Part shown: positions 1 through 64,000 of the stretch, in pieces
Numbering within the stretch: the first letter of the stretch is position 1
How the letters are laid out: each line of letters starts with the position of its first letter
Assembly (NCBI RefSeq): GCF_000350525.1
Contig: NZ_AOCN01000022.1
Span: 310,001 to 374,000, forward strand
Direction of reading: 5' to 3'
Length of the DNA: 64,000 nt
From: Leucobacter salsicius M1-8
GTDB lineage: Bacteria > Actinomycetota > Actinomycetes > Actinomycetales > Microbacteriaceae
Position numbers and translations under genes: made by a program
Notes under the pieces: generated by a model
What the model was told of the DNA's origin: nothing
The model's input: only the letters and a program-made list of their open reading frames with translations
Databases searched by the model: none

Positions 1-1932
1 CTCACCGGCGTCACCGAGACGGTGCCCGCCGCCCGCACCGTGCTCGTGTGTAGTGACGACTGGCTGGGCGTGCAGAGCGTGCTCACCTGGGTGCGGGAGC
101 GCGGCGTAGGCGAGGTGGAACAAATCACCAAACCCGGTGCCATCCCCGCACACCGCCCCGGCGCGGTGACTCAGCCACGCACGGTCGACATTGATGTGGC
201 CTACGACGGCGAAGACCTGTCACGGGTTGCCGGGCTCCTCGGGATGAGTCGTGAAGCCGTGGTTGCGGCCCACGGGGCGGCCGCCTGGCGGGCAGCGTTC
301 GGCGGGTTCGCGCCCGGGTTCATGTACCTGTCGGCCGAGGACTGGCCGTACCGGCTGCCCAGGTTGGACGCCCCGCGTGAGCGGGTTACCGCGGGATCTG
401 TTGCCCTCGCGGGCGAGTTTGCGGCGGTGTATCCGGCGGCCTCGCCCGGCGGGTGGCAGCTGATCGGCCGCACCAATGCTGAGCTGTGGAACCTCGACCG
501 AGAAGAGCCTGCCCTGGTGCGTCCCGGCGACGCCGTGCGGTTTCGCGCCATGCGCGAGCAGGTGCGTGCCATCGGGAGCGCGAGCGTGATCGCGTCGGGA
601 GGGGATACCGGCGGCGCAGACACAGCCGACGCAGGGTCAACACCAGCAGAACCGGCGCTCACGGTCACACGACCCGGATTGCAGACGCTGATCCAGGACG
701 ACGGCCGCGCCGGGTATCGTTCGGTCGGTGTCACCGCATCAGGACCGATGGATCGGGCTGCCTATGCCCGCGCCAACGCGGCGGTGGGTAACCCTCCGTC
801 GCAGGACACAGCGGTCGGCGGGGAATCAGCCGGTCCGTCCGTGAACGCTGCCGGGGGATCTGCCTCGGGCTTTGCCGCGCTTGAGGTCGTGGCGGGCGGG
901 CTCGAGCTCCGCGTGGAGCGCACCGTCACCGTCGCCGTTGCTGGCAGTGCGGTGACCCTCGAAATCCACGACGCGGAGGCGCACAGGAGCGTTCCTGCAG
1001 CCACGGCCATCGACCTATTGCCCGGGCAGTGCATCGTCCTGACGCACACGGGCCCGGGGATGCGCGACTACCTCGCCGTGCGCGGCGGGGTGCTCGGCGT
1101 TGGTGCTCAAGCAAACCTCAGCGCGCAACGAAGCTGGCTGGGCAGCCGTTCATCCGACACGCTCTCGGGCATCGGCCCGCGCCGTCTTACCACGGGCGAT
1201 GCGCTGTACGTGGGCAACATCGACGGGCCAACGGCTCCGGCGAACGAGGCAGCCACGGGCGCCCATGACGAAGTGAACGACACCTCAGAACTGCAGAATC
1301 CCGGAGCAACCACCACGGTGCTGCGCGTGCTCCCGGGGCCGCGCGACGACTGGTTCGCGCCCGACGCGCTGCACACCCTCAGCCAAGCTGCCTGGACGGT
1401 GACTGCGCAGTCCGATCGGGTGGGAGCGCGGCTGACGGGGCCCGCGATTGAGCGCGACACCGAACATTCGGAGTCCGAACTCCCGAGCGAGGGGATGGTG
1501 CGCGGTGCACTGCAGGTGCCGCCCGACGGCCAACCCGTTCTCTTCCTCGCCGACCACCCCGTCACCGGCGGATACCCGGTCATCGGGGTCGTCGTCGACG
1601 CCGACCTCGACCTCGCCGGCCAGCTTGCCCCGGGCGATCCCGTCAGATTTGAATGGGTACACGAGGCCGCCGGTGGTCGCGATGGCGCGTGGCCTGCAGC
1701 GCAGTCGCAAGCCGCGCGCGAAACCACCGAGCGCCCCGCATGGGTGCCGTGCACCCTGGAGATCGACGGGCGGCGGCACGCGATCCGGGTCCCCGGTGCG
1801 CTCGCCGCAGCACTCGACCGCGCGTGGGGCGAGGACGAGACGGAGCAACCGCAGCGCCCGCAGCCCAGCCTGGCCGAGGCCGCAGACGAACTGATAGTGA
1901 ATCTGGTGCGGGCGATCCGGCCCCCGGTCTGA
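1..1932 (+). CDS. PxpB/PxpC (KipI-KipA) fusion, 5' end missing
   Basis: The reading frame is open from base 1 (codons before the GTG at 22 read LTGVTET, typical of the family), so the gene starts outside the window. Residues up to about 190 match the PxpB/KipI (AHS1) domain, with the signature GGFAPGFMYL. The part from about 215 on matches PxpC/KipA (AHS2), with RPGLQTLIQDDGR at its start and PGPRDDWF near 440. In most bacteria these are two proteins that, with PxpA, form the ATP-dependent 5-oxoprolinase; the family also includes Bacillus Kip kinase inhibitors and urea-carboxylase-associated allophanate hydrolase-like proteins. Here both halves are fused, as in some actinobacteria. A pxpA partner, if present, would lie upstream of the window. 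The specific substrate is inferred from family only. Confidence 0.85.
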   Translation, partial: LTGVTETVPAARTVLVCSDDWLGVQSVLTWVRERGVGEVEQITKPGAIPAHRPGAVTQPRTVDIDVAYDGEDLSRVAGLLGMSREAVVAAHGAAAWRAAFGGFAPGFMYLSAEDWPYRLPRLDAPRERVTAGSVALAGEFAAVYPAASPGGWQLIGRTNAELWNLDREEPALVRPGDAVRFRAMREQVRAIGSASVIASGGDTGGADTADAGSTPAEPALTVTRPGLQTLIQDDGRAGYRSVGVTASGPMDRAAYARANAAVGNPPSQDTAVGGESAGPSVNAAGGSASGFAALEVVAGGLELRVERTVTVAVAGSAVTLEIHDAEAHRSVPAATAIDLLPGQCIVLTHTGPGMRDYLAVRGGVLGVGAQANLSAQRSWLGSRSSDTLSGIGPRRLTTGDALYVGNIDGPTAPANEAATGAHDEVNDTSELQNPGATTTVLRVLPGPRDDWFAPDALHTLSQAAWTVTAQSDRVGARLTGPAIERDTEHSESELPSEGMVRGALQVPPDGQPVLFLADHPVTGGYPVIGVVVDADLDLAGQLAPGDPVRFEWVHEAAGGRDGAWPAAQSQAARETTERPAWVPCTLEIDGRRHAIRVPGALAAALDRAWGEDETEQPQRPQPSLAEAADELIVNLVRAIRPPV

Positions 1933-2000
1933 GCGCAGGCACCGCCCGGGCTCGCGTTGCCGACCGCGGGGCCCAGCCGCACCGACTAAGATGAGATCTC

Positions 2001-3065
2001 GTGTCAGAGAGCGAATCGAATAGGCCAGCGGAGTCGAATCCGATCACCCAGGAAGCGGCTGACGCCGCCGTCCAGGCAGCACTCGCCGCGTTTGCCGCGG
2101 CGGGCACTGTCGCAGAGCTGAAGGCAGCGCGTGCGCAGCACTCGGGCGAGGGCTCTGCCATCGCTCAGCTGAACGCGCTCATGCGTCAGGTGCCGAAGGC
2201 AGAGAAGGCAGAAACCGGCAAGGTCATGGGCCAGGCCCGCGGCCGCGTCGAGGGCGCGTACAAGGCCCGCGAGGCCGAGGTCGCAGCGGCCGAGGCTGCA
2301 GCGCGTCTCGTTGCCGAGACCGTCGACGTGACGGCCGCCCCTGTGCGCCGCCGCACCGGCAACCGCCACCCGCTTGCGCAGCTGCAGGACGAAGCCAACG
2401 ATGTCTTTATTGGCATGGGTTGGGAGATCGCGGAGGGCCCCGAGCTCGAGCACGAGTGGTTCAATTTTGATGCCCTCGGCTTTGACCCCGATCACCCGGC
2501 GCGCGCGATGCAGGACACGTTCTTCGTGGAGCCCGCAGACCGCCACCTGCTGATGCGCACGCACACGTCGCCCGTGCAGATCCGGTCGCTGCTGGGCCGT
2601 GAGCTGCCCGTGTATGTCGTGGCCCCGGGCCGCACGTTCCGCACCGACGAGCTCGACGCGACCCACACGCCCGTGTTCAGCCAGATCGAGGGCATCGCTA
2701 TTGATCGCGGCCTCACGATGGCGCACCTGCGCGGCACGCTTGAGCACTTCGCTCGCCAGATGTTTGGCGAAGAGGCGAAGATTCGTCTGCGCCCCAACTT
2801 CTTCCCGTTCACCGAGCCTTCGGCCGAGATGGACGTTTGGCAGCCTAACGCCAAGGGCGGCGCTCGCTGGGTCGAGTGGGGTGGCTGCGGCATGGTCGAC
2901 CCCAAGGTGTTGGCCGCCGCGGGCATCGATCCCGAGGAGTACCAGGGCTTTGCGTTTGGCATGGGGATCGAGCGTACGCTCCAGTTCCGCCACGACATTA
3001 ACGATATGAGAGACATGGTTGAGGGCGATGTGCGCTTCAACCGTCAGTTCGGAGGACTGGTCTAA
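2001..3065 (+). CDS. pheS: Phenylalanine-tRNA ligase alpha subunit
   Basis: Cytosolic catalytic subunit of the alpha2-beta2 phenylalanyl-tRNA synthetase, charging tRNA-Phe with phenylalanine. The N-terminal coiled-coil region (to about 110) is followed by the class II core; motif 2 lies around TFRTDELDATHTPVF and motif 3 is GMGIER near residues 320-325. The length of 354 aa is normal. The GTG start at 2001 follows a TAAGAT hexamer at 1987-1992 by 8 bases with no Shine-Dalgarno, so the mRNA may be leaderless or nearly so. The stop overlaps the pheT start by one base (TAATG), indicating translational coupling. Confidence 0.97.
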   Translation: MSESESNRPAESNPITQEAADAAVQAALAAFAAAGTVAELKAARAQHSGEGSAIAQLNALMRQVPKAEKAETGKVMGQARGRVEGAYKAREAEVAAAEAAARLVAETVDVTAAPVRRRTGNRHPLAQLQDEANDVFIGMGWEIAEGPELEHEWFNFDALGFDPDHPARAMQDTFFVEPADRHLLMRTHTSPVQIRSLLGRELPVYVVAPGRTFRTDELDATHTPVFSQIEGIAIDRGLTMAHLRGTLEHFARQMFGEEAKIRLRPNFFPFTEPSAEMDVWQPNAKGGARWVEWGGCGMVDPKVLAAAGIDPEEYQGFAFGMGIERTLQFRHDINDMRDMVEGDVRFNRQFGGLV

Positions 3066-5653
3066 TGCGCGTTCCACTCAGCTGGCTCGGCGAGTTCGCG
3101 ACGCTCCCCGAGGGCGTCACCCCCGAGCAGGTACACGCGGATCTCGTGCGCGTGGGCTTCGAGGAGGAGTCCATCCGTCGCTTCGACGTGACCGGTCCCG
3201 TCGTCGTGGGCGAGGTGATCTCGGCAGAGCCCGAGGAACACTCGAACGGCAAGACGATCAACTGGTGCCAGGTGCGCGTTGCCGCCCCGGGCGCTCTCGC
3301 TGCTGATGGCGGCGAGGACGTGCGCGGTATCGTCTGTGGCGCACACAACTTTGGCCCCGGCGATAAGGTCGTCGTCTCGCTGCCCGGCGCCGTGCTGCCC
3401 GGCGGCTTCGAGATCTCGGCCCGCAAGACGTACGGCCACGTGTCCGACGGCATGATCGCCTCGGCACGCGAGCTGTCGCTCGGCGACGAGCACGACGGCA
3501 TCATCGTGCTCGGGGCGCTCGGCCTCGACCCCGAGATCGGCACCGACGCCAAAGCGCTGTTGGGTCTCTCGGATACGGCGGTAGAGATCAACGTGACTCC
3601 GGATCGCGGCTACGCGTTCTCGGTGCGCGGTGTGGCCCGCGAGTACTCGCATTCGACCGGCGCAGCGTTCGCGGACCCGGCTCGGGCCGTAACGGTGACC
3701 CCCGCCTCGGGCTTCCCCGTTGCGCTCGCCGATGAGGCGCCGATTCGCGGCCGCGACGGAGCCACCGGTTTCATCACCCGCGTCGTGCGCGGCATCGACG
3801 CGACCCGCCCCACGCCCGCATGGATGGTGGCCCGCCTGCAGCTTGCCGGCGTTCGTGCGCTGTCACTGCCCGTCGATATCTCGAACTACGTGATGATGGA
3901 GCTCGGCCAGCCGCTGCACTCCTACGACCTCGCGAAGCTCACCGGCGGCATCACAGTGCGCCGCGCGGCCGCAGGCGAGACGCTGCTCACGCTCGACGAG
4001 CAAGAGCGCACGCTGCATGCTGAGGACCTCGTGATCGCTGACGAGTCGGGCGCCATTGGCCTGGCCGGCGTCATGGGCGGCGAGTCGACCAAGACAACCG
4101 ACGACACGACCGACATCCTCATCGAGGCCGCCACATTCGACCCCGTGTCGATCGCCCGCACCTCGCGTCGCCACAAGCTGCCGAGCGAGGCATCGAAGCG
4201 CTTCGAGCGCGGCGTTGACCCGCTCGTGGCGGCAGCAGCTGCGCAGCGCATGGTCGACCTGCTCGTCTCGCTCGCTGGCGGTACCGCCGACACCCTCGGC
4301 AGCGACATCGTCGCGCCGTGGGAGCCCGTCACCGTGATGCTGCCGCTCGCTCGCGTGAATGGTCTCATGGGTGCCGACTACACCGATGAGGAGTCGCGTG
4401 CGGCCCTCGAAACCATCGGGTGCACGGTCGCCGACGGTGCCGCCGACCGCGAGCTCGTCGTCACTGCGCCGAGCTGGCGCTCGGACCTCACGCGCCCCGC
4501 TGACCTGATCGAGGAGATCGCCCGCATCGTCGGCTACGATCGCATCCCCTCGGTGCTGCCCGTCGCTCCGGCTGGCCGCGGTCTCACGCGTGAGCAGCGC
4601 CTGCGCCGCCGCGCGGCGAACACGATCACCGCTGCTGGCCTCAACGAGGTGCAGAGCTACCCGTTCGTGTCGCGCGCGCAGCTCGAGGCGTTCGGTGCCG
4701 GCGCAGAGGCCCCGGCCGCAGATGCTGCCGAGCCCGCCGCGGTCGACGCGATCCGGCTCGCCAACCCGCTCGACGGCCAGACGCCGTTCCTGCGCCGTTC
4801 GCTGCTGCCCGGCCTCGTCACCGCAGCTCAGCGCAGCGTGTCACGCGGCATCACCGACCTCGCGCTCGTCGAGTTCGGCTCGGTGTTCGAGCCGATGACG
4901 GGCGATGCCGAGCTGGGCACCGAGACGGTTCCGCCGCTGGGTGAGCGCCCCTCGGAGGAGACGCTGGCCGCGCTGAACGCATCGATCCCGGCGCAGCCGC
5001 GCCGCGCCGCCGGGCTGCTGCTCGGCGACGTGATCGCGAAGCAGCCGGGCGAGGCTGCTCGTGAGTACGACTGGGCCGACGCACTCGATGCGGCCCGCGA
5101 GGTTGCTCAGTCGGTTTCGGCGGAGCTCGTGGTGACGCAGGGGACGCATCGCGCGTTCCACCCGGGTCGCACCGCCGAGCTGGCTGTGCGCGTCACCCGT
5201 GACGCCGACGGCGAAGACGGCGGCCTCGAGGTCGTTGGGGTTGCCGGTGAGCTGCTGCCCGAGCTCGTCGCGGCACACCACCTGCCCGGTCGCGCCGTCG
5301 CATTTGAGCTGAATCTTGAGCGCATCATCGAGCTCGCCCCGCGCGTGCCCGAGACTGCCCAGCTGTCGACCTACCCGGCCGCAACGCAGGACCTCACGCT
5401 CGTCGTGGCTGTAGACGTGCCCGCGGGCGACGTGCTCGCCGTGGTGACGGCAGGCGCGGGTGAGCTGCTCGAGGAAGCCCACATCGTGGACGATTACCGC
5501 GGCCAGGGCGTCGAGGAGGGCCAGAAGGCCCTCACCTTCGCGCTGCTGTTCCGCGCGAACGATCGCACGCTCAAGGCCGAAGAAGCCAGCGAGGCGAAGC
5601 TCGCGGGCGTCGCTGCCGCCGAAATGGCGTTCGGCGCGCACCTGCGCGACTAA
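3065..5653 (+). CDS. pheT: Phenylalanine-tRNA ligase beta subunit
   Basis: Beta subunit of phenylalanyl-tRNA synthetase, 862 aa. It has the usual order: EMAP/tRNA-binding OB domain (about residues 40-155), B3/B4 editing domain, B5 domain, a class II-like core and a C-terminal FDX-ACB anticodon-binding domain (about 770-862). It forms a two-gene operon with pheS and is closed by a strong hairpin terminator at 5664-5719. Confidence 0.97.
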   Translation: MRVPLSWLGEFATLPEGVTPEQVHADLVRVGFEEESIRRFDVTGPVVVGEVISAEPEEHSNGKTINWCQVRVAAPGALAADGGEDVRGIVCGAHNFGPGDKVVVSLPGAVLPGGFEISARKTYGHVSDGMIASARELSLGDEHDGIIVLGALGLDPEIGTDAKALLGLSDTAVEINVTPDRGYAFSVRGVAREYSHSTGAAFADPARAVTVTPASGFPVALADEAPIRGRDGATGFITRVVRGIDATRPTPAWMVARLQLAGVRALSLPVDISNYVMMELGQPLHSYDLAKLTGGITVRRAAAGETLLTLDEQERTLHAEDLVIADESGAIGLAGVMGGESTKTTDDTTDILIEAATFDPVSIARTSRRHKLPSEASKRFERGVDPLVAAAAAQRMVDLLVSLAGGTADTLGSDIVAPWEPVTVMLPLARVNGLMGADYTDEESRAALETIGCTVADGAADRELVVTAPSWRSDLTRPADLIEEIARIVGYDRIPSVLPVAPAGRGLTREQRLRRRAANTITAAGLNEVQSYPFVSRAQLEAFGAGAEAPAADAAEPAAVDAIRLANPLDGQTPFLRRSLLPGLVTAAQRSVSRGITDLALVEFGSVFEPMTGDAELGTETVPPLGERPSEETLAALNASIPAQPRRAAGLLLGDVIAKQPGEAAREYDWADALDAAREVAQSVSAELVVTQGTHRAFHPGRTAELAVRVTRDADGEDGGLEVVGVAGELLPELVAAHHLPGRAVAFELNLERIIELAPRVPETAQLSTYPAATQDLTLVVAVDVPAGDVLAVVTAGAGELLEEAHIVDDYRGQGVEEGQKALTFALLFRANDRTLKAEEASEAKLAGVAAAEMAFGAHLRD

Positions 5654-5663
5654 CGCACGGCTG

Positions 5664-5719
5664 AAGACCCGGGCGCTCCCGTTCTCTGATCATTCAGGGC
5701 GGGGCGCCCGGGTCTTTTT
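5664..5719 (+). terminator. Rho-independent terminator of pheST
   Basis: A 13-bp perfect stem, AAGACCCGGGCGC (5664-5676) with GCGCCCGGGTCTT (5704-5716), is followed by a T run to 5719. It sits 11 bases after the pheT stop codon. Confidence 0.9.
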
Positions 5720-5729
5720 GATCCGGATC
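5720..5729. repeat. GATCCGGATC palindrome, intergenic copy
   Basis: One of 14 copies of this 10-bp palindrome in the window, and one of three outside genes. Here the flanks extend it to a perfect 12-mer TGATCCGGATCA (5719-5730), directly after the pheT terminator. See the finding on this motif. Confidence 0.85.
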
Positions 5730-5753
5730 AGCATTGCCGAGCTCCCGCATTTC

Positions 5754-5781
5754 TTGACGGCCTCGCGTGCGGGCGTACGCT
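5754..5781 (+). promoter_or_regulatory. Sigma-70-type promoter, leaderless start
   Basis: TTGACG (5754-5759) and TACGCT (5776-5781) are separated by 16 bases. The -10 box ends 6 bases before the ATG at 5788, so transcription should begin at or next to the start codon. Confidence 0.6.
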
Positions 5782-5787
5782 GAGGGC

Positions 5788-6534
5788 ATGAGAATCGCCA
5801 TTGCGGGTGGAACCGGAGTTGTGGGGCGTCACGTGGATCGGCTCGCGCGGCTGGCCGGCGACGACGTGGTTGTCCTGGCACGGTCACACGGCATCGACCT
5901 TGTGAGCGGTGAGGGGCTGAACCTCGCCGCGGTAGACGTGGTGATCGACGTGTCGGGCCCGGGCAAGGGTGACCACGGCGGCCCCGTCGCGTTCTTTGAG
6001 CGGGTCACCACCAACCTGCTCAACGCCGAGGAAGACGCGGGGGTGGGACACCACGTGGCGCTGTCCATCGTGGGGGCGGCGAAGATCAACACAGGGTACT
6101 ACGCGGGGAAACGGGCCCAGGAAGACCTGGTGGCGGCGGCCATGGCCGAGTGGACGATCCTGCGGGCCACCCAGTTTTTTGAGTTTGCCGAGCAGGTCGC
6201 CCGGCCGTTTGGGCCGTGGGTCGTGGCGCCCAAGGTCCGGTCCCAACCGATTGCGGCGGCGTCGGTGGCGGCCGAATTGCTGCGGCTGGCTCGCTCCGCG
6301 GTGGCGGGCAATCACGAGGCGCACGGGGTTCACGAGATTGCTGGGCCGCACGAGCGAGGGATCGCCGACCTGCTGCGTGAACTCATGGGTGCCCGCGCCG
6401 ACGCTCGTCGAGTGCTGGAGCTTCCCTTGCCTGGTCGGTTCGGCAGGGGACTGCGTGACGGATCTATTCTGCCTGGCCCCGCGGCCCAGCTTGACGATGT
6501 GACGTTTGAGACGTGGCTAGAAGCGGCACGCTAA
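5788..6534 (+). CDS. NAD(P)-binding NmrA/SDR-like protein
   Basis: A 248-aa atypical short-chain dehydrogenase. The Rossmann nucleotide motif GGTGVVGRHV is at the N terminus, and a YYAGKRAQEDLV segment (YxxxK) lies near residue 105. It resembles NmrA/NAD(P)H quinone-reductase-like or 3-beta-HSD-type epimerase proteins; the substrate cannot be read from sequence. The ATG at 5788 is preferred over an upstream frame extension because the -10 box TACGCT lies 6 bases before it. It converges on the VOC gene at 6565. Confidence 0.75.
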   Translation: MRIAIAGGTGVVGRHVDRLARLAGDDVVVLARSHGIDLVSGEGLNLAAVDVVIDVSGPGKGDHGGPVAFFERVTTNLLNAEEDAGVGHHVALSIVGAAKINTGYYAGKRAQEDLVAAAMAEWTILRATQFFEFAEQVARPFGPWVVAPKVRSQPIAAASVAAELLRLARSAVAGNHEAHGVHEIAGPHERGIADLLRELMGARADARRVLELPLPGRFGRGLRDGSILPGPAAQLDDVTFETWLEAAR

Positions 6535-6539
6535 GACAC

Positions 6540-6555
6540 GAGCCAGCGCTGGCTC
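6540..6555. terminator. 16-bp palindrome between convergent genes
   Basis: GAGCCAGCGCTGGCTC is a perfect palindrome in the 30-bp gap between the convergent genes ending at 6534 and 6565. It is followed by further GGCTCT repeats. There is no T run, so a bidirectional terminator role is inferred from position only. Confidence 0.35.
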
Positions 6556-6564
6556 TGGCTCTGG

Positions 6565-6999
6565 CTACTCCGCTGGCGCCGGTGGTGAGCAGCTAAACAT
6601 ACACGGCACCCCGAATCGGTCGGTAAGCATGCCAAAGGTGTCGCCCCACGGCGCCTGTGCAAGCGGCTCGCGAACTTCTCCACCCTCGACGAGGCCGTCC
6701 CAGATCGCCTGCACACGGCCCAGATCGTCGCCCGATACGCACACCGAATGCCCGCCCACCGAGGCGTCAGGGGCTGCCTCCATTGACGCGGGGTAATCGG
6801 CCGCCATGAGCGTGAGCCCGTCATTGGTTTCTAGCTGGCCGTGCATCACCTTGTCGCCCTCGTCGTCTGCCCCCATCATTCCCGGGATCGAGTCGTAGCG
6901 CATGATCTCGAGTTTGCCTCCGAGCACCCCGTGATAATGCTCAAGGGCGGCACGCGCCTGGCCGTGAAAATTGAGGTACGGGTTCAAGCGAAGTGTCAT
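6565..6999 (-). CDS. VOC family protein (PhnB/YjdN-like)
   Basis: A 144-aa single-domain vicinal-oxygen-chelate (glyoxalase/bleomycin-resistance fold) protein of the PhnB-like group: it starts with LNPYLNFHGQARAALEHYHGVLGG and ends with WGDTFGMLTDRFGVPC. Members of this group have varied or unknown functions. The ATG at 6999 has a GGGGAG Shine-Dalgarno on the minus strand. It is divergent from a second VOC gene at 7199, separated by a 199-bp promoter region. Confidence 0.8.
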   Translation of the reverse strand: MTLRLNPYLNFHGQARAALEHYHGVLGGKLEIMRYDSIPGMMGADDEGDKVMHGQLETNDGLTLMAADYPASMEAAPDASVGGHSVCVSGDDLGRVQAIWDGLVEGGEVREPLAQAPWGDTFGMLTDRFGVPCMFSCSPPAPAE

Positions 7000-7198
7000 G
7001 ATGACTCCCCATCTTTCGTTTCGTGGACTGCAGTATGCGCAGAATAAATGCATCCCAGTGTGCGCCTGAATGCGCGCCGAGACAAGGGGGACAGGGGATT
7101 TTCTTCCGCGCCTCGCGAGAGTATTCTGGGCAGCGGACGCGACGGTGACGAGGCCTTCGCGAATGGACGTGCAGACACAGCCGATTGCTGGAGGAATC

Positions 7199-8113
7199 AT
7201 GCAAAAGATCGTCGCAAATATCTGGAACACCCGCCTAGCCGAAGAGGCGGGCAACTTTTATGCAGCCGCCTTTCCTGGGGCCTCAATGGAGGTCGAATCC
7301 CGCTACCCCGAAACCGGTCTGCTGGACTTTCAGCGTGACTTCGCAGGGGCCGCGCTGACCGTGGCCGTGGATATTCCGGATCCGGCGGGAAACTCCACGC
7401 GAATTGTGCTGGTGAATGCTGGCGATGAGTTCAGCCCGAATCCCTCGGTATCGTTCATGCTGAACTATGACCCGGCGCTGTTCGGCGGTGCCGACGCGGC
7501 ATCTACAGCACTCGATGCGGCCTGGAATGCCCTCAGCGTGGGCGGCAAAGTCATGATGCCGCTTGACGAGTACCCATTCAGTCAGCGCTACGGCTGGGTC
7601 GAAGACCGGTATGGCGTGAGTTGGCAGCTCATACTGACCGACCCCGACGGCGACCCGCGGCCCTTTGTCGTCCCGTGTCTCATGTTTGGCGGTCCCGTGC
7701 AGGACAAGGCCGCGGAGGCACTTACGTACTACACCTCGGTGTTTGAGGACGCCGCTCCGGGCATGACCGCCCCCTATCCCGAGGCCACTGGGCCCGCGGC
7801 CGAGGGTGCGCTCATGTTTGGTGAGTTTCGCATCGGTGATCAATGGTTCGCGGTCATGGACTCCGCTGTCGAGCAGGACTTTTCATTCACCTGTGGTGTC
7901 TCGCTCGAGGTGCGGTGCGCCGACCAGGCCGAGATTGACCGGTTGTGGGGCGTGCTCTCGGCCGTGCCCGAAGCTGAACAGTGCGGCTGGCTCGCTGACA
8001 AGTTCGGTTTGAGCTGGCAGATCGTGCCCGCCAATATGGGGGAGCTGATGCAACACGAGGGCGCGTTCGAGCGCATGCTGCAGATGAAGAAGATCATCAT
8101 CGCAGAACTATAG
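7199..8113 (+). CDS. Two-domain VOC / 3-demethylubiquinone-9 MTase-like protein
   Basis: A 304-aa protein with two tandem VOC domains (about 1-145 and 150-300). Each ends with a WGxxxDxxGxxWQ-type segment (YGWVEDRYGVSWQL and CGWLADKFGLSWQI). This PhnB-like pair architecture is often annotated as 3-demethylubiquinone-9 methyltransferase, but no SAM-binding motif is present, so methyltransferase activity is not supported. The ATG at 7199 has a clear GGAGGA Shine-Dalgarno at 7190-7195; the open frame before it is not needed. A weak promoter is possible (TTTTCT, 17 bases, TATTCT near 7125). Confidence 0.8.
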   Translation: MQKIVANIWNTRLAEEAGNFYAAAFPGASMEVESRYPETGLLDFQRDFAGAALTVAVDIPDPAGNSTRIVLVNAGDEFSPNPSVSFMLNYDPALFGGADAASTALDAAWNALSVGGKVMMPLDEYPFSQRYGWVEDRYGVSWQLILTDPDGDPRPFVVPCLMFGGPVQDKAAEALTYYTSVFEDAAPGMTAPYPEATGPAAEGALMFGEFRIGDQWFAVMDSAVEQDFSFTCGVSLEVRCADQAEIDRLWGVLSAVPEAEQCGWLADKFGLSWQIVPANMGELMQHEGAFERMLQMKKIIIAEL

Positions 8114-8167
8114 ATTGGCCTGGGCCCAGCTGTAACGTATGCATTGGGCGCAAGATTCGCGAAATGA

Positions 8168-8197
8168 TTGCAAAACTCTGCGCCTTATGTATACGCT
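8168..8197 (+). promoter_or_regulatory. prp operon promoter
   Basis: TTGCAA (8168-8173) and TACGCT (8192-8197) are separated by 18 bases. The -10 box ends 6 bases before the ATG at 8204, giving a leaderless mRNA. Confidence 0.6.
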
Positions 8198-8205
8198 AGC
8201 GGTAT
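8191..8205. promoter_or_regulatory. Putative GntR operator over the -10 box
   Basis: ATAC-N7-GTAT is a short dyad that covers the -10 box and runs to the start codon of the GntR gene. GntR-family regulators bind short dyads of this kind and often control their own operon. The assignment is inferred from position and symmetry. Confidence 0.35.
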
Positions 8206-8884
8206 GAGTGGTGCACCCGTGCGAGCCAGTGACCGGGCGTATGCCTCCCTGCTGGAGCAGATCCAGCAGGGAGGGCTTGCGCCCGGCGCCGTCGTGGGTG
8301 AGGTGGAGCAGGCCGAACGCCTCGGCGTCAGCCGCACGCCCATGCGCGAGGCGATCTCGCGGCTCCTCGCCGATGGCCTCGTGCGCCAGCAGTCACCCCG
8401 CGTGCTCGTCGTCGCGGGGTTCGATGCCCACGACATTCGCGACCTGTTTGAAGCCCGCAGGGCCCTCGAGGAATCCGCTGCACGCGCGGCGGCACGGCGG
8501 GGCGATCCGGCAGTATTTGCGGAGCTTGCGGCCGATTTCGAGACCGCTCGGCCCGAGGCCGGGGGCTCCGACACCGACGCCTATTATGCTCTCATCGCCC
8601 GCTTCGACGCCGCGCTCGACGTCGCTGCGAACAACGCTTATCTCACCCAGGCGCTGCGCACCGTGCGCACCCACCTTATGCGCGCCCGCAGCCTCGCCCG
8701 CGACAACCGCGACCGGCTGAGCGCCTCGGTGCGCGAGCACGCGCTCATCGCCTCTGCCATCGCCGCGGGCAATGCTGAGCTTGCCGCACACGCGACCCAT
8801 GTGCACCTGCACAACGCTCTCGACGCGATCCTGCGCTCGATCGCGCAGCCTGTCCCATCCCCGCCCTCGGAAGGAACGAAATGA
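8204..8884 (+). CDS. GntR/FadR-type regulator of the prp operon
   Basis: A 226-aa transcription factor. An N-terminal winged helix (about 8-75, with the recognition-helix segment [17 protein letters not shown]) is followed by an all-helical FCD ligand-binding domain. The ATG at 8204 is chosen over an in-frame codon at 8168 because the promoter -10 lies immediately before it and the helix-turn-helix begins soon after. The gene overlaps prpD by four bases (ATGA), so it is the first gene of the propionate operon and probably senses a methylcitrate-cycle metabolite. Confidence 0.85.
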
Positions 8885-10416
8885 CCGTATTGCACCACGT
8901 TCGGGTCTACAAGAGCGAGGAACCCCTGGCCAAAGAAGACCAGCTCGCCTGGAAGATCGCTGAGGTCGCCGCCGACCCCGTGGCCGTCGACGCCGACGTC
9001 GCCGACATGATCATCAACCGCATCATCGACAACGCGGCGGTTGCCGCGGCCTCGCTCGCCCGGGGGCCAATCGTGGCTTCGCGCGCCCAGGCGCTCGCGC
9101 ACCCAATTTCGCGCGGGGGATCCGGATCAACCATCTTTGGCCTCGATGGATCCCGGGAGGCTCACCGCTCGAGCCCCGAGTGGGCGGCCTGGACCAACGG
9201 CGTCGCGGTGCGCGAGCTGGACTATCACGACACCTTTCTTGCGGCCGAGTACTCGCACCCGGCCGATAACATTCCGCCGATCCTCGCGGTCGCCCAGCAC
9301 GTCGGGGCCGACGGGCTCGCGCTCATGCGCGGCATCGCGACGGGATACGAGATCCAAATGGACCTCGTGCGGTCGATCTGCCTGCACAAGCACAAGATCG
9401 ACCACATCGCGCACATCGGGCCGTCCGCCGCGGCGGGCATCGGCACCATGCTCGGGCTCGATGTCGAGACCATCTACCAGGCCGTGAGCCAGGGGCTGCA
9501 CACGACGACGACCACGCGACAGAGCCGCAAGGGCGAGATTTCGACGTGGAAGGCGCACGCCCCGGCATTCGCGGGCAAGATGGCGGTCGAGGCGGTGGAT
9601 CGCGCGATGCGCGGCCAGACCTCGCCGAGCCCCATCTACGAGGGGGAAGACGGGGTGATCGCGTGGCTGCTCGACGGGCCCGGCGCCTCCTACGACGTGC
9701 CGCTGCCCGCGGCAGGCGAGGCGAAGCGCGCGATTCTCGATTCGTACACGAAGGAGCACTCGGCCGAGTACCAGGCCCAGGCGCTCATCGACCTGGCCCG
9801 CAAGCTGCACGGGGCCCACCCCGAGTTGGTAGACCCCACAAACGTCGCCGGCATCGTGATCCATACGAGCCACCACACGCACAACGTGATCGGTTCGGGG
9901 GCAAACGATCCGCAGAAGTATGACCCGACGGCCACGCGCGAGACCCTCGACCACTCGATCCCGTACATCTTCGCGGTCGCGCTGCAAGACGGCGGCTGGC
10001 ACCACGTCGATTCCTACACCCCCGAGCGAGCGGGGCGCGCCGACACGGTCGCGCTGTGGCACAAGGTCACGACGGCAGAGGATCTCGAATGGACGCGTCG
10101 ATACCACTCCGAGGACCCCGCAGAGAAGGCGTTCGGCGGACGCGTCGAGATCACCCTCGTCGATGGATCAACGATCACCGATGAGATCGCTGTTGCCGAT
10201 GCACACCCGCTTGGAGCGCGGCCGTTTGTGCGCGAGCACTACATCGCGAAGTTTCGCCTGCTCGCCGAGCCGGTGCTCGAGCCCGCCGAGACCAAACGAT
10301 TCCTCGACCTCGTGCAGCGCCTACCCGAGCTGACGAGCGACGAGGTACGCGAACTCAATATCGTGGCGCGACCGGGCCTCATCGACCCGTCGGCTGGCCC
10401 GAAGGGACTCTTCTGA
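8881..10416 (+). CDS. prpD: 2-methylcitrate dehydratase
   Basis: A 511-aa MmgE/PrpD-family dehydratase converting 2-methylcitrate to 2-methyl-cis-aconitate in the methylcitrate cycle. Family landmarks are [20 protein letters not shown] near 115-135 and the [17 protein letters not shown] segment near 330. It is coupled to the GntR gene upstream (ATGA) and to prpB downstream (TGATG). A GATCCGGATC copy at 9119 encodes GSGS in the N-terminal part. Confidence 0.93.
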
Positions 10417-11327
10417 TGCTGTACGCACACACCACCGCCGAGGCGAAGCGCCGCGCCCTCAGAGAACGGCTCGCAAGCGGCGAACTGCTGCGGCTCCCCG
10501 GTGCCTTCAACCCGCTATCGGCCCGCCTCATCGAGCAGAAGGGCTTCGATGGCGTCTACATCTCGGGCGCCGTGCTGTCGGCAGATCTCGGCCTGCCCGA
10601 CATTGGGCTCACGACACTCACCGAGGTGGCCGGCCGCGGCAAGCAGATCGCGCGCATGACCGATCTGCCCGCCATCATCGACGCCGATACCGGCTTCGGT
10701 GAGCCGATGAACGTGGCCCGCACGATCCAGGAGCTCGAGGACGCGGGCCTCGCCGGTGCCCACATCGAAGACCAGGTCAACCCCAAGCGCTGTGGCCACC
10801 TCGACGGCAAGGCAGTCGTCGACGAGGGCACCGCGTTGAAACGCATTCGCGCCGCCGTCGACGCCCGCCGCGACCCCAACTTCCTCATCATGGCGCGCAC
10901 CGACATTCGCGCGACCGAACCGGGGGAGGGCGGGCTGCGCCTGGCGATCGACCGTGCGAAGGCGCTCGTCGACGCCGGCGCCGACTCGATCTTCCCCGAG
11001 GCCATGCGCACGCTCGCCGAGTTTGAGGCCATGCGAAATGCGCTCGAAGTGCCGATCCTCGCGAACATGACCGAGTTCGGCAAGAGCGAGCTGTTCTCAG
11101 TGCAACAGCTCGCCGACGTGGGCATCAACATCGTCATCTGGCCGGTATCGATGCTGCGCATCGCGATGGGCGCGACCGATCGTGCCCTCGACGAGCTCAA
11201 CAGCGCGGGCACCCTCACCGGCAAGCTCGACGAGATGCAGCACCGCGCCGATCTCTACGACCTCGTCGACTACGCGTCGTACAACAGCTTTGACACCAAC
11301 GTGTTCAACTTCGAGGTGCAGCGGTAA
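10416..11327 (+). CDS. prpB: 2-methylisocitrate lyase
   Basis: A 303-aa isocitrate-lyase superfamily enzyme that cleaves 2-methylisocitrate to pyruvate and succinate. The catalytic motif KRCGH is at residues 124-128 (Cys126), with the metal-binding DADTGFGE before it. The start overlaps the prpD stop by one base. Confidence 0.95.
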   Translation: MLYAHTTAEAKRRALRERLASGELLRLPGAFNPLSARLIEQKGFDGVYISGAVLSADLGLPDIGLTTLTEVAGRGKQIARMTDLPAIIDADTGFGEPMNVARTIQELEDAGLAGAHIEDQVNPKRCGHLDGKAVVDEGTALKRIRAAVDARRDPNFLIMARTDIRATEPGEGGLRLAIDRAKALVDAGADSIFPEAMRTLAEFEAMRNALEVPILANMTEFGKSELFSVQQLADVGINIVIWPVSMLRIAMGATDRALDELNSAGTLTGKLDEMQHRADLYDLVDYASYNSFDTNVFNFEVQR

Positions 11328-11360
11328 ACTCGCCCCACTCGCCTTTGCAAAGGAGCAATC

Positions 11361-12497
11361 ATGGACGAGACCACGCAAGACATTCACAAGGGCCTCGCGG
11401 GTGTTGTTGTCGACTACACCGCGATCTCGAAGGTCAACCCCGAAACCAACAGCCTGCTGTATCGGGGCTACCCGGTGCAGGAGCTGGCGGCGAGCCAACC
11501 TTTCGAGGCCGTCGCCTACCTGCTGTGGTGGGGGGAGTTGCCGACGCCCGAGAAGCTCGCCGAGTTCCAGCGGCGGGAGCGCGCGCTGCGCCCGCTCGAC
11601 GCGCGCACGGTCGCACTGCTCGACACGATGCCGGTGACGGCGCACCCGATGGACATCGTGCGCACCGCGGTCAGCCAGCTCGGTACATTCGACGACACGC
11701 TCGACCGGCCAGGCGGCTGGACGGACCAGACCCTCGACCTGGGGCGTTCGATGTATTTGTTCGCGCAGTTGCCCACCCTTGTGGCGGCGGTGCAGCGGCG
11801 CAGGCGGGGGCTCGCGCTCATCGAACCGCGCGACGACCTCGACTACTCGGCCAACTTCCTCTGGATGACCTTTGGTGAGCTGCCATCGCAGGCTGCCATC
11901 GACGTGTTTCGAGTATCGATGGTGCTCTACGCCGAGCATTCGTTCAACGCCTCGACATTCACCGCGCGCGTGATCGCCTCGACCACCTCCGACCTGTACT
12001 CGGCAGTCGTGGGCGGAATCGGCGCGCTCAAGGGGCCGCTGCACGGCGGCGCAAACGAAGCCGTGATGCACATCATGACCGAGATCGGTTCGGCCGACCG
12101 CGTGGGTCCCTGGCTGGACCAGGCGCTCGCCGAGAAGCGAAAGATCATGGGTTTTGGGCACCGCGTCTACAAGCACGGCGACTCGCGGGTACCTACAATG
12201 AAGGCGGCGCTCGACGTGCTGCTCAAGGAGTCGGGCCGCGACGACCTCGCCGCGCTCTACACGGAACTCGAGCGCGAGTTCGTGTCTCGCAAGGGCATCT
12301 ACCCCAACCTCGACTACCCGTCGGGCCCCGCCTACCACCTGCTCGGCTTCGACACCGAGATCTTCACGCCGCTGTTCATTGCCTCGCGTGTCACTGGCTG
12401 GACGGCGCACATCATGGAGCAGGCAGCGTCGAACGCTCTGATCAGGCCGTTGTCGGCCTACAGCGGTGTGGATGAGCGGCACGTCGACGGGGCGTGA
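11361..12497 (+). CDS. prpC: 2-methylcitrate synthase
   Basis: A 378-aa citrate-synthase-family enzyme condensing propionyl-CoA with oxaloacetate. Active-site motifs are GPLHGGANEAV and GFGHRVYKHGDSR (His267). The short form, the absence of an allosteric N-terminal domain and the position after prpDB separate it from the ordinary citrate synthase at 25159. The start has a strong AAAGGAG Shine-Dalgarno and lies 33 bases after prpB. Confidence 0.94.
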   Translation: MDETTQDIHKGLAGVVVDYTAISKVNPETNSLLYRGYPVQELAASQPFEAVAYLLWWGELPTPEKLAEFQRRERALRPLDARTVALLDTMPVTAHPMDIVRTAVSQLGTFDDTLDRPGGWTDQTLDLGRSMYLFAQLPTLVAAVQRRRRGLALIEPRDDLDYSANFLWMTFGELPSQAAIDVFRVSMVLYAEHSFNASTFTARVIASTTSDLYSAVVGGIGALKGPLHGGANEAVMHIMTEIGSADRVGPWLDQALAEKRKIMGFGHRVYKHGDSRVPTMKAALDVLLKESGRDDLAALYTELEREFVSRKGIYPNLDYPSGPAYHLLGFDTEIFTPLFIASRVTGWTAHIMEQAASNALIRPLSAYSGVDERHVDGA

Positions 12498-12545
12498 CGC
12501 ACGATAGCGTTGGGGCAGAACGGACTGCCGTCAGAGAGGACCGAC

Positions 12546-13322
12546 ATGACTGACTACACCAGCATCATTACCGAAACGCGAGGCCGCGTCGCGACCATCA
12601 CCCTGAACCGCCCCGAGGCGCTCAACGCGCTGAACGGTGAGCTGGTGCGGGAGCTCATCGAGGCGGCGCTCGCATTCGACGCAGACCCCGAGATCGGTGC
12701 GATCGTGATTACCGGATCGGAGCGCGCGTTCGCCGCGGGCGCCGACATCAAGGAGATGGCCGAGTTGGGCTACTCCGACATGTACCTCGGTGGCCCGTTT
12801 CCGTCTTGGGGCGGATTCGAGCGCCTGCGCACCCCCGTGATCGCAGCGGTTTCGGGCTTCGCGCTCGGCGGTGGCTGCGAGCTCGCGATGATGTGCGACA
12901 TCATTCTGGCGGCCGACACCGCAAAGTTTGGGCAGCCCGAGATTAACCTCGGCGTGCTGCCGGGCTTCGGCGGATCGCAGCGGCTACCGCGCGCGATCGG
13001 CAAGTACAAGGCGGCCGAGATGGTGCTCACGGGGCGCATGATGGGTGCCGAGGAGGCCGAACGCTCGGGCCTCGTGTCGCGCGTCGTGCCGGCGGCCGAG
13101 CTGCTCGTGGAGGCCGCAAAGGTTGCCGACACGATTGCCTCGAAGTCGCTGCCCGCGGTGTACGCCGCGAAGGATGCGCTGCAGGCAGCGCAAGAAATGC
13201 CGCTGAGCGAGGGGCTGCGCTTCGAACGTCAGGCCTTCGCCGCGTCGTTCGCAACGGAGGACCAGAAGGAGGGCATGCGCGCCTTCGCCGAGAAGCGCGC
13301 TGCTGATTTTAAGCACCGGTAG
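12546..13322 (+). CDS. Enoyl-CoA hydratase (crotonase)
   Basis: A 258-aa crotonase, close to short-chain enoyl-CoA hydratase (EchA8/PaaF type). Both catalytic glutamates are visible: Glu112 in [11 protein letters not shown] and Glu132 in FGQPEINLG. The oxyanion hole lies around [13 protein letters not shown]. The ATG at 12546 has a GAGAGG ribosome site. It follows prpC by 48 bases and may be co-transcribed, which would link fatty or branched acyl-CoA breakdown to propionyl-CoA disposal. Confidence 0.9.
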
Positions 13323-13355
13323 GCGTGGTCCGGTCGGTCACGCGGCGGTTCAAGT

Positions 13356-13421
13356 GATATCGAAATAACGAGTCCATACGGTAATCGCGTAATTATCGTG
13401 TGGACTCGTCATTTCGGTATC
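13356..13421. repeat. 25-bp imperfect inverted repeat
   Basis: Arms at 13356-13380 and 13397-13421 match at 22 of 25 positions when one is reverse-complemented; the loop is 16 bases. As RNA on the + strand two of the three differences are G-U pairs. It is AT-richer than its surroundings and has no T run after it. It lies between echA and argC. Confidence 0.75.
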
Positions 13422-13435
13422 CCCGGTGCCATATT

Positions 13436-13445
13436 GATCCGGATC
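13436..13445. repeat. GATCCGGATC palindrome, intergenic copy
   Basis: Non-coding copy of the repeated palindrome, 14 bases after the inverted repeat and about 150 bases before argC. Confidence 0.85.
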
Positions 13446-13592
13446 TTGACCCGTCGCACCCAATGGCTTGGCGCGGCCCGTAGCTCGCCCATCGAGCCCC
13501 GGGTTCTATCCTTACGGCGCTGAAGTGCCAGAATAGGGAGAGTTGCGTGTGCGCGGGCCGCTTGAGAGCCCGCGAGAACGAAGGGTGTGTCG

Positions 13593-14675
13593 ATGACTTA
13601 CAGCGTTGCGGTTGCGGGAGCCTCGGGGTACGCGGGAGGCGAGCTGCTGCGACTGCTCGCGGCCCATCCCGAGTTCGAGATCAAGACGGTGACCGGGCAC
13701 TCCAGCGCGGGGCACCCGCTCATCGAGTCGCAGCCGCACCTGCGATCGCTCGCGCACCTGACGCTCGGGGCCACGACCCCCGAGGTGCTCGACGGCCACG
13801 ACATCGTGTTCTTCGCGCTGCCCCATGGCGCCTCGGGCGCGCTCACCGCGCAGCTCAAGAACGTGCGCCTCGCGGTCGACTGCGGGGCCGATCACCGCCT
13901 CGAATCGAGTGACGACTGGGCCGCGTTCTACGGCGGCGAACACCACGAAGCGTGGAGCTACGGCGTGCCCGAGCTCCTTCGATCCGGATCAGCGCAGCCC
14001 GCATCGGGCGCAGCGGGAGCGCAGCACAAGCAGCGCGACCTGCTCGTAGGCGCGACCCACATCGCGGCCCCGGGCTGCAACGCGTCGACCGTCGCGCTCT
14101 CGCTTGCCCCCGGCATCGCGGCCGGTGTGATCGAGGCCGAGGACATCGTCTCGGTGCTCGCGGTCGGCCCCTCGGGAGCGGGCAAGGCAGCGAAGACCCA
14201 CCTGCTCGGTGCCGAGCTGATGGGCACCGCCAACCCCTACGCAGTCGGCGGTACGCACCGCCACATCCCCGAGATCCAGCAGGGACTGCGCAACGCCGGC
14301 GCCCGGGTCGATCCGACAATCAGCTTCACGCCCGTGCTCGTGCCCATGAGTCGCGGCATCCTCGCGACCTCGACCGCGCGGCTCACCCCCGGCACGACCG
14401 CCGCACAGGTGCGCGCCGCGTGGGAAGAGGCCTACGCCGACGAACCCTTCGTGCACGTGCTGCCCGAGGGCGTGTACCCGCGCACCGCCGACACCCTGGG
14501 GGCGAACACCTGCCTCATGGGTGTCGCCGTCGATGAGGCCGCGGGCCGCGTGGTCGTCGTCGCGGCGCTCGACAACCTCGCCAAGGGCACGGCCGGTGCC
14601 GCGATCCAGTCGGCGAACATCGCGCTCGGCCTGCCCGAGACCACGGGGCTCGGCGTCAACGGCGTCGCGCCGTAA
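13593..14675 (+). CDS. argC: N-acetyl-gamma-glutamyl-phosphate reductase
   Basis: A 360-aa NADPH-dependent reductase, third step of arginine synthesis. It has the Rossmann motif GASGYAGGE, active-site Cys162 in AAPGCNAST, and the HRHIPEI segment. The ATG at 13593 has AAGGG 7 bases upstream. Between YGVPEL and the catalytic loop there is a stretch rich in Ala, Gly, Ser and Gln (about residues 130-148) that looks longer than usual for the family; it contains a GATCCGGATC copy at 13981. First gene of argCJB. Confidence 0.95.
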
Positions 14676-14757
14676 GGAACCCCGGGGCCGCGGGCCCCGA
14701 TCCGGCACCGCCGCCCCGAAGAACAGCACCCTCGCAGCATTCAGAGAAAGAAGCATC

Positions 14758-15921
14758 GTGACCGTCACCACCCCGAAGGGCTTCCGCTCGGCAGGCATCG
14801 CCGTCGGCCTCAAGAGCACCGGCAAGCCCGACCTCGCGCTCGTCGTCAACGATGGGCCCGCCCCCGCGAGCGCGGTGGTATTCACCACGAACCGCGCGCA
14901 GGCCAACCCCATTCTCTGGAGCCGCAAGGTTGCCCAGAACGGCCCCGCTCGCGCGATCGTCTTGAACTCGGGGGGCGCCAACTGCTTTACGGGTGATTTC
15001 GGATATGAGACGACGCGCCTCACCGCAGAGGCCGTCGCGCGCGAGCTCGACGGGTCGGTGGATGGCGCAGAAAACGTGCTCGTGTGCTCGACCGGCCTCA
15101 TCGGCACGGGCGACCAGGCGTTCCGCGACAAGATCGTGCTGAACGTCCCGCAGCTTACCGCCGCGCTCGCCGCAGACGACACGACCGCTCCCGCAGCGAT
15201 CCTCACGACCGACACGGTCGAGAAGACCGCCCTGCACGAGGGGACGGGCTGGACGATTGGCGCCATGGCCAAGGGGGCCGGCATGCTAGCCCCCGGGCTC
15301 GCGACGATGCTCGTCGTGATCACGACCGACGCGGTGCTCGATGACGCAGCACTCGACCGCGCGCTGCGCGGCGCGACCGGGTCGAGCTTTGACCGCCTCG
15401 ACTCCGATGGCTGCATGTCGACCAACGACCAGGTCACCCTGCTCGCGAGCGGCGCCTCGGGCGTGACGCCCGACGAAGCCGAGTTCGCGGCGGCCGTCGC
15501 CGACGTGTGCAGCAGCCTCGCGGCGCAGCTGCAGGCCGATGCCGAGGGCGCAAGCCACAACATCGACATTGAGGTGTTGGGCGCTGCGAGCGTCGCAGAC
15601 GCCGTCGAGGTGGGCCGGTCGGTGGCCCGCAACAACCTGTTCAAGACCGCCATCTTTGGCAACGATCCCAACTGGGGCCGCGTGCTCGCCGCAATCGGCA
15701 CCACCGAGGCAGCCTTCGACCCGTACCAGGTTGACGTTTCGTTCAATGGTGTGCGTCTGTGCCACGCGGGTGCCCCCGACCGCCCCGTCACCGACTGTGA
15801 CCTCACGCCGCGTCGCACACACGTCGAGATCAACCTGTTCGCCGGTGACGCCACCGCGACGATTCGCACGAACGACCTCACCAAGGAGTACGTGCACGAA
15901 AACAGCGCGTACTCGAGCTAG
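14758..15921 (+). CDS. argJ: Glutamate N-acetyltransferase / amino-acid acetyltransferase
   Basis: A 387-aa ArgJ, which recycles the acetyl group from N-acetylornithine to glutamate. The self-cleavage site is Ala182|Thr183 in PGLATML, so the chain should split into alpha and beta subunits with Thr183 as nucleophile. The KGAGMLAP segment precedes it and NDPNWGR follows near 300. The GTG at 14758 has a purine-rich GAGAAAGAAG before it. Confidence 0.94.
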
Positions 15922-15928
15922 GAGCGGC

Positions 15929-16831
15929 ATGAGCACCACTACCCACACCCTGGATCACGCCGAGGCGAAGGCCAAAGCGCAGGTTCTCATTGAGTCGCTG
16001 CCGTGGCTGAAAAAGTTTCGTGACCGCATCATGGTCATCAAGTTTGGCGGCAACGCGATGGTCGACGAAGCGCTGCTCAAAGCGTTCGCCGAAGACGTCG
16101 TCTACCTGCGGCACACGGGCATTCGCCCGGTCATCGTGCACGGCGGCGGCCCGCAGATCAATGCGATGCTCGCACGGCTCGGCATCGAGAGTGAGTTCAA
16201 GGGTGGCTACCGGGTCACTACTCCCGAGGCGATGGACGTCGTACGCATGGTGCTCACTGGCAAGGTGAACCCCGAGCTCATCGACGAGATCAATGCTCAC
16301 GGCCCGCTCGCCGCGGGCACGACGGGGGAGGACGCGGGGCTCTTCGTGGGCCGCCGTCGCGACCCGATCTTGGTCGACGGCGAGATGGTCGACCTCGGCC
16401 TTGTGGGCGACGTCGTCGACGTGCGCGTCGAACCGGTGCTCGCGCTGCTCGATGCCGGGCTCATTCCCGTGGTCTCGTCGATCGCGCCCGACCGCGATCG
16501 CCCGGGTGACTCCCTCAACGTGAATGCCGACGCGGCGGCTGGCGCGCTCGCGGCAGCGCTGGGAGCTGAGAAGCTCGTCATTCTTACCGACGTCGCGGGG
16601 CTCTACGCCAACTGGCCCGACCGCGACTCGCTCGTCTCGTCGCTCAGCACGGCCGAGCTCGAGGACATGCTGCCGAGCCTCGAATCGGGCATGATTCCGA
16701 AGATGCGCGCGTGCCTCGACGCGGTGCGCGGGGGCGTTTCGAAGGCGGCCATCATCGATGGCCGCGAACCGCACTCGGTGCTGCTCGAGATCTTCACGGA
16801 GCACGGCATCGGCACGGAAGTCACGCCCTAG
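15929..16831 (+). CDS. argB: Acetylglutamate kinase
   Basis: A 300-aa amino-acid kinase phosphorylating N-acetylglutamate, second step of arginine synthesis. Motifs are VIKFGGNAM (phosphate-binding Lys), IVHGGGPQI and NVNADAAAG. Its ribosome site GGAG overlaps the argJ stop codon, so it is tightly coupled. The arginine run ends here; no argD, argF or argR follows. Confidence 0.95.
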
Positions 16832-16869
16832 CGGCAGCGCTGTAGTCAGCACGGGTCGGGGCAGAACGC

Positions 16870-17526
16870 TTGGGGGCCGGATCGAGGGGGCTTGCGGCCG
16901 AGTGGGCCGCGCTCACCGACCGGCGCCCAGGCGCCGCCCGGCTCGTGCTGCTTGGCGCGGCGGGCGGCCTGCTGCTGTCCCCGGTGTTAGCGGTGCTGAA
17001 ATTTGGAGCGCCCCCGTGGTTGCACACCCCGCTGGCGGGTATCGTCGCGATGGCGGTCGCGCTGGCCATTTTTGGGGGCTGCACGGTATGGCTCTGCCTC
17101 ACCGATGTGCGCGAGCGACGCCTGCCGAACCCGGTCGTCGCGCTCGCCACGCTCGGGCTCGTGCTGCCGCTCGCCGCGGTCTCACTCGTGTGGGGCAGTG
17201 CCGCCCGGCTGGGCTGGAGCCTCGCGGCGACTGCCGCCCTCACCGGGGTCATGCTGTTCGCCTGGTGGTGTGCCCCGAACTCGGTCGGCGGGGGCGACGT
17301 GAAACTCACGCCTGCGGCGGCCTTTCTCGCCGTATGGGCGGATCCGGTGGCCGGTCCGGTGGCATTCGCACTGCTCGTCTGTGGCGCGCTCGCCCTCACG
17401 GGAGTCGTCGCGCTGATGCGGCGCCGGTCGAGTGTGCCGCTCGGCCCGATCCTGCTCGGTGCGAGCTGGGCCGCCGCGGTCGTGGCGGTCGTGGTCGCCA
17501 GTAATGGGTTGTTGACCGGGGCTTAA
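16870..17526 (+). CDS. A24 prepilin-peptidase-like membrane protein
   Basis: About 218 aa, with 6 or 7 hydrophobic segments. The two aspartates of the A24 family are in place: TDVRERRLPNP (about 77) and GGGDVKL (about 140). It is short and lacks the cysteine-containing methylase domain of full prepilin peptidases, like TadV/CpaA-type enzymes. No pilin or secretion genes are in the window, so its target is unknown. The TTG at 16870 is a weak start; an internal GTG is possible. It is 38 bases after argB and may share its transcript. Confidence 0.7.
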   Translation: MGAGSRGLAAEWAALTDRRPGAARLVLLGAAGGLLLSPVLAVLKFGAPPWLHTPLAGIVAMAVALAIFGGCTVWLCLTDVRERRLPNPVVALATLGLVLPLAAVSLVWGSAARLGWSLAATAALTGVMLFAWWCAPNSVGGGDVKLTPAAAFLAVWADPVAGPVAFALLVCGALALTGVVALMRRRSSVPLGPILLGASWAAAVVAVVVASNGLLTGA

Positions 17527-17564
17527 GTAGCGTCCGTATCGCATTGCAGGGCATCGCACAAGAC

Positions 17565-17594
17565 TTGTAAGGCCCGCCGACGTGCGCGTAGCCT
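17565..17594 (+). promoter_or_regulatory. Possible promoter of the sugar operon
   Basis: TTGTAA (17565-17570) and TAGCCT (17589-17594) are spaced by 18 bases, upstream of the lipoprotein at 17723. This would give a leader of about 120 bases. It is a weak match. Confidence 0.35.
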
Positions 17595-17664
17595 CGCAAT
17601 CAGAGGCGCCGACGCTTCACCGCGCAAGCTCCACCCGCGCGCAGCCAAGTGACGTCGCCCGAGG

Positions 17665-17687
17665 GGCACGGCTCAGGGAGCCGTGCC
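17665..17687 (+). repeat. Perfect hairpin in the sugar-operon leader
   Basis: GGCACGGCTC and GAGCCGTGCC form a 10-bp perfect stem with a 3-base loop, 35 bases before the start codon at 17723. No T run follows, so a terminator is unlikely. It could be an mRNA structure or a repressor site. Confidence 0.6.
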
Positions 17688-17722
17688 TGCGACTACGCAG
17701 TATCGGATGAATGGAGTGCAGG

Positions 17723-19063
17723 ATGAGTTCTCAGCGATTCACTTCTTACCGGACGAGCGGGGCGAAGCGTGCTTTGCGAGCGGCAGCGGGGGTTGCCGCT
17801 GCTGCGCTTCTGATCACCGGATGTTCCTCTGGCGGCGGTGATTCCGGCGGTGGCGATGCGTCGTCGGGTGATCAGGCGCTCGCTGGTGAAACGTTGGAGG
17901 TCGCGGCGGCCTGGTCTGGTGACGAGCAGAAGAACTTCGAGGCCGTGTTGAAGGCGTTTGAAGACGAGACCGGCGCCAAGGTCAACTACACGAGCTTCGG
18001 CGACAACGGCCCCACGTACATCAGCGGTCAGCTTGAGGGTGGTGCGCCGCCCAACGTCGCTATCGTCGGGCAGCCTGCGCTGATGCAGTCGCTCGCAAAG
18101 GACGGCAGCATCGTGGCGGTCGACCAGTCGGTGGCCGACACCGTGGGCGAAAACTACTCGAAGTCGTGGGTTGACCTCGGCACGGTCGATGGCGACCTCT
18201 ACGGTGTGTGGTTTAAGGCGGCCAACAAGTCGACCGTTTGGTACAACGCCGACATTTACGATGAGGTCGGTGCCACCGCGCCCAAGGACTGGGACGGATT
18301 CCTCGACCAGATGAAGCTGGTGACGGATGCGGGATTCTACGGTGTGTCAGTCGGCGCAGACGTGGGCTGGCCGCTGACGGACTGGTTCGAGAACGTGTAC
18401 CTGCGTACCGCCGGGGCCGAGAAGTATGACCAGCTCACCAATCACGAGATCCCCTGGACCGACGACTCGGTGAAGGAGGCCCTGAAGGTGCTCGCAAGCC
18501 TGTGGGGCACCGATCTGGTGCAGCCGGGCGGCGATCAACGGGACTTCCCGACCAGCGTGACCGAGGTATTTGGGGCCGACCCGAAGGCCTCGACGGTGTA
18601 CGAGGGGGACTTCGTCGCGGGTAACATTACGGCCGATGGAAACTCAGTCGTCGGCGAGAACGCCCTGTTCTTCGACTTCCCGTCCATCAACGGATCGGGT
18701 CCCTCGGTGGTGGGCGGCGGTGACGTCGCGATTCAGTTCGATGATGGCGCGGCCACGACCTCGCTCATGAACTTCCTCGCGTCTCCCGAATCGGCCGACG
18801 TGTGGGTGCCGCTAGGAGGCCTCACCTCGCCCAACAACTCGGTCGACACGGCCCTGTACCCTGACGACACCGCACGCCAGATTGCCGAAGCGCTCACCGG
18901 CGCCGAGGATTTCAGGTTCGACATGTCTGACCTCACCCCGAGTGCGTTTGGTGGCACCCCCGGTCAGGGCTTTTGGCAGGAGATGATCAAGTTCTACCAG
19001 GATCCCTCCGACATTGACGGCACGGCGGATCGGCTCGAAGCGGCAGCCGTGGCGGCGTACTAG
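17723..19063 (+). CDS. Sugar ABC transporter substrate-binding lipoprotein
   Basis: A 446-aa extracellular solute-binding protein (family 1). The lipoprotein signal has positive charges, a hydrophobic stretch and lipobox ITGC with Cys34, then a Ser/Gly-rich tether. The body matches maltose/alpha-glucoside binding proteins (AglE-like), for example KAANKSTVWYNADIYDEVG and DWFENVYLRTAG. The ATG at 17723 has GGAG 6 bases upstream. First gene of a transport and phosphorolysis operon. Confidence 0.9.
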   Translation: MSSQRFTSYRTSGAKRALRAAAGVAAAALLITGCSSGGGDSGGGDASSGDQALAGETLEVAAAWSGDEQKNFEAVLKAFEDETGAKVNYTSFGDNGPTYISGQLEGGAPPNVAIVGQPALMQSLAKDGSIVAVDQSVADTVGENYSKSWVDLGTVDGDLYGVWFKAANKSTVWYNADIYDEVGATAPKDWDGFLDQMKLVTDAGFYGVSVGADVGWPLTDWFENVYLRTAGAEKYDQLTNHEIPWTDDSVKEALKVLASLWGTDLVQPGGDQRDFPTSVTEVFGADPKASTVYEGDFVAGNITADGNSVVGENALFFDFPSINGSGPSVVGGGDVAIQFDDGAATTSLMNFLASPESADVWVPLGGLTSPNNSVDTALYPDDTARQIAEALTGAEDFRFDMSDLTPSAFGGTPGQGFWQEMIKFYQDPSDIDGTADRLEAAAVAAY

Positions 19064-19070
19064 CAGCGCC

Positions 19071-20426
19071 ATGAGCCGCACCCAAACCGTTCCCATCGCT
19101 GTTCGCGGCCGTGCACGCAGCGTGCACGGCCGCGGCCGGTGGGGGCGTTGGCTCGTCATCGCCTCGTTTCTGGGCCCCGCAATCGTGTTTCTCGGGGCCT
19201 TCGTTGCGTATCCCATCGTCTATACGGTGGTGCGTTCCTTCTATGACAAGGGAGGCACCGCGTTCGTGGGGTGGAACAACTACGTCACGATGTTCACCAA
19301 CGACACGACGTTCACGGCCATTCGGAACAACCTCATGTGGGTGCTGGTCGCGCCCGTCACGGTCACCATCATCGGCCTGATTCTGGCGGTGCTGGTCGAG
19401 AAGCTGGGATGGAAGACCGCGTTTCGGCTCATCGTGTTCATGCCGATGGCGATCTCCATGCTCGCCGCGGGAGTGATCTTTCGCGGCATGTTTCAGGAGA
19501 GCCCGCAGCTCGGCGTCGTCAACGCCGCAATCGTGGGTGCCCAGAGCGTCTTTAGCGACACCGCCAGCTACCCCGGGGCCAAACCCAGACCAGACCAGGG
19601 GCTCGAGGTTGACGGTGGCATTGTGTTTGGTACGGCGGCTGTCACGGCTGGCGGCGCTCAGAACTTTCCGCTCACTGGGATCAAGCAGAGCGAGGTACCG
19701 GATCAGGCGAGCGATGCCACGCCCGCCCCGCAGGCCGGGGATACGCAGATCACCGGCACCGTGTTCCTCGACGTGGTGCGCGGCGGCGGCGGCACCGACG
19801 GTGCGCTCGAACCGGGGAAGAAGGGGCTCCCGGGAGTGCGCGTCGACGCCGTGGCCGAGGACGGCTCGATCCGGGGCTACGCGACGACCGGCGCCGGTGG
19901 TGAGTATGTCATCGAGGGCCTCACCGCGGGGGAGTCCTACCGCGTGGCGCTGCCCGCCTCGAACTTTAGCTCTGGCCCGCAGGGGGTCTCGTGGCTCAGC
20001 TCAACGTTCATCAACGTCGTCGTCATCATGTCGTACATCTGGATCTGGGCCGGGTTCGCTATGGTGATGATCGCTTCGGGGCTCTCTGCCATTGACCGGT
20101 CACTGCAGGAGGCGGCCCGCACCGATGGCGCCAACGAGTGGCAGGTGTTTAGCCGCATCACGGCGCCGCTTCTGTCGCCGGTGCTCGTCGTCGTGCTCGT
20201 CACGCTCATCATCAACGTGCTCAAGATCTTTGACCTGGTCTACGTGATTCCGCCGGGCGCGTCCAAACCCGCCGCGAACGTGATTGCGGTCGAGATGTGG
20301 ACGGTCTCCTTCGGTGGAGGAGCCAACCAGGGCCTCGGGTCCGCGCTGGCGATCTTGCTGCTGGTGCTCGTGCTGCCGTCGATGATTATCAACGTGCGCA
20401 GGTTTAAGGAGGAGCGGAGGCGATGA
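19071..20426 (+). CDS. Sugar ABC permease with embedded Cna-B/SdrD-B-like domain
   Basis: A 451-aa MalF/UgpA-type permease, about 150 aa longer than typical. The first membrane segments (about 28-140) are ordinary. The loop from about 145 to 305 holds an insert with a low-complexity linker (SDATPAPQAGD) and a beta-rich domain at about 227-293. That domain has SdrD-B/Cna-B hallmarks: ITGTVFLDV, GLPGVRVDAV, TTGAGGEYVIEGL and AGESYRVALP. The later membrane segments carry the EAA coupling loop (EAARTDGANEWQVFSRI). The insert should lie on the outer face, where E. coli MalF carries its P2 loop that touches maltose-binding protein. It overlaps the next permease by four bases (ATGA). Confidence 0.88.
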   Translation: MSRTQTVPIAVRGRARSVHGRGRWGRWLVIASFLGPAIVFLGAFVAYPIVYTVVRSFYDKGGTAFVGWNNYVTMFTNDTTFTAIRNNLMWVLVAPVTVTIIGLILAVLVEKLGWKTAFRLIVFMPMAISMLAAGVIFRGMFQESPQLGVVNAAIVGAQSVFSDTASYPGAKPRPDQGLEVDGGIVFGTAAVTAGGAQNFPLTGIKQSEVPDQASDATPAPQAGDTQITGTVFLDVVRGGGGTDGALEPGKKGLPGVRVDAVAEDGSIRGYATTGAGGEYVIEGLTAGESYRVALPASNFSSGPQGVSWLSSTFINVVVIMSYIWIWAGFAMVMIASGLSAIDRSLQEAARTDGANEWQVFSRITAPLLSPVLVVVLVTLIINVLKIFDLVYVIPPGASKPAANVIAVEMWTVSFGGGANQGLGSALAILLLVLVLPSMIINVRRFKEERRR

Positions 20427-21286
20427 CACTTCAGAAACGCTCGGTCAGTGCCCGCATCGCGGGCGCTGCGAGCCGGGGCTTCGTAAACATCGTGTTGGCG
20501 CTCGTGGCCGTGTTCTGGCTCGTGCCCACTCTCGGGCTGCTGCTCACGTCATTTCGCAGCGGCGCCGACAACGCTTCGAGCGGGTGGTGGACAGTGCTGA
20601 CGAAGCCGGCAGAGCTCACCCTCCAGAATTACGCCAACCTGCTGCAGAACCCCACGATCACGGGCTCGTTCTGGAACACGATCGTCATCGCGGTCCCCGC
20701 CACGATTCTCGTGGTCCTGATCGGGGCGCTCGCGGCGTACGCGTTCGCCTGGCTGCACTTTCCGGGTCGAGACTGGCTGTTTATCGCCGTGATCGTGCTG
20801 CTGGCAGTGCCCGTGCAGGTCGCCCTGATTCCGCTCGCCAGGCTTTTTGGCTCGCTCGGTATCTTCGGCAGTGTGCTCGGCGTGGTTCTGTTTCACACCG
20901 CCTTCGGGTTGCCCTTTGCGATATTTCTGCTGCGCAACTTCTTTACGCAAGTGCCCGACGAGCTACTCGAGGCCGCTCGCATCGATGGGGCCCCCGAGTG
21001 GGTCATCTTTGGCCGCATCATGCTGCCGCTCGCGCTGCCCGCGATAGCGTCGCTCGCCATCTTCCAGTTTCTGTGGACCTGGAACGACATGCTCGTGGCG
21101 CTGATCTTCACGAACTCGGAGTCTCAACCGTTGACCGTGGCGATTCAATCGCAGTTGCGGCAGTTCGGTGCGAACATCGACGTGCTCTCGGCTGGGGCGT
21201 TCCTGTCAATGATCGTTCCACTCATCGTGTTCTTCGCGTTTCAGCGTTACTTTGTGAATGCCATGCTCGCTGGATCTCAAAAATGA
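20423..21286 (+). CDS. Sugar ABC permease (MalG-type)
   Basis: A 287-aa six-helix permease with the EAA loop EAARIDGAPEWVIFGRIMLPL. It pairs with the preceding permease. No ATP-binding subunit is encoded in the operon; in actinobacteria such importers commonly share an MsiK-type ATPase encoded elsewhere. Confidence 0.92.
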   Translation: MTLQKRSVSARIAGAASRGFVNIVLALVAVFWLVPTLGLLLTSFRSGADNASSGWWTVLTKPAELTLQNYANLLQNPTITGSFWNTIVIAVPATILVVLIGALAAYAFAWLHFPGRDWLFIAVIVLLAVPVQVALIPLARLFGSLGIFGSVLGVVLFHTAFGLPFAIFLLRNFFTQVPDELLEAARIDGAPEWVIFGRIMLPLALPAIASLAIFQFLWTWNDMLVALIFTNSESQPLTVAIQSQLRQFGANIDVLSAGAFLSMIVPLIVFFAFQRYFVNAMLAGSQK

Positions 21287-21303
21287 CTTCAGGAGGACCT
21301 TCT

Positions 21304-22008
21304 GTGATTGACCGGTTTGATGCCCACCTCTTCGATCTCGACGGGGTCATTACGCCCACGGTCGTGCTGCACCGGCGCGCTTGGCGTGAGACCTTTAATG
21401 AACTCTTCAACACGCTTGGGCTCGCACCGTATCGGGAGGACGAGTACTTCTCGTACCTCGACGGTCTGCCCAGGTTCGCGGGGGTTGCGACGCTGCTCGC
21501 CGCCCGCGGCATCGAGCTCCCCGACGGCGAGCCGGGAGACACCGGCCTGCACAGCATCATGGGGCTGGGTAACCTGAAGAACGAGCGGTTCGGTGCGGTG
21601 CTCGAGCGCGACGGCATCGAGGCGTACCCCGGCTCGCTCGTGCTGCTGCATCAGCTCGCCCTGGCCGGCAAGCCTCTTGGCATTGTCTCGAGCTCTCGCA
21701 ACGCCGAGCAGGTGTTGCGTGCCGCAGGCATCCACGAGCGTTTCGGCGCCATCGTTGACGGTGAACGGGCCGCCGCCGAGGGACTGCCGGGCAAGCCCTC
21801 GCCCGACACGTTCGTGAGAGGGGCCGAGCTGCTCGGCTTCGCGCCGGCTCAGATCGTGGTGTACGAGGACGCAGAATCGGGGGTTACGGCCGCCCGTGCG
21901 GGCAACTTCGGTCTCGTCGTCGGGGTGGATCGCGGGGCCGGCCGGTCTGCGCTCGAACGCGCGGGCGCCCACGTCGTCGTCGCCGATCTCGAGGAGCTTG
22001 CAGCATGA
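21304..22008 (+). CDS. pgmB: Beta-phosphoglucomutase (HAD family)
   Basis: About 234 aa. The HAD motif FDLDGVITPT gives nucleophile Asp11 and acid/base Asp13; GIVSSSRNAEQVL is motif II and GKPSPDTF with VYEDAESGV are motifs III and IV. It should convert beta-glucose-1-phosphate to glucose-6-phosphate. The GTG at 21304 has AGGAGGA 7 bases upstream; an ATG at 21283 overlapping the upstream stop is the alternative. It overlaps the GH65 gene by four bases. Confidence 0.88.
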   Translation: MIDRFDAHLFDLDGVITPTVVLHRRAWRETFNELFNTLGLAPYREDEYFSYLDGLPRFAGVATLLAARGIELPDGEPGDTGLHSIMGLGNLKNERFGAVLERDGIEAYPGSLVLLHQLALAGKPLGIVSSSRNAEQVLRAAGIHERFGAIVDGERAAAEGLPGKPSPDTFVRGAELLGFAPAQIVVYEDAESGVTAARAGNFGLVVGVDRGAGRSALERAGAHVVVADLEELAA

Positions 22009-24572
22009 ATGCGGAGACCTTTGGGGGCCCGATCAATGAGCTGAGGCGCGATTTTGGGGACGATCCGTGGCGGCTCGTGCTGCACGGTATTGATCCGGAT
22101 CTCGCGGGCCAAGATGAAACCCTGCTTGCGCTCGGCAACGGGTATCTCGGGGTGCGTGGCAACCATGAGGAGGGGCTGCCGCTGGGCAGCCACGGCACGT
22201 TCATTAACGGGTTTCATGAGACCTGGCAGATTCAGCACGCTGAGAATGCCTACGGGTTTGCGGAGCAGGGGCAGACGATCATCAATGCCCCCGACGCGAA
22301 GACCATCCGCATCTACGTCGACGATGAGCGGCTCAACCTGCGGTCGGCCGACATCCTCGACGTCACTCGCATTCTCGATCTCCGCTCGGGCACGCTGACC
22401 CGCTCGCTGCTGTGGCTGACGCCGACTGGCAAACGGGTGCGGGTCGAGACCCGACGCATGGTGTCGTTTGCCTCCCGGCACCTCATGACCCTGGAGATGC
22501 GGATCACCGTGCTCGACGCCGACGCGGAGCTGACGGTCTCGAGCTTGCTCATCAACCGGCATGATCTGGGGCGCGTGCGCACCGAGCAGCCCGAGCCAGC
22601 AGAGGGCATCACGGATCCGCGCAAGAGCGAGCACCTCACCGAGCGAATTCTGCACGCCGGCCCCGCCGAGCATGTGGGCGACCGGAGCATCGTGAGCTAC
22701 CGGGCGGCCATGTCGGGGATCGGGCTCGGCGTGGGCGTTGACCACGAGTTTGACCCCGGGGATCCCGTGGAGGCGGACGCCTGGCGGCGCAGTGTTGAGC
22801 GTGCGCCGGATCGTGTGCGGCACGTGTTTCAGGGGGTGGCGCGCGCGGGCGCCACTGTAAAACTGGTGAAGACGGTGGCCTACCATTCCTCGGACACAGC
22901 CGCCCTGTCGGAGCTCGTCGATCGATGCGCGCACACGCTGGCGCAGGCGCGAGCCGAGGATCCCGAGCACCGGTGGGACGCCCAGCGGAAGTTCCTCGAT
23001 GACTTCTGGGACCGTAGCGACGTGCGTGTTGACGCCGAGCCGGGCATCCAGCAGGCGGTGCGCTGGAACCTCTTCCAGCTTGCTCAGGCCTCGGCTCGGG
23101 CCGATGGGCGGGGCATAGCGGCGAAGGGGCTGAGCGGCTCGGGATACAGCGGGCACTATTTCTGGGATTCAGAGATCTACGTGCTTCCGTTTCTCACGTA
23201 TACGACGCCGTTGTGGGCGCGCAACGCACTGCGCTCGCGCGAGCAGATGCTGCCGCTTGCTCGAAAGCGGGCGACGACGCTCAACGAAGACGGGGCACTG
23301 TTTCCCTGGCGCACGATTAACGGTGAGGAAGCGAGCGCCTACTATGCGGCGGGTACCGCGCAGTACCACATCAACGCCGACATCACCTTCGCGCTCGCAC
23401 GATACATCGCAGCGACAGAGGACCTCGAATACCTCGTGACGGGGGCCTGCGACATTGCGATTGAAACGGCCCGGTTGTGGCACTCGCTCGGCTTCTGGCG
23501 CACTGACCCGGGCGGCGAAGCCAAGTTTCACATCCACGGCGTCACCGGACCCGATGAGTACACGACGGTTGTGAACGACAACCTGTTCACCAATACGATG
23601 GCGCGGTTTAACCTGCGCTACGCGGCCGAGGTCGTGCGGAGCCTGGCGGCGGAAGCGCCCGAGGCCTATGCGCTGCTCGCGACGAGGCTCGGTATTGAAA
23701 CGTTCGAGGTGTCAGATTGGGAGGAAGCCGCGCGTGGAATGTCCATTCCCTACTCAGATGAACGCCGCATTCATCCGCAGGACGCCCACTTCCTCGAGCG
23801 CGAGGTGTGGGACCTCGCGGCGACGCCGCCCGAGCAGAAGCCACTGCTGCTGCATTTTCACCCGCTCGTGATCTACCGATTCCAGGTGTTGAAGCAGGCC
23901 GATGTTGTGCTTGCACTGCTGCTCGCGAGCGACGAGTTTGGGCGAGCTGAGAAGCAGCGTGACTTTGAATACTATGACGCCCTCACCACGGGGGACTCGA
24001 CCCTGTCGGGGGTGGTGCAGTCCATCATGGCCGCCGAGGTGGGCTACCCCGACCTGGCCTACCGATACTTCGATCATTCGCTCCGTGTCGATCTCGACGA
24101 CCTGCATCACAACTCGGCGGACGGCGTGCATGTTGCGTCGACGGGCGGGGTCTGGATGATGCTGGTGCAGGGATTCGCGGGAATGCGCGATGCGGGCCGA
24201 AAGCTCGCCTTTGACCCGAGGCTGCCGCAGCACTGGAACGCCCTGGAGTTCTCGCTCGCGTGGCGTGGCGCGCGGCTGCGGGTGACGCTGACGCGGGAGT
24301 ACATCGAGTTTGCCGTGCGCAGCGGCGACGCTGCAGTGACGGTGGAGGTGCGCGGGGAGCCCGTGCAGGTCGCGCCTGGTGCGCCCGTATCGGTTCGACT
24401 CGCCGACCACGGGCCCAACCTCGGTCCGTTCACGGGACTGTCTGCTGGCATGCTGCCCCGCGAGGGGGACACCGGAGTGATTGCGACGCTCATGCCCGAG
24501 GTGCCCGCCGTAACCACCGTGATTCCGACGCGCCACCCCGGGAGGTCAGGCTCGGAGGAGCGCCAAGAGTAG
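22005..24572 (+). CDS. GH65 disaccharide phosphorylase
   Basis: An 855-aa family 65 glycoside hydrolase/phosphorylase: N-terminal beta-sandwich, linker, (alpha/alpha)6 barrel and a C-terminal beta sheet. The general acid is Glu518 in TGPDEYT; the phosphate-site region includes LSGSGYSGHYFWDSE near 370. The family covers maltose, trehalose, kojibiose and nigerose phosphorylases; the exact sugar cannot be told here. Together with the upstream mutase it gives glucose plus glucose-6-phosphate from an imported alpha-glucoside. Confidence 0.9.
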   Translation: MNAETFGGPINELRRDFGDDPWRLVLHGIDPDLAGQDETLLALGNGYLGVRGNHEEGLPLGSHGTFINGFHETWQIQHAENAYGFAEQGQTIINAPDAKTIRIYVDDERLNLRSADILDVTRILDLRSGTLTRSLLWLTPTGKRVRVETRRMVSFASRHLMTLEMRITVLDADAELTVSSLLINRHDLGRVRTEQPEPAEGITDPRKSEHLTERILHAGPAEHVGDRSIVSYRAAMSGIGLGVGVDHEFDPGDPVEADAWRRSVERAPDRVRHVFQGVARAGATVKLVKTVAYHSSDTAALSELVDRCAHTLAQARAEDPEHRWDAQRKFLDDFWDRSDVRVDAEPGIQQAVRWNLFQLAQASARADGRGIAAKGLSGSGYSGHYFWDSEIYVLPFLTYTTPLWARNALRSREQMLPLARKRATTLNEDGALFPWRTINGEEASAYYAAGTAQYHINADITFALARYIAATEDLEYLVTGACDIAIETARLWHSLGFWRTDPGGEAKFHIHGVTGPDEYTTVVNDNLFTNTMARFNLRYAAEVVRSLAAEAPEAYALLATRLGIETFEVSDWEEAARGMSIPYSDERRIHPQDAHFLEREVWDLAATPPEQKPLLLHFHPLVIYRFQVLKQADVVLALLLASDEFGRAEKQRDFEYYDALTTGDSTLSGVVQSIMAAEVGYPDLAYRYFDHSLRVDLDDLHHNSADGVHVASTGGVWMMLVQGFAGMRDAGRKLAFDPRLPQHWNALEFSLAWRGARLRVTLTREYIEFAVRSGDAAVTVEVRGEPVQVAPGAPVSVRLADHGPNLGPFTGLSAGMLPREGDTGVIATLMPEVPAVTTVIPTRHPGRSGSEERQE

Positions 24573-24624
24573 GATGGACGAGCGCGCGGATAAGGCTCCG
24601 CGCTCCGAGTGAAAGGCGGGCGCC

Positions 24625-24945
24625 ATGACCTATGTAATCGCTCTTCCATGCGTGGACGTCAAGGATCGCGCATGTGTAGACGAGTGCCCGGTTGACTGCA
24701 TCTACGAGGGCGAACGTGCGTTGTACATTCACCCCGACGAGTGCGTGGACTGTGGCGCGTGCGAGCCGGTGTGCCCGGTCGAAGCCATCTACTACGAGGA
24801 CGACCTGCCGAGCGAATGGGCCGACTATTACAAGGCAAACGTCGAGTTCTTCGACGAGATCGGCTCGCCTGGCGGCGCCGCAAAGGTGGGGCCGTACGCG
24901 TTTGACCACCCCGTCATCGCAGTACTGCCACCCCAGGGCGACTAA
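24625..24945 (+). CDS. fdxA: 7Fe ferredoxin
   Basis: A 106-aa ferredoxin of the actinobacterial FdxA/FdxC type. Cys9, Cys17 and Cys50 fit a 3Fe-4S site and Cys21, Cys40, Cys43 and Cys46 a 4Fe-4S site. The acidic C-terminal half is typical. The start has a GAAAGG ribosome site. It is probably an electron carrier for cytochrome P450s or oxidoreductases; no partner is adjacent. Confidence 0.93.
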
Positions 24946-24971
24946 GCAAAGCCCGCTGAAGAGCGCGTGTT

Positions 24972-24999
24972 ACGGCGGTGTGTGCAGACGCACCGCCGT
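24972..24999 (+). terminator. Hairpin after fdxA
   Basis: ACGGCGGTG (24972-24980) pairs with CACCGCCGT (24991-24999) over a 10-base loop. The T run is weak. Confidence 0.5.
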
Positions 25000-25158
25000 C
25001 GTCACGAAATCGCATTTTGTTTGACGTCAAGATAACCTGGGGTGCGGACCGGCTGTATCCAGCAGTGTCCACCGGCTCTTCAGGGAACCGATAGTGTGTA
25101 AGCAAGGCCGCCGTCACACCCGACGGCGAGCCGACATGAGACCTCACGAGGAGACGAC

Positions 25159-26457
25159 GTGACCGAATCGACTCAGGGCCAGGGTGCGGCCGCAGCGAAG
25201 CTGACGTTCCCGGGCGGTTCCGCCGAGCTGCCGATCGTGAAATCGGTAAGCGGGACGTCAGCGATTGACGTGACGACGCTCACTCGGCAAAGCGGACTGA
25301 CCGCGCTTGACTACGGCTTCGTAAATACCGCATCGACCAAGTCTGAGATCACGTACATCGATGGTGAGCAGGGCATTCTGCGCTACCGCGGTTACCCGAT
25401 TGAAGAGCTTGCCCGGCACTCCACTTTCATGGAGGTCGCGTACCTGCTCATTTACGGCGAGCTGCCGACGGAGACCGAGCTCGAGGCGTTTAACACCGAG
25501 ATTCGCCGGCACACGCTGCTGCACGAGGACATGCGGTACTACTTCGAGGCGGTGCCCCACACGGCACACCCGATGGCGGTGCTCTCGGGCGGCTTGCAGA
25601 CGATGTCGACCTATTACGAGGACTCGCTCGACACGAACGTGCCCGAGTTTGTCGAGGTCAACACGATTCGCCTGCTGGCGAAGCTACCGGTGCTCGCGGC
25701 ATACGCGCACAAGAAGTCGGTGGGCCAGGCGTTCTTGTACCCCGACAACGAGCTCAGCTTCGTTGAAAACTTCTTGCGCCTCAACTTCGGCAACAAGGCC
25801 GAGAAGTACGAGATGAACCCCGTGCTTGTGGACGCTCTCGACAAGCTGCTCATTCTGCACGCGGATCACGAGCAGAATGCATCGACGTCGACCGTGCGTC
25901 TGGTGGGTTCCACCGGCGCCAACATGTTCTCGTCGGTGTCGGCTGGCATTAACGCGCTCTCGGGCCCGCTGCACGGCGGCGCAAACGAGGCCGTGCTCGA
26001 CATGCTCGCACAGATTCGCGACTCGGGTCAGAGTGTTGAGACGTTCGTTGAGAAGGTCAAGCGCAAGGAAGACGGCGTCAAGCTCATGGGCTTCGGGCAC
26101 CGCGTCTACAAGAACTACGACCCCCGTGCCCGCATCGTGCGCGAGAGCGCTGGCAAGGTCCTCGAGGAGCTGGGAGTCAGCGATCCGCTGCTCGGACTCG
26201 CGCAGGAGCTGGAGCAGATCGCCCTTGAGGACGACTACTTCAAGGAGCGCAAGCTCTACCCGAACGTCGACTTCTACACCGGTGTGATCTATAAGGCGAT
26301 GGGCTTCCCCACTCGCATGTTTACGGTGCTATTCGCGATCGGCCGGCTCCCCGGCTGGATCGCCCAGTGGCGCGAGGCTCGCCTGGATCCCCAGACGAAG
26401 ATCGGTCGACCGCAGCAGCTCTACATCGGGTCGCCAGAGCGGCACCTCGACCGCTAA
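25159..26457 (+). CDS. gltA: Citrate synthase
   Basis: A 432-aa type II citrate synthase with an N-terminal beta domain (TYIDGEQGILRYRGYPIEEL) and active-site motif GFGHRVYKNYDPRA with His314. It makes citrate from acetyl-CoA and oxaloacetate. The GTG start has a GAGGAG ribosome site. A -10-like TAGTGT lies near 25091. Confidence 0.96.
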   Translation: MTESTQGQGAAAAKLTFPGGSAELPIVKSVSGTSAIDVTTLTRQSGLTALDYGFVNTASTKSEITYIDGEQGILRYRGYPIEELARHSTFMEVAYLLIYGELPTETELEAFNTEIRRHTLLHEDMRYYFEAVPHTAHPMAVLSGGLQTMSTYYEDSLDTNVPEFVEVNTIRLLAKLPVLAAYAHKKSVGQAFLYPDNELSFVENFLRLNFGNKAEKYEMNPVLVDALDKLLILHADHEQNASTSTVRLVGSTGANMFSSVSAGINALSGPLHGGANEAVLDMLAQIRDSGQSVETFVEKVKRKEDGVKLMGFGHRVYKNYDPRARIVRESAGKVLEELGVSDPLLGLAQELEQIALEDDYFKERKLYPNVDFYTGVIYKAMGFPTRMFTVLFAIGRLPGWIAQWREARLDPQTKIGRPQQLYIGSPERHLDR

Positions 26458-26587
26458 AGCGAGGAATTCTATGGCACGCTTGCTCGGGCGACACCGTAGT
26501 TTTACGAAATAGACTCGCCGTTGGTTCGGCGATGTCATGCGTGCCCGATAAACTGGGTACGAACCACCAACAATGCGAGGAGGCGTC

Positions 26588-26758
26588 ATGGCTGCAATGA
26601 AACCGAGGACCGGGGACGGACCCATGGAAGCGGTGCGTGAGAGCCGACTGATCGTCGTGCGTGTACCACTTGAAGGCGGAGGGCGTCTTGTAGTCTCGGT
26701 CAACAATGAAGAAGCAGCCGAGCTGCGTGACGTGCTCGCCGCAGTGCTTGACGGCTAG
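26588..26758 (+). CDS. DUF3117 family small protein
   Basis: A 56-aa protein nearly matching the actinobacterial DUF3117 consensus (MAAMKPRTGDGPME then VRVPLEGGGRLVVS). The function is unknown. The ATG at 26588 follows a perfect GAGGAGG by 5 bases. A strong terminator follows at 26771. Confidence 0.9.
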   Translation: MAAMKPRTGDGPMEAVRESRLIVVRVPLEGGGRLVVSVNNEEAAELRDVLAAVLDG

Positions 26759-26770
26759 TACTGCGAACAA

Positions 26771-26808
26771 CGAAGGGCCCGGGATTCGTGGAATCCCGGG
26801 CCCTTTCG
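26771..26808. terminator. Bidirectional terminator
   Basis: A GC-rich stem, GGGCCCGGGATTC with GAATCCCGGGCCC, closes on a 3-base loop and is followed by TTTCGTTT. It lies between the convergent DUF3117 gene and the O-methyltransferase. Confidence 0.9.
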
Positions 26809-26834
26809 TTTGCGGAGACTGACTCGCGCCGAGG

Positions 26835-27467
26835 CTAGCCTTCGAGCCGCACGAGCGTGAGCAGCCCGTCGCCAGCGGGTGACAGCGCGGGGGCGATGGC
26901 GGGGGACTCTGCCACGATGGCGAGCAAGTCACGCATGGCCTGTGTCTCTGCATCACGCGAGGCGGGATCCGGCACGCGGCCGTGCGCAAATGCGCTGGGA
27001 ACTGCCACCAGCCCACCCGGGCGCACAACGCCCAGTGCGTACTCGAAATGCTCCAGGATCTGAGCGGGGTTCGCGTCGACGAGCACGATGTCGTATGCCG
27101 CGAGGTTGAGGCGCGGCATCACGTGGCGCGCATCACCCTCGATGAGGCGGAGCCTGGAAGCCGCGACCCCGGCGTTCGCAAACGTTGCGCGGGCCTCGCG
27201 TAGGTGCTCGGGCTCGATCTCGATAGAGGTGAGGGTCGCCTGGGGTGCATGACGAAGCAGCGATAGGCCACTCACCCCGACTCCGGTGCCGATCTCGCAG
27301 ATCGCGCGCGCCTGCATTACGGTGGCATAGCCCGAGAGGTGGGCCGCGACTGACCGGCTCACCGGCTCGATCCCCAGCTCGAGCGACAGGCGGCGCGCAG
27401 CGATGGTTGCGTCAGTTTCTGCCGGGTACTGCTCGGCAAACTGCCAGTTGCGCACGATCTTGCTCAC
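26835..27467 (-). CDS. SAM-dependent O-methyltransferase
   Basis: A 210-aa class I methyltransferase of the catechol-O-methyltransferase-like (Methyltransf_3) group. The SAM motif is EIGTGVGVSGL, followed by acidic IEIEPEHL and DIVLVDANP. The GTG at 27467 is chosen because GGAGGG precedes it by 6 bases. In actinobacteria this gene usually sits beside sigE and tatB; sigE is not here. The substrate is unknown. Confidence 0.88.
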   Translation of the reverse strand: MSKIVRNWQFAEQYPAETDATIAARRLSLELGIEPVSRSVAAHLSGYATVMQARAICEIGTGVGVSGLSLLRHAPQATLTSIEIEPEHLREARATFANAGVAASRLRLIEGDARHVMPRLNLAAYDIVLVDANPAQILEHFEYALGVVRPGGLVAVPSAFAHGRVPDPASRDAETQAMRDLLAIVAESPAIAPALSPAGDGLLTLVRLEG

Positions 27468-27616
27468 GTGGGGCCCTCCGGTTCTTTCTCGCACCGCCGA
27501 GTGACGGCGCGTGACCCGGAGTCGCGCGCGGAGGTGCATTCGTTTCTAGAGTAGAGGTTCCTGCACATGTGCGCGTGGCATTCTTCCTCACGGGCGCGGC
27601 GCGCTACGATGGCAGG

Positions 27617-27979
27617 GTGCTGGGCCTCACATTTGACAAGATTTTGGTGATCATGGTGATCGCCATGTTTGTGCTGGGCCCCGAGCGGATTCCCGGGTAC
27701 GCCAAGAAGCTCGGCGAGCTCGTACGCGGTGTGAAACACATGGCCGACGGCGCGAAGGATCGACTGCGCGACGAGATGGGCCCCGAGTTTGACGAGGTCG
27801 ATTGGCGTCAGCTGGATCCCCGTCAGTATGACCCCCGTCGCATCATTCGTGACGCCCTCGTCGAGGACGAGCGTGAAGCGCGGGCCGAAGCCCGCAAAGA
27901 GCGGGTGGCCGAGGCCCGTCGCGAACGCGAGGCACGCGCCGGCGATGGCAGCCTGCGCTACGACGAGGAAGCGACATGA
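27617..27979 (+). CDS. tatB: Sec-independent translocase subunit TatB
   Basis: A 120-aa protein with one N-terminal membrane helix (about 5-19), the hinge VLGPERIPGYAKKLGEL, an amphipathic helix and a charged C-terminal tail rich in Arg, Glu and Ala. This fits TatB, which forms the twin-arginine substrate receptor with TatC. The GTG at 27617 is chosen because TACGAT (27605-27610) lies 6 bases before it; the upstream frame encodes no family residues. Confidence 0.85.
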   Translation: MLGLTFDKILVIMVIAMFVLGPERIPGYAKKLGELVRGVKHMADGAKDRLRDEMGPEFDEVDWRQLDPRQYDPRRIIRDALVEDEREARAEARKERVAEARREREARAGDGSLRYDEEAT

Positions 27980-27998
27980 CCCGGAGTATCCAGAAGTA

Positions 27999-29762
27999 AT
28001 GCGCGACGATGCCCAGCAGACACCGCCGGAAGCCCAGGCAGCGGTGGTTGATGCTGTGCGCAGTGTGGTGTCTGACCGCACGGGAGTTTCGGTCACCGAT
28101 CTCGACGGAATCATCACGTTCGTCAACGATTGCTTCTGCGAGCGAAGCGGCTACTCCCGCGCCGAGCTCATCGGTGAAACCCACGAGAAGCTCGAATCGG
28201 GGATCCACCACCCCGCATTCTTTGCCGAGATGCGCGAGATCCTCGCCAGCGGCGGCACCTGGCGGGCGAATATGTGCAATCGCGCCAAGGACGGCAGCGA
28301 GTTCTGGGAGGATGTCACGATCGTCCCCACGATCGGGCCCGATGGGCTCCCCGAACGTTACGTCGCGATCCGGATCGAGCCAACGCTGCGGCACGCCGCG
28401 AACGAGCGAGAGATCTATCGGCTCGCTCACATCGATACCGTAACGGGGCTGCCGAACCGTGGCGCGCTGCTGCGCACCATCCTTGAATCTGCGGATCGAA
28501 GCTCGCCCCCGAAAAACTGTGGATTCCTTTCGGTGAGTATTGACGAGCACGCGACAGTCAACGACGCGTTCGGATTCGCAGTGGGTGACGAACTGTTGGC
28601 GGTGGCCTCGGCGCGGTTGCGCGCGCTTACGGGGGATCAGTCGCTCGTTGGACGTGTCGACGCGCACACCTTCGGCGTGCTGTTGCCCGACGCTGGCGGC
28701 TCAGAAGCGTGTGCCTCGCGCGCCTGCGCAGAGGTAGCGGAGCGGATTCGGCAGTCCTTCTCGGGGCCCATTGACCTGGGACCTGGGGTAAGTATTGAGG
28801 TCTCGGTCAGTATTGGTTTTGTGGTGTTCAGCTGTCACGTATTTGCTGCGCAGGGCATATTTGGCGCTGGGCAGGCGGATGAAGTGCTCAAGCGAGCCGA
28901 TGTTGCACGCAAGAGCGCAGTGCGGGCTGGCGGACTGCACCGGGTCAGGCAGTTCACTGAGTCCATGCTGGTGCAGGCGCAGGACCGCGCGCAGTTCGGT
29001 CACGAGCTGCGGCAGGCCGTGAAAATGGGGCAGCTTCGCCTACACGCGCAGCCGATCGTGGACGCGGATCGCCGCGTAGTCGGCGTAGAGGCGCTCGTGC
29101 GCTGGCTGCATCCCGAGCGGGGGCTCCTGATGCCCGACGAGTTCATTCCGCTCGCCGAACAGTCGGGCCGCGTTGTCGATGTCGGGGCGTGGGTGCTTGA
29201 TCGTGCTTGCGCAACACTCCAGGCATGGCAGAAATGCCCGAGCACGGCTGGCATCACCCTGTCGGTTAACCTAAGCGAGCACGAGATTCGCACCGCGGGA
29301 TTTGCCAAGCGGCTGCGCGAACGCGTCGAACACTACGGTCTCGCGCCCGGTAGCCTGCAGGTCGAGCTGACCGAGAGCACCTGGCACCGAGACGTTGAAT
29401 CGACAGCCGAACTCTTGCGGTCACTGCTCAGCGCCGGCGTGACGGCGTCGCTCGATGACTTTGGGACGGGGTACTCGTCGCTCAGCTACCTGCGCGATCT
29501 GCCCGTGCAGCAGCTCAAGATCGACCGGTCGTTTGTCTCGAGTGTGGCAAACGACCCGCGAGCAGTTGCGGTCACGCGGACCATCGTCGATCTCGGACGT
29601 ACATTTGGGCTGCAGGTCGTCGCGGAGGGGGTCGAAACCGAGGCGCAATTTGAGACGTTGCGGGTCATCGGGGTCGACGCGTTTCAGGGCTTCTTGTTCG
29701 CCCCCGCTCGGCCCATTGAGGAGCCGATCCTCGCCGGAATGTTACCGGACGCTGAGGCCTAG
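27999..29762 (+). CDS. PAS / degenerate GGDEF / EAL c-di-GMP phosphodiesterase
   Basis: A 587-aa protein without membrane segments. A PAS domain (about 20-125; ITFVNDCFCERSGYSRAEL) is followed by a GGDEF domain (about 145-300) whose active site is VDAHTF (220-225) in place of (L/V)GGDEF, so no cyclase activity is expected. The EAL domain (about 330-580) keeps EALVRW (Glu364), NLSEHEI, ELTES, DDFGTGYSSL, KIDRSFV and EGVET, so phosphodiesterase activity is likely. It starts 20 bases after tatB and overlaps the end of the convergent mrp by 21 bases. Confidence 0.9.
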   Translation: MRDDAQQTPPEAQAAVVDAVRSVVSDRTGVSVTDLDGIITFVNDCFCERSGYSRAELIGETHEKLESGIHHPAFFAEMREILASGGTWRANMCNRAKDGSEFWEDVTIVPTIGPDGLPERYVAIRIEPTLRHAANEREIYRLAHIDTVTGLPNRGALLRTILESADRSSPPKNCGFLSVSIDEHATVNDAFGFAVGDELLAVASARLRALTGDQSLVGRVDAHTFGVLLPDAGGSEACASRACAEVAERIRQSFSGPIDLGPGVSIEVSVSIGFVVFSCHVFAAQGIFGAGQADEVLKRADVARKSAVRAGGLHRVRQFTESMLVQAQDRAQFGHELRQAVKMGQLRLHAQPIVDADRRVVGVEALVRWLHPERGLLMPDEFIPLAEQSGRVVDVGAWVLDRACATLQAWQKCPSTAGITLSVNLSEHEIRTAGFAKRLRERVEHYGLAPGSLQVELTESTWHRDVESTAELLRSLLSAGVTASLDDFGTGYSSLSYLRDLPVQQLKIDRSFVSSVANDPRAVAVTRTIVDLGRTFGLQVVAEGVETEAQFETLRVIGVDAFQGFLFAPARPIEEPILAGMLPDAEA

Positions 29763-30893
29763 CTTTCGGCCCGCAAGCCCGCGAGGTGAAGCGCTGAGTC
29801 CCTTCGCGATCTCGAGCACCGCCCGCGCGGCGGGGTCCTCTGGGAGGGTGAGCACCGCCGGTTCCCCGGCATCGCCCGCCTCACGAAATGCGGGGCTGAG
29901 CGGTACACTTCCCAGCAGCGGCACCGCCGGGTGAGCTTCGTCGTGCAGCCGCTCGGTAACGAGTTTGCCTCCGCCCGACCCAAACACATCGATGATGCTC
30001 CCGTCAGGCTGCACGAGGCCAGCCATGTTCTCGATGACCCCGATGACCCGCTGCCCGGTCTGCCGTGCCACGAGAGCGCTGCGCACGGCCACGTCGGCGG
30101 CGGCCTCCTGCGGCGTCGTCACGACGAGCACTTCGGCCTGCGGTAGCAACTGCCCCACGCTGATAGCGATGTCGCCCGTGCCAGGCGGTAGATCGAGCAA
30201 TAGCACGTCGAGGTCGCCGAACCACACATCGCGCAAGAACTGCTCGATGGTGCGGTGCAGCATGGGCCCGCGCCACGACACGGCGGTGGTGCGTGGGTCG
30301 GCGTCGCCCAGGAACATGCCAATGGAAATCACCTTGACGCCGTGCGCCACGGGCGGCACGATCATGTCGTCGACGCGGCTGGGCTGTGCCACCTGGCCGT
30401 CACGGCTCAAGCCCATGATGCCGGGGATCGAAAAGCCGAACACGTCTGCGTCCACGAGCCCGACGCGCAGCCCCTGCGCGGCGAGCGCCACCGCGAGACC
30501 CGCGGTAAGGGACGACTTACCCACTCCACCCTTGCCGCTCGTCACCAGAATCACGCGCGTGAGCGAGTCGGGGCCAAACTGTTGGGGCTTGGTCGCCCGG
30601 TCGCCACGCACGAGCTCGACGAAGGCACGCCGCTCGGTGGGGGTCATGACTCCCACGTCGACGGTCGTCTCGGTCACCCCGGGGGTTCCCGCCACCGCGG
30701 CGGTGACGTCGGCCTCAATTCGGCGTGCGGCGGGGCACCCCGCGATCGTCAGGCTAATGGCGACGCGTGCACGCCCCTCGTCATCGACGGCAATGTCGCC
30801 CACCATGCCGAGCTCCGTGATGGGGCGCAGGATCTCGGGATCCTGCACGCGCGCGAGCGACTCGAGAATTGCGTCCTTAGTGGGGTGCGACAT
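29742..30893 (-). CDS. mrp: Mrp/ApbC P-loop ATPase
   Basis: A 383-aa protein with an N-terminal MIP18/DUF59 domain and a P-loop NTPase core (TSGKGGVGKSS, DADVFGFSIPG, LLDLPPGTGD). The family carries or inserts iron-sulfur clusters. The CxxC normally near the C terminus is absent: the ENMAGLVQPDG segment has no cysteines, as in other actinobacterial Mrp. The ATG at 30893 has AAGGAA upstream. It is the third gene of a minus-strand run and overlaps the DUF1003 gene by 17 bases. Confidence 0.92.
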   Translation of the reverse strand: MSHPTKDAILESLARVQDPEILRPITELGMVGDIAVDDEGRARVAISLTIAGCPAARRIEADVTAAVAGTPGVTETTVDVGVMTPTERRAFVELVRGDRATKPQQFGPDSLTRVILVTSGKGGVGKSSLTAGLAVALAAQGLRVGLVDADVFGFSIPGIMGLSRDGQVAQPSRVDDMIVPPVAHGVKVISIGMFLGDADPRTTAVSWRGPMLHRTIEQFLRDVWFGDLDVLLLDLPPGTGDIAISVGQLLPQAEVLVVTTPQEAAADVAVRSALVARQTGQRVIGVIENMAGLVQPDGSIIDVFGSGGGKLVTERLHDEAHPAVPLLGSVPLSPAFREAGDAGEPAVLTLPEDPAARAVLEIAKGLSASPRGLAGRKLGLSVR

Positions 30894-31461
30894 CGGTTCC
30901 TTCTGCGGCTGAAGCGCCGGGGGCCTTGCGGGCAGTTCGTGGTTCGTGGTTCGGGTGTTGATCCGGATCATCGGCCAGTTCAGCGAGCAGCGCCTTGAGC
31001 TCCGCCCGTACGAAATCGCGATCCGGCAAGTCCTTGAGCGCGAGCCGCAGCGCGACGACCTCGCGCGCGAGGAACTCGGTGTCGGCCAGGTTGCGTTCGG
31101 CGCGCTGCCGATCCTGCTCGATCTGCACGCGGTCGCGGTCGTCTTGCCGGTTCTGCGCGAGCAGGATCATCGGGGCTGCGTAGGAGGCCTGCAGCGACAG
31201 GATGAGGGTGAGTGCGGTGAACCCGAGCGCTGCTGAGTCAAACCGAAACTCTTCGGGGCCAATCGTGTTCCAGAGGAGCCAGGCCACACACACGAGCGTC
31301 AGGAACAGGAGAAACCAGGGAGTTCCCATGCCGCGGGCAATGCTCTCGGTCCAGCGGCCAAAGCGTTCATTGGTGCTGGCGTTGCCGGAGCCGCCGCGCG
31401 GGGTACGCACGCTGGTGGAGCGTGGCGCATCGAGCGCGCCGGGGCGCTTGAAGAAGCTCAT
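30877..31461 (-). CDS. DUF1003 membrane protein
   Basis: A 194-aa protein with two membrane helices in the DUF1003 core (GTPWFLLFLTLVCVAWLLWN and FTALTLILSLQASYAAPMIL), followed by QNRQDDRDR and a long charged helix. It always travels with mrp and the CBS gene in actinobacteria; the function is unknown. It overlaps its upstream neighbour by four bases. Confidence 0.9.
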   Translation of the reverse strand: MSFFKRPGALDAPRSTSVRTPRGGSGNASTNERFGRWTESIARGMGTPWFLLFLTLVCVAWLLWNTIGPEEFRFDSAALGFTALTLILSLQASYAAPMILLAQNRQDDRDRVQIEQDRQRAERNLADTEFLAREVVALRLALKDLPDRDFVRAELKALLAELADDPDQHPNHEPRTARKAPGASAAEGTDVAPH

Positions 31462-32759
31462 AGTGCACGGCCCTTCTGCGCGGGCGAGCCGAAGGCGCTG
31501 TGCGTATCGGATTCGTCGTCCGCGTGGCGCCAATCGTCGGGGAGGAGGTGATCGAGCACATCGTCGACTGTGACGACGCCGACGAGTCGACCCTGGTCGT
31601 CGACGACTGGCATCGCGACGAGGTCGTAGCTGGCCAAGCGACGCGACACCTCGGCCGCGCTCGAGTGCACCGATACCGCCTCAATCTCGGTGTCGATGAG
31701 GGCCGACAGGCGCTCATGGGGCGGAAACCGCAGCATGCGCTGGAAGTGGGCCATGCCGAGATACTCGCCCGTGGGCGTCTCGTAGGGAGGGTTGGTCACG
31801 TACACGGCTGAGGCCATCGCCGGCGGAATCTCGGCCCGCCGAATCATGGCGAGCCCTTCGGCGACGCTCGATTCACCCGACAGCACGATGGGCGACGGGC
31901 TCATGAGACCACCCGCAGTGTCGGCGTCGTACTCGAGCAGCCGGCGCACGTCCTCGGCTTCCTCCGGCTCCATCAGATCGAGGAGCTCGATGCCGGTGGC
32001 AGTGGGGAGCGCCGCAATGAGGTCTGCCGCGTCGTCGGGCTCCATGCGATCAAAGATGTCGGCCGTGCGCTCTTGGGGGAGGAGCGCGAGGAGCGCGAGC
32101 TGGTCGTGCTCGGTCATCTCTTCGAGGGCATCTGCGACACGGTCATCGGAGAGTTCGCCGATCACCTCGAGCATGCGGGGCTGCTGCAGTTCGAGCAGCG
32201 CCTCGGCGAGGTCAACGGGTTTGAGGTCGACCAGGGTTTGGATCAGGAGCTCCGCGGAGTGCGAGCCGGGGGTTGCGCTCGGCAAGCGTACGTCAGACCA
32301 CTGCACGATGCGCGACTCGGCGCGCGCGAACGGGGTCGCGGCGCGGTGCAGTTTCACGAACAGCTCGCTGACGAGCCACTCGCCGGTGCGGCTGCGCTCG
32401 ATAGCCGCGTCTTCGATGCGGGCCTGAGCGGCGGGCTCGCCCGGGCGCGTGGCGCCCAGGTGCACCTCGCGGCCGATGAGTTCCGCGATCATGCGTGTCT
32501 CGCCGCCCCGCTGCTCGAATCGGCGCACGTTGATGAGGCCGGTCGTGATGACCTGGCCCGAGCCGATTGAGGTGACGCGACTGATGGGCACGAACACGCG
32601 GCGTTTGCCGGGGATCTCGACGATAAGCCCCACGACGCGGGGTGCGCCGGAGGCGCGGAAGACCACCAGCACGTCTCTTACCTTGCCGATTCGGTCGCCC
32701 ACCGGATCAAAGACGCCTCGGCCAGCGAGACGCCCGACAAACACCCTCGAAGTAGTCAC
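31458..32759 (-). CDS. PRC-barrel / MgtE-N / CBS-pair protein
   Basis: A 433-aa soluble protein: a PRC-barrel-like N terminus (FVGRLAGRGVFDPVGDRIG), an MgtE intracellular N domain (about 170-270; LLALLPQERTADIFDRM) and a CBS pair (about 290-410). It lacks the MgtE membrane domain, so it is probably a magnesium- or nucleotide-sensing partner rather than a transporter. The GTG at 32759 is preceded by TAACTT with a 6-base gap (leaderless). First gene of the operon with DUF1003 and mrp. Confidence 0.88.
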   Translation of the reverse strand: MTTSRVFVGRLAGRGVFDPVGDRIGKVRDVLVVFRASGAPRVVGLIVEIPGKRRVFVPISRVTSIGSGQVITTGLINVRRFEQRGGETRMIAELIGREVHLGATRPGEPAAQARIEDAAIERSRTGEWLVSELFVKLHRAATPFARAESRIVQWSDVRLPSATPGSHSAELLIQTLVDLKPVDLAEALLELQQPRMLEVIGELSDDRVADALEEMTEHDQLALLALLPQERTADIFDRMEPDDAADLIAALPTATGIELLDLMEPEEAEDVRRLLEYDADTAGGLMSPSPIVLSGESSVAEGLAMIRRAEIPPAMASAVYVTNPPYETPTGEYLGMAHFQRMLRFPPHERLSALIDTEIEAVSVHSSAAEVSRRLASYDLVAMPVVDDQGRLVGVVTVDDVLDHLLPDDWRHADDESDTHSAFGSPAQKGRAL

Positions 32760-32873
32760 CCCCCTAAGTTACCGCGCCTCGCTGTGGCTTGGGGCAACGG
32801 ATGCCTCCGGCGCGCTGTCCGTTCATTGTTGGGGACTCAGGGTTACCGCAGCCGCGCCCCCGAGACTGGGGCG

Positions 32874-34055
32874 ATGAAGCCTCCAACTCACGCGAAGCGC
32901 GCCCAGTTGAGTCGCCGGGCAGCCCTCGCGCTCCCTGTGCTCATCGCGATGGGCCTCGCGGGGTGTGCGGCGAAGCAAAGTCAGGTCACACCGCAAACGG
33001 CTCCGAAACCCGCCCCCGTCCCTGCTCCCGAACCCGTCGAGCCACCAGCGGCAGCGCTGCTGTTGGTCTCGCTCGCGCGCGGCGATGAGATCGCGATTGT
33101 CGATCCGGCGCAGAACGCCACAGAACAGGCAGCCCGCACGATCACCGTCGGCGCGGCCCCCTGGGGCGTCGGGGTGCACGGGACGACCGGTTACGCTGCG
33201 ACCGCGGAGGGGCTCGCCGTGGTCGACCTCGTGCAGGGAGTACGCACGGACCTCGTGCCATACCTGCACCCTACGAGTGAGCGTGCGACCGGCGAATACC
33301 GCCCGGGCGGGCTCGGGCTCGCCGTGTCACCCGACGGCAGCCGGGTCTACGTCGCGGTGACCAGCGGCGATGGCGCGTTCTTTCTGGAGGCCTTTGACAC
33401 TGCCGATGCGAAGTTCATTGGATCGGCGCCCGTTGGTTTGCGCCCCTTCGACGTGCTCGTTGCGCCAGACGGCGCCTGGGCAGCGACGGTCGACCACGAC
33501 AGCTTCACGGTCTCCGTGGTCGCTGCGGACACTCTGGCCGTGACGCAGCACGAGGTGGCGCCGTTCGGCACCGAAGGCGGGCTGGCCTCGTGGGAGAAAC
33601 CCCACTACGGCGCGGTCGACACCACGCCAGGGGCCAATTTCGGAAGCATCTTGCTGCCCTATCAGGGGGAGGTCGTGGTGCGGCTCGACCCGCTCACCGG
33701 CGCAACGAGCGAGATCGCGAGTGCCGCGAACTCACATGCTCACGGCACCACGCTCGCGGGCCGCACACTCCTCACCGTCGGCACCGGATCATTTGGGAGC
33801 GCCACGGGAGTCGCCAACCTGTCGATTCTGGATCTGGACTCCGGCGCTGAACGAGAGGTGTCTCTCAAAGTGCCACACGAGACCGTAGCGGTGTGGCGAG
33901 ACGCGTCGGGGCGAGAGTTTGCGGCGGTAGCGGGGGGAAACACTCGCGATGCCGGATGGGATGGGCTGACGCTCGTGGCACTCGACGATCTTGGCGTGCG
34001 CGAGATCCCACTGCCGGGGTACCCGCAGGCGGTGGTGGCTTTCACCACGCGCTGA
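32874..34055 (+). CDS. Beta-propeller lipoprotein
   Basis: A 393-aa secreted lipoprotein with a signal carrying SRRAAL and lipobox LAGC (Cys31), then a Pro/Ala-rich tether and YVTN/cytochrome-D1-like beta-propeller repeats (for example VSPDGSRVYVAVTSGDG and VAPDGAWAATVDHDS). The ligand is unknown. GAGACT (32862-32867) lies 6 bases before the ATG and there is no Shine-Dalgarno. Divergent from the CBS-mrp operon. Confidence 0.8.
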   Translation: MKPPTHAKRAQLSRRAALALPVLIAMGLAGCAAKQSQVTPQTAPKPAPVPAPEPVEPPAAALLLVSLARGDEIAIVDPAQNATEQAARTITVGAAPWGVGVHGTTGYAATAEGLAVVDLVQGVRTDLVPYLHPTSERATGEYRPGGLGLAVSPDGSRVYVAVTSGDGAFFLEAFDTADAKFIGSAPVGLRPFDVLVAPDGAWAATVDHDSFTVSVVAADTLAVTQHEVAPFGTEGGLASWEKPHYGAVDTTPGANFGSILLPYQGEVVVRLDPLTGATSEIASAANSHAHGTTLAGRTLLTVGTGSFGSATGVANLSILDLDSGAEREVSLKVPHETVAVWRDASGREFAAVAGGNTRDAGWDGLTLVALDDLGVREIPLPGYPQAVVAFTTR

Positions 34056-34099
34056 CGCGGCGAGTGATTTCTCCACGCTGCTGTGACAGGATTGGGAAC

Positions 34100-34612
34100 A
34101 TGAGCACACCGACGACCCCCGGATCACGCCGTCAGTTGATGTTGACGCCCGAGCTGCCGACGGGTGAGATCGTGTCGACCTACGACCGCTACGAAGACGC
34201 GAAGCACGCGGTCGACGTGCTGGCCCGCGCCGGGTTTCCGGTGCAGCAGGTCAGCATCCTGGGCAACGACGTGCGCAGCGTTGAACGCGTCACCGGTCGA
34301 CTGACCTACGGCCGTGTCGCGCTCATGGGTGCGCTTTCGGGGGCCTATCTCGGCCTGTTTCTGGGGCTACTGCTGTTCATCTTCCAGCCCGACAACTCGG
34401 CCATCGTTGGCGTGTTTCTGGCCGCACTGGTGATTGGTGCCGGATTCGGCATGCTGTTTGGTGTGCTGTCGTACTCTATGAACCGCAATCGCCGTGACTT
34501 CTCCTCGGTGATGCAGATGGTGGCAACGCGCTACGATCTCTTGACCGATGCTGACCTTCTGCACGACGCACGCCGCGTCCTGTCGGGTGGCGCCGCTGAC
34601 GCTGGCGAGTGA
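34100..34612 (+). CDS. General-stress-protein-17M-like membrane protein
   Basis: A 170-aa protein with an N-terminal YflT/GSP17M-type domain (STYDRYEDAKHAVDVLARAG) and two membrane helices in the centre (about 72-115). Members in actinobacteria are small membrane proteins of unknown role. CAGGAT lies 7 bases before the ATG. The stop overlaps the next start (GTGA). Confidence 0.8.
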   Translation: MSTPTTPGSRRQLMLTPELPTGEIVSTYDRYEDAKHAVDVLARAGFPVQQVSILGNDVRSVERVTGRLTYGRVALMGALSGAYLGLFLGLLLFIFQPDNSAIVGVFLAALVIGAGFGMLFGVLSYSMNRNRRDFSSVMQMVATRYDLLTDADLLHDARRVLSGGAADAGE

Positions 34613-35822
34613 CCCGCAGCGCACAACACCGCAGGGTTGAAGCCCGCGGAACCGTCGCGATCGCGCTGACGTTCGCGCTGGTACTGGCCGTCATCATTGG
34701 CGGGCCGCCGCTCGTGAGGTATCTCAAGGCATCCACGATCACCGAGTCGTTTGGGCTTGAAGACGCGGTCGCCGCGCTGCGGCTCGACGCTCACGACCGC
34801 TCGTACCTGGTGCTGGTAAACGAAGCGGGTGATACCCGATCGGCGTTGCTCGAGGAGCGCGGCTTTGAACGCTCGAAGCTGGAGTGGACGGAGGCCGGGC
34901 TGAGCACGGGGGACCCGACTCACGAGTACCTCCTGCGTGCGGACGACCTCGTGCAGATGGACCTTGCGACTCCACGAGAGAAACGGGAATCACTTTCGGA
35001 ACGCACGCGGGTCGCCACGGCCAACGGCTTTGCCGTGTTGAACGGTTCGGCCCACGGGCAGCAGTTGGTCATGGTCGACGCAGCTGCCGGTGGGGCAACA
35101 GCGCTTGACATTGGATACGTGAACCCTGAGATCGCCAGCTGCGGCGACAGCGTCGTCATGGTGGACGGCTCAGGAATACACGAGGTGACGCCTGAGGCGA
35201 ACGACTTCGATCGCTTCGGCCCGTTCGACGACGTCGAGCAGCTCGTGTGCTTTGATGGCCGCGTGTTTGGCCTCGGCGATGTTTCAGACGACCCGCAGCC
35301 CACTCAGCTGTTGCGGGTGTGGAACCAAGAATCTGGCGCGCCCGTCGAGTACCTCGTCCGATACCCCGACCGGGTACAGGGTTGGGCGCCATCTTCATCA
35401 TTCGTGCAGGATGGGCGGTTGTTCTGGGCGGTAGAGGGGTACCTGTGGTCGGTCGAGCTGCCGGCACCCGACAGCGCTGAAACGGGGCGCACGACCGTGC
35501 TTGAGGCGGAAGAATCGGGGATCTCAGCGGCTCGATTCGCGGCACCGATGGATCGACTTTGCACAGCGGCGTCGCAGGCTTCGGTTCCGAGGTCGTTGCC
35601 CCTGCCGCCGGGAAAGTGTTCAGCGTTGCCGCCGATGAGACCTGGGTGCAGCGGAGGAAGTCTCGTTCCTTTGACCGCTTGGACAGCATGCTGATTTTTA
35701 GCGTCGATCCGGTGTCAGGCGAGCGCCGAGTCGAGGTCGAGATCGACCGCGTTGACTTTCCGCGTAGGGAGTTCAGCGTGCACGCGATTGCCGTCAACCC
35801 TGACTGGGCTGCAATGCGCTGA
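34609..35822 (+). pseudogene. Membrane-anchored protein with a frameshift
   Basis: Frame 1 from 34609 encodes one N-terminal membrane helix and a beta-rich extracytoplasmic region of about 310 residues, then turns into Pro/Ser/Cys-rich sequence and stops at 35694. A second frame, open through DGSTLHSGVAGFGSEVV (from about 35547) to the stop at 35822, reads as the natural continuation. The change is equivalent to one lost base between about 35520 and 35560. No long homopolymer or slippery heptamer is visible, so either a true mutation or a sequencing error is likely. No family was recognised. Confidence 0.7.
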
Positions 35823-35844
35823 GACGCCGCAGCCCCGCAGTCAG

Positions 35845-38800
35845 CTACACGTCGCGCAGCAACTTCTGAATGCGCTGCCCCGAGACCGGCTCGGCCGTGC
35901 GTAGCTGCTGCGCAAACAGGCTCACCCGCAGCTCCTCGATCAACCAGCGAGCGTGCACAAGCTTCTCGGGGGCGCCCTCGGGCAGCGGAATGCGCCCGCC
36001 CGCGTCCGAGAACAGGATGAGCATGCGATCGATCTCATTCTGCCAAGCCCGGTCGCGGCCGGGATTCTCGGTGAGGCCGCGCATACGCAGGCACAACGCC
36101 TCGAGATACACGGGCAAACGACTCAGCTGTGCGAGGCCCGTGTGCGAGACAAACCCGTCGTAGACGAGCCCCTCAACCTGCTTCGCGGCGTCGGCCACCT
36201 GACCGAGTACCTGAATCGACTTCGCCTGGTCGATCGCCTTGCGGGCCATACGGACACCGTCGAGTGTCTTCGCCGTCAACGCGATGGCGCCGTACACGGC
36301 ATTGATCAGCGATCGGGCGTACTCGTTGGCAATCTGCTCAAACTCCTCGGCAGACCAGACGAGCCCGTCGGGGGCGTGCTTACGAATCGCGGCGTCGGCC
36401 ACGGCGAGCGAGACATCTGCGATCGCGGCGTCTAGGCTGCGGTACGGGCCGGCCCCGAGCAGCAGCTTTTCCTGGTTCGACAGATGCTCGCGAATGTAGC
36501 TCGCGGGCGACGGCGAGCTGAGCACCAGCAGGCGGCGAATACCGCGCCGCGACAGGCGTGCCTGCTCGGCCACATCGGCGACGAGCACCAGATCGACGCT
36601 CGTGCGCCGGTCCAGGATCGCGGGGTACGCGCGTACGACGCCCGCGCCCGGGCCACGGCCCTTCGCGTAGGCAGTGTCGACGTGCTTGGGCAGCGTCCCA
36701 AACGTCCAGGTCGTCACATTCTTGCGCTCGAGCTCACTCTTGGGGAGCGCGGACGCCGCGACCTTCGCGACGCCCTGCGTCGCCTGCTGCTTGTGCGCGG
36801 CCTTCAGCTCGCCCAGATTCTTGCCGGTACCCACGGTCTTACCGCGGCCATCGACCACCCGGAAGGTGGGAGTGAGGTGCGCAGGCAACCGATCCGGATC
36901 AAAATCATCGGGACTCACGGGCACGCTCGTGCGGCGGCGGATCTCGGTCGCGAGCAGCGCCGTGAGCGCGGGCGCCTCGGTGCCCTGCCCACGCTCAAGC
37001 TGCGGTTCGATAGCGGCGAGCAGAGTGCGTGCCCAGTCGGCCGCGGGCACGACGTGCTTGCGGATCTGCTTGGGGAGCGTCTTGATGAGTGCGGTCACGA
37101 GGTCCTGGCGCAGGCCGGGCACGAGCTTCTCGAAGTCGGCCTCGTCGAGTCGGGGGAGCAGCGGCAGCGGCACGTTGACGGTCACACCGTCGTCCTCGGC
37201 CGTGGGGTCGAAGCGGTACTTCAGTCGCAGGCGCTGGTCGCCGTGCTGCCACTCGCGCGGAAACTCTTGCTCATCGACGTCGTCGGCCTCGTCCTCGAGC
37301 AGGTCCTCGCGCTTGAGGTGCAAGAACTGCGGGTCGGTGAGGCGCTTCTTCTTCCACCAGCCCTCGAAGCTGCGCGTCGAAACAATTTCGGCGGGAATGC
37401 GCTGGTCGTAGAACTCGAAGATGGACTCGTCGTCGCTCACGATGTCGCGGCGGCGCGTGCGTTCCTCGAGCTGTTCGAGCTCCCGGCGCAGCTGCCGGTT
37501 CGCGCGGTCGAAGGCCTGCGGCGAGTCCCAGTCGCCGTCGACGAGCGCGTGCCGAATGAACAGCTCGCGCGCGTGCGGGCGGTCGAACCGGGCGAGCTGC
37601 ACGCGGCGACGCTCCACGATCGCGACGCCGTAGAGCGTGACGCGCTCGTAGGCGACGGCCGCGCCCTGCGTCTTCTCCCAGTGCGGCTCGGAGTACTGGC
37701 GCTTCGCGAGCGGGCCCGCGAGATCCTCGGCCCACGCGGGGTCGACGACGGCGTTGCCGCGGGCAAACAGCCGTGAGGTCTCGACGAGCTCGACGCTCAT
37801 GACGACCTCGGGTGGCTTCTTGGCGAGCACCGACCCTGGGTAGAGCACAAACCGGGTGCCGCGCGACCCCACGAACTCCTGGGCCGGCTTGCGCTTCGCT
37901 GCGCCCTGGGTCGCGGCGGCGCCGCGGCCCGCGGGCTGGCGGCGATCCTGCTTGTCGTCGCGCACGCCCAGCTGCGACAGCAGACCCGCGAGGATCGACC
38001 GGTGGATCGCCTCGCTCGGGCCGCCCGACTCTGCCTCTGCAGGGCCCGTCTCAGCGGTGCTAGCGTCGCGCTTGACCCCGGCGATGCGCGAGATCTGGCG
38101 ATACAAATCCATCCACTCGCGCACGCGCAAGAAGTTGAGATACTCGGCCTTGCACATGCGCCGAAACGCGCTCGAAGATCGCTCCTGCTGCTGCTTCTGC
38201 AGGTAGTTCCACAGATTCAGCAGCGTCGAAAGGTCGCCGTGCGGGTCGTTGAAGCGCGCGTGCAGCTCGTCGGCACGGCCGCGCTCCGCCTGTGGCCGCT
38301 CGCGCACGTCCTGAATGGTGAGGCCGGCGACGATCGCGAGCACCTCGGGAACGACATCTTGGGCGCGCGCCTCGACCACCATGCGGGCAAAACGCGGTTC
38401 GATGGGCAGACGAGACAGCTCGCGCCCGATCTTGGTGATGCGGTGGCTGGGTCCCTGGGGAGCCGCCTTGCCGCGCGCGCGCCCGAGTGCCTCGACCGCG
38501 CCCAGCTCGGCGAGCAGCCCCAGCCCGTCGGCGATGCCACGCTGGTCGGGCGGGGTGAGGAATGGGAACTCAGCGATCTCGCCAAGCCCGAGCGACAGCA
38601 TCTGCAGAATCACCGAGGCGAGCCCGGTGCGGCGGACCTCGGGCTCGGTGAACTCGGGGCGCGAGAGGAAATCTTCCTCGCTATAGAGCCGGATCGCAAT
38701 ACCCGGGCTCGTACGCCCCGAGCGGCCCGAACGCTGGTTGGCGCTCGCCTGCGAGACCGCCTCGATCGGCAGCCGCTGCACCTTGCTCTTCGCGCTGTAG

Positions 38801-39855
38801 CGCGAGATACGGGCGGTGCCGGCGTCGATGACATAGCGGATACCGGGCACGGTGAGCGAGGTCTCGGCCACATTGGTGGCGAGCACGATGCGGCGCACAC
38901 CCTGGGTGCCGCGCTCGAACACACGGTGCTGCTCGGCCGCGCTGAGCCGGCCATACAGCGGCAGAATCTCGGTGCGGGCGCCGCGGGCCGAGCGGCGCAG
39001 ATGCCCGCCGAGTGCGTCTGCCGCGTCACGAATTTCGGCCTCGCCCGAGAGGAACACCAGCACATCGCCGGGAGCCTCGCGCCCGAGCTCATCGACCGCC
39101 TGGCCGATCGCGTCAAACAGATCCCGTTCCTCAGTGCGCGTCTTCGGCGCAGACGCGGTGGCGTCTGCGCGGGGCGCAGGAGAACGCTTCGCGTTCCCCT
39201 CTGAGCGCCCCGCGCCCTTCGGATCCGGCACCTCGATCTGCTCAATCAGCGGTCGGTATCGCACCTCGACCGGGAAGGTGCGGCCCGAAACCTCGATGAT
39301 GGGGGCGGGCTTGCCCGTCTTCACGTCGGCGAAGTGCTGAGCGAACGACTCGGGGTCGATCGTGGCCGAGGTGATGATCACCTTGAGATCGGGGCGGCGC
39401 GGCAGCAGCGTGCGCAGGTAGCCGAGCAGGAAGTCGATGTTGAGGCTGCGCTCGTGCGCCTCATCGATGATGATCGTGTCGTAGGCCTTGAGATCGCGGT
39501 CGCGGTGGATCGCGTTCAGCAGGATACCGTCGGTCATGAGCCTGACGCGGGTGTCTGCCGAAACCTTGTCGGTGAACCGCACCTGGTAGCCGACCAGCCC
39601 GCCGAGTTCTGAGCCGAGCTCCTCAGCAATGCGCTCCGCGATCGTGCGGGCAGCGATGCGTCGGGGCTGGGTGTGCGCGATGCGCTGCATACCCAGCTCG
39701 AGCGCGATCTTGGGCAGCTGGGTGGTCTTGCCCGAGCCCGTTTCGCCCGCGACGATGACGACCTGATGGCCTTGAATCGCCTCGCGGATCTCGTCGCGCA
39801 TTTGCGAGACGGGTAGCTCTTCGGGGAACGAGATGTGGGGAAGGTGCAGTGTCAT
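35845..39855 (-). CDS. hrpA: ATP-dependent RNA helicase HrpA
   Basis: A 1336-aa DEAH-box helicase: Walker A GETGSGKTT (37-45), DEAH at 131-134, SATID motif III, helicase C domain with QRSGRSGRTSPG, HA2 and OB folds, then the long HrpA-specific DUF3418 C-terminal part. It unwinds RNA; in E. coli it is linked to mRNA processing and rescue of stalled ribosomes. The ATG at 39855 is chosen over upstream frame extension: it is where homology begins and TACTAG lies 7 bases before it. Confidence 0.93.
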   Translation of the reverse strand: MTLHLPHISFPEELPVSQMRDEIREAIQGHQVVIVAGETGSGKTTQLPKIALELGMQRIAHTQPRRIAARTIAERIAEELGSELGGLVGYQVRFTDKVSADTRVRLMTDGILLNAIHRDRDLKAYDTIIIDEAHERSLNIDFLLGYLRTLLPRRPDLKVIITSATIDPESFAQHFADVKTGKPAPIIEVSGRTFPVEVRYRPLIEQIEVPDPKGAGRSEGNAKRSPAPRADATASAPKTRTEERDLFDAIGQAVDELGREAPGDVLVFLSGEAEIRDAADALGGHLRRSARGARTEILPLYGRLSAAEQHRVFERGTQGVRRIVLATNVAETSLTVPGIRYVIDAGTARISRYSAKSKVQRLPIEAVSQASANQRSGRSGRTSPGIAIRLYSEEDFLSRPEFTEPEVRRTGLASVILQMLSLGLGEIAEFPFLTPPDQRGIADGLGLLAELGAVEALGRARGKAAPQGPSHRITKIGRELSRLPIEPRFARMVVEARAQDVVPEVLAIVAGLTIQDVRERPQAERGRADELHARFNDPHGDLSTLLNLWNYLQKQQQERSSSAFRRMCKAEYLNFLRVREWMDLYRQISRIAGVKRDASTAETGPAEAESGGPSEAIHRSILAGLLSQLGVRDDKQDRRQPAGRGAAATQGAAKRKPAQEFVGSRGTRFVLYPGSVLAKKPPEVVMSVELVETSRLFARGNAVVDPAWAEDLAGPLAKRQYSEPHWEKTQGAAVAYERVTLYGVAIVERRRVQLARFDRPHARELFIRHALVDGDWDSPQAFDRANRQLRRELEQLEERTRRRDIVSDDESIFEFYDQRIPAEIVSTRSFEGWWKKKRLTDPQFLHLKREDLLEDEADDVDEQEFPREWQHGDQRLRLKYRFDPTAEDDGVTVNVPLPLLPRLDEADFEKLVPGLRQDLVTALIKTLPKQIRKHVVPAADWARTLLAAIEPQLERGQGTEAPALTALLATEIRRRTSVPVSPDDFDPDRLPAHLTPTFRVVDGRGKTVGTGKNLGELKAAHKQQATQGVAKVAASALPKSELERKNVTTWTFGTLPKHVDTAYAKGRGPGAGVVRAYPAILDRRTSVDLVLVADVAEQARLSRRGIRRLLVLSSPSPASYIREHLSNQEKLLLGAGPYRSLDAAIADVSLAVADAAIRKHAPDGLVWSAEEFEQIANEYARSLINAVYGAIALTAKTLDGVRMARKAIDQAKSIQVLGQVADAAKQVEGLVYDGFVSHTGLAQLSRLPVYLEALCLRMRGLTENPGRDRAWQNEIDRMLILFSDAGGRIPLPEGAPEKLVHARWLIEELRVSLFAQQLRTAEPVSGQRIQKLLRDV

Positions 39856-39933
39856 GACCTCCCTAGTATCCCAGCGTTTGCCCGGCGGCGTGGCGTCATA
39901 GACTGAAGAAGAACCGTACTCAAAGGAGACTCG

Positions 39934-40770
39934 ATGACCTCGCTGCAGATTCCCCACGTCACGCTTGCTCGCGGAAGCCAGATTCCGCAGCTGGGTGTGG
40001 GTACCTACCAGATCGATCCGGAAGACACGGAACGGGTGGTGAGCGAGGCATTCGAACTGGGGTACCGCCACATCGATACGGCGAGCCTGTACGCCAACGA
40101 AGCGGGCGTGGGGGCCGCGGTGGCAGCGAGCGGGCTGCCCCGGGACGACCTGTTCATTACGACGAAGCTGTGGAACAGCGACCAGACGCGCGCCACGGCA
40201 GCATTCGAGGAAAGCCTCGACAAGCTCGGCCTCGACCGCGTTGACCTATACCTGATCCACTGGCCGCAGCCCATGTTTGGCGAGGCGCTCACCGCGTGGC
40301 GCGATCTCATCGAGATCGCCGCGTCGGGCCGGGCAACCGCGATCGGAGTGTCAAACTTTGAGATCGCAGACCTGCAGCAGCTGATCGACGAGACGGGCGT
40401 CGTGCCCGCCGTCAATCAGATCGAGGCGCACCCATTCCATCAGCGGCGCGAACTCAGCGCGTTCTGCGCCGAGCACGGCATCGCGATTGAAGCCTGGGGG
40501 CCGCTCGCGCGCGGCCGCACCGATCTGCTCGAGCGCCCCGAGATTCTTGCGGCGGCGCAGGCACACGGACGCACGCCGGCGCAGGTCGTACTGCGCTGGC
40601 ACGTGCAGCAGGGCCGCATCGTCTTTCCCAAGACCACGCGCCGTGAGCGGCTGATAGAAAACGCTGGGCTCTTCGACTTCTCGCTCTCGGCGGCCGAGAT
40701 GGCCGCGATCGATGCGCTCGAGGAGGGCAAGAACCTGGGGCCAGATCCCCGCACGTTCGACGGCCGATAG
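39934..40770 (+). CDS. Aldo/keto reductase (DkgA-like)
   Basis: A 278-aa AKR-family NADPH-dependent reductase. The catalytic tetrad is visible: Asp and Tyr in HIDTASLYANE, Lys in TTKLWNSD and His in YLIHWPQP. It is close to 2,5-diketo-D-gluconate reductases, which also reduce methylglyoxal and other carbonyls. The start has a strong AAAGGAG site, and TAGACT lies at 39899-39904 in the region shared with hrpA. Confidence 0.9.
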   Translation: MTSLQIPHVTLARGSQIPQLGVGTYQIDPEDTERVVSEAFELGYRHIDTASLYANEAGVGAAVAASGLPRDDLFITTKLWNSDQTRATAAFEESLDKLGLDRVDLYLIHWPQPMFGEALTAWRDLIEIAASGRATAIGVSNFEIADLQQLIDETGVVPAVNQIEAHPFHQRRELSAFCAEHGIAIEAWGPLARGRTDLLERPEILAAAQAHGRTPAQVVLRWHVQQGRIVFPKTTRRERLIENAGLFDFSLSAAEMAAIDALEEGKNLGPDPRTFDGR

Positions 40771-40806
40771 CCAGTTCGCGGCCGGCCAGTGGCCTGCCGA
40801 TAGTAA

Positions 40807-42291
<1,485 letters not shown>

Positions 42292-42296
42292 GCGTT

Positions 42297-42354
42297 CGTA
42301 CACACAACGGCGGCTGCCACGGGAATCCCCGTGGCAGCCGCCGTTGTGTGTACG
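42297..42354. terminator. 27-bp perfect hairpin after argG
   Basis: Two 27-base arms (42297-42323 and 42328-42354) pair without mismatch over a 4-base AATC loop. The stem starts 5 bases after the argG stop. There is no T run. It probably ends transcription but is far longer than needed. Confidence 0.75.
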
Positions 42355-42394
42355 CCGGGGCTCAGAACGTGGGAGCTATGGCGCCAGCCCAAAC

Positions 42395-42433
42395 CGCGAA
42401 GAGCCCCGGATCAGTGATCCGGGGCTCTTCGCG
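42395..42433. terminator. 39-bp odd palindrome before whiB1
   Basis: Arms of 19 bases (42395-42413 and 42415-42433) are perfect inverted repeats around one central base. It lies between convergent argG and whiB1 and includes CCGGATCA/TGATCCGG, related to the repeated palindrome. Confidence 0.75.
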
Positions 42434-42471
42434 TGCTGCGGGTGCTTGTTACGGGCACCCGCAGAGGGTCC

Positions 42472-42720
42472 TTAGGACGCGCGGCGCGCGCGAGCTGCGC
42501 GGCGCTTCAGCGCACGACGCTCGTCCTCACTGAGACCGCCCCATACGCCAGAGTCCTGGCCGGTGTCCATTGCGTACTGCAAGCACATCTCGGTGACCGT
42601 GCAACGTGCACAAACGGACTTTGCCCGTTCGATCTGCTCCACTGCCGGGCCAGTGTTTCCCACGGGGAAAAACAGCTCGGGGTCCACCGTGAGACACGCA
42701 GCCTCTTCGCGCCAATCCAT
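42472..42720 (-). CDS. whiB1: WhiB1 iron-sulfur transcription factor
   Basis: An 82-aa Wbl protein. The four cluster cysteines are Cys9, Cys37, Cys40 and Cys46; the GVWGG turn is followed by the basic DNA-binding end LKRRAARARR. The N terminus MDWREEAAC and the DPELFFPVGN segment are very like mycobacterial WhiB1, a nitric-oxide-sensitive regulator that binds SigA. The ATG at 42720 has GAGGAG 6 bases before it; the open frame further upstream lacks homology. Confidence 0.92.
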   Translation of the reverse strand: MDWREEAACLTVDPELFFPVGNTGPAVEQIERAKSVCARCTVTEMCLQYAMDTGQDSGVWGGLSEDERRALKRRAARARRAS

Positions 42721-42909
42721 CTTGATCTCCTCTTCAATGCACGCGCACGAGAGAGTCAGGCCATATAGCCTAGTACTCGCGCCGTAATTACCTGATACGT
42801 GGCTGAGAATGCTCACGTCGGTGTGCGCGAAACTCGACGGAATATATAGTTTCACGGAACACCAAGCAAATCAATAGGCATTTTGTAATTCATAAGAAAG
42901 AGAGCCGAA

Positions 42910-43314
42910 ATGGTCTCGACACCTACTGGCCATGTGCGGTCGAAACTGGGCTGGGCAATTCTCAAGGTTTTGCTGGGGCTTGAGACGCTGGGCCTGGTCG
43001 CCGTGCTCGGGTTCACGATCGTGCGTTCGATCGCCGAACCGGGCGACGTGACCCAAGAAGTGAGCCTGGTGCTCATGAGCGCCGTGTCGCTCGCGTGGGT
43101 GGCTGTCACCTTCTTCGGCGTCGTGCGTTCCCGTGCGAGCTGGGCACGCAGTAGCGCGGTAGCGATTCACGTGCTGACGTTTGCCGGTGGCACCGGCTGC
43201 CTGCAGCTGGGCATCGGGCCGTGGTGGCTAGGGCTCGGCATCGTCGCCATCGCGCTGATCGGGTTCGCTGCCGCGATCATGGCTCGACCCGAGGTGGCGC
43301 AGACGGGGGCCTAA
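42910..43314 (+). CDS. Small four-helix membrane protein
   Basis: A 134-aa protein with four predicted membrane helices (about 14-38, 48-70, 80-95 and 98-122). No family was recognised. It is divergent from whiB1 across a 189-bp AT-rich region with several TA-rich boxes, and the start has an AGAAAGAGAG ribosome site. Confidence 0.75.
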   Translation: MVSTPTGHVRSKLGWAILKVLLGLETLGLVAVLGFTIVRSIAEPGDVTQEVSLVLMSAVSLAWVAVTFFGVVRSRASWARSSAVAIHVLTFAGGTGCLQLGIGPWWLGLGIVAIALIGFAAAIMARPEVAQTGA

Positions 43315-43324
43315 CGGAAGAATT

Positions 43325-43366
43325 GAAAAGGCTCGGGCGTCCCAGGGTGCCCCAGGACGCCCGAGC
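43325..43366. terminator. Convergent terminator
   Basis: GCTCGGGCGTCC (43331-43342) pairs with GGACGCCCGAGC (43355-43366). The T run CTTTT lies on the minus-strand side, so it suits bcp best; the stem can also stop the plus-strand gene ending at 43314. Confidence 0.85.
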
Positions 43367-43444
43367 AAGATGTATGTGACCGGGCATGTGTGTCACGGGG
43401 CAATTGCGGGCGGCCAGGGCGATCCTGGCGCCTGTGCGGCGGTG

Positions 43445-43924
43445 TTACGCGTCGAGCCCGAGCAGCTTGCGCACGCGAGCGACGTGGCCCGTGGCCTTTA
43501 CGTTGTAGAGCGCGTGCTCAATGTTGCCGTGAGCATCGATGACGAACGTTGAGCGGATGACGCCCTCGATGATGCGGCCGTAGCTGTTCTTCGTGCCAAA
43601 CGCGCCGTAGGCGCGGTGCACGTCGAGCTCGGGGTCGCTCAGCAGCGGGTACCCGAGCTCGTCGCGGTCGGCAAACTTGCGCTGCTTCTCGACCTTGTCG
43701 CGCGAGATGCCGAGTACGCGCACGCCAGCCGCCTGCAGTGCGGCCTCCGAGTCACGGAAGTCACACGCCTGCTTGGTGCAGCCGGGCGTCATTGCTGCGG
43801 GGTAGAAGAACAGGACCACCCGTTCGCCTCGGTACTCCGAGAGGGAGCGTGTTGCGCCGTCTTGATCCTGGAGCGAAAACTCCGGGGCGGGCTGACCGGG
43901 TTCAAGAATCACGCGTTCACTCAT
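43445..43924 (-). CDS. bcp: Thiol peroxidase BCP/PrxQ
   Basis: A 159-aa atypical two-Cys peroxiredoxin. Peroxidatic Cys49 and resolving Cys54 lie in TPGCTKQACDFRD. It reduces peroxides with thioredoxin. TAGGCT lies 6 bases before the ATG and there is no Shine-Dalgarno, so the mRNA is probably leaderless. Its neighbourhood with sigH fits thiol-stress defence. Confidence 0.93.
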   Translation of the reverse strand: MSERVILEPGQPAPEFSLQDQDGATRSLSEYRGERVVLFFYPAAMTPGCTKQACDFRDSEAALQAAGVRVLGISRDKVEKQRKFADRDELGYPLLSDPELDVHRAYGAFGTKNSYGRIIEGVIRSTFVIDAHGNIEHALYNVKATGHVARVRKLLGLDA

Positions 43925-43942
43925 GCGGCCAGCCTATCGGCG

Positions 43943-44995
43943 TTACTTGAGCAGCCGGCGCAGGGACTCGACTCGCGCAGCACCCGATGCGTCGAGCTCG
44001 CCGTTCTCGATGGCGAGGTTGAGTTCGCAGTCTCGAGCGTCCTCCTGATGGGTGCAGCCGCGCGGGCAAGCCTCGATGAGCTCTGCGAGATCGGTGAATC
44101 CGCGCAGGATCCCCTCGCTCGTGACGTGACCGAGCCCAAACGAGCGCACGCCCGGGGTGTCGATGACCCAGCCGGTATCGCCATCGCTCGCGTTCGGTGT
44201 GCGGGCGCGCAGCGCGACCGACGATGACGACGTGTGCCGGCCGCGGCCTGTCACCACGTTGACGTGACCGATTGCGCGGTCCGCCTCGGGCACGAGCGCG
44301 TTAATGAGCGTCGATTTGCCGACCCCCGAGTGGCCCACGAATACCGTCGTCTTGCCCGCCAGGGACGCTCGAATCTCGTCGAGCGGCCAGGCGTCGTAGG
44401 CCGAGCGGAAGACCGGCACCTCAAGCGCAGAGAAGTGCGCGAGAAACGGATCCGGATCAGCAAGGTCGGTCTTCGTGATGCAGATCAGCGGCTGAATTCC
44501 GGCGTCGTACGCGGCCACGAGGTACCGGTCCACGAGCCGCACGCGCGGTTCGGGGTTCGCCGCCGCCACGACGATCAGCATCTGATCGGCGTTCGCGACC
44601 ATGACGCGCTCGACGCGGTCGGAGTCATCGGCGCTGCGGCGCAGCAGGGTCGCGCGCTCGTCGACGCGCACGATGCGGGAGAGTGACCCCTCGTCGCCCG
44701 AGGTGTCGCCCACGAGCTGCACGCGGTCACCGATGACGATGGGGGTGCGACGCAGCTCGCGCGCCCGGGCCGCGGTGACGTCGCGCTCGCGCGCGTCAGC
44801 CGGATCCGAGTCCTCGGGCACGAGCACGGAGTAGCGCCCGCGATCCACGCCCGTGATCATGCCGGTGATGGACTCGGCATGCTCGGGGCGCCGCTTGGTG
44901 CGTGGCTTGTTCGCCTTGGGGTTCGGGCGAACACGGAGCCGCTCAGCGTAGTCCGCGTAGGGGTCTTCGCTGTCGTCGGGGGTGAGCCAGCTCAT
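43943..44995 (-). CDS. rsgA: Ribosome small-subunit GTPase RsgA
   Basis: A 350-aa circularly permuted GTPase acting late in 30S maturation. An N-terminal OB fold is followed by G4 (TKTD), then G1 (GHSGVGKST) and G3 (DTPG), then a zinc knuckle CPRGCTHQEDARDC. It is cotranscribed with aroA, two bases after its stop. A GATCCGGATC copy at 44449 encodes part of ADPDPF. Confidence 0.94.
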   Translation of the reverse strand: MSWLTPDDSEDPYADYAERLRVRPNPKANKPRTKRRPEHAESITGMITGVDRGRYSVLVPEDSDPADARERDVTAARARELRRTPIVIGDRVQLVGDTSGDEGSLSRIVRVDERATLLRRSADDSDRVERVMVANADQMLIVVAAANPEPRVRLVDRYLVAAYDAGIQPLICITKTDLADPDPFLAHFSALEVPVFRSAYDAWPLDEIRASLAGKTTVFVGHSGVGKSTLINALVPEADRAIGHVNVVTGRGRHTSSSSVALRARTPNASDGDTGWVIDTPGVRSFGLGHVTSEGILRGFTDLAELIEACPRGCTHQEDARDCELNLAIENGELDASGAARVESLRRLLK

Positions 44996-44997
44996 GC

Positions 44998-46443
44998 TCA
45001 GAAGCTCTCGAGGTACTGGGTCGAGCCGAGGCCGCCCAGGCCCAGCACGTCGCCACCCGACGGCTGCGCCGTGCCGAGGCCGAGCATGGCGTGCCAGAGC
45101 TCGGGGAACTGGGGCAGCGTCTTTGACGTGCACGCAATGTCCTCGACCTCGATGCCTTCGACGACGAGGCCGATGAGGGCGCCGGTCGTGGCTATGCGGT
45201 GGTCGGCGTAGCTGTGCCAGACACCGGCGTGCAGCTGGGCTGGGCGCACTTCGATGCCGTCCTCAAGCTCCTCAGCGTCGCCGCCGAGTGCATTGATCTC
45301 GGCGACGAGCGCCTCGAGCCGGTTGGTTTCGTGGTGTCGGGTGTGACCGATGCCGGTGATGCGGCTCGTGTGCCCGAGCTGACCGGCCAGTGCTGCAAGA
45401 CCCACGAAGGTCGGCGAAAGCTCGCCGGCCTCGGGAATGTGCAGGGTCGCACCCGTGAGTTCTCCGCTGCGACTGACCGTGAGTGCGCCGTCTGCTGAAA
45501 GCTCCGCCGTGGCACCAAACGCGGTGAGCAGGGTGCGCAGCTGGTCGCCCACCTGCGTCGTCTCGGCGGGCCAATCGGTGATCGTGACGCTGCCGCCCCC
45601 CGCCCCCGCTGCCGACAGGAACGGGGCCGCGTTCGACAGGTCCGGCTCGAGCCGCAGATTGCGTGCGCCAATGGGGCCGGGCTCGACCTTCCACTCGCCA
45701 GTGGCGGGTGAGGAGGCCTGCACGCCACGGGCCCGCAGCGCCTCAAGCGTCATCTCGATGTGGGGCACGCTCGGCAGCCGCTCGCCGGTGTGCACGACGT
45801 GCACGCCGTTGGTGAAGCGGGGGCCAGCGAGCAGCAGGGCCGATACGAACTGGCTCGACAGCGAAGCGTCGACCTCGACGCGGCCGCCCTCGAGCCCACC
45901 CGTGCCGTGCACGGTGAACGGCATGGCGCCGCGGCCCTCGTCTGAAATGTCTGCCCCGAGCGCGCTCAGCGCCTCGAGAAGCGGGCGCATGGGGCGCTTG
46001 CGTGCGTAGGGGTCGCCATCGAACGCGACGGGCCCGAGCGCGAGCGCCGCGACCGGCGGCACGAAGCGCATGACGGTGCCAGCGAGGCCGCACTCGATCG
46101 TGGTAGATCCCGTGAGCTCAGCGGCGGGGGTGATGCGCAGGTCGGCACCAAATGCGCCGGATCCGGGCACCTCCTCGATGCGGGCGCCCAGCGCACGCAT
46201 TGCCTCGACCATCAGGTCGGTGTCGCGGGAGTGCAGCGGAGCGTGCAGCATGCCCGGTGCATTGGCCAGTGCGGAGAGCACGAGCTCGCGGCCCGTGAGG
46301 GACTTCGAGGCGGGAAGCTGCAGCCGCCCGTGCACGGGGGAATGCGCGCTCGGGGCCGCCCAGTGCTGGGCCTCGCCCTCGAGGCTTTCGCCCGACCCGA
46401 CCTCGTCGCCGTCTTTACCCTGATTCATCTTTGCGATCAACAT
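44998..46443 (-). CDS. aroA: EPSP synthase
   Basis: About 481 aa: 5-enolpyruvylshikimate-3-phosphate synthase of the shikimate pathway. PEP/S3P-site motifs are LPASKSLTGRELVLSALA, SSQFVSALLLAGPRF and SYADHRIATTGALIGL. The first 35 or so residues are extra. The ATG at 46443 is 8 bases after TAGACT (or the GTG at 46446, 5 bases after it). Divergent from sigH. Confidence 0.94.
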   Translation of the reverse strand: MLIAKMNQGKDGDEVGSGESLEGEAQHWAAPSAHSPVHGRLQLPASKSLTGRELVLSALANAPGMLHAPLHSRDTDLMVEAMRALGARIEEVPGSGAFGADLRITPAAELTGSTTIECGLAGTVMRFVPPVAALALGPVAFDGDPYARKRPMRPLLEALSALGADISDEGRGAMPFTVHGTGGLEGGRVEVDASLSSQFVSALLLAGPRFTNGVHVVHTGERLPSVPHIEMTLEALRARGVQASSPATGEWKVEPGPIGARNLRLEPDLSNAAPFLSAAGAGGGSVTITDWPAETTQVGDQLRTLLTAFGATAELSADGALTVSRSGELTGATLHIPEAGELSPTFVGLAALAGQLGHTSRITGIGHTRHHETNRLEALVAEINALGGDAEELEDGIEVRPAQLHAGVWHSYADHRIATTGALIGLVVEGIEVEDIACTSKTLPQFPELWHAMLGLGTAQPSGGDVLGLGGLGSTQYLESF

Positions 46444-46514
46444 CACCGCCGAGTCTACCCGGGTTGTGTACGACATGCCTGAGCCTCGCAATCCGCGACC
46501 GATAGGATCGGCGT

Positions 46515-47120
46515 GTGACCACATCCACAACGCCCAATGACCTGGAGCGCCGCTTTACGCGGGAGGCGCTGCCGCTGCTCGATCAGCTGTACGGGGCGGC
46601 GATGAAGATGACGCGCAATCCGCAAGACGCGCAGGACCTGGTGCAAGAGACCTACCTGAAGGCGTTTGCCGCGTTCGAATCTTTCGCCGAGGGAACGAAT
46701 CTCAAGGCCTGGCTGTACCGGATCCTGACCAACAGCTACATCAACACGTACCGCAAGAAGCAGCGGGAGCCCTATCTCGGCGTCGTGGAAGAGCTCGAGG
46801 ACTGGCAGCTGGGAGGTGCCGAATCGACGACGGCGATGTCGTCTCGCTCGGCCGAGGCAGAGGCGATCGACCGCTCGCCCGACTCCGTCGTTACGTCGGC
46901 GCTCAACGAGCTCCCCGAAGACTTTCGGATGGCCGTCTATCTCGCCGACGTGGAGGGCTTCAGCTACCAAGAGATCGCCGATATCGCCGAGGTACCCATC
47001 GGCACGGTGATGAGCCGGTTGCACCGCGGCCGCGCGCGGCTCAGAAAGGCGCTCGGGGAATACGCCGCCGAGCAGGGCGTTGGTACTGGTAGAGCTTCAA
47101 AGAAAGGAACAACGCGATGA
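46515..47120 (+). CDS. sigH: ECF sigma factor SigH/SigR
   Basis: A 201-aa extracytoplasmic-function sigma factor. Region 2 holds [20 protein letters not shown] and [19 protein letters not shown]; region 4 holds [20 protein letters not shown]. The pattern and the partner match the redox-stress SigR/SigH group. TAGGAT (46503-46508) lies 6 bases before the GTG. The start codon of the anti-sigma gene overlaps its stop (ATGA). Confidence 0.93.
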
Positions 47121-47365
47121 GTGACTGCGACGGCGCGAAAGGCAAGCTGTACGAGCTGCTGCGCGGTGAACTGTGCGCCGAGGACTCGGCGCCGATCCGT
47201 GAGCATCTCGCGGAGTGCCCCGAATGCCAGGGCGAAGAAGACGTCTGCCGTCAGCTCATGGGAGTGGTGAAGCGCGCCTGCATCGAAGAGCGGGACGCGA
47301 ACTGCCCACCCGAGCAGCTGCGAGATGCAATCCTGTCGAGCCTGCGCGGCGCGACGAGCGCGTAG
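47117..47365 (+). CDS. rsrA: Redox-sensing zinc anti-sigma factor
   Basis: An 82-aa ZAS-family protein with HxxxCxxC at His30, Cys34 and Cys37, plus Cys4, Cys20, Cys44, Cys55 and Cys63. In RsrA/RshA oxidation of such cysteines releases zinc and frees the sigma factor. It is translationally coupled to sigH. Confidence 0.92.
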
Positions 47366-47398
47366 CCTGCGGGATCAGGCGCGCTCGCGCATCGCTCC

Positions 47399-48115
47399 CT
47401 ATTCAGTGAAGCGTGCGTTCAGCCGTTCGAATGTCGCCTCGGTAACTCCGGCCGCGCGCAGGTAGGTGAACGCGCCACCGCGCGCCTCGACCACGGTCGT
47501 CAGCGTTCGATCGAGTGCCGCGGCCGGCGAAGCGCCAACGAGCTGCTCGACCACGGGCGTCACGTCGACGCCGTGCGCGCGCAGGGCCGCGACATGCTCG
47601 TCAAACCAGGCGCCTCGCAGATGAGCCTCCGACGCCTCGTAGTTGGTGAGCACGTCGTCGCGGTCGACGCCCAGCGCGAGCAGGGTGAGCGCGGCGATCG
47701 CACCCGTGCGATCCTTGCCCGCCGTGCAGTGAAACACGGTGGGCCCGCCGTCGGCGAGCATCGTCACGCCCGCGGCGAGCGTGTCGGCGTGCTCCGCGTA
47801 AATCAGGTCGGTGAGCGAGAAGATGTCGAGCTGGCGCGCCACGTGGGCGCTCGCGCTCGGAAAGATGGGGTGCGCCACAAACTCGATGCCCGCGGGCAGT
47901 GCGTCGGGCATGATCTGCCGCTCAAGGTCGTCGCGCAGATCGATGACGCGCGTGACCCCGAGCTCCTGCAGCTGGGCCTGCCCCGACGCTGCAAGACGCG
48001 CGAGCGAGTCCGAGCGAAACAGCAGCCCGGTTCGCGTATGCCGGTCACCCGCGCGCAGCTCGCCAAGGTCTCGAAAATTGTAGGTACCTTCGATAGCGAG
48101 AACGTCGTTGCGCAT
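47399..48115 (-). CDS. Tyrosine/dual-specificity phosphatase (PtpB-like)
   Basis: A 238-aa phosphatase with the P-loop HCTAGKDRTG (Cys130) and an NFRDLG N-terminal motif typical of the PtpB/Tyr_phosphatase_3 group. It may act on phosphotyrosine or phosphoinositides. The ATG at 48115 has AAGGATGG before it; an ATG at 48124 is the alternative. It converges on rsrA. Confidence 0.85.
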   Translation of the reverse strand: MRNDVLAIEGTYNFRDLGELRAGDRHTRTGLLFRSDSLARLAASGQAQLQELGVTRVIDLRDDLERQIMPDALPAGIEFVAHPIFPSASAHVARQLDIFSLTDLIYAEHADTLAAGVTMLADGGPTVFHCTAGKDRTGAIAALTLLALGVDRDDVLTNYEASEAHLRGAWFDEHVAALRAHGVDVTPVVEQLVGASPAAALDRTLTTVVEARGGAFTYLRAAGVTEATFERLNARFTE

Positions 48116-48165
48116 GTCATCCATCCTTGCAGACACGCGTGCGCGATCAGAAAAAGCCGTGAAAT

Positions 48166-49065
48166 TCAGGTCAGCAGGCTGCGAAGGGCCGCGGCCAGCT
48201 CGGCCGGGCAGGCCTCGTGCAGATTGTGCGGGCCCGCGAGGCTGAGCACTCGGCTCTGGGGGAGCCGCTCCCGCCACTCGGCCGCGAGCTCTTCGGACAC
48301 CATGCCCGACTCAGCGCGCACGAGCGACACCGGCATCGGCAACCCGGCCAACACGTCCCACAACGGCGCGAGCGCGCCCTCGGGGCTCGCGGCTGACAGT
48401 CCGTCGAGGTGCGCGAAGTGGTGCGTCCACTCCAGTCGGCCGTCTTCGCTGCGGCGCGTGTTCAGCGCGACGCCGCGCGTCAGTGCGGCTCGGTCCGACC
48501 CGATACCAAACGCCACCGCACGGTCGACGATCTCGTCGACGGTCGCAAACGAGCGCTGCCCCTGAACGAACTCGGCCACGGCGCTTGCGCCATCAGTGGG
48601 GCGTACCCCCGGGGTGATGTCGACGAGAACAAGATGCGACACCCGGCTCGGAATTGCGGCCGCGACAAGCGCCGCCGTCAGCGCCCCGAGCGAATGCCCC
48701 ACGAGCGCAAACGGCGCGGGCGGAGACTGCTCCGGGGCGAGCTGGGCGAGCGCCGGTACGAGGTCGCTCGCCAGCGTCACCGGGCCATAATCGGCGTCCT
48801 CGCGCCATGAGCTGCGGCCGTGCCCCGGCAGATCGACTGCGAGTGCGGGCAGCGCGAGCGAGATGAGCATCGGGTCAAAACTATGGGCGTTGAGACCGGC
48901 TCCGTGCAGCGCGACAATGCGCAGGGCATGATCCGGATCGAACCTCAGCCCAGCCACCTCACGGCCGTCGGTGAGTGGGGCCGTGACCCGCCGAACCGTG
49001 GGCGCCTGCGCGCCGACACGTGCGGCGTCTGCCGCGAGAAACCGAAACTCGTCGTCGATCATCAT
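48166..49065 (-). CDS. Alpha/beta hydrolase
   Basis: A 299-aa alpha/beta-hydrolase: oxyanion region ALHGAGLNAHSF, nucleophile elbow GHSLG and a C-terminal His in GPHNLHE. The substrate is unknown. TAGGCT at 49072-49077 lies 6 bases before the ATG at 49065, supporting that start. A GATCCGGATC copy at 48930 encodes part of FDPDH. Confidence 0.88.
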   Translation of the reverse strand: MMIDDEFRFLAADAARVGAQAPTVRRVTAPLTDGREVAGLRFDPDHALRIVALHGAGLNAHSFDPMLISLALPALAVDLPGHGRSSWREDADYGPVTLASDLVPALAQLAPEQSPPAPFALVGHSLGALTAALVAAAIPSRVSHLVLVDITPGVRPTDGASAVAEFVQGQRSFATVDEIVDRAVAFGIGSDRAALTRGVALNTRRSEDGRLEWTHHFAHLDGLSAASPEGALAPLWDVLAGLPMPVSLVRAESGMVSEELAAEWRERLPQSRVLSLAGPHNLHEACPAELAAALRSLLT

Positions 49066-49074
49066 TGGGGCAGC

Positions 49075-49455
49075 CTAGCGGGTGCGGCGCACGTAGCCGC
49101 CGTCTTCGAGACCAGCCTCAATCTCGAAGCGATTGCGCAGCGGGTCCTGGCCAGCGAGTGCATAGAGCAGCGGCATCGCGAGGCCGTATCTGCGCCACTG
49201 GGAGACGTGCACGCGCTCGTGCCGCAGCACGGCCTTGGAGACGTTCTGGTTGGTGAGATAGCACGCGCCGACGCAGGTGCCGCCGCGGCGAAACGTCCAC
49301 TTCGGCATACCGCGAAATACCCAGAGGCCGTCGACGCGTTCGATCTTTCCCGTGCTCCATATCGCGCCCCAGACAAACCCGACGCAGGTGGCGTAGGCGA
49401 AGCCGAACCAGGCGAGGGGGAGCGGCCGGGCGTGAGCCGCCTCAGGGGCGCTCAC
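49075..49455 (-). CDS. Unknown protein with HExxH motif
   Basis: A 126-aa protein with a hydrophobic N-terminal stretch (about 13-33) and LRHERVHVSQWRRYG, an HExxH zinc-binding signature, near residue 80. No characterised family was recognised. It is the second gene after the arginase-family gene, overlapping it by four bases. A zinc peptidase role is only a possibility. Confidence 0.7.
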   Translation of the reverse strand: MSAPEAAHARPLPLAWFGFAYATCVGFVWGAIWSTGKIERVDGLWVFRGMPKWTFRRGGTCVGACYLTNQNVSKAVLRHERVHVSQWRRYGLAMPLLYALAGQDPLRNRFEIEAGLEDGGYVRRTR

Positions 49456-50363
49456 GCGGTACGCCCCGAGGTCAGTGCCGCCAGGATGCGCAGCACCGTG
49501 GGGAGGTCGTCGCCCGCGGTCTCGGCGTTCGTCGGGGCAAACTCGCAGATCGAGGCACCGGCGAGCGGCACGCGCCCCAGCACCTCGCGCAGCATGCCCG
49601 TGAGCTCGGCGACCAGCAATCCGAACGGCACCGGGGCGTGCACCGACCCGAACTCTGCGGGATCGAGGACGTCGAGGTCGATGTGCACGTAGACGTGCGT
49701 GGCACCGTCGACGCGCTCTGCGATCACGGCCGCGAGTTGCTGCAGGGCCGTGAGCCCGGCGGCGGCCTCGGCGGTCTCAGTTGCCGCGGCCGTTTCCGTG
49801 CGCAGCGCGTCGAACACCGAGATACCAATGGGCGACAGTCCCAGCCGCCGCAGCTCCTCGGTTTCCTCGGGGTCGTGTTCACGCGTTCCCACGAGCACGA
49901 GCCGCTCGGCGCTGATTGGGTTGCGGGCGCGCAGATCCTCGGAGCCATCCCCGAGGGCGTGCCGCAACGTCATTCCCGAGGCGGCACCCGACGGCGAGGT
50001 GCTCGGGTGCTGCAGGTCAGGATGCGCATCAAACCAGAGCACCGCGAGGTTGTCGCTGCCGTGGCGACGCACGGCCGCTTCGAGGCCGGGGAGCGACGAG
50101 GCACAATCGCCGCCGACGATGATCGGCGTGCCCGTCGCCTCGGCGAGGAGGGTGAGGGCCGAATCACGGGCGTGAATCAGGCTCGACAGTCGCGCCACGG
50201 GTGTGCCGAGGGCGTCGCCCGCCTCGAGGGGTACGGGAACGTCAATGCGGGCACGGGTGGGCAGGTCCTCCCGCAGCAGCTGCGCGCCCTCGGTGAGCCG
50301 CATGGCTCGCGACGATGCGGATCCCTGCCACTCGGGCATCACGAAAAACACGGGTTGAGACAT
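49452..50363 (-). CDS. Arginase/agmatinase-family protein
   Basis: A 303-aa ureohydrolase fold. Metal motifs are DAHPD (WFDAHPDLQ) and DLDVLDP (HIDLDVLDPAE). The first motif reads GGDC where arginases and agmatinases usually have GGDH, so one manganese ligand is changed. The true substrate is therefore uncertain. The ATG at 50363 has GAGG upstream. Confidence 0.83.
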   Translation of the reverse strand: MSQPVFFVMPEWQGSASSRAMRLTEGAQLLREDLPTRARIDVPVPLEAGDALGTPVARLSSLIHARDSALTLLAEATGTPIIVGGDCASSLPGLEAAVRRHGSDNLAVLWFDAHPDLQHPSTSPSGAASGMTLRHALGDGSEDLRARNPISAERLVLVGTREHDPEETEELRRLGLSPIGISVFDALRTETAAATETAEAAAGLTALQQLAAVIAERVDGATHVYVHIDLDVLDPAEFGSVHAPVPFGLLVAELTGMLREVLGRVPLAGASICEFAPTNAETAGDDLPTVLRILAALTSGRTA

Positions 50364-50444
50364 CGCGACCTCGCTACCTTTGCTCGCTTGTGCGACCTCT
50401 AAAAGTCGATGCTTCTATGCTACGCCTCGCGCGGCGAGATGGCC

Positions 50445-50460
50445 TGCAAGCTGGCTTGCA
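50445..50460. promoter_or_regulatory. Dyad TGCAAGC-TG-GCTTGCA
   Basis: A 7-bp perfect dyad with a 2-base centre lies in the 154-bp gap upstream of the arginase-family gene, about 80 bases before its start. It may be an operator. Confidence 0.35.
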
Positions 50461-50517
50461 AACTGGCGGGCGATGGCACGGTCAATTCTGTGCCGGATCG
50501 GGGCATCCTGTGGCGCG

Positions 50518-51354
50518 CTAGTCGACGGTCACGAAATCGATGAGCTGTTCCACGCGGCCCACCAGCTCGGGTTCGAGGTCGCGAAAGTTGCGCACACGGC
50601 CGCGAATGCGTGCCCAGGCCTCGGCGATGTCGGCGGGCTCGTCGCCCGGCCAGCCGAGCGCACGGCAGATGCCGGTCTTCCACTCGATCGAACGCGGAAT
50701 CTCGGGCCACGATGCGAGGCCGACGCGGGCGGGCTTCACTGCCTGCCAGATGTCGACGTAGGGGTGACCCACGATCATGACGTGACCGCCGTGCGGGCCC
50801 TGCGCGATAGCGTCGGCGATGCGCGTCTCCTTGCTGCCGTGCACGAGGTGATCGAGCAACACACCCGCCTTACGGCCGGGGCCGGGGCCAAACTCGGCGA
50901 GCACCGCCTCGAGGTTGTCGGCGCCCTGCAACAGTTCGACCACCACACCCTCCACCCGCAGATCGGCACCCCACACCTGCTCGACGAGCTGGGCGTCGTG
51001 CTTGCCCTCGACGAAGATACGGCTGGGCATCGCGACCTTGGCGCGCTCGGGCGGGGCCGCGAACGAGCCCGAAGCGGTGCGAGCGCGCCCCTGCGGCTTG
51101 CGCTGCGGCATGACCAGCGCGACGGGCTCGCCGTCGATCAGGAATCCGTCGGTGAGAGCGAAGGCGCGCACCTTGCCGCGGTAATCCTCCAGCTGCACCA
51201 GGCCCTCGCGCACGCCGGTGACGGCGCCGCACCACTCGGTCTCGGAGTGCTCCACGACGAGGCCGCGGGCGAGCGGCACACGGCGTCGCTCCACGGGGCC
51301 GCGGCGGGGCTTCATGCGGGCGACGGGATCGAGGTCGTAACGGTCGTCAAACAC
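50518..51354 (-). CDS. DUF3097 protein
   Basis: A 278-aa protein of the actinobacterial DUF3097 family. It contains a Toprim-like segment (SRIFVEGKHDAQLVEQVWG; then VMIVGHPYVDIW). The function is unknown. The GTG at 51354 has TAGGCT at 51362-51367 before it (7-base gap, leaderless). Divergent from the MFS gene. Confidence 0.85.
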   Translation of the reverse strand: MFDDRYDLDPVARMKPRRGPVERRRVPLARGLVVEHSETEWCGAVTGVREGLVQLEDYRGKVRAFALTDGFLIDGEPVALVMPQRKPQGRARTASGSFAAPPERAKVAMPSRIFVEGKHDAQLVEQVWGADLRVEGVVVELLQGADNLEAVLAEFGPGPGRKAGVLLDHLVHGSKETRIADAIAQGPHGGHVMIVGHPYVDIWQAVKPARVGLASWPEIPRSIEWKTGICRALGWPGDEPADIAEAWARIRGRVRNFRDLEPELVGRVEQLIDFVTVD

Positions 51355-51406
51355 GGTTTCGAGCCTAGGGCATGCTCGCGGTGCTGCGCCTCGGCGCGTG
51401 GATCAG

Positions 51407-51473
51407 GATCCGGCATTGCCAGATCCGGCATATTGAGTAACTCCGGAAGCTCCTCCCCCCAGTTCCTCCGGAA
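51407..51473. repeat. Paired direct repeats upstream of the MFS gene
   Basis: GATCCGGCAT occurs at 51407-51416 and 51422-51431, and CTCCGGAA at 51441-51448 and 51466-51473, in the 195-bp divergent region. They could be regulator sites; the first pair also resembles half of the repeated palindrome. Confidence 0.5.
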
Positions 51474-51549
51474 TACGTGAATGATACGGAGCTTGTGGGC
51501 GGGCGGCCCGAGATACCTCCGCGCCACGGAGCTGCGATAGCGTGCTGTA

Positions 51550-52872
51550 GTGACCGAAGACCAGGCCTCTCCACGCCGCCGCTCCGTGCGCGCCCTGCTC
51601 GTCGACACGACCCCACTTCGGCACAGCCCGGCGTTTGCCCGGCTGTGGGTCGGCACATCGGTGGCCCAGATCGGTGCTCAGATCACGATCGTCACGGTGG
51701 GGCTGCACATCTACGCGATCACGCAGTCCACCCTCGCGGTCTCGTTCGTGGCGCTGTGGGCCATTGGCCCCATGATCCTCGCCGGCTTCATCGGCGGTGC
51801 GCTCGCCGACGCGTTCGACCGCCGCACGGTCGCGCTGGTCACGGCCTGCACGGCCTGGGGCAGCATCGGCACCATGACGACGATCGCGTTTCTCGACGTC
51901 TCCGCCACCTGGCCGTACTACGCGCTCGCCGCGGTCAACGCGGCCTCGGCCACCATCATGGGGGCCACGCGCGGGGCGATCGTGCCGCAGCTGCTCCCAG
52001 CCCAGCTCCTGCCGGCCGCGGCGGCCCTCACCGGCATTTCGATGGGGCTCGCAGTCACCGTCGGCCCCGCCACCGCGGGACTGCTCGTCGCGGCGGTCGG
52101 GTATCCGTGGACCTACCTCGCCGACGCCGTGCTCTTTGTCGGCGCGTTCCTGGGGGTCGCGAGCCTGCCGCGCATGCGCCCCGCGGGCAGTCGCAAGCGT
52201 CTCGGACTTGGCTCGGTGCTCGCCAGCCTCAAATTTCTGAAGACCGCACCCAATGTGCGCGCCACGTTCGTATGGGATTTCATCGCGACCACCCTCGGCA
52301 ACCCCAAGGCGGTCTTTCCCGCCGCGGGCGCCCTCGTGCTCGGCGGCGGAGCGGTCACCGTGGGCGCCCTCACGGCGGCTTTCGCGGTGGGCGCTCTGAC
52401 GAGCAGCCTGCTCTCGGGCACCCTCGGCCGCGTGCGCCGGCAGGGTCGCGCCATCACCTACGCGATCGCCGTATTCGGCGTCTGCAACGCCCTGTTCGGC
52501 ATTGTCCTCCTCGTCACTCAACTCACGAACGGTGCGCACGACGCGGGCGATCCGCTGGTCCCCGCGATCACGCTCGCGGCGCTCGCCCTGGCAGGCGCAG
52601 GCGCCGCAGACAACGTGAGTTCGGTGTTTCGCTCCACCATTCTCCAGACCGCGGTCCCCGACGAGGTGCGCGGCCGCATGCAAGGTCTCTACTATGTGGT
52701 GGTCGCGGGCGGCCCTCGCGTCGGTGACCTGTACGCAGGGGCCGTCGCCACCGCGATCGCGCTCTGGGCGCCCGCGCTGCTCGGCGGCATCGTGGTGGTG
52801 GGCGTCATGCTCGTACTCGCGCGCACCGCCCACGGCTTCATGCACTACGACGCACGCCACCCGAGCCCGTAG
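51550..52872 (+). CDS. MFS exporter (EntS-like)
   Basis: A 440-aa major facilitator with 10-12 membrane helices. ALADAFDRRTV is the MFS loop motif A, and the sequence resembles the EntS/MFS_3 group that exports siderophores or drugs. TAGCGT (51538-51543) lies 6 bases before the GTG. No biosynthetic gene cluster is adjacent. Confidence 0.88.
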   Translation: MTEDQASPRRRSVRALLVDTTPLRHSPAFARLWVGTSVAQIGAQITIVTVGLHIYAITQSTLAVSFVALWAIGPMILAGFIGGALADAFDRRTVALVTACTAWGSIGTMTTIAFLDVSATWPYYALAAVNAASATIMGATRGAIVPQLLPAQLLPAAAALTGISMGLAVTVGPATAGLLVAAVGYPWTYLADAVLFVGAFLGVASLPRMRPAGSRKRLGLGSVLASLKFLKTAPNVRATFVWDFIATTLGNPKAVFPAAGALVLGGGAVTVGALTAAFAVGALTSSLLSGTLGRVRRQGRAITYAIAVFGVCNALFGIVLLVTQLTNGAHDAGDPLVPAITLAALALAGAGAADNVSSVFRSTILQTAVPDEVRGRMQGLYYVVVAGGPRVGDLYAGAVATAIALWAPALLGGIVVVGVMLVLARTAHGFMHYDARHPSP

Positions 52873-52912
52873 CACCGACCCCGCGTCAAACCCCGGCTGA
52901 TACGGTGCTGAC

Positions 52913-54097
52913 ATGAGCTCAGCAACGACGCTGCCCGAATCCACTGATCCCCTCGTGGTCGTACGCCGCGAGGGCGCGATCACCCGCATCACCCTCAACC
53001 GGCCGCGCGCGCTCAACGCCCTCACCCGCGACATGTTTGCGATGGTCGGCGAGGCGGTCGCCGCGGCGCAGACCGACGGTTCGCAGGCCATCCTGCTCGA
53101 CGGTGCGGGCGACCGCGGCTTCTGCGGCGGCGGCGATATCAAGCAACTCTCGGGCGAACAGGGCCCCGAGATCCTCGCACTCGAGTACCGCGTCGACCAC
53201 GCCGTCGCCACCTCGCAGATTCCCGTCGTCGGTTTCATGGACGGTATTACGATGGGCGGCGGCATCGGACTCACCGGACACGCCCACCACCGCGTCGTCA
53301 CCGAACGCTCGCGCCTCGCCATGCCCGAGGCCCGCATCGGCATCGCACCCGACGTGGGCGGGCACCGGCTGCTCGCCCGCGCGCCCCACCGGCTCGGGGA
53401 ATACCTGGCGATGACCTCGGCCGAGATGGGCCCGCTGGACGCCATCGCACTGAACTTTGCCGACGTGCTGGTGCCGTCACGAGAACTCGACGCACTGCGC
53501 GAGGCGCTCGCCGCAGGCGAGGATCCGGAGGCCGCGATCGCGAGATTTGCCGACCCGAACGCTCCGGATCAGGTGACCGAGGCCCCAATGCTCGCGGTCG
53601 GGGCCTGGTGGGGGCCGATCGCGGAGGAGGCCCTTGGTGACGACTGGCGGGCGGTATTCGCGCGGCCGGCCGAGGCCGCGCTGCGGCTCGTCGCGGCGCT
53701 GGAGCAAGCTGCCGAGGTCGAAGCGACGGACGGGCTCGGCGACGCGGCCCGGATCGCGGGGGCGACCGCCGCGGACGAGGCCGAGGCGCGGGCTGCGGGC
53801 CGCACCGCCGCCACGATCCGCGAGATGTGCCCCACCTCGGTAGCGGTCACGCTGGCCCAAATCGCGCGCACCCGCGCCTTCGACTTCACGCTGGCCGAGG
53901 TGCTCGTCGACGACCTGCGGGTGCTCGGCAGGCTAGCGCCCCGCCCAGACTTCACGGAGGGCGTGCGGGCCCAGGTCATCGACAAAGACCGCAACCCGGT
54001 CTGGCAGCCCGAGACGCTCGAACTCCTCGACGAGGCTGAGCTGGGGGCCATCCTCGACCCCCGGTTGGGACCTGACGAGCGGGCACTCGAGCTGTAA
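52913..54097 (+). CDS. 3-hydroxyisobutyryl-CoA hydrolase-like crotonase
   Basis: A 394-aa ECH_2/HIBCH-type crotonase. The CoA/oxyanion segment is RGFCGGGDIKQL and the family signature EARIGIAPDVGGHRLL is present; the long C-terminal extension matches HIBCH. It probably acts in valine degradation. TACGGT (52901-52906) lies 6 bases before the ATG. Confidence 0.87.
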   Translation: MSSATTLPESTDPLVVVRREGAITRITLNRPRALNALTRDMFAMVGEAVAAAQTDGSQAILLDGAGDRGFCGGGDIKQLSGEQGPEILALEYRVDHAVATSQIPVVGFMDGITMGGGIGLTGHAHHRVVTERSRLAMPEARIGIAPDVGGHRLLARAPHRLGEYLAMTSAEMGPLDAIALNFADVLVPSRELDALREALAAGEDPEAAIARFADPNAPDQVTEAPMLAVGAWWGPIAEEALGDDWRAVFARPAEAALRLVAALEQAAEVEATDGLGDAARIAGATAADEAEARAAGRTAATIREMCPTSVAVTLAQIARTRAFDFTLAEVLVDDLRVLGRLAPRPDFTEGVRAQVIDKDRNPVWQPETLELLDEAELGAILDPRLGPDERALEL

Positions 54098-54134
54098 CGC
54101 CGGTCGCTCAGCCGGGGGCGACTACTATTGGCGG

Positions 54135-54998
54135 GTGACTGATCGCTGGGATTCTTTGGGGCCAAACCAGGTGTACGCGGGCGACAACCTGCCGATTTTG
54201 AGGTCGATGCCCTCGGAGTCATTTCAGCTGATCTACCTGGATCCGCCCTTCAATACTGGGCGCGAGCGACACACCGAGCGGGTGCGCGGCGTGCGCACCG
54301 AGGTGGATGAAGGCGGTCGGCTCGGCTTTCGCGGCCAGGGCTACGCGGTCACCCGCGAGCGCACGATCTCCTTCGACGATCGCTTTCGCGACTACTGGAA
54401 CTTTCTCGAGCCGCGCATCGAGGAAGCCTGGCGACTGCTCGCACAGGACGGCACGCTCTACCTGCACCTCGACTACCGCGAGGTGCACTACGCCAAGGTG
54501 ATCCTCGACGCGATGTTCGGGCCTGAGTGCTTCATCAACGAGATCATCTGGGCCTACGACTACGGCGGGCGCACCAAGAAGCGCTGGCCCACGAAGCACG
54601 ACAATATTCTGGTCTATGCCAAGGATCCGGATCGCTATTTCTTTAATGCCGAAGCGGTCGACCGCGAGCCCTACATGGCGCCGGGGCTGGTCACACCGGA
54701 GAAGGCGGCGCTCGGCAAGCTGCCGACCGATGTGTGGTGGCACACGATCGTGTCGCCGACGGGCAAAGAGCGCGTGGGGTACCCGACGCAGAAGCCGATC
54801 GGTATTATGCGGCGCATCATTCAGGCATCGTCGCGGCCGGGGGACTGGGTGCTTGATCCGTTTGCGGGCAGCGGCACCACGGGGGCTGCGGCCGAGGAGC
54901 TGTACCGACGGTTCGTGCTGATCGACGACAATCCCGAGGCGGCGAAGGTCATGCTGCGACGCTTCACCGACCCCGAGATGCACTTCATCGTTCAGTAA
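54135..54998 (+). CDS. Solitary DNA methyltransferase (N6-A/N4-C, beta type)
   Basis: A 287-aa amino-methyltransferase. Catalytic motif IV DPPF is at 36-39 and SAM motif I DPFAGSGTTG at 241-250; catalytic before SAM is the beta-group order, shared with CcrM. No restriction enzyme, specificity subunit or mobile element is next to it, so it is probably an orphan housekeeping methylase. TACTAT (54123-54128) lies 6 bases before the GTG. It contains a GATCCGGATC copy at 54624. Confidence 0.88.
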   Translation: MTDRWDSLGPNQVYAGDNLPILRSMPSESFQLIYLDPPFNTGRERHTERVRGVRTEVDEGGRLGFRGQGYAVTRERTISFDDRFRDYWNFLEPRIEEAWRLLAQDGTLYLHLDYREVHYAKVILDAMFGPECFINEIIWAYDYGGRTKKRWPTKHDNILVYAKDPDRYFFNAEAVDREPYMAPGLVTPEKAALGKLPTDVWWHTIVSPTGKERVGYPTQKPIGIMRRIIQASSRPGDWVLDPFAGSGTTGAAAEELYRRFVLIDDNPEAAKVMLRRFTDPEMHFIVQ

Positions 54999-55013
54999 CT
55001 CCGGGATTGCCCG

Positions 55014-55931
55014 CTACCAGCCGCGCTCGGCGAGGCGGTGCGGTGCGGGCAAGTCTGCCACGTTGATGCCCACCATCGCTTCCCCGAGCCCGCGCGAGGC
55101 ATCGGCGATCGTGCCGGGGTTCGCGTAGTCGGCGGTCGCGCGCACCACTGCGGCGGCGCGCTTGGCGGGGTTGCCCGACTTGAAGATGCCCGAGCCCACG
55201 AATACGCCGTCGGCGCCGAGCTGCATCATCATTGCGGCGTCGGCCGGGGTGGCGACGCCGCCCGCGGTGAACAGTGGCACGGGCAGGCGACCCTCGCGCG
55301 CCACACGCTCGACGAGATCGAGGGGCGCCTGGAGCTCCTTCGCGGCGAGCGGCAACTCGTCTGCGTCCTTCGCCGCTAGCTGGGCGATCTCGCCGAGGAT
55401 CGTGCGCAGATGCCGGGTGGCTTCCGACACGTCACCCGTGCCGGCCTCGCCCTTGGACCGGATCATCGCGGCGCCCTCGGCGATGCGGCGCAGCGCCTCA
55501 CCGAGGTTCGTGGCGCCGCACACAAACGGAGCCTTGAACCGGCGCTTGTTGATGTGGTGCGTGTAATCGGCGGGTGAGAGCACCTCTGACTCGTCGATGA
55601 AATCCACGCCGAGTGCCTCGAGTACCTGCGCCTCAACGAAATGGCCGATGCGGGCCTTGGCCATGACCGGGATCCCGACGGCAGCGCGGATGCCCTCGAT
55701 GAGGTCGGGGTCGCTCATGCGTGCCACGCCACCTTGGGCGCGAATGTCGGCGGGGACCCGCTCGAGTGCCATGACAGCGATGGCGCCCGAGTCGGCGGCG
55801 ATACGGGCCTGCTCGGGGGTCACGACGTCCATGATGACGCCGCCGCCGAGGGCGTGGGCCAGGGCGATACCGGCCTCGGCGGTTTCGGGGGTGCCGGTTG
55901 ACGGGATGCTGGTTCGATTATTGATGCTCAT
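55014..55931 (-). CDS. pdxS: Pyridoxal 5'-phosphate synthase lyase subunit
   Basis: A 305-aa PdxS/Pdx1 barrel that makes PLP from ribose-5-phosphate, glyceraldehyde-3-phosphate and ammonia. Family motifs are [30 protein letters not shown] and GEAGTGDV. Its glutaminase partner pdxT is not in the window, which is unusual. Divergent from pdxR. Confidence 0.95.
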
Positions 55932-55949
55932 GACTCGAGACTCTCGCAG

Positions 55950-56003
55950 CCAGTGGTTTACTTCAAGATCCATTTGAGGCTAATCTCAGTAGACCAGTGG
56001 TTT
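55950..56003. promoter_or_regulatory. PdxR operator: two direct repeats
   Basis: CCAGTGGTTT occurs at 55950-55959 and 55994-56003, 44 bases apart and on the same face of the helix, in the 93-bp divergent region of pdxS and pdxR. MocR-type PdxR regulators are known to bind direct repeats in such regions. Confidence 0.65.
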
Positions 56004-56024
56004 GTGAATTATGAGGACGGTCTC

Positions 56025-57449
56025 ATGGGTAGTGCAGGCGAGTTTCCGATTTCGCTCGACCGAACGGGCGGGGCAACGCTGCCCGCTCAGGTCGCGGCGG
56101 CGTTGCGCGAGGCCATCGACACCGACACTCTGCGCCCGGGGGAGCCCCTGCCCTCCACGCGCGACCTCGCCGAGCGGGTGGGCGTCGCCCGGGGTGTGAT
56201 CGTCGCGGCATACGAGCAGCTCGTGGCCGAGGGCTACCTGCTCGCGGGGCACGGTCGTGGCACGGTCGTGCACCCGCGGCTCGATCGTGCGCGCGCGGCC
56301 CAGGGCGTCGGGGATCCGGATCAGCATGCGCCCGAGACCCGCGCCGTTGCCGGCCCGCTCGCGCCCGGTACACCGCTCACCGATGCGGTCGATCGCCCCG
56401 CGTGGCGATCGGCGTGGCGCCACGCCGCCACCCTGGCCCACCGCTCAGCGCCCGAGCTGGGCGACGCCAGGCTGCGGGAGGAGATCTCAGATCACCTGCG
56501 GCAGATGCGCGGTACGCGGCGCTCGCCCAGTGACGTGATCGTGACCGCGGGTGCGCGCGATGGGCTCTCGCTGTTACTGACCGCGCTCGGCACGACCCGT
56601 GGGCGCGCGCTCGTGGTGGGGGTGGAGGACCCGGGGTACCCGTCGCTGCGGCAGGTGGCCGCGCGGCACGGTGCCCGCATCGTGGCCCTGCCCGTGGACG
56701 CGGACGGGCTCGTCACGGGGGAACTGCCGAACGGTGTGCTCGACGTGATGATCGTGACCCCGAGCCACCAGTACCCGCTGGGCGGATCACTGCCGCTCGC
56801 CAGGCGGCGCGAGCTGCTCGAATGGGCGATCCGCACGGGAGTGGTGATCGTGGAGGACGACTACGATTCCGAGCTGCGGCACGTCGGCAGCCCGTTGCCC
56901 ACGCTCGCCGCGCTCGACGATCCCGCCACCGGCACCGTGGTGTTGCTCGGAACGTTCTCAAAGACGCTCTCGCCCGCGCTGGCGGCCGGGTTCATGCTCG
57001 CGCCAGCGGGGCTGCGACGACTCATCGAACCGGTGCGGTTCGACCTGGGCGGCCCCGTCTCCGCAGTCGTGCAGGCCGCGCTCGCGCGCTACCTGGCCGA
57101 GGGAGAGCTGCGCCGCCACATCGCGCGCATGCGCCGGCGGTACGCGCGCAGGCGTGACCTGCTGTCTGAACGTCTAGCCGGCCAGGCCGGGTGGCGCGTG
57201 CGGCCCATGAGCGGAGGGCTGCACGCCGTGATCGAGCTCGTGCCCGGGGGCGCCGCCGAGGAACGTCGAGTACTCGAGCGTGCGGCGGCTGCTGGGCTGG
57301 GTGCCGTTGGGCTCAGTAGTTACTGGGAGGCGAACAGCGTCGCAGGATCGACGGGCCTCGTCATCGGCATGGGTGGGCCCGACGATGCGGGGTTTGATCG
57401 GGCGCTCTCGGTGCTGCGCGGCGTGCTGGCTGACGCGGAACGCAGCTAG
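56025..57449 (+). CDS. pdxR: PdxR, MocR-family regulator
   Basis: A 474-aa fusion of a GntR winged helix (about 18-85; PLPSTRDLAERVGVARGVIV) and an aminotransferase fold with PLP-lysine Lys313 in GTFSKTLSP. It should sense PLP and control pdxS. The ATG at 56025 is chosen; the open frame before it overlaps the operator. Its stop overlaps the convergent DUF488 gene. A GATCCGGATC copy at 56313 lies in the linker. Confidence 0.9.
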   Translation: MGSAGEFPISLDRTGGATLPAQVAAALREAIDTDTLRPGEPLPSTRDLAERVGVARGVIVAAYEQLVAEGYLLAGHGRGTVVHPRLDRARAAQGVGDPDQHAPETRAVAGPLAPGTPLTDAVDRPAWRSAWRHAATLAHRSAPELGDARLREEISDHLRQMRGTRRSPSDVIVTAGARDGLSLLLTALGTTRGRALVVGVEDPGYPSLRQVAARHGARIVALPVDADGLVTGELPNGVLDVMIVTPSHQYPLGGSLPLARRRELLEWAIRTGVVIVEDDYDSELRHVGSPLPTLAALDDPATGTVVLLGTFSKTLSPALAAGFMLAPAGLRRLIEPVRFDLGGPVSAVVQAALARYLAEGELRRHIARMRRRYARRRDLLSERLAGQAGWRVRPMSGGLHAVIELVPGGAAEERRVLERAAAAGLGAVGLSSYWEANSVAGSTGLVIGMGGPDDAGFDRALSVLRGVLADAERS

Positions 57450-57847
57450 CTGCCGCCCGTGTTGTCTGCCCCTCCCGCGCGTGCAGTGAGTGCCTCGAGC
57501 AGCACGAGCGCGTGATTGGAGTGCTCGTCTTTGGCGCCGTATACGAGAGTGAGTGGCTCGTGCTCACGCGCGAGGACGATCAGGGCATCGAGTGCGGCCG
57601 ATGCCGGCGCGGCCGACAGCTCGGCGCGATAGTCGGCGGCGAACGCGGCGAACCGTTCGGGGGAGTGCGCGTGCGGGTCGGCGTGCCATTCGCGGCGCAG
57701 CTCAGGGCTCGGGGCGACGTCTTTGTCCCAGAGGTCTACCGCGGCGTGCTCCTTGCTGAGCCCACGCGGCCATAGCCGGTCGATAAGCACGCGAAACCCA
57801 TCGGTTGTCGCCGGGGTGTCGTACACCCGCTTGATCTTGACATCCAT
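57446..57847 (-). CDS. DUF488 protein
   Basis: A 133-aa DUF488 (YeaO-like) protein: VYDTPATTDGFRVLIDRLWPRG at the N terminus is the family hallmark. The function is unknown. It ends inside the pdxR stop codon (4-base convergent overlap). Confidence 0.87.
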   Translation of the reverse strand: MDVKIKRVYDTPATTDGFRVLIDRLWPRGLSKEHAAVDLWDKDVAPSPELRREWHADPHAHSPERFAAFAADYRAELSAAPASAALDALIVLAREHEPLTLVYGAKDEHSNHALVLLEALTARAGGADNTGGS

Positions 57848-57957
57848 AATTCCAGTGTGCTCCTCTCTCTCGAAACTTGCCAGGGGTGTCGGGCCGACTG
57901 AGACGGGCGGCGCGCGGGTCGGGTGCGGCTGCAGAGCTGCCCGGGTACGCTGAGCGG

Positions 57958-58632
57958 GTGAGTGTCGACGATATTTCCCCGAGCATGCAGAACTACCTGA
58001 AGGTCATTTGGAGCCTGCAGGAGTGGTCTGAGGTGCCCGTTTCCAACTCGGCAATTGCCGAGGCTGCCGGTGTGCGGCTGTCGACCGTGTCGGATGCGCT
58101 GCGCAAGCTGTCTGACCTGGAGTTCATCGGGCATGCGCGCTACGGCAGCGTCACCCTTACCGATGAGGGGCGGCAGCACGCGGTCTCCATGATTCGTCGG
58201 CATCGACTGCTCGAAACCTTTTTGGTCGAGACGTTGGGCTACGAGTGGGACGAGGTGCACGACGAGGCCGACCGGCTCGAGCACGCGGTCAGCGACCAGT
58301 TGATCGATCGCGTGGATCGCGCCCTCGGCTACCCCACGCGTGACCCGCACGGCGACCCCATCCCCAGCGCAGACGGGCGCGTGCACCGCCCCGACGCCGT
58401 GCAGCTGACGCACGCGCAGGCACCCTGCCGGGTGATGGTGGAGCGCATCTCGGATTCCGACAACGAGATGCTGCAGTACTTCGCGAGCCGGGGCCTCGTA
58501 GTCGATGCCGTGCTTGAGGTGTTGCCGGGGGAGCCCTACTCGGAGACGGTCACCGTGCGGGTCGACGGCGGCGAGCCCGTGCGGTTGGGCCCGGCCGCCG
58601 CCGCCGCCGTGTGGGTGTCAACGCTTCCGTAG
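57958..58632 (+). CDS. DtxR/MntR-family metal-dependent repressor
   Basis: A 224-aa regulator: winged helix (about 5-65; YLKVIWSLQEW and LSTVSDALRKL), metal-binding dimerisation domain (RRHRLLETFLVETLGYEWDEVHDEAD) and a C-terminal SH3/FeoA-like domain. It may sense manganese or iron; no transporter is adjacent. TACGCT (57946-57951) lies 6 bases before the GTG at 57958. Confidence 0.9.
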   Translation: MSVDDISPSMQNYLKVIWSLQEWSEVPVSNSAIAEAAGVRLSTVSDALRKLSDLEFIGHARYGSVTLTDEGRQHAVSMIRRHRLLETFLVETLGYEWDEVHDEADRLEHAVSDQLIDRVDRALGYPTRDPHGDPIPSADGRVHRPDAVQLTHAQAPCRVMVERISDSDNEMLQYFASRGLVVDAVLEVLPGEPYSETVTVRVDGGEPVRLGPAAAAAVWVSTLP

Positions 58633-58671
58633 TATCGAGCCTGCAGGCGCGAGAAGTCCCGGCTTCGGCAT

Positions 58672-58681
58672 GATCCGGATC
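58672..58681. repeat. GATCCGGATC palindrome, intergenic copy
   Basis: Non-coding copy of the repeated palindrome in the 76-bp gap between convergent genes, just before the hairpin at 58690. Confidence 0.85.
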
Positions 58682-58689
58682 GAGAGTCC

Positions 58690-58712
58690 CTGATCTGAGA
58701 GTCTCAGATCAG
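58690..58712. terminator. Hairpin between convergent genes
   Basis: CTGATCTGAGA and TCTCAGATCAG are perfect arms around one G; the right arm runs into the SMR stop codon. Likely bidirectional terminator. Confidence 0.6.
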
Positions 58713-59089
58713 TCAGGGTCGCGGGCGAACTTCAGCCCGATCACGCAGCCGATGATGCCGGCAAGGAACAGTAGCTTCAGCACAGAGGGCTCTTCGCTGC
58801 CGCTCAGCATTGAGGCCGCCACCGTGAGGGCGGCTCCCGTGCCGGTCCAGATTGCGTAGGCGACGCTCACTGGCAGACCGCGCATCGCGTAGCCGAGCCC
58901 GATCAGGCTGATGGGGTTGGTGATCAGGAAGACGATCGTGGGTGCCAGCACGGTGAATCCGTCGGATTCATCGAGCGAGATCGCCCACACTGCCTCGAGG
59001 ACGGCGCTGGCAAACAGCACCACCCAGTGGCGAGCGAGCGCCTGTTTGGGAGCGCGAGCGGGAGTCTGTGCAATCGCAGCATCAGTCAT
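58709..59089 (-). CDS. SMR exporter subunit 2 (Gdx-like pair)
   Basis: A 126-aa small multidrug-resistance protein with four membrane helices and the conserved Glu in VLEAVWAISLD. The N-terminal tail of about 20 residues is extra. It starts 2 bases after the first SMR gene, a pairing typical of heteromeric SMR transporters. Riboswitch context points to guanidinium export. Confidence 0.88.
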   Translation of the reverse strand: MTDAAIAQTPARAPKQALARHWVVLFASAVLEAVWAISLDESDGFTVLAPTIVFLITNPISLIGLGYAMRGLPVSVAYAIWTGTGAALTVAASMLSGSEEPSVLKLLFLAGIIGCVIGLKFARDPD

Positions 59090-59091
59090 GA

Positions 59092-59412
59092 TTAGCTCAC
59101 CAGCTTGAGGCCGGCCACGCAGGCGATGAGGCCGGCGAGGAGCAGAACGCGCGCGAGCGTGATCCGATCGGCGCCGGTCGCAAAGGCCCACACCGTGGTG
59201 AGTACCGCACCGATCCCCACCCACACGGCGTACGCCGTTCCGACGGGGATGTGCTGCATCGCGTAGGACAGCCCAACCATGCTCACGATCATCGACACGA
59301 AGAACGTGACGGTAGGCCAGAGTTTACGAAACCCTTGAGACGCATCGAGTGCGGTCGCCCAGACCGCTTCAAGAAGACCACTTGCGATCAAAATTACCCA
59401 GGCAATTGCCAC
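59092..59412 (-). CDS. SMR guanidinium exporter subunit 1 (Gdx/SugE-like)
   Basis: A 106-aa four-helix SMR protein very like E. coli Gdx (SugE): Glu15 in GLLEAVWATALD, and IPVGTAYAVWVGIGAV. The GTG at 59412 lies 15 bases after the 3' end of the guanidine-III riboswitch, with AGAAAG as the only ribosome-site-like stretch. The pair probably exports guanidinium in exchange for protons. Confidence 0.9.
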   Translation of the reverse strand: MAIAWVILIASGLLEAVWATALDASQGFRKLWPTVTFFVSMIVSMVGLSYAMQHIPVGTAYAVWVGIGAVLTTVWAFATGADRITLARVLLLAGLIACVAGLKLVS

Positions 59413-59427
59413 GGCTCTGTACTTTCT

Positions 59428-59467
59428 GGCAGTCGTCAGTGTGCGGGTACTGCTCCCTCGTCCGCAC
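59428..59467 (-). promoter_or_regulatory. Guanidine-III riboswitch (ykkC-III)
   Basis: On the minus strand P1 is GUGCGG (59467-59462) with CCGCAC (59446-59441). The loop reads ACGAGGGAGCAGUAC, with the conserved GGACGAGG and GUACCCG. The pseudoknot P2 pairs GCAGU (59453-59449) with ACUGC (59433-59429). This layout closely follows the Thermobifida ykkC-III RNA. It ends 15 bases before a Gdx-type gene, so ligand binding probably exposes or blocks the ribosome site. The 3' linker is a few bases shorter than in the Thermobifida RNA. Confidence 0.82.
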
Positions 59468-59557
59468 CCCAGCCGTGGGGTCACCCCCAGTCTGTCACAT
59501 TTGGTGGTTTCCGCGCGCGCATGCACGTTTGTCGGAGGCATCAGAGATAATGGAGGA

Positions 59558-60268
59558 GTGCGCCGACGAGCGCCAGGAGGGAGTGCAGTGTTCGGCAGAT
59601 CGAAGAAACGCAAGGGCAGTAGCTCTCGAGGGCTCCGCCGGCTTCCGAAGCGCGTGCTGGCCCCCGTAGAAGAGATTGTTGAACAGGGCCTCTTGGTGGC
59701 CGACGTTGCGGTGCGCATGACCGTGAAGAACGCAATCATTATGAATGCGTTGAAGCGGCAGGTGGACTACGACGTCACCCAGATTCGTGAGATGGTACGT
59801 GAGTCCTGCGAGGATCTCGCGGTCGAACGCGAGCGCGACGCCCGCCACATCTCGCGCATGCGCAACGAGATTCGCGACACCGGGCGCAGCTCCTGGAGCG
59901 AATCAGATTACGGCAACGACGACAACCGCACGCTGCGTCACCGCCAAGAGGTGTACGAGCAGGTTGCGGCCGAACTGCACAAGCGTGCCGCCGACCCAAC
60001 CTATCTCGAGGAGACCGCCGAACGTGCGCGCCAGGCGGCCTGGCACGAGATCGGCGACTCCCTCGCCGACCGCGCGACACACCCGTACTACAGCGGCGGT
60101 GACAACGACGAATACCGCAACGAACGCGATAACCGCATTCAGCAGCTCATCGAGAAGGACTTGACGTCGCTCATTCGCGAGAAATCGGCACAGGCCGAAG
60201 GGGAAGAGCCCGCAGACGGTGCTGAAGTACCCAAGAAGCGTATCTTCAAGCGCAAGGAACGCAGCTAG
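59558..60268 (+). CDS. Conserved charged protein, unknown function
   Basis: About 236 aa, with no signal or membrane segment. It has basic ends (RSKKRKGSSSRGLRRLPKR; KKRIFKRKERS), a helical centre (PVEEIVEQGLLVADVAVRMT) and long charged helices with many Arg-Asp-Asn repeats (YRNERDNRIQQLIEKD). No family was recognised. GATAAT (59546-59551) lies 6 bases before the GTG at 59558; a GTG at 59588 with AGGAGGG is the alternative start. Confidence 0.75.
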   Translation: MRRRAPGGSAVFGRSKKRKGSSSRGLRRLPKRVLAPVEEIVEQGLLVADVAVRMTVKNAIIMNALKRQVDYDVTQIREMVRESCEDLAVERERDARHISRMRNEIRDTGRSSWSESDYGNDDNRTLRHRQEVYEQVAAELHKRAADPTYLEETAERARQAAWHEIGDSLADRATHPYYSGGDNDEYRNERDNRIQQLIEKDLTSLIREKSAQAEGEEPADGAEVPKKRIFKRKERS

Positions 60269-60325
60269 CGGCACCGCATCGTCAAGGTGCGGCGCTCCTC
60301 AGCCCCGGCGCGCGAATCTATTGCG

Positions 60326-60661
60326 CTACGGGGTGTGCTCCTGGGAGCGCAGCTCGGGGTGCCGCTCGAGAAAACCCGCGATGAACCAGCACGACGCCTC
60401 GATTTGTCGACCCCGCACCTGATCGCCTGTGAGCGCGCGGCGCGCGAGCAGGGCAGCAAGGCCGGTGCCGCGCAGGCTGGGGCTGACGGACGTGTGATCG
60501 AAGTCAACTGAGTGATCGCCCCGCAGCGAGTAGTGGGCCTCACCCACGAGCTGACGATCGGCCCCTGCACCCTGATATACGACATACCGCGAGGCCTTGG
60601 GTTCGTGCGCGATGTGAAAGCCCGCGGAGGCCGCTTGCGCTTCGTCGAGAAATCTGGCCAT
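60326..60661 (-). CDS. Small GNAT (YjdJ/Gcn5-like)
   Basis: A 111-aa minimal acetyltransferase of the YjdJ/NATD1 type, with the acetyl-CoA loop SPSLRGTGLAALLARRAL. The substrate is unknown. TAAGGT (60668-60673) lies 6 bases before the ATG at 60661, supporting that start. Confidence 0.82.
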   Translation of the reverse strand: MARFLDEAQAASAGFHIAHEPKASRYVVYQGAGADRQLVGEAHYSLRGDHSVDFDHTSVSPSLRGTGLAALLARRALTGDQVRGRQIEASCWFIAGFLERHPELRSQEHTP

Positions 60662-60708
60662 ACCCACACCTTACGCGCGCATCCTGTGGCACGGCTATCC
60701 TCGGACGT

Positions 60709-61371
60709 GTGCAAAAGAAGTTTCAAACCCGCGTACTCACGCTCGCCATCGTCGCAACCGCGGGGCTGCTGCTGGCCGGGTGCAGCGGGCAGGGTGGGCC
60801 GCCCGAGGCTGCGCCCGAGCCCGAGGTGCTGTCGGCCAGCGAAGCCGGCGGAATCTACCTCGATGCGATATGCCCGGTGAACGCGGCGTGGGACGCTGCC
60901 GACGTTGAACTCGAACGGCTGCGGCTCACCCTGTCGCGCGGTGAAGACGACACTCGGCGCTTCGCGGCTGCCATGAACGAGGTTGCTGCGGCGAGCAAGA
61001 CCGCGGCCCAGGAGCTCGACCCCAAGACGCTCGACGAGGCCGGGCACGCGTGGCCGAAGACGGCGATCTCCGATATCAAGGCCGTGCAGAAGACCCTTAC
61101 AGACGATCAGAAGCAAGCGGCCCGCGTGGCAAAGCTGACTGGCAGTGAGGTCTTGAACTACGCCTGGCAGGGCTCCGAGGAAGTCGGGGCCGCTGCGAGC
61201 GCCGCCCGCGAGGCCCTCGCGCTTCCCGCCGATGGGCAGAGCGCCTGCGCGCAGTGGCAGGAACAAATCGAGGCCGAAAAGGCCGCAGCAGAAAAAGCCA
61301 AGGCAGACAAGGCTGCAGCCGAGAAAGCTCAGGCCGACAAATCCAACGACAAGACGGGCACCAACAAGTGA
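60709..61371 (+). CDS. Lipoprotein with Ala/Lys/Glu-repeat tail
   Basis: A 220-aa lipoprotein: lipobox LLAGC with Cys25, a Pro/Glu linker, a helical body with two cysteines (ICPVNAAW and SACAQW) and a C-terminal run of EKAAAEKAKADK-type repeats. No family was recognised. TATCCT (60696-60701) lies 7 bases before the GTG. It overlaps the next gene by four bases (GTGA), so the two are coupled. Confidence 0.78.
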   Translation: MQKKFQTRVLTLAIVATAGLLLAGCSGQGGPPEAAPEPEVLSASEAGGIYLDAICPVNAAWDAADVELERLRLTLSRGEDDTRRFAAAMNEVAAASKTAAQELDPKTLDEAGHAWPKTAISDIKAVQKTLTDDQKQAARVAKLTGSEVLNYAWQGSEEVGAAASAAREALALPADGQSACAQWQEQIEAEKAAAEKAKADKAAAEKAQADKSNDKTGTNK

Positions 61372-62984
61372 CAAACGACCCCCAGCAGATCGCCCTGCGA
61401 GTCGAACGCGCGGTGCGCACCGCCGCCCGCGCGGGCAACCGACTGCTTGCGAGTGGCACGGCCCTCGTGCTCGTCGAGCACGAGGGGGCTCGAGAGGCGC
61501 TGCTCGTGGCTCTCGCGCGCATGGGCGTGCGCGCCGTAAGTGCCGGATCCCCCGCAGACTTCGTCTTCGTTGATGGCGGGGCGGTCGCCCACATCGGGGA
61601 GCAGCACGCAGCCCATGCCTCGAGCGCCGCACACACCCTGCCCGCGGTCATCGTGGGGCTCGACGGCTCGGTCGCCTCGCCGCGCGGGGAGGATCCCGCC
61701 GCCCGCATTACCTGGGCGGAGCGCGGTATGCCCGCCACCGCGGTCCTTGCGCGCGAATTGGCGCGAGGCATGGTGGCTGGCGCTGAGGCGCACACCGACA
61801 CCAAGCCACGCGTCGCCGTCAGCCTCGTGCTCGAGCCCAAAACCGCGGCCTTCACACGCACGCTCGCCGAGGCGGGATGCGAGGTTGCCGTGTTTAGTGC
61901 CGTGTCTGAGACCGACCCTGTGATCGCGCGTGAGCTTGCCGACGACGGACGCGTGGCCGTGTTCGCGCCGCACGAGCCCGTCACCGAAGCCGAAGCACGC
62001 ACGGTCGACGCGCAGCACGCGGCAGGCATTCTCGACTGGGCCCCCGACTACCTGATCGACGATGGGTCGCATCTGATTCGCCTCGCCCACACCGAGCGCC
62101 CCGCAGCGCTCAAACGGCTGCGTGGGGCTGCGGAGGAAACGACGAGTGGCGTGCGCCCGCTCCGGGAGATGGCGGCCGCGGGCGAGCTGCGCATTCCGGT
62201 GATCGCCGTCAACGACGCCCGCACGAAGACGGGCTTCGACAACCTCATCGGCACGGGCCAATCGTGCGTCTTCGCCATCGCCGACCTGCTTGACACGGCC
62301 ACCTACCGCGGCGTGCGCGGCACGCGCTGGGCCGTGATTGGGTACGGCCCTGTCGGCGTGGGAACGGCGCGATTTGCGGCGGCACTGGGCGCGGGTGTGA
62401 CGGTCGTTGAACACGATCCGGTGCGTGCGCTAGCCGCGCTGCATGACGGTTTCGAGGCTCGCGCCATGTCGGAGGCAATCGCCGAGGCCGATGTGGTCGT
62501 GAGCGCGACGGGCGTGTGGCACACAATCACCGAGGCGCACTTCGCCCTCATACGGCCGGGCACCGCGGTCGCGGTTGCGGGCGGCATCGACGACGAGCTC
62601 GCCCTCGACTCGCTGCGTGCGAGCGGCTGGACTGACACGCCCGCGAGCACCACTCCCGGCGTCGACGAGTGGCGTGCGCCCGGAGCCGACCGCGGCCCGA
62701 TCGTGCTCGCGTGGGGCGGTGGCGTCAACTACACCACCAGCGAGGGCAACCCGATCGAGGTGATGGATCTCTCGTTCGCGACGCAGCTCGCGGCGCTCGC
62801 CCGGCTCATGCGCGAGCATCCCGCGCCAGGGGTGCACGCGCTGTCGGCCGAGGAGGAACGGGCCGTGGCGCGCGCGGCGCTCACCACGCGCGGGGCCAGT
62901 GCTGATCCGGATCCTGAGCAGCTGCGCGCGGGCGGCGCAGCGCAGCCGTGGCGCGTGCATCGCTACCGCGCCCAGGCTGAGTGA
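61368..62984 (+). CDS. Divergent S-adenosylhomocysteinase homologue
   Basis: A 538-aa protein of the AdoHcyase superfamily. Landmarks: EETTSGV (256-262), NDARTKTGFDN with Lys287 and Asp291 (the oxidation-site Lys/Asp pair), and the NAD motif GYGPVGVG (325-332). The N-terminal 200 residues and the C-terminal end (VHRYRAQAE in place of KPDHYRY) are poorly conserved. It may hydrolyse SAH or a related thionucleoside such as S-inosylhomocysteine. It follows a lipoprotein and precedes an amidohydrolase. Confidence 0.8.
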   Translation: MTNDPQQIALRVERAVRTAARAGNRLLASGTALVLVEHEGAREALLVALARMGVRAVSAGSPADFVFVDGGAVAHIGEQHAAHASSAAHTLPAVIVGLDGSVASPRGEDPAARITWAERGMPATAVLARELARGMVAGAEAHTDTKPRVAVSLVLEPKTAAFTRTLAEAGCEVAVFSAVSETDPVIARELADDGRVAVFAPHEPVTEAEARTVDAQHAAGILDWAPDYLIDDGSHLIRLAHTERPAALKRLRGAAEETTSGVRPLREMAAAGELRIPVIAVNDARTKTGFDNLIGTGQSCVFAIADLLDTATYRGVRGTRWAVIGYGPVGVGTARFAAALGAGVTVVEHDPVRALAALHDGFEARAMSEAIAEADVVVSATGVWHTITEAHFALIRPGTAVAVAGGIDDELALDSLRASGWTDTPASTTPGVDEWRAPGADRGPIVLAWGGGVNYTTSEGNPIEVMDLSFATQLAALARLMREHPAPGVHALSAEEERAVARAALTTRGASADPDPEQLRAGGAAQPWRVHRYRAQAE

Positions 62985-63008
62985 GCCGCGACGGCCTAGG
63001 ATTAGCGG

Positions 63009-64000
63009 GTGAGTACCCAGCAAGAAATCGTCGTTTATAGCGCCGCCCTCGTATTTCCCGTGACTAGCCCCCGCATCGCCGATGGGGCGGTCGCGGTGTT
63101 GGGTGACCGGATCCTGCACGTGGGTGACCGCCGCTGGGTCCTCGAGGCGCTTGAGGAGCGCGGCGCGAAGTACCGCGAGGAGCGCTGGGACGGTGTGCTC
63201 GCACCCGGCCTCGTGAACGCACACACGCACCTGCAGTACACCCACATGGCCGAGGTCGCGAACCGCAGCTACAACGGCTTCGACGACTGGGGCGACGCCT
63301 TCGACGTGGTCTACGACCGGGTCGGGCACGACTGGGGCACGGCCGCCGCAGACGGAGCGGCGATGAGCCTCGCCGCGGGCGTGACGGCCGCGGCCGACGT
63401 GGTCACCGACCGCGAGGCACTGTCGGCGCTGCACGACGCCGGCATGCACGGCATCGCCTACTGGGAGGTCTACGGAGCGAGCAACGACGGTTGGACGCAG
63501 GCCGCGAAAGACGAGGTGCGCGAGCAGATCCGCTCGATCCCCGCTCCTCCCGGCGCGGGCGTCTCACCGCACGCGCCGTACTCGCTCGACGTGCAGCCGC
63601 TGCTCGAACTGCCCGACATTGTGCGCGAGGAGGGGCTGCGGCTCCACATCCACCTCGCCGAAGCCCACATGGAGCGCGAGTTCGACGGTATCGACGGCTA
63701 CGCGGGCCCGGGCGGTCACGGGTCGTGGCCCGAGCTCGGCGCCGACAGCTTCAGGGCGCTGCGGTCGCACGGCATCGGCGTCTCGTCGACCCAGTTTGTC
63801 GACCACCTGGGCGTGCTGGGCCCCGACTGCCATATCGCCCACGGGGTGTACGTGAGCGCCGAGGACCGTGCGCTGCTGCGCGCCCGCGGCACGAGCGTCG
63901 CGCTCTGCCCGCGCTCCAACGAGGTCATCGGGCTCGACATGCCGCCCGTCGCCGCATACCTGCGCGAGGGTAACCAGATCGCGGTCGGCACCGACTCGCT
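63009..64000 (+). CDS. Amidohydrolase (nucleoside/base deaminase-like), 3' end missing
   Basis: A metal-dependent amidohydrolase of the TRZ/ATZ, SAH/MTA-deaminase and aminodeoxyfutalosine-deaminase group. HTHLQ gives His72 and His74; HIHLAE, IAHGVYVS and GTDSL are the later metal and catalytic motifs. The gene runs past the window end. TAGGAT (62997-63002) lies 6 bases before the GTG. It sits 24 bases after the AdoHcyase homologue. Confidence 0.85.
   Translation, partial: MSTQQEIVVYSAALVFPVTSPRIADGAVAVLGDRILHVGDRRWVLEALEERGAKYREERWDGVLAPGLVNAHTHLQYTHMAEVANRSYNGFDDWGDAFDVVYDRVGHDWGTAAADGAAMSLAAGVTAAADVVTDREALSALHDAGMHGIAYWEVYGASNDGWTQAAKDEVREQIRSIPAPPGAGVSPHAPYSLDVQPLLELPDIVREEGLRLHIHLAEAHMEREFDGIDGYAGPGGHGSWPELGADSFRALRSHGIGVSSTQFVDHLGVLGPDCHIAHGVYVSAEDRALLRARGTSVALCPRSNEVIGLDMPPVAAYLREGNQIAVGTDS

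Follow-up and report, generated by a model that had tools for sequence, protein, structure and literature searches.

An iterated palindrome of one Leucobacter lineage and an accompanying genome-wide lack of TCC/GGA

The closest described counterparts of the 10-bp palindrome GATCCGGATC are the highly iterated palindromes (HIPs) of cyanobacteria, and why HIP-like palindromes multiply is, to our knowledge, still open. HIP1 (GCGATCGC) is, like GATCCGGATC, a short GATC-containing palindrome found genome-wide in certain lineages only. According to Elhai 2015 (PMC4390886), HIPs generally reach about 1000-2000 per Mb, HIP genomes each have a methyltransferase whose predicted target is a part of the sequence, and one-base deviants are biased to the first and last positions. 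The same paper describes (i) replacement HIPs of at least 75% GC, apart from TCGATCGA (50%), which is never a replacement for HIP1; and (ii) alternate HIPs (GGCGCC, rCCGGy, GCsGC, and GGGATCCC; 75-100% GC), which are, like GATCCGGATC, lineage-specific and present in few genomes per group, three exceptional strains having a named matching methyltransferase. The original prediction that GATCCGGATC behaves like HIP1 was borne out, including strong genome-wide over-representation, though several HIP features are missing. Its density is 128 per Mb; only 6 of its 10 letters (60%) are G or C; its deviants are most in excess at positions 2/9, followed by the ends when ratios are compared; no cognate or matching methyltransferase was identified for it; and no counterpart to the TCC/GGA lack that accompanies it was met for HIP1 in the parts of PMC4390886 consulted. 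The letters CCGG are shared with rCCGGy, and GATCC with GGGATCCC.

Other systems show partial likenesses. Chi, KOPS, and AIMS-type sequences are over-represented short strand-biased words; they differ in that the isolated half-sites described here were about equal on both strands in the stretches counted and the palindrome itself cannot be oriented. Restriction-site avoidance resembles the TCC/GGA lack in that a word is avoided at synonymous positions while one context of it is exempt, but here that word is a 3-4-mer without symmetry and with a graded effect of its flanks, and the families searched yielded no modification enzyme restricted to the two palindrome-rich genomes. DNA uptake sequences are denser than GATCCGGATC. 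Those of Pasteurellaceae and Neisseriaceae are, according to PMC1939737, dispersed, enriched in non-coding DNA, and without orientation bias, as is GATCCGGATC; unlike it, they are not palindromes.

Copy number and distribution of the palindrome

All 14 exact copies predicted in the window (the whole 64-kb stretch analysed, part of a Leucobacter genome of 3,185,418 bases designated G000) were present, each recorded without a strand. Copies 1 (5720..5729), 3 (13436..13445), and 13 (58672..58681) were intergenic by our own gene calls, three as predicted. The palindrome is the same in the relative G005 at coding copies 2 (9119..9128; Gly-Ser-Gly-Ser), 5 (22092..22101; Asp-Pro-Asp-Leu), 8 (36891..36900; minus strand of an hrpA-like helicase gene, Asp-Pro-Asp-Arg), and 11 (54624..54633; within the solitary methyltransferase gene P0001), and by nucleotide alignment at copy 7 (30960..30969), which lies in the start region shared by two opposed gene calls. 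G005 has GACCCCGAGC at copy 9 (44449..44458; minus-strand coding, Asp-Pro-Asp-Pro), GAGCCAGTCG at copy 12 (56313..56322; coding, Asp-Pro-Asp-Gln, in a gap-rich variable stretch), and GACGCAGATC at copy 14 (62904..62913; coding, Asp-Pro-Asp-Pro, close to the C-terminus). No G005 counterpart was aligned for coding copies 6 (28367..28376; Ile-Arg-Ile) and 10 (48930..48939; minus strand, Asp-Pro-Asp-His), and the stretch around coding copy 4 (13981..13990; Arg-Ser-Gly-Ser) is gapped or altered in four aligned relatives. The peptides, predicted as eight Asp-Pro-Asp, two Ser-Gly-Ser, and one Ile-Arg-Ile, were seven, two, and two by our calls, with one of the Ile-Arg-Ile copies falling where two gene calls overlap; occurrence in three phases and on both gene strands stood, as did the variability of the flanks. 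GATC itself was disfavoured as the unit, with 14 of the 16 GATC pairs spaced by 2 in the window being GATCCGGATC.

The window count compares with a mean of 0.22 (maximum 2) in 100 dinucleotide shuffles and with Markov expectations of 0.07, 0.17, 0.09, 0.07, and 0.37 at orders 0-4; orders 5 and 6 already contain the motif and give 4.0 and 11.3. Genome-wide, 409 exact copies were found in G000, while the control word (GATCCGGATC reversed but not complemented) had none. The proposed Markov check, performed on a 454-kb sample of G000, gave a count far from expectation (61 versus 0.51 at order 3 and 2.15 at order 4). Overlooked in the original prediction was the low TCCG/CGGA content of the background with which this excess is compared, and Markov ratios near 100-fold are inflated because of this depletion. 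The fairer null is a synonymous-codon shuffle: as TCCG is scarce in both genomes, the ratio, about 120-fold at order 3, drops to about 21-fold once the proteins and codon usage are kept (49 coding copies in the 454 kb versus a mean of 2.3 and a maximum of 5 in 60 shuffles, own gene calls), which puts the excess at about 20-fold and not at about 100-fold. In G005, 31 coding copies were found versus 1.6 expected. Our two gene-calling scripts placed 47 or 49 of the 61 copies in coding sequence. The three phases, the intergenic copies, and the excess over synonymous shuffles all agree with the earlier view that protein selection does not explain the word.

High copy number was confined to 2 of the 54 Leucobacter genomes, G000 (409) and G005 (265), with 0-129 copies in the others and at most 59 in each of 388 further genomes sampled from the family, Microbacteriaceae; GATCCGGATC is a lineage-specific iterated palindrome. 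G005 is considered the nearest relative sampled on the basis of P0001 identity (93% versus at most 81%) and shared traits rather than a genome phylogeny, and its alignable DNA is about 81% identical to that of G000. Among the literature matches listed, none described an iterated palindrome from Leucobacter or any other actinobacterium, and none of those containing GATCCGGATC as plain text dealt with genome word counts. When 20 kb of window sequence was compared with plasmids by megablast, 12 partial matches resulted, none useful.

Placement and conservation of the copies

By one gene caller 47 of the 61 sampled copies lie inside genes, and by both callers intergenic density is 2.4- to 3.3-fold over coding density. 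Thirteen intergenic copies comprised none between divergent genes, 5 between convergent genes, and 8 between genes of the same direction; many coding copies occupy variable or gap-rich stretches. Clustering and strand preference were not supported: spacing is Poisson-like, and isolated half-sites on the plus/minus strand numbered 98/103 and 36/39 in two stretches of G000 and 19/23 and 61/54 in two of G005, with GC skew of the same sign between stretches and the origin not located. A chromosome-organisation signal, one of the roles proposed, appears disfavoured by the spacing and the equal half-sites. Half-sites did not gather near palindromes (14 versus 15.6, 0 versus 1.4, and 1 versus 4.3 expected). 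TCCG density around palindromes is flat in G000; in G005 it declines toward them, being 3764 per Mb at distances over 3 kb and 1429 within 100 bases. A is favoured at flank position +1, though the deviation at +4 is almost matched at unrelated positions, +10 among them. One-base deviants of G000, relative to low expectations from a motif-masked background, numbered 5 versus 0.5 at positions 1/10, 33 versus 1.2 at 2/9, 20 versus 2.8 at 3/8, 3 versus 2.1 at 4/7, and 12 versus 5.1 at 5/6; G005 also peaked at 2/9 (19 versus 0.3), followed by 1/10 (5 versus 0.2).

Existing copies were shown to be held unchanged between G000 and G005 far above their surroundings. Identity was found at 12 of 26 codon-aligned sites from G000 to G005 (2.9 expected from local same-phase controls) and at 12 of 22 in the reverse direction (2.7 expected), levels reached in none of 20,000 resamplings each; where the amino acids are conserved, 12 of 17 sites were identical compared with control rates of 18-25%. 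The proposed check of synonymous positions therefore came out in favour of conservation. The other self-complementary overlap, CCGGATCCGG, was kept in only 1/10 and 1/4, and isolated half-sites in 29/131 and 28/86, about the average 7-mer rate of 0.247, by which GATCCGG was rejected as the conserved unit. Since the full palindrome is kept, CCGGATCCGG seldom is, and isolated half-sites are about average, the conserved unit is the symmetric 10-bp site. CCG codons counted singly were retained no more inside sites (11/19) than elsewhere (866/1491). A single-mismatch state was seen at 1 of the 14 non-identical codon-aligned sites, most differing by at least 2 bases.

Lack of TCC/GGA and the search for a reader

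G000 and G005 are very poor in TCC/GGA and especially in TCCG/CGGA; the shortage holds for either strand, for each codon phase, and for intergenic DNA. Word counts were made on about 541 kb of G000 (out of 3,185 kb) and about 431 kb of G005. Four congeners contributed 200-220 kb each, G047 contributed 100 kb, and the remaining genomes 20-44 kb; the 20-kb samples give rough order-2 expectations. TCCG/CGGA occurs 3257 and 1735 times per Mb (strand mean) in G000 and G005 versus 6165-7698 in the four congeners. C-ending xTN codons before CG make up 5.8% and 1.6% (21.6-36.9% in congeners), and G-ending xCN codons before GA 14.1% and 4.2% (26.8-35.3%). GATCCGG is exempt, at 945 and 602 per Mb on both strands versus 790-1075, while its one-letter neighbours GATCCGC (256 and 120 versus 780-1030) and GATCCCG (324 and 185 versus 770-1700) are scarce; how strong the lack is varies by degrees with the flanking bases. 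CGGA agreed on by aligned congeners was retained in 14% of cases in G005 (n 317) and 23% in G000 (n 331), compared with 58/55% for CGGT, 44/43% for CGGC, 36/38% for GGGA, and 71/69% for CGCA (G005/G000). Lost CGGA was replaced by several different bases, and cytosine deamination was rejected as sole cause of the lack, as the replacements follow codon preference. Three restriction-modification stretches of G000 (C25, C12, C15) and one of G005 are without the full lack and without the exemption; the former had TCCG observed/expected of 0.72-0.80, GATCCGG shares of TCCGG of 5/49, 6/45, and 4/40, and 0, 1, and 0 palindromes. Two further restriction-modification stretches, C14 of G000 (TCCG observed/expected 0.47, GATCCGG 10/19, no palindrome) and the C5 stretch of G005 (0.43, 14/33, 4 palindromes), do not look unadapted. 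Across 40 Leucobacter genomes, palindrome density correlates positively with GC (rho 0.42) and with TCCG observed/expected (rho 0.36, p = 0.02). Because the latter correlation is positive and not negative, TCCG lack alone does not bring the palindrome; G005 has the stronger lack, yet fewer palindromes. The palindrome and the word avoidance may be distinct traits.

No reader protein for GATCCGGATC was found in the families searched. The methylation role that had been suggested lost part of its ground, as C5 (PF00145) and D12, Dam-type (PF02086) methyltransferases had no match in G000, though other DNA methyltransferases are present. No methyltransferase common to only G000 and G005 was found in five Pfam families. 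A C5 methyltransferase was rejected as cause, being missing from G000 (G005 has one), as was Vsr, which occurs in 5 of 54 Leucobacter genomes and in neither of these two; Vsr-driven enrichment would need both enzymes, and G000 has neither, while G005 has the methyltransferase with no Vsr match. The solitary amino-DNA-methyltransferase gene P0001 (54135..54998, plus strand; PF01555) was a candidate reader that was not supported. It is present in 33 of 54 Leucobacter genomes at 72-100% identity, and its presence did not predict palindrome excess (28 present versus 10 absent, p = 0.15; at GC 0.64-0.72, p = 0.76). Among its relatives in other actinobacteria (best 80 of at least 584 confirmed stretches), 78 loci outside Leucobacter held 1 palindrome versus 2.1 expected. 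Twenty P0001 residues are common to G000 and G005 against other Leucobacter, several of them (positions 46, 78, 145, and 171) where the genus is otherwise nearly constant, which would be compatible with a changed specificity in this pair. G000 has other PF01555/PF02384 enzymes as well. Candidates also rejected were two 700-aa PF01555 proteins of G000, with no counterpart among the G005 PF01555 matches; the 940- and 929-aa Eco57I/N6-type proteins ('MmeI-like' is our own label), 34% identical to each other and each with a closer relative in low-palindrome genomes; and a 235/258-aa TSPPY-type protein, which is in both genomes but has similar matches in at least 11 more (likeness judged by eye).

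Explanations and wider meaning

We favour, tentatively and with a probability of about 0.37, the reading that GATCCGGATC is a recognition- or modification-linked site working like HIP, with the protein and chemistry putative. A binding site for some abundant DNA-binding protein that acts as a dimer (for instance in the nucleoid, in repair, or in recombination), with the TCC/GGA lack as a separate compositional trait, is possible though doubtful; conservation of a symmetric 10-bp unit, the A favoured at +1 (albeit with the +10 deviation), and an excess that does not track TCCG lack across the genus would fit such a site, whereas the GATCCGG exemption would need its own cause, and location largely within genes, absence from divergent intergenic regions, and Poisson-like spacing speak against it. 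Molecular drive without function, in which the word multiplies through preferential uptake of DNA that carries it or through biased repair or conversion (cf. the HIP model based on methyl-directed mismatch repair), appears unlikely: although copies are denser under low constraint, often sit in variable stretches, and have near-copies in greatest excess at 2/9, Vsr is absent from both genomes, missing copies are mostly at least 2 bases off, and CGGA losses go to several bases and not to one repair product. Least probable by far is that codon, dipeptide, and short-word biases feign the over-representation; the drop from about 120-fold is in its favour, but a roughly 20-fold excess remains, copies occur in three phases and between genes, their conservation is far over local controls, and one exact 7-mer is exempt while its one-letter neighbours are scarce.

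Under the recognition- or modification-linked reading, a putative enzyme or protein of the clade would read DNA by sequence; GATCCGG, best as a symmetric double site, would be the form that this reader accepts, modifies, or needs, and other TCCG/GGA words would be harmful or removed. Selection or biased repair over many generations could then have purged those words while GATCCGG and GATCCGGATC were kept and added. The fuller version, that a putative DNA-reading system in one Leucobacter lineage acts against TCC/GGA chromosome-wide and accepts GATCCGG only, is doubtful; if true, over-representation and avoidance would be two faces of one mechanism, because GATCCGGATC would be the cognate or protected form. 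As high copy number is confined to 2 of 54 congeners, it is possible to bracket its rise and to look for the gene behind it by subtractive comparison. Overall, these genomes provide a HIP-like case that is not cyanobacterial and that pairs an exempt 7-mer with a strong lack, throughout the genome, of a 3-4-base word, and suggest that an iterated palindrome can be the remainder after a purge of its near-copies.

Excess and distribution of the palindrome

All 14 copies of the 10-bp palindrome GATCCGGATC (two overlapping GATCCGG half-sites) in the original prediction were found at their predicted starts in the window, compared with 0.22 on average (at most 2) in 100 dinucleotide shuffles and a Markov expectation of 0.07-0.37 (orders 0 to 4). 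Genome-wide, 409 copies were detected in L. salsicius M1-8 (G000; 3,185,418 bases, 28 contigs) and none of the control, the pattern read backwards. The over-representation held on contig C22 (454 kb), with 61 copies versus 0.5 (order 3) or 2.2 (order 4), Markov expectations set too low by the scarcity of parts of the word in this genome. A fairer null was obtained by shuffling synonymous codons across gene calls, such that proteins and codon usage were preserved. Coding copies numbered 49 versus 2.3 expected in G000 (maximum of 5 in 60 shuffles) and 31 versus 1.6 in its nearest sampled Leucobacter relative (G005), and in four congeners 5 versus 1.1 (G045), 6 versus 1.3 (G043), 8 versus 0.7 (G012), and 3 versus 0.5 (G049). 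Thus, the excess is about 20-fold in the pair and milder in other members of the genus, where the counts are small; densities in the samples were 134 (G000) and 88 (G005) per Mb versus 15-45 in the congeners.

Among 54 Leucobacter genomes, some incomplete, G005 carried 265 copies and the 52 beyond the pair 0-129, and the sample-based order-2 observed/expected (o/e) ratio was 87 and 110 in the pair versus 0.4-8.2 in 38 others. The highest other count was 144 (in a 9.4-Mb genome) among 396 genomes from the order, and 59 outside Leucobacter among 398 from the family (10 Leucobacter); 78 loci from other actinobacteria, totaling 1.37 Mb, showed no excess (1 versus 2.1 expected). Eight Leucobacter genomes (G007, G010, G014, G042, G054, G055, G057, and G058) had 0-5 palindromes each, and the four of these sampled (G014, G042, G055, and G058) had the lowest GC measured (0.575-0.617). 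Six copies within 412 bases of another Leucobacter (G004:C1:492443-492854) are perhaps a local repeat. A different GATC palindrome, CGGGATCCCG, was over-represented in G012 and G049 (L163-L182; 15 versus 2.8 and 21 versus 2.3 expected, 200 kb each) and recalls GGGATCCC, named by Elhai (PMC4390886).

As predicted for the window, the 61 C22 copies occurred in all three phases, on both gene strands, and between genes: by the first gene caller, 31 encoded Asp-Pro-Asp, 7 Ser-Gly-Ser, and 9 Ile-Arg-Ile, with 13 intergenic and 1 at a gene edge. Density was 2.4- to 3.3-fold higher in intergenic than coding DNA, varying with the gene caller, and coding copies often lay in variable or gap-rich stretches. 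Spacing was Poisson-like (CV 0.94; variance/mean 1.05 per 20 kb). Neither strand was favored by isolated half-sites in stretches not placed relative to the origin.

Lack of TCC/GGA words and exemption of GATCCGG

Relative to the four congeners, the most depleted words in both G000 and G005 were TCC/GGA (3-mers) and TCCG/CGGA (4-mers), with the TCC/GGA lack evident in every codon phase, both orientations, and intergenic DNA. It became extreme at synonymous third positions, where codons of the form xTN ended in C before CG at 5.8% (G000) and 1.6% (G005) versus 21.6-36.9% outside the pair, and xCN codons ended in G before GA at 14.1% and 4.2% versus 26.8-35.3%; xCN usage before GC, GG, or GT was ordinary. 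Where aligned congeners agreed, CGGA was retained at 14% (G005) and 23% (G000), compared with 58% and 55% for CGGT, 44% and 43% for CGGC, and 71% and 69% for CGCA. The lost CGGA gave way to several different bases, a pattern that suggests selection against this word, or its unbiased removal, rather than deamination alone. It was graded by word, from CGGAC at 0.09 (G005) and 0.36 (G000) of the congeners' level to TGGAA at about 1. CGGAC/GTCCG was the scarcest TCC/GGA word in the pair's samples (L039-L078), and GTCCG was also low in 20-40 kb samples of G048, G047, G016, G003, and G020. In G005 (L059-L078), TCCG fell from 3764 per Mb at >3 kb from palindromes to 1429 within 100 bases; G000 displayed no such fall.

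GATCCGG was exempt, at 945 (G000) and 602 (G005) per Mb versus 790-1075 in congeners, while GATCCGC (256 and 120 versus 780-1030) and GATCCCG (324 and 185 versus 770-1700) were not. About half of TCCGG was preceded by GA in the pair, compared with 0-0.28 in other sampled genomes except G047 (0.42 in 20 kb; 71/248 in 100 kb) and with 0.02-0.14 across other groups of actinobacteria. The lack of TCCG alone does not bring the palindrome: other Leucobacter had a milder lack (o/e 0.53-0.95), and across 40 genomes a higher TCCG o/e went with more palindromes per Mb (rho 0.36, p = 0.02), as did a higher GC (rho 0.42).

Maintenance and history of the sites

The 251 kb of alignable DNA sampled from G000 and G005 shows about 81% identity. 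Site conservation, a check proposed in the original prediction, exceeded the local expectation: in codon alignments, 12 of 26 G000 coding copies were identical in G005 and 12 of 22 in reverse, whereas same-phase 10-mers at most 300 bases from each site gave expectations of 2.9 and 2.7, with 12 reached in 0 of 20,000 resamplings in either direction. Nucleotide alignments gave 11/29 and 11/23. Where amino acids were conserved, 12 of 17 sites were identical versus 25%, 23%, and 18% for controls in the three phases; unshared sites mostly had at least 2 base differences. GAT codons inside sites were more conserved (25/32) than elsewhere (513/1033); however, CCG codons counted singly showed no gain (11/19 versus 866/1491), which speaks against a simple reading of maintenance. 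The overlapping palindrome CCGGATCCGG was identical in 1/10 and 1/4 and isolated GATCCGG in 29/131 and 28/86, against a 7-mer baseline of 0.247 overall and 0.111 and 0.230 for TCCG-bearing words. It is the full 10-bp site that is maintained.

Restriction-modification stretches on G000 contigs C25, C12, and C15 looked little altered (TCCG o/e 0.72-0.80; palindromes 0, 1, and 0; few GATCCGG per TCCGG, 5/49, 6/45, and 4/40), as did one in G005 (o/e 0.66; 0; 5/27), and we infer that these islands are recent. Others looked adapted: a type I stretch on G000 C14 (o/e 0.47; 0 palindromes; GATCCGG 10/19) C24 of G000 (0.59; 4; 20/47), and the G005 C5 stretch (0.43; 4; 14/33). G000 genes lacking a sampled G005 counterpart were nearly as altered as the other genes (102 versus 121 palindromes per Mb). 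We read this word usage as a slow process acting genome-wide.

Candidate readers and interpretation

The window encodes a solitary PF01555 DNA methyltransferase (P0001; 54135-54998), whose best PDB match was RsrI, the next matches being entries titled simply Methyltransferase, and CcrM. The protein remains well conserved beyond Leucobacter, as far as Rothia and Cryobacterium; 20 of its residues are peculiar to G000/G005, and it has numerous relatives in other actinobacteria. Of the 54 Leucobacter genomes, 21 (some of these incomplete) yielded no P0001. Its presence does not predict the excess, and P0001 is not supported as the reader. Searches of the 54 genomes with PF00145, PF02086, PF01555, PF02384, and PF07669 revealed no enzyme exclusive to the pair, and Vsr was not found in either member. 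G000 carries two modification/restriction gene pairs that we label type III-like (L204:4425-9037 and L205:7142-11868), in stretches with word usage unlike their host. In G005 (L206:7407-9321), a C5 methyltransferase adjoins a 308-aa gene that matched nothing in NCBIfam and may be its restriction partner.

The palindrome favors positions under low constraint, is lineage-limited, and is conserved, all of which fits a site like the highly iterated palindromes (HIPs) of cyanobacteria, and the predicted HIP1-like behavior stands to that extent. However, the density, GC content, and one-base-deviant pattern of HIPs, as given in PMC4390886, are not matched, and the methyltransferase link described there is putative for GATCCGGATC, which we therefore do not file as a HIP. 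The palindrome and the TCCG/GGA lack may be two traits that coincide by chance. Most likely, a putative protein would recognize or modify GATCCGG(ATC), and this would be coupled to the purging of other TCCG/GGA words, a coupling suggested by the GATCCGG exemption.
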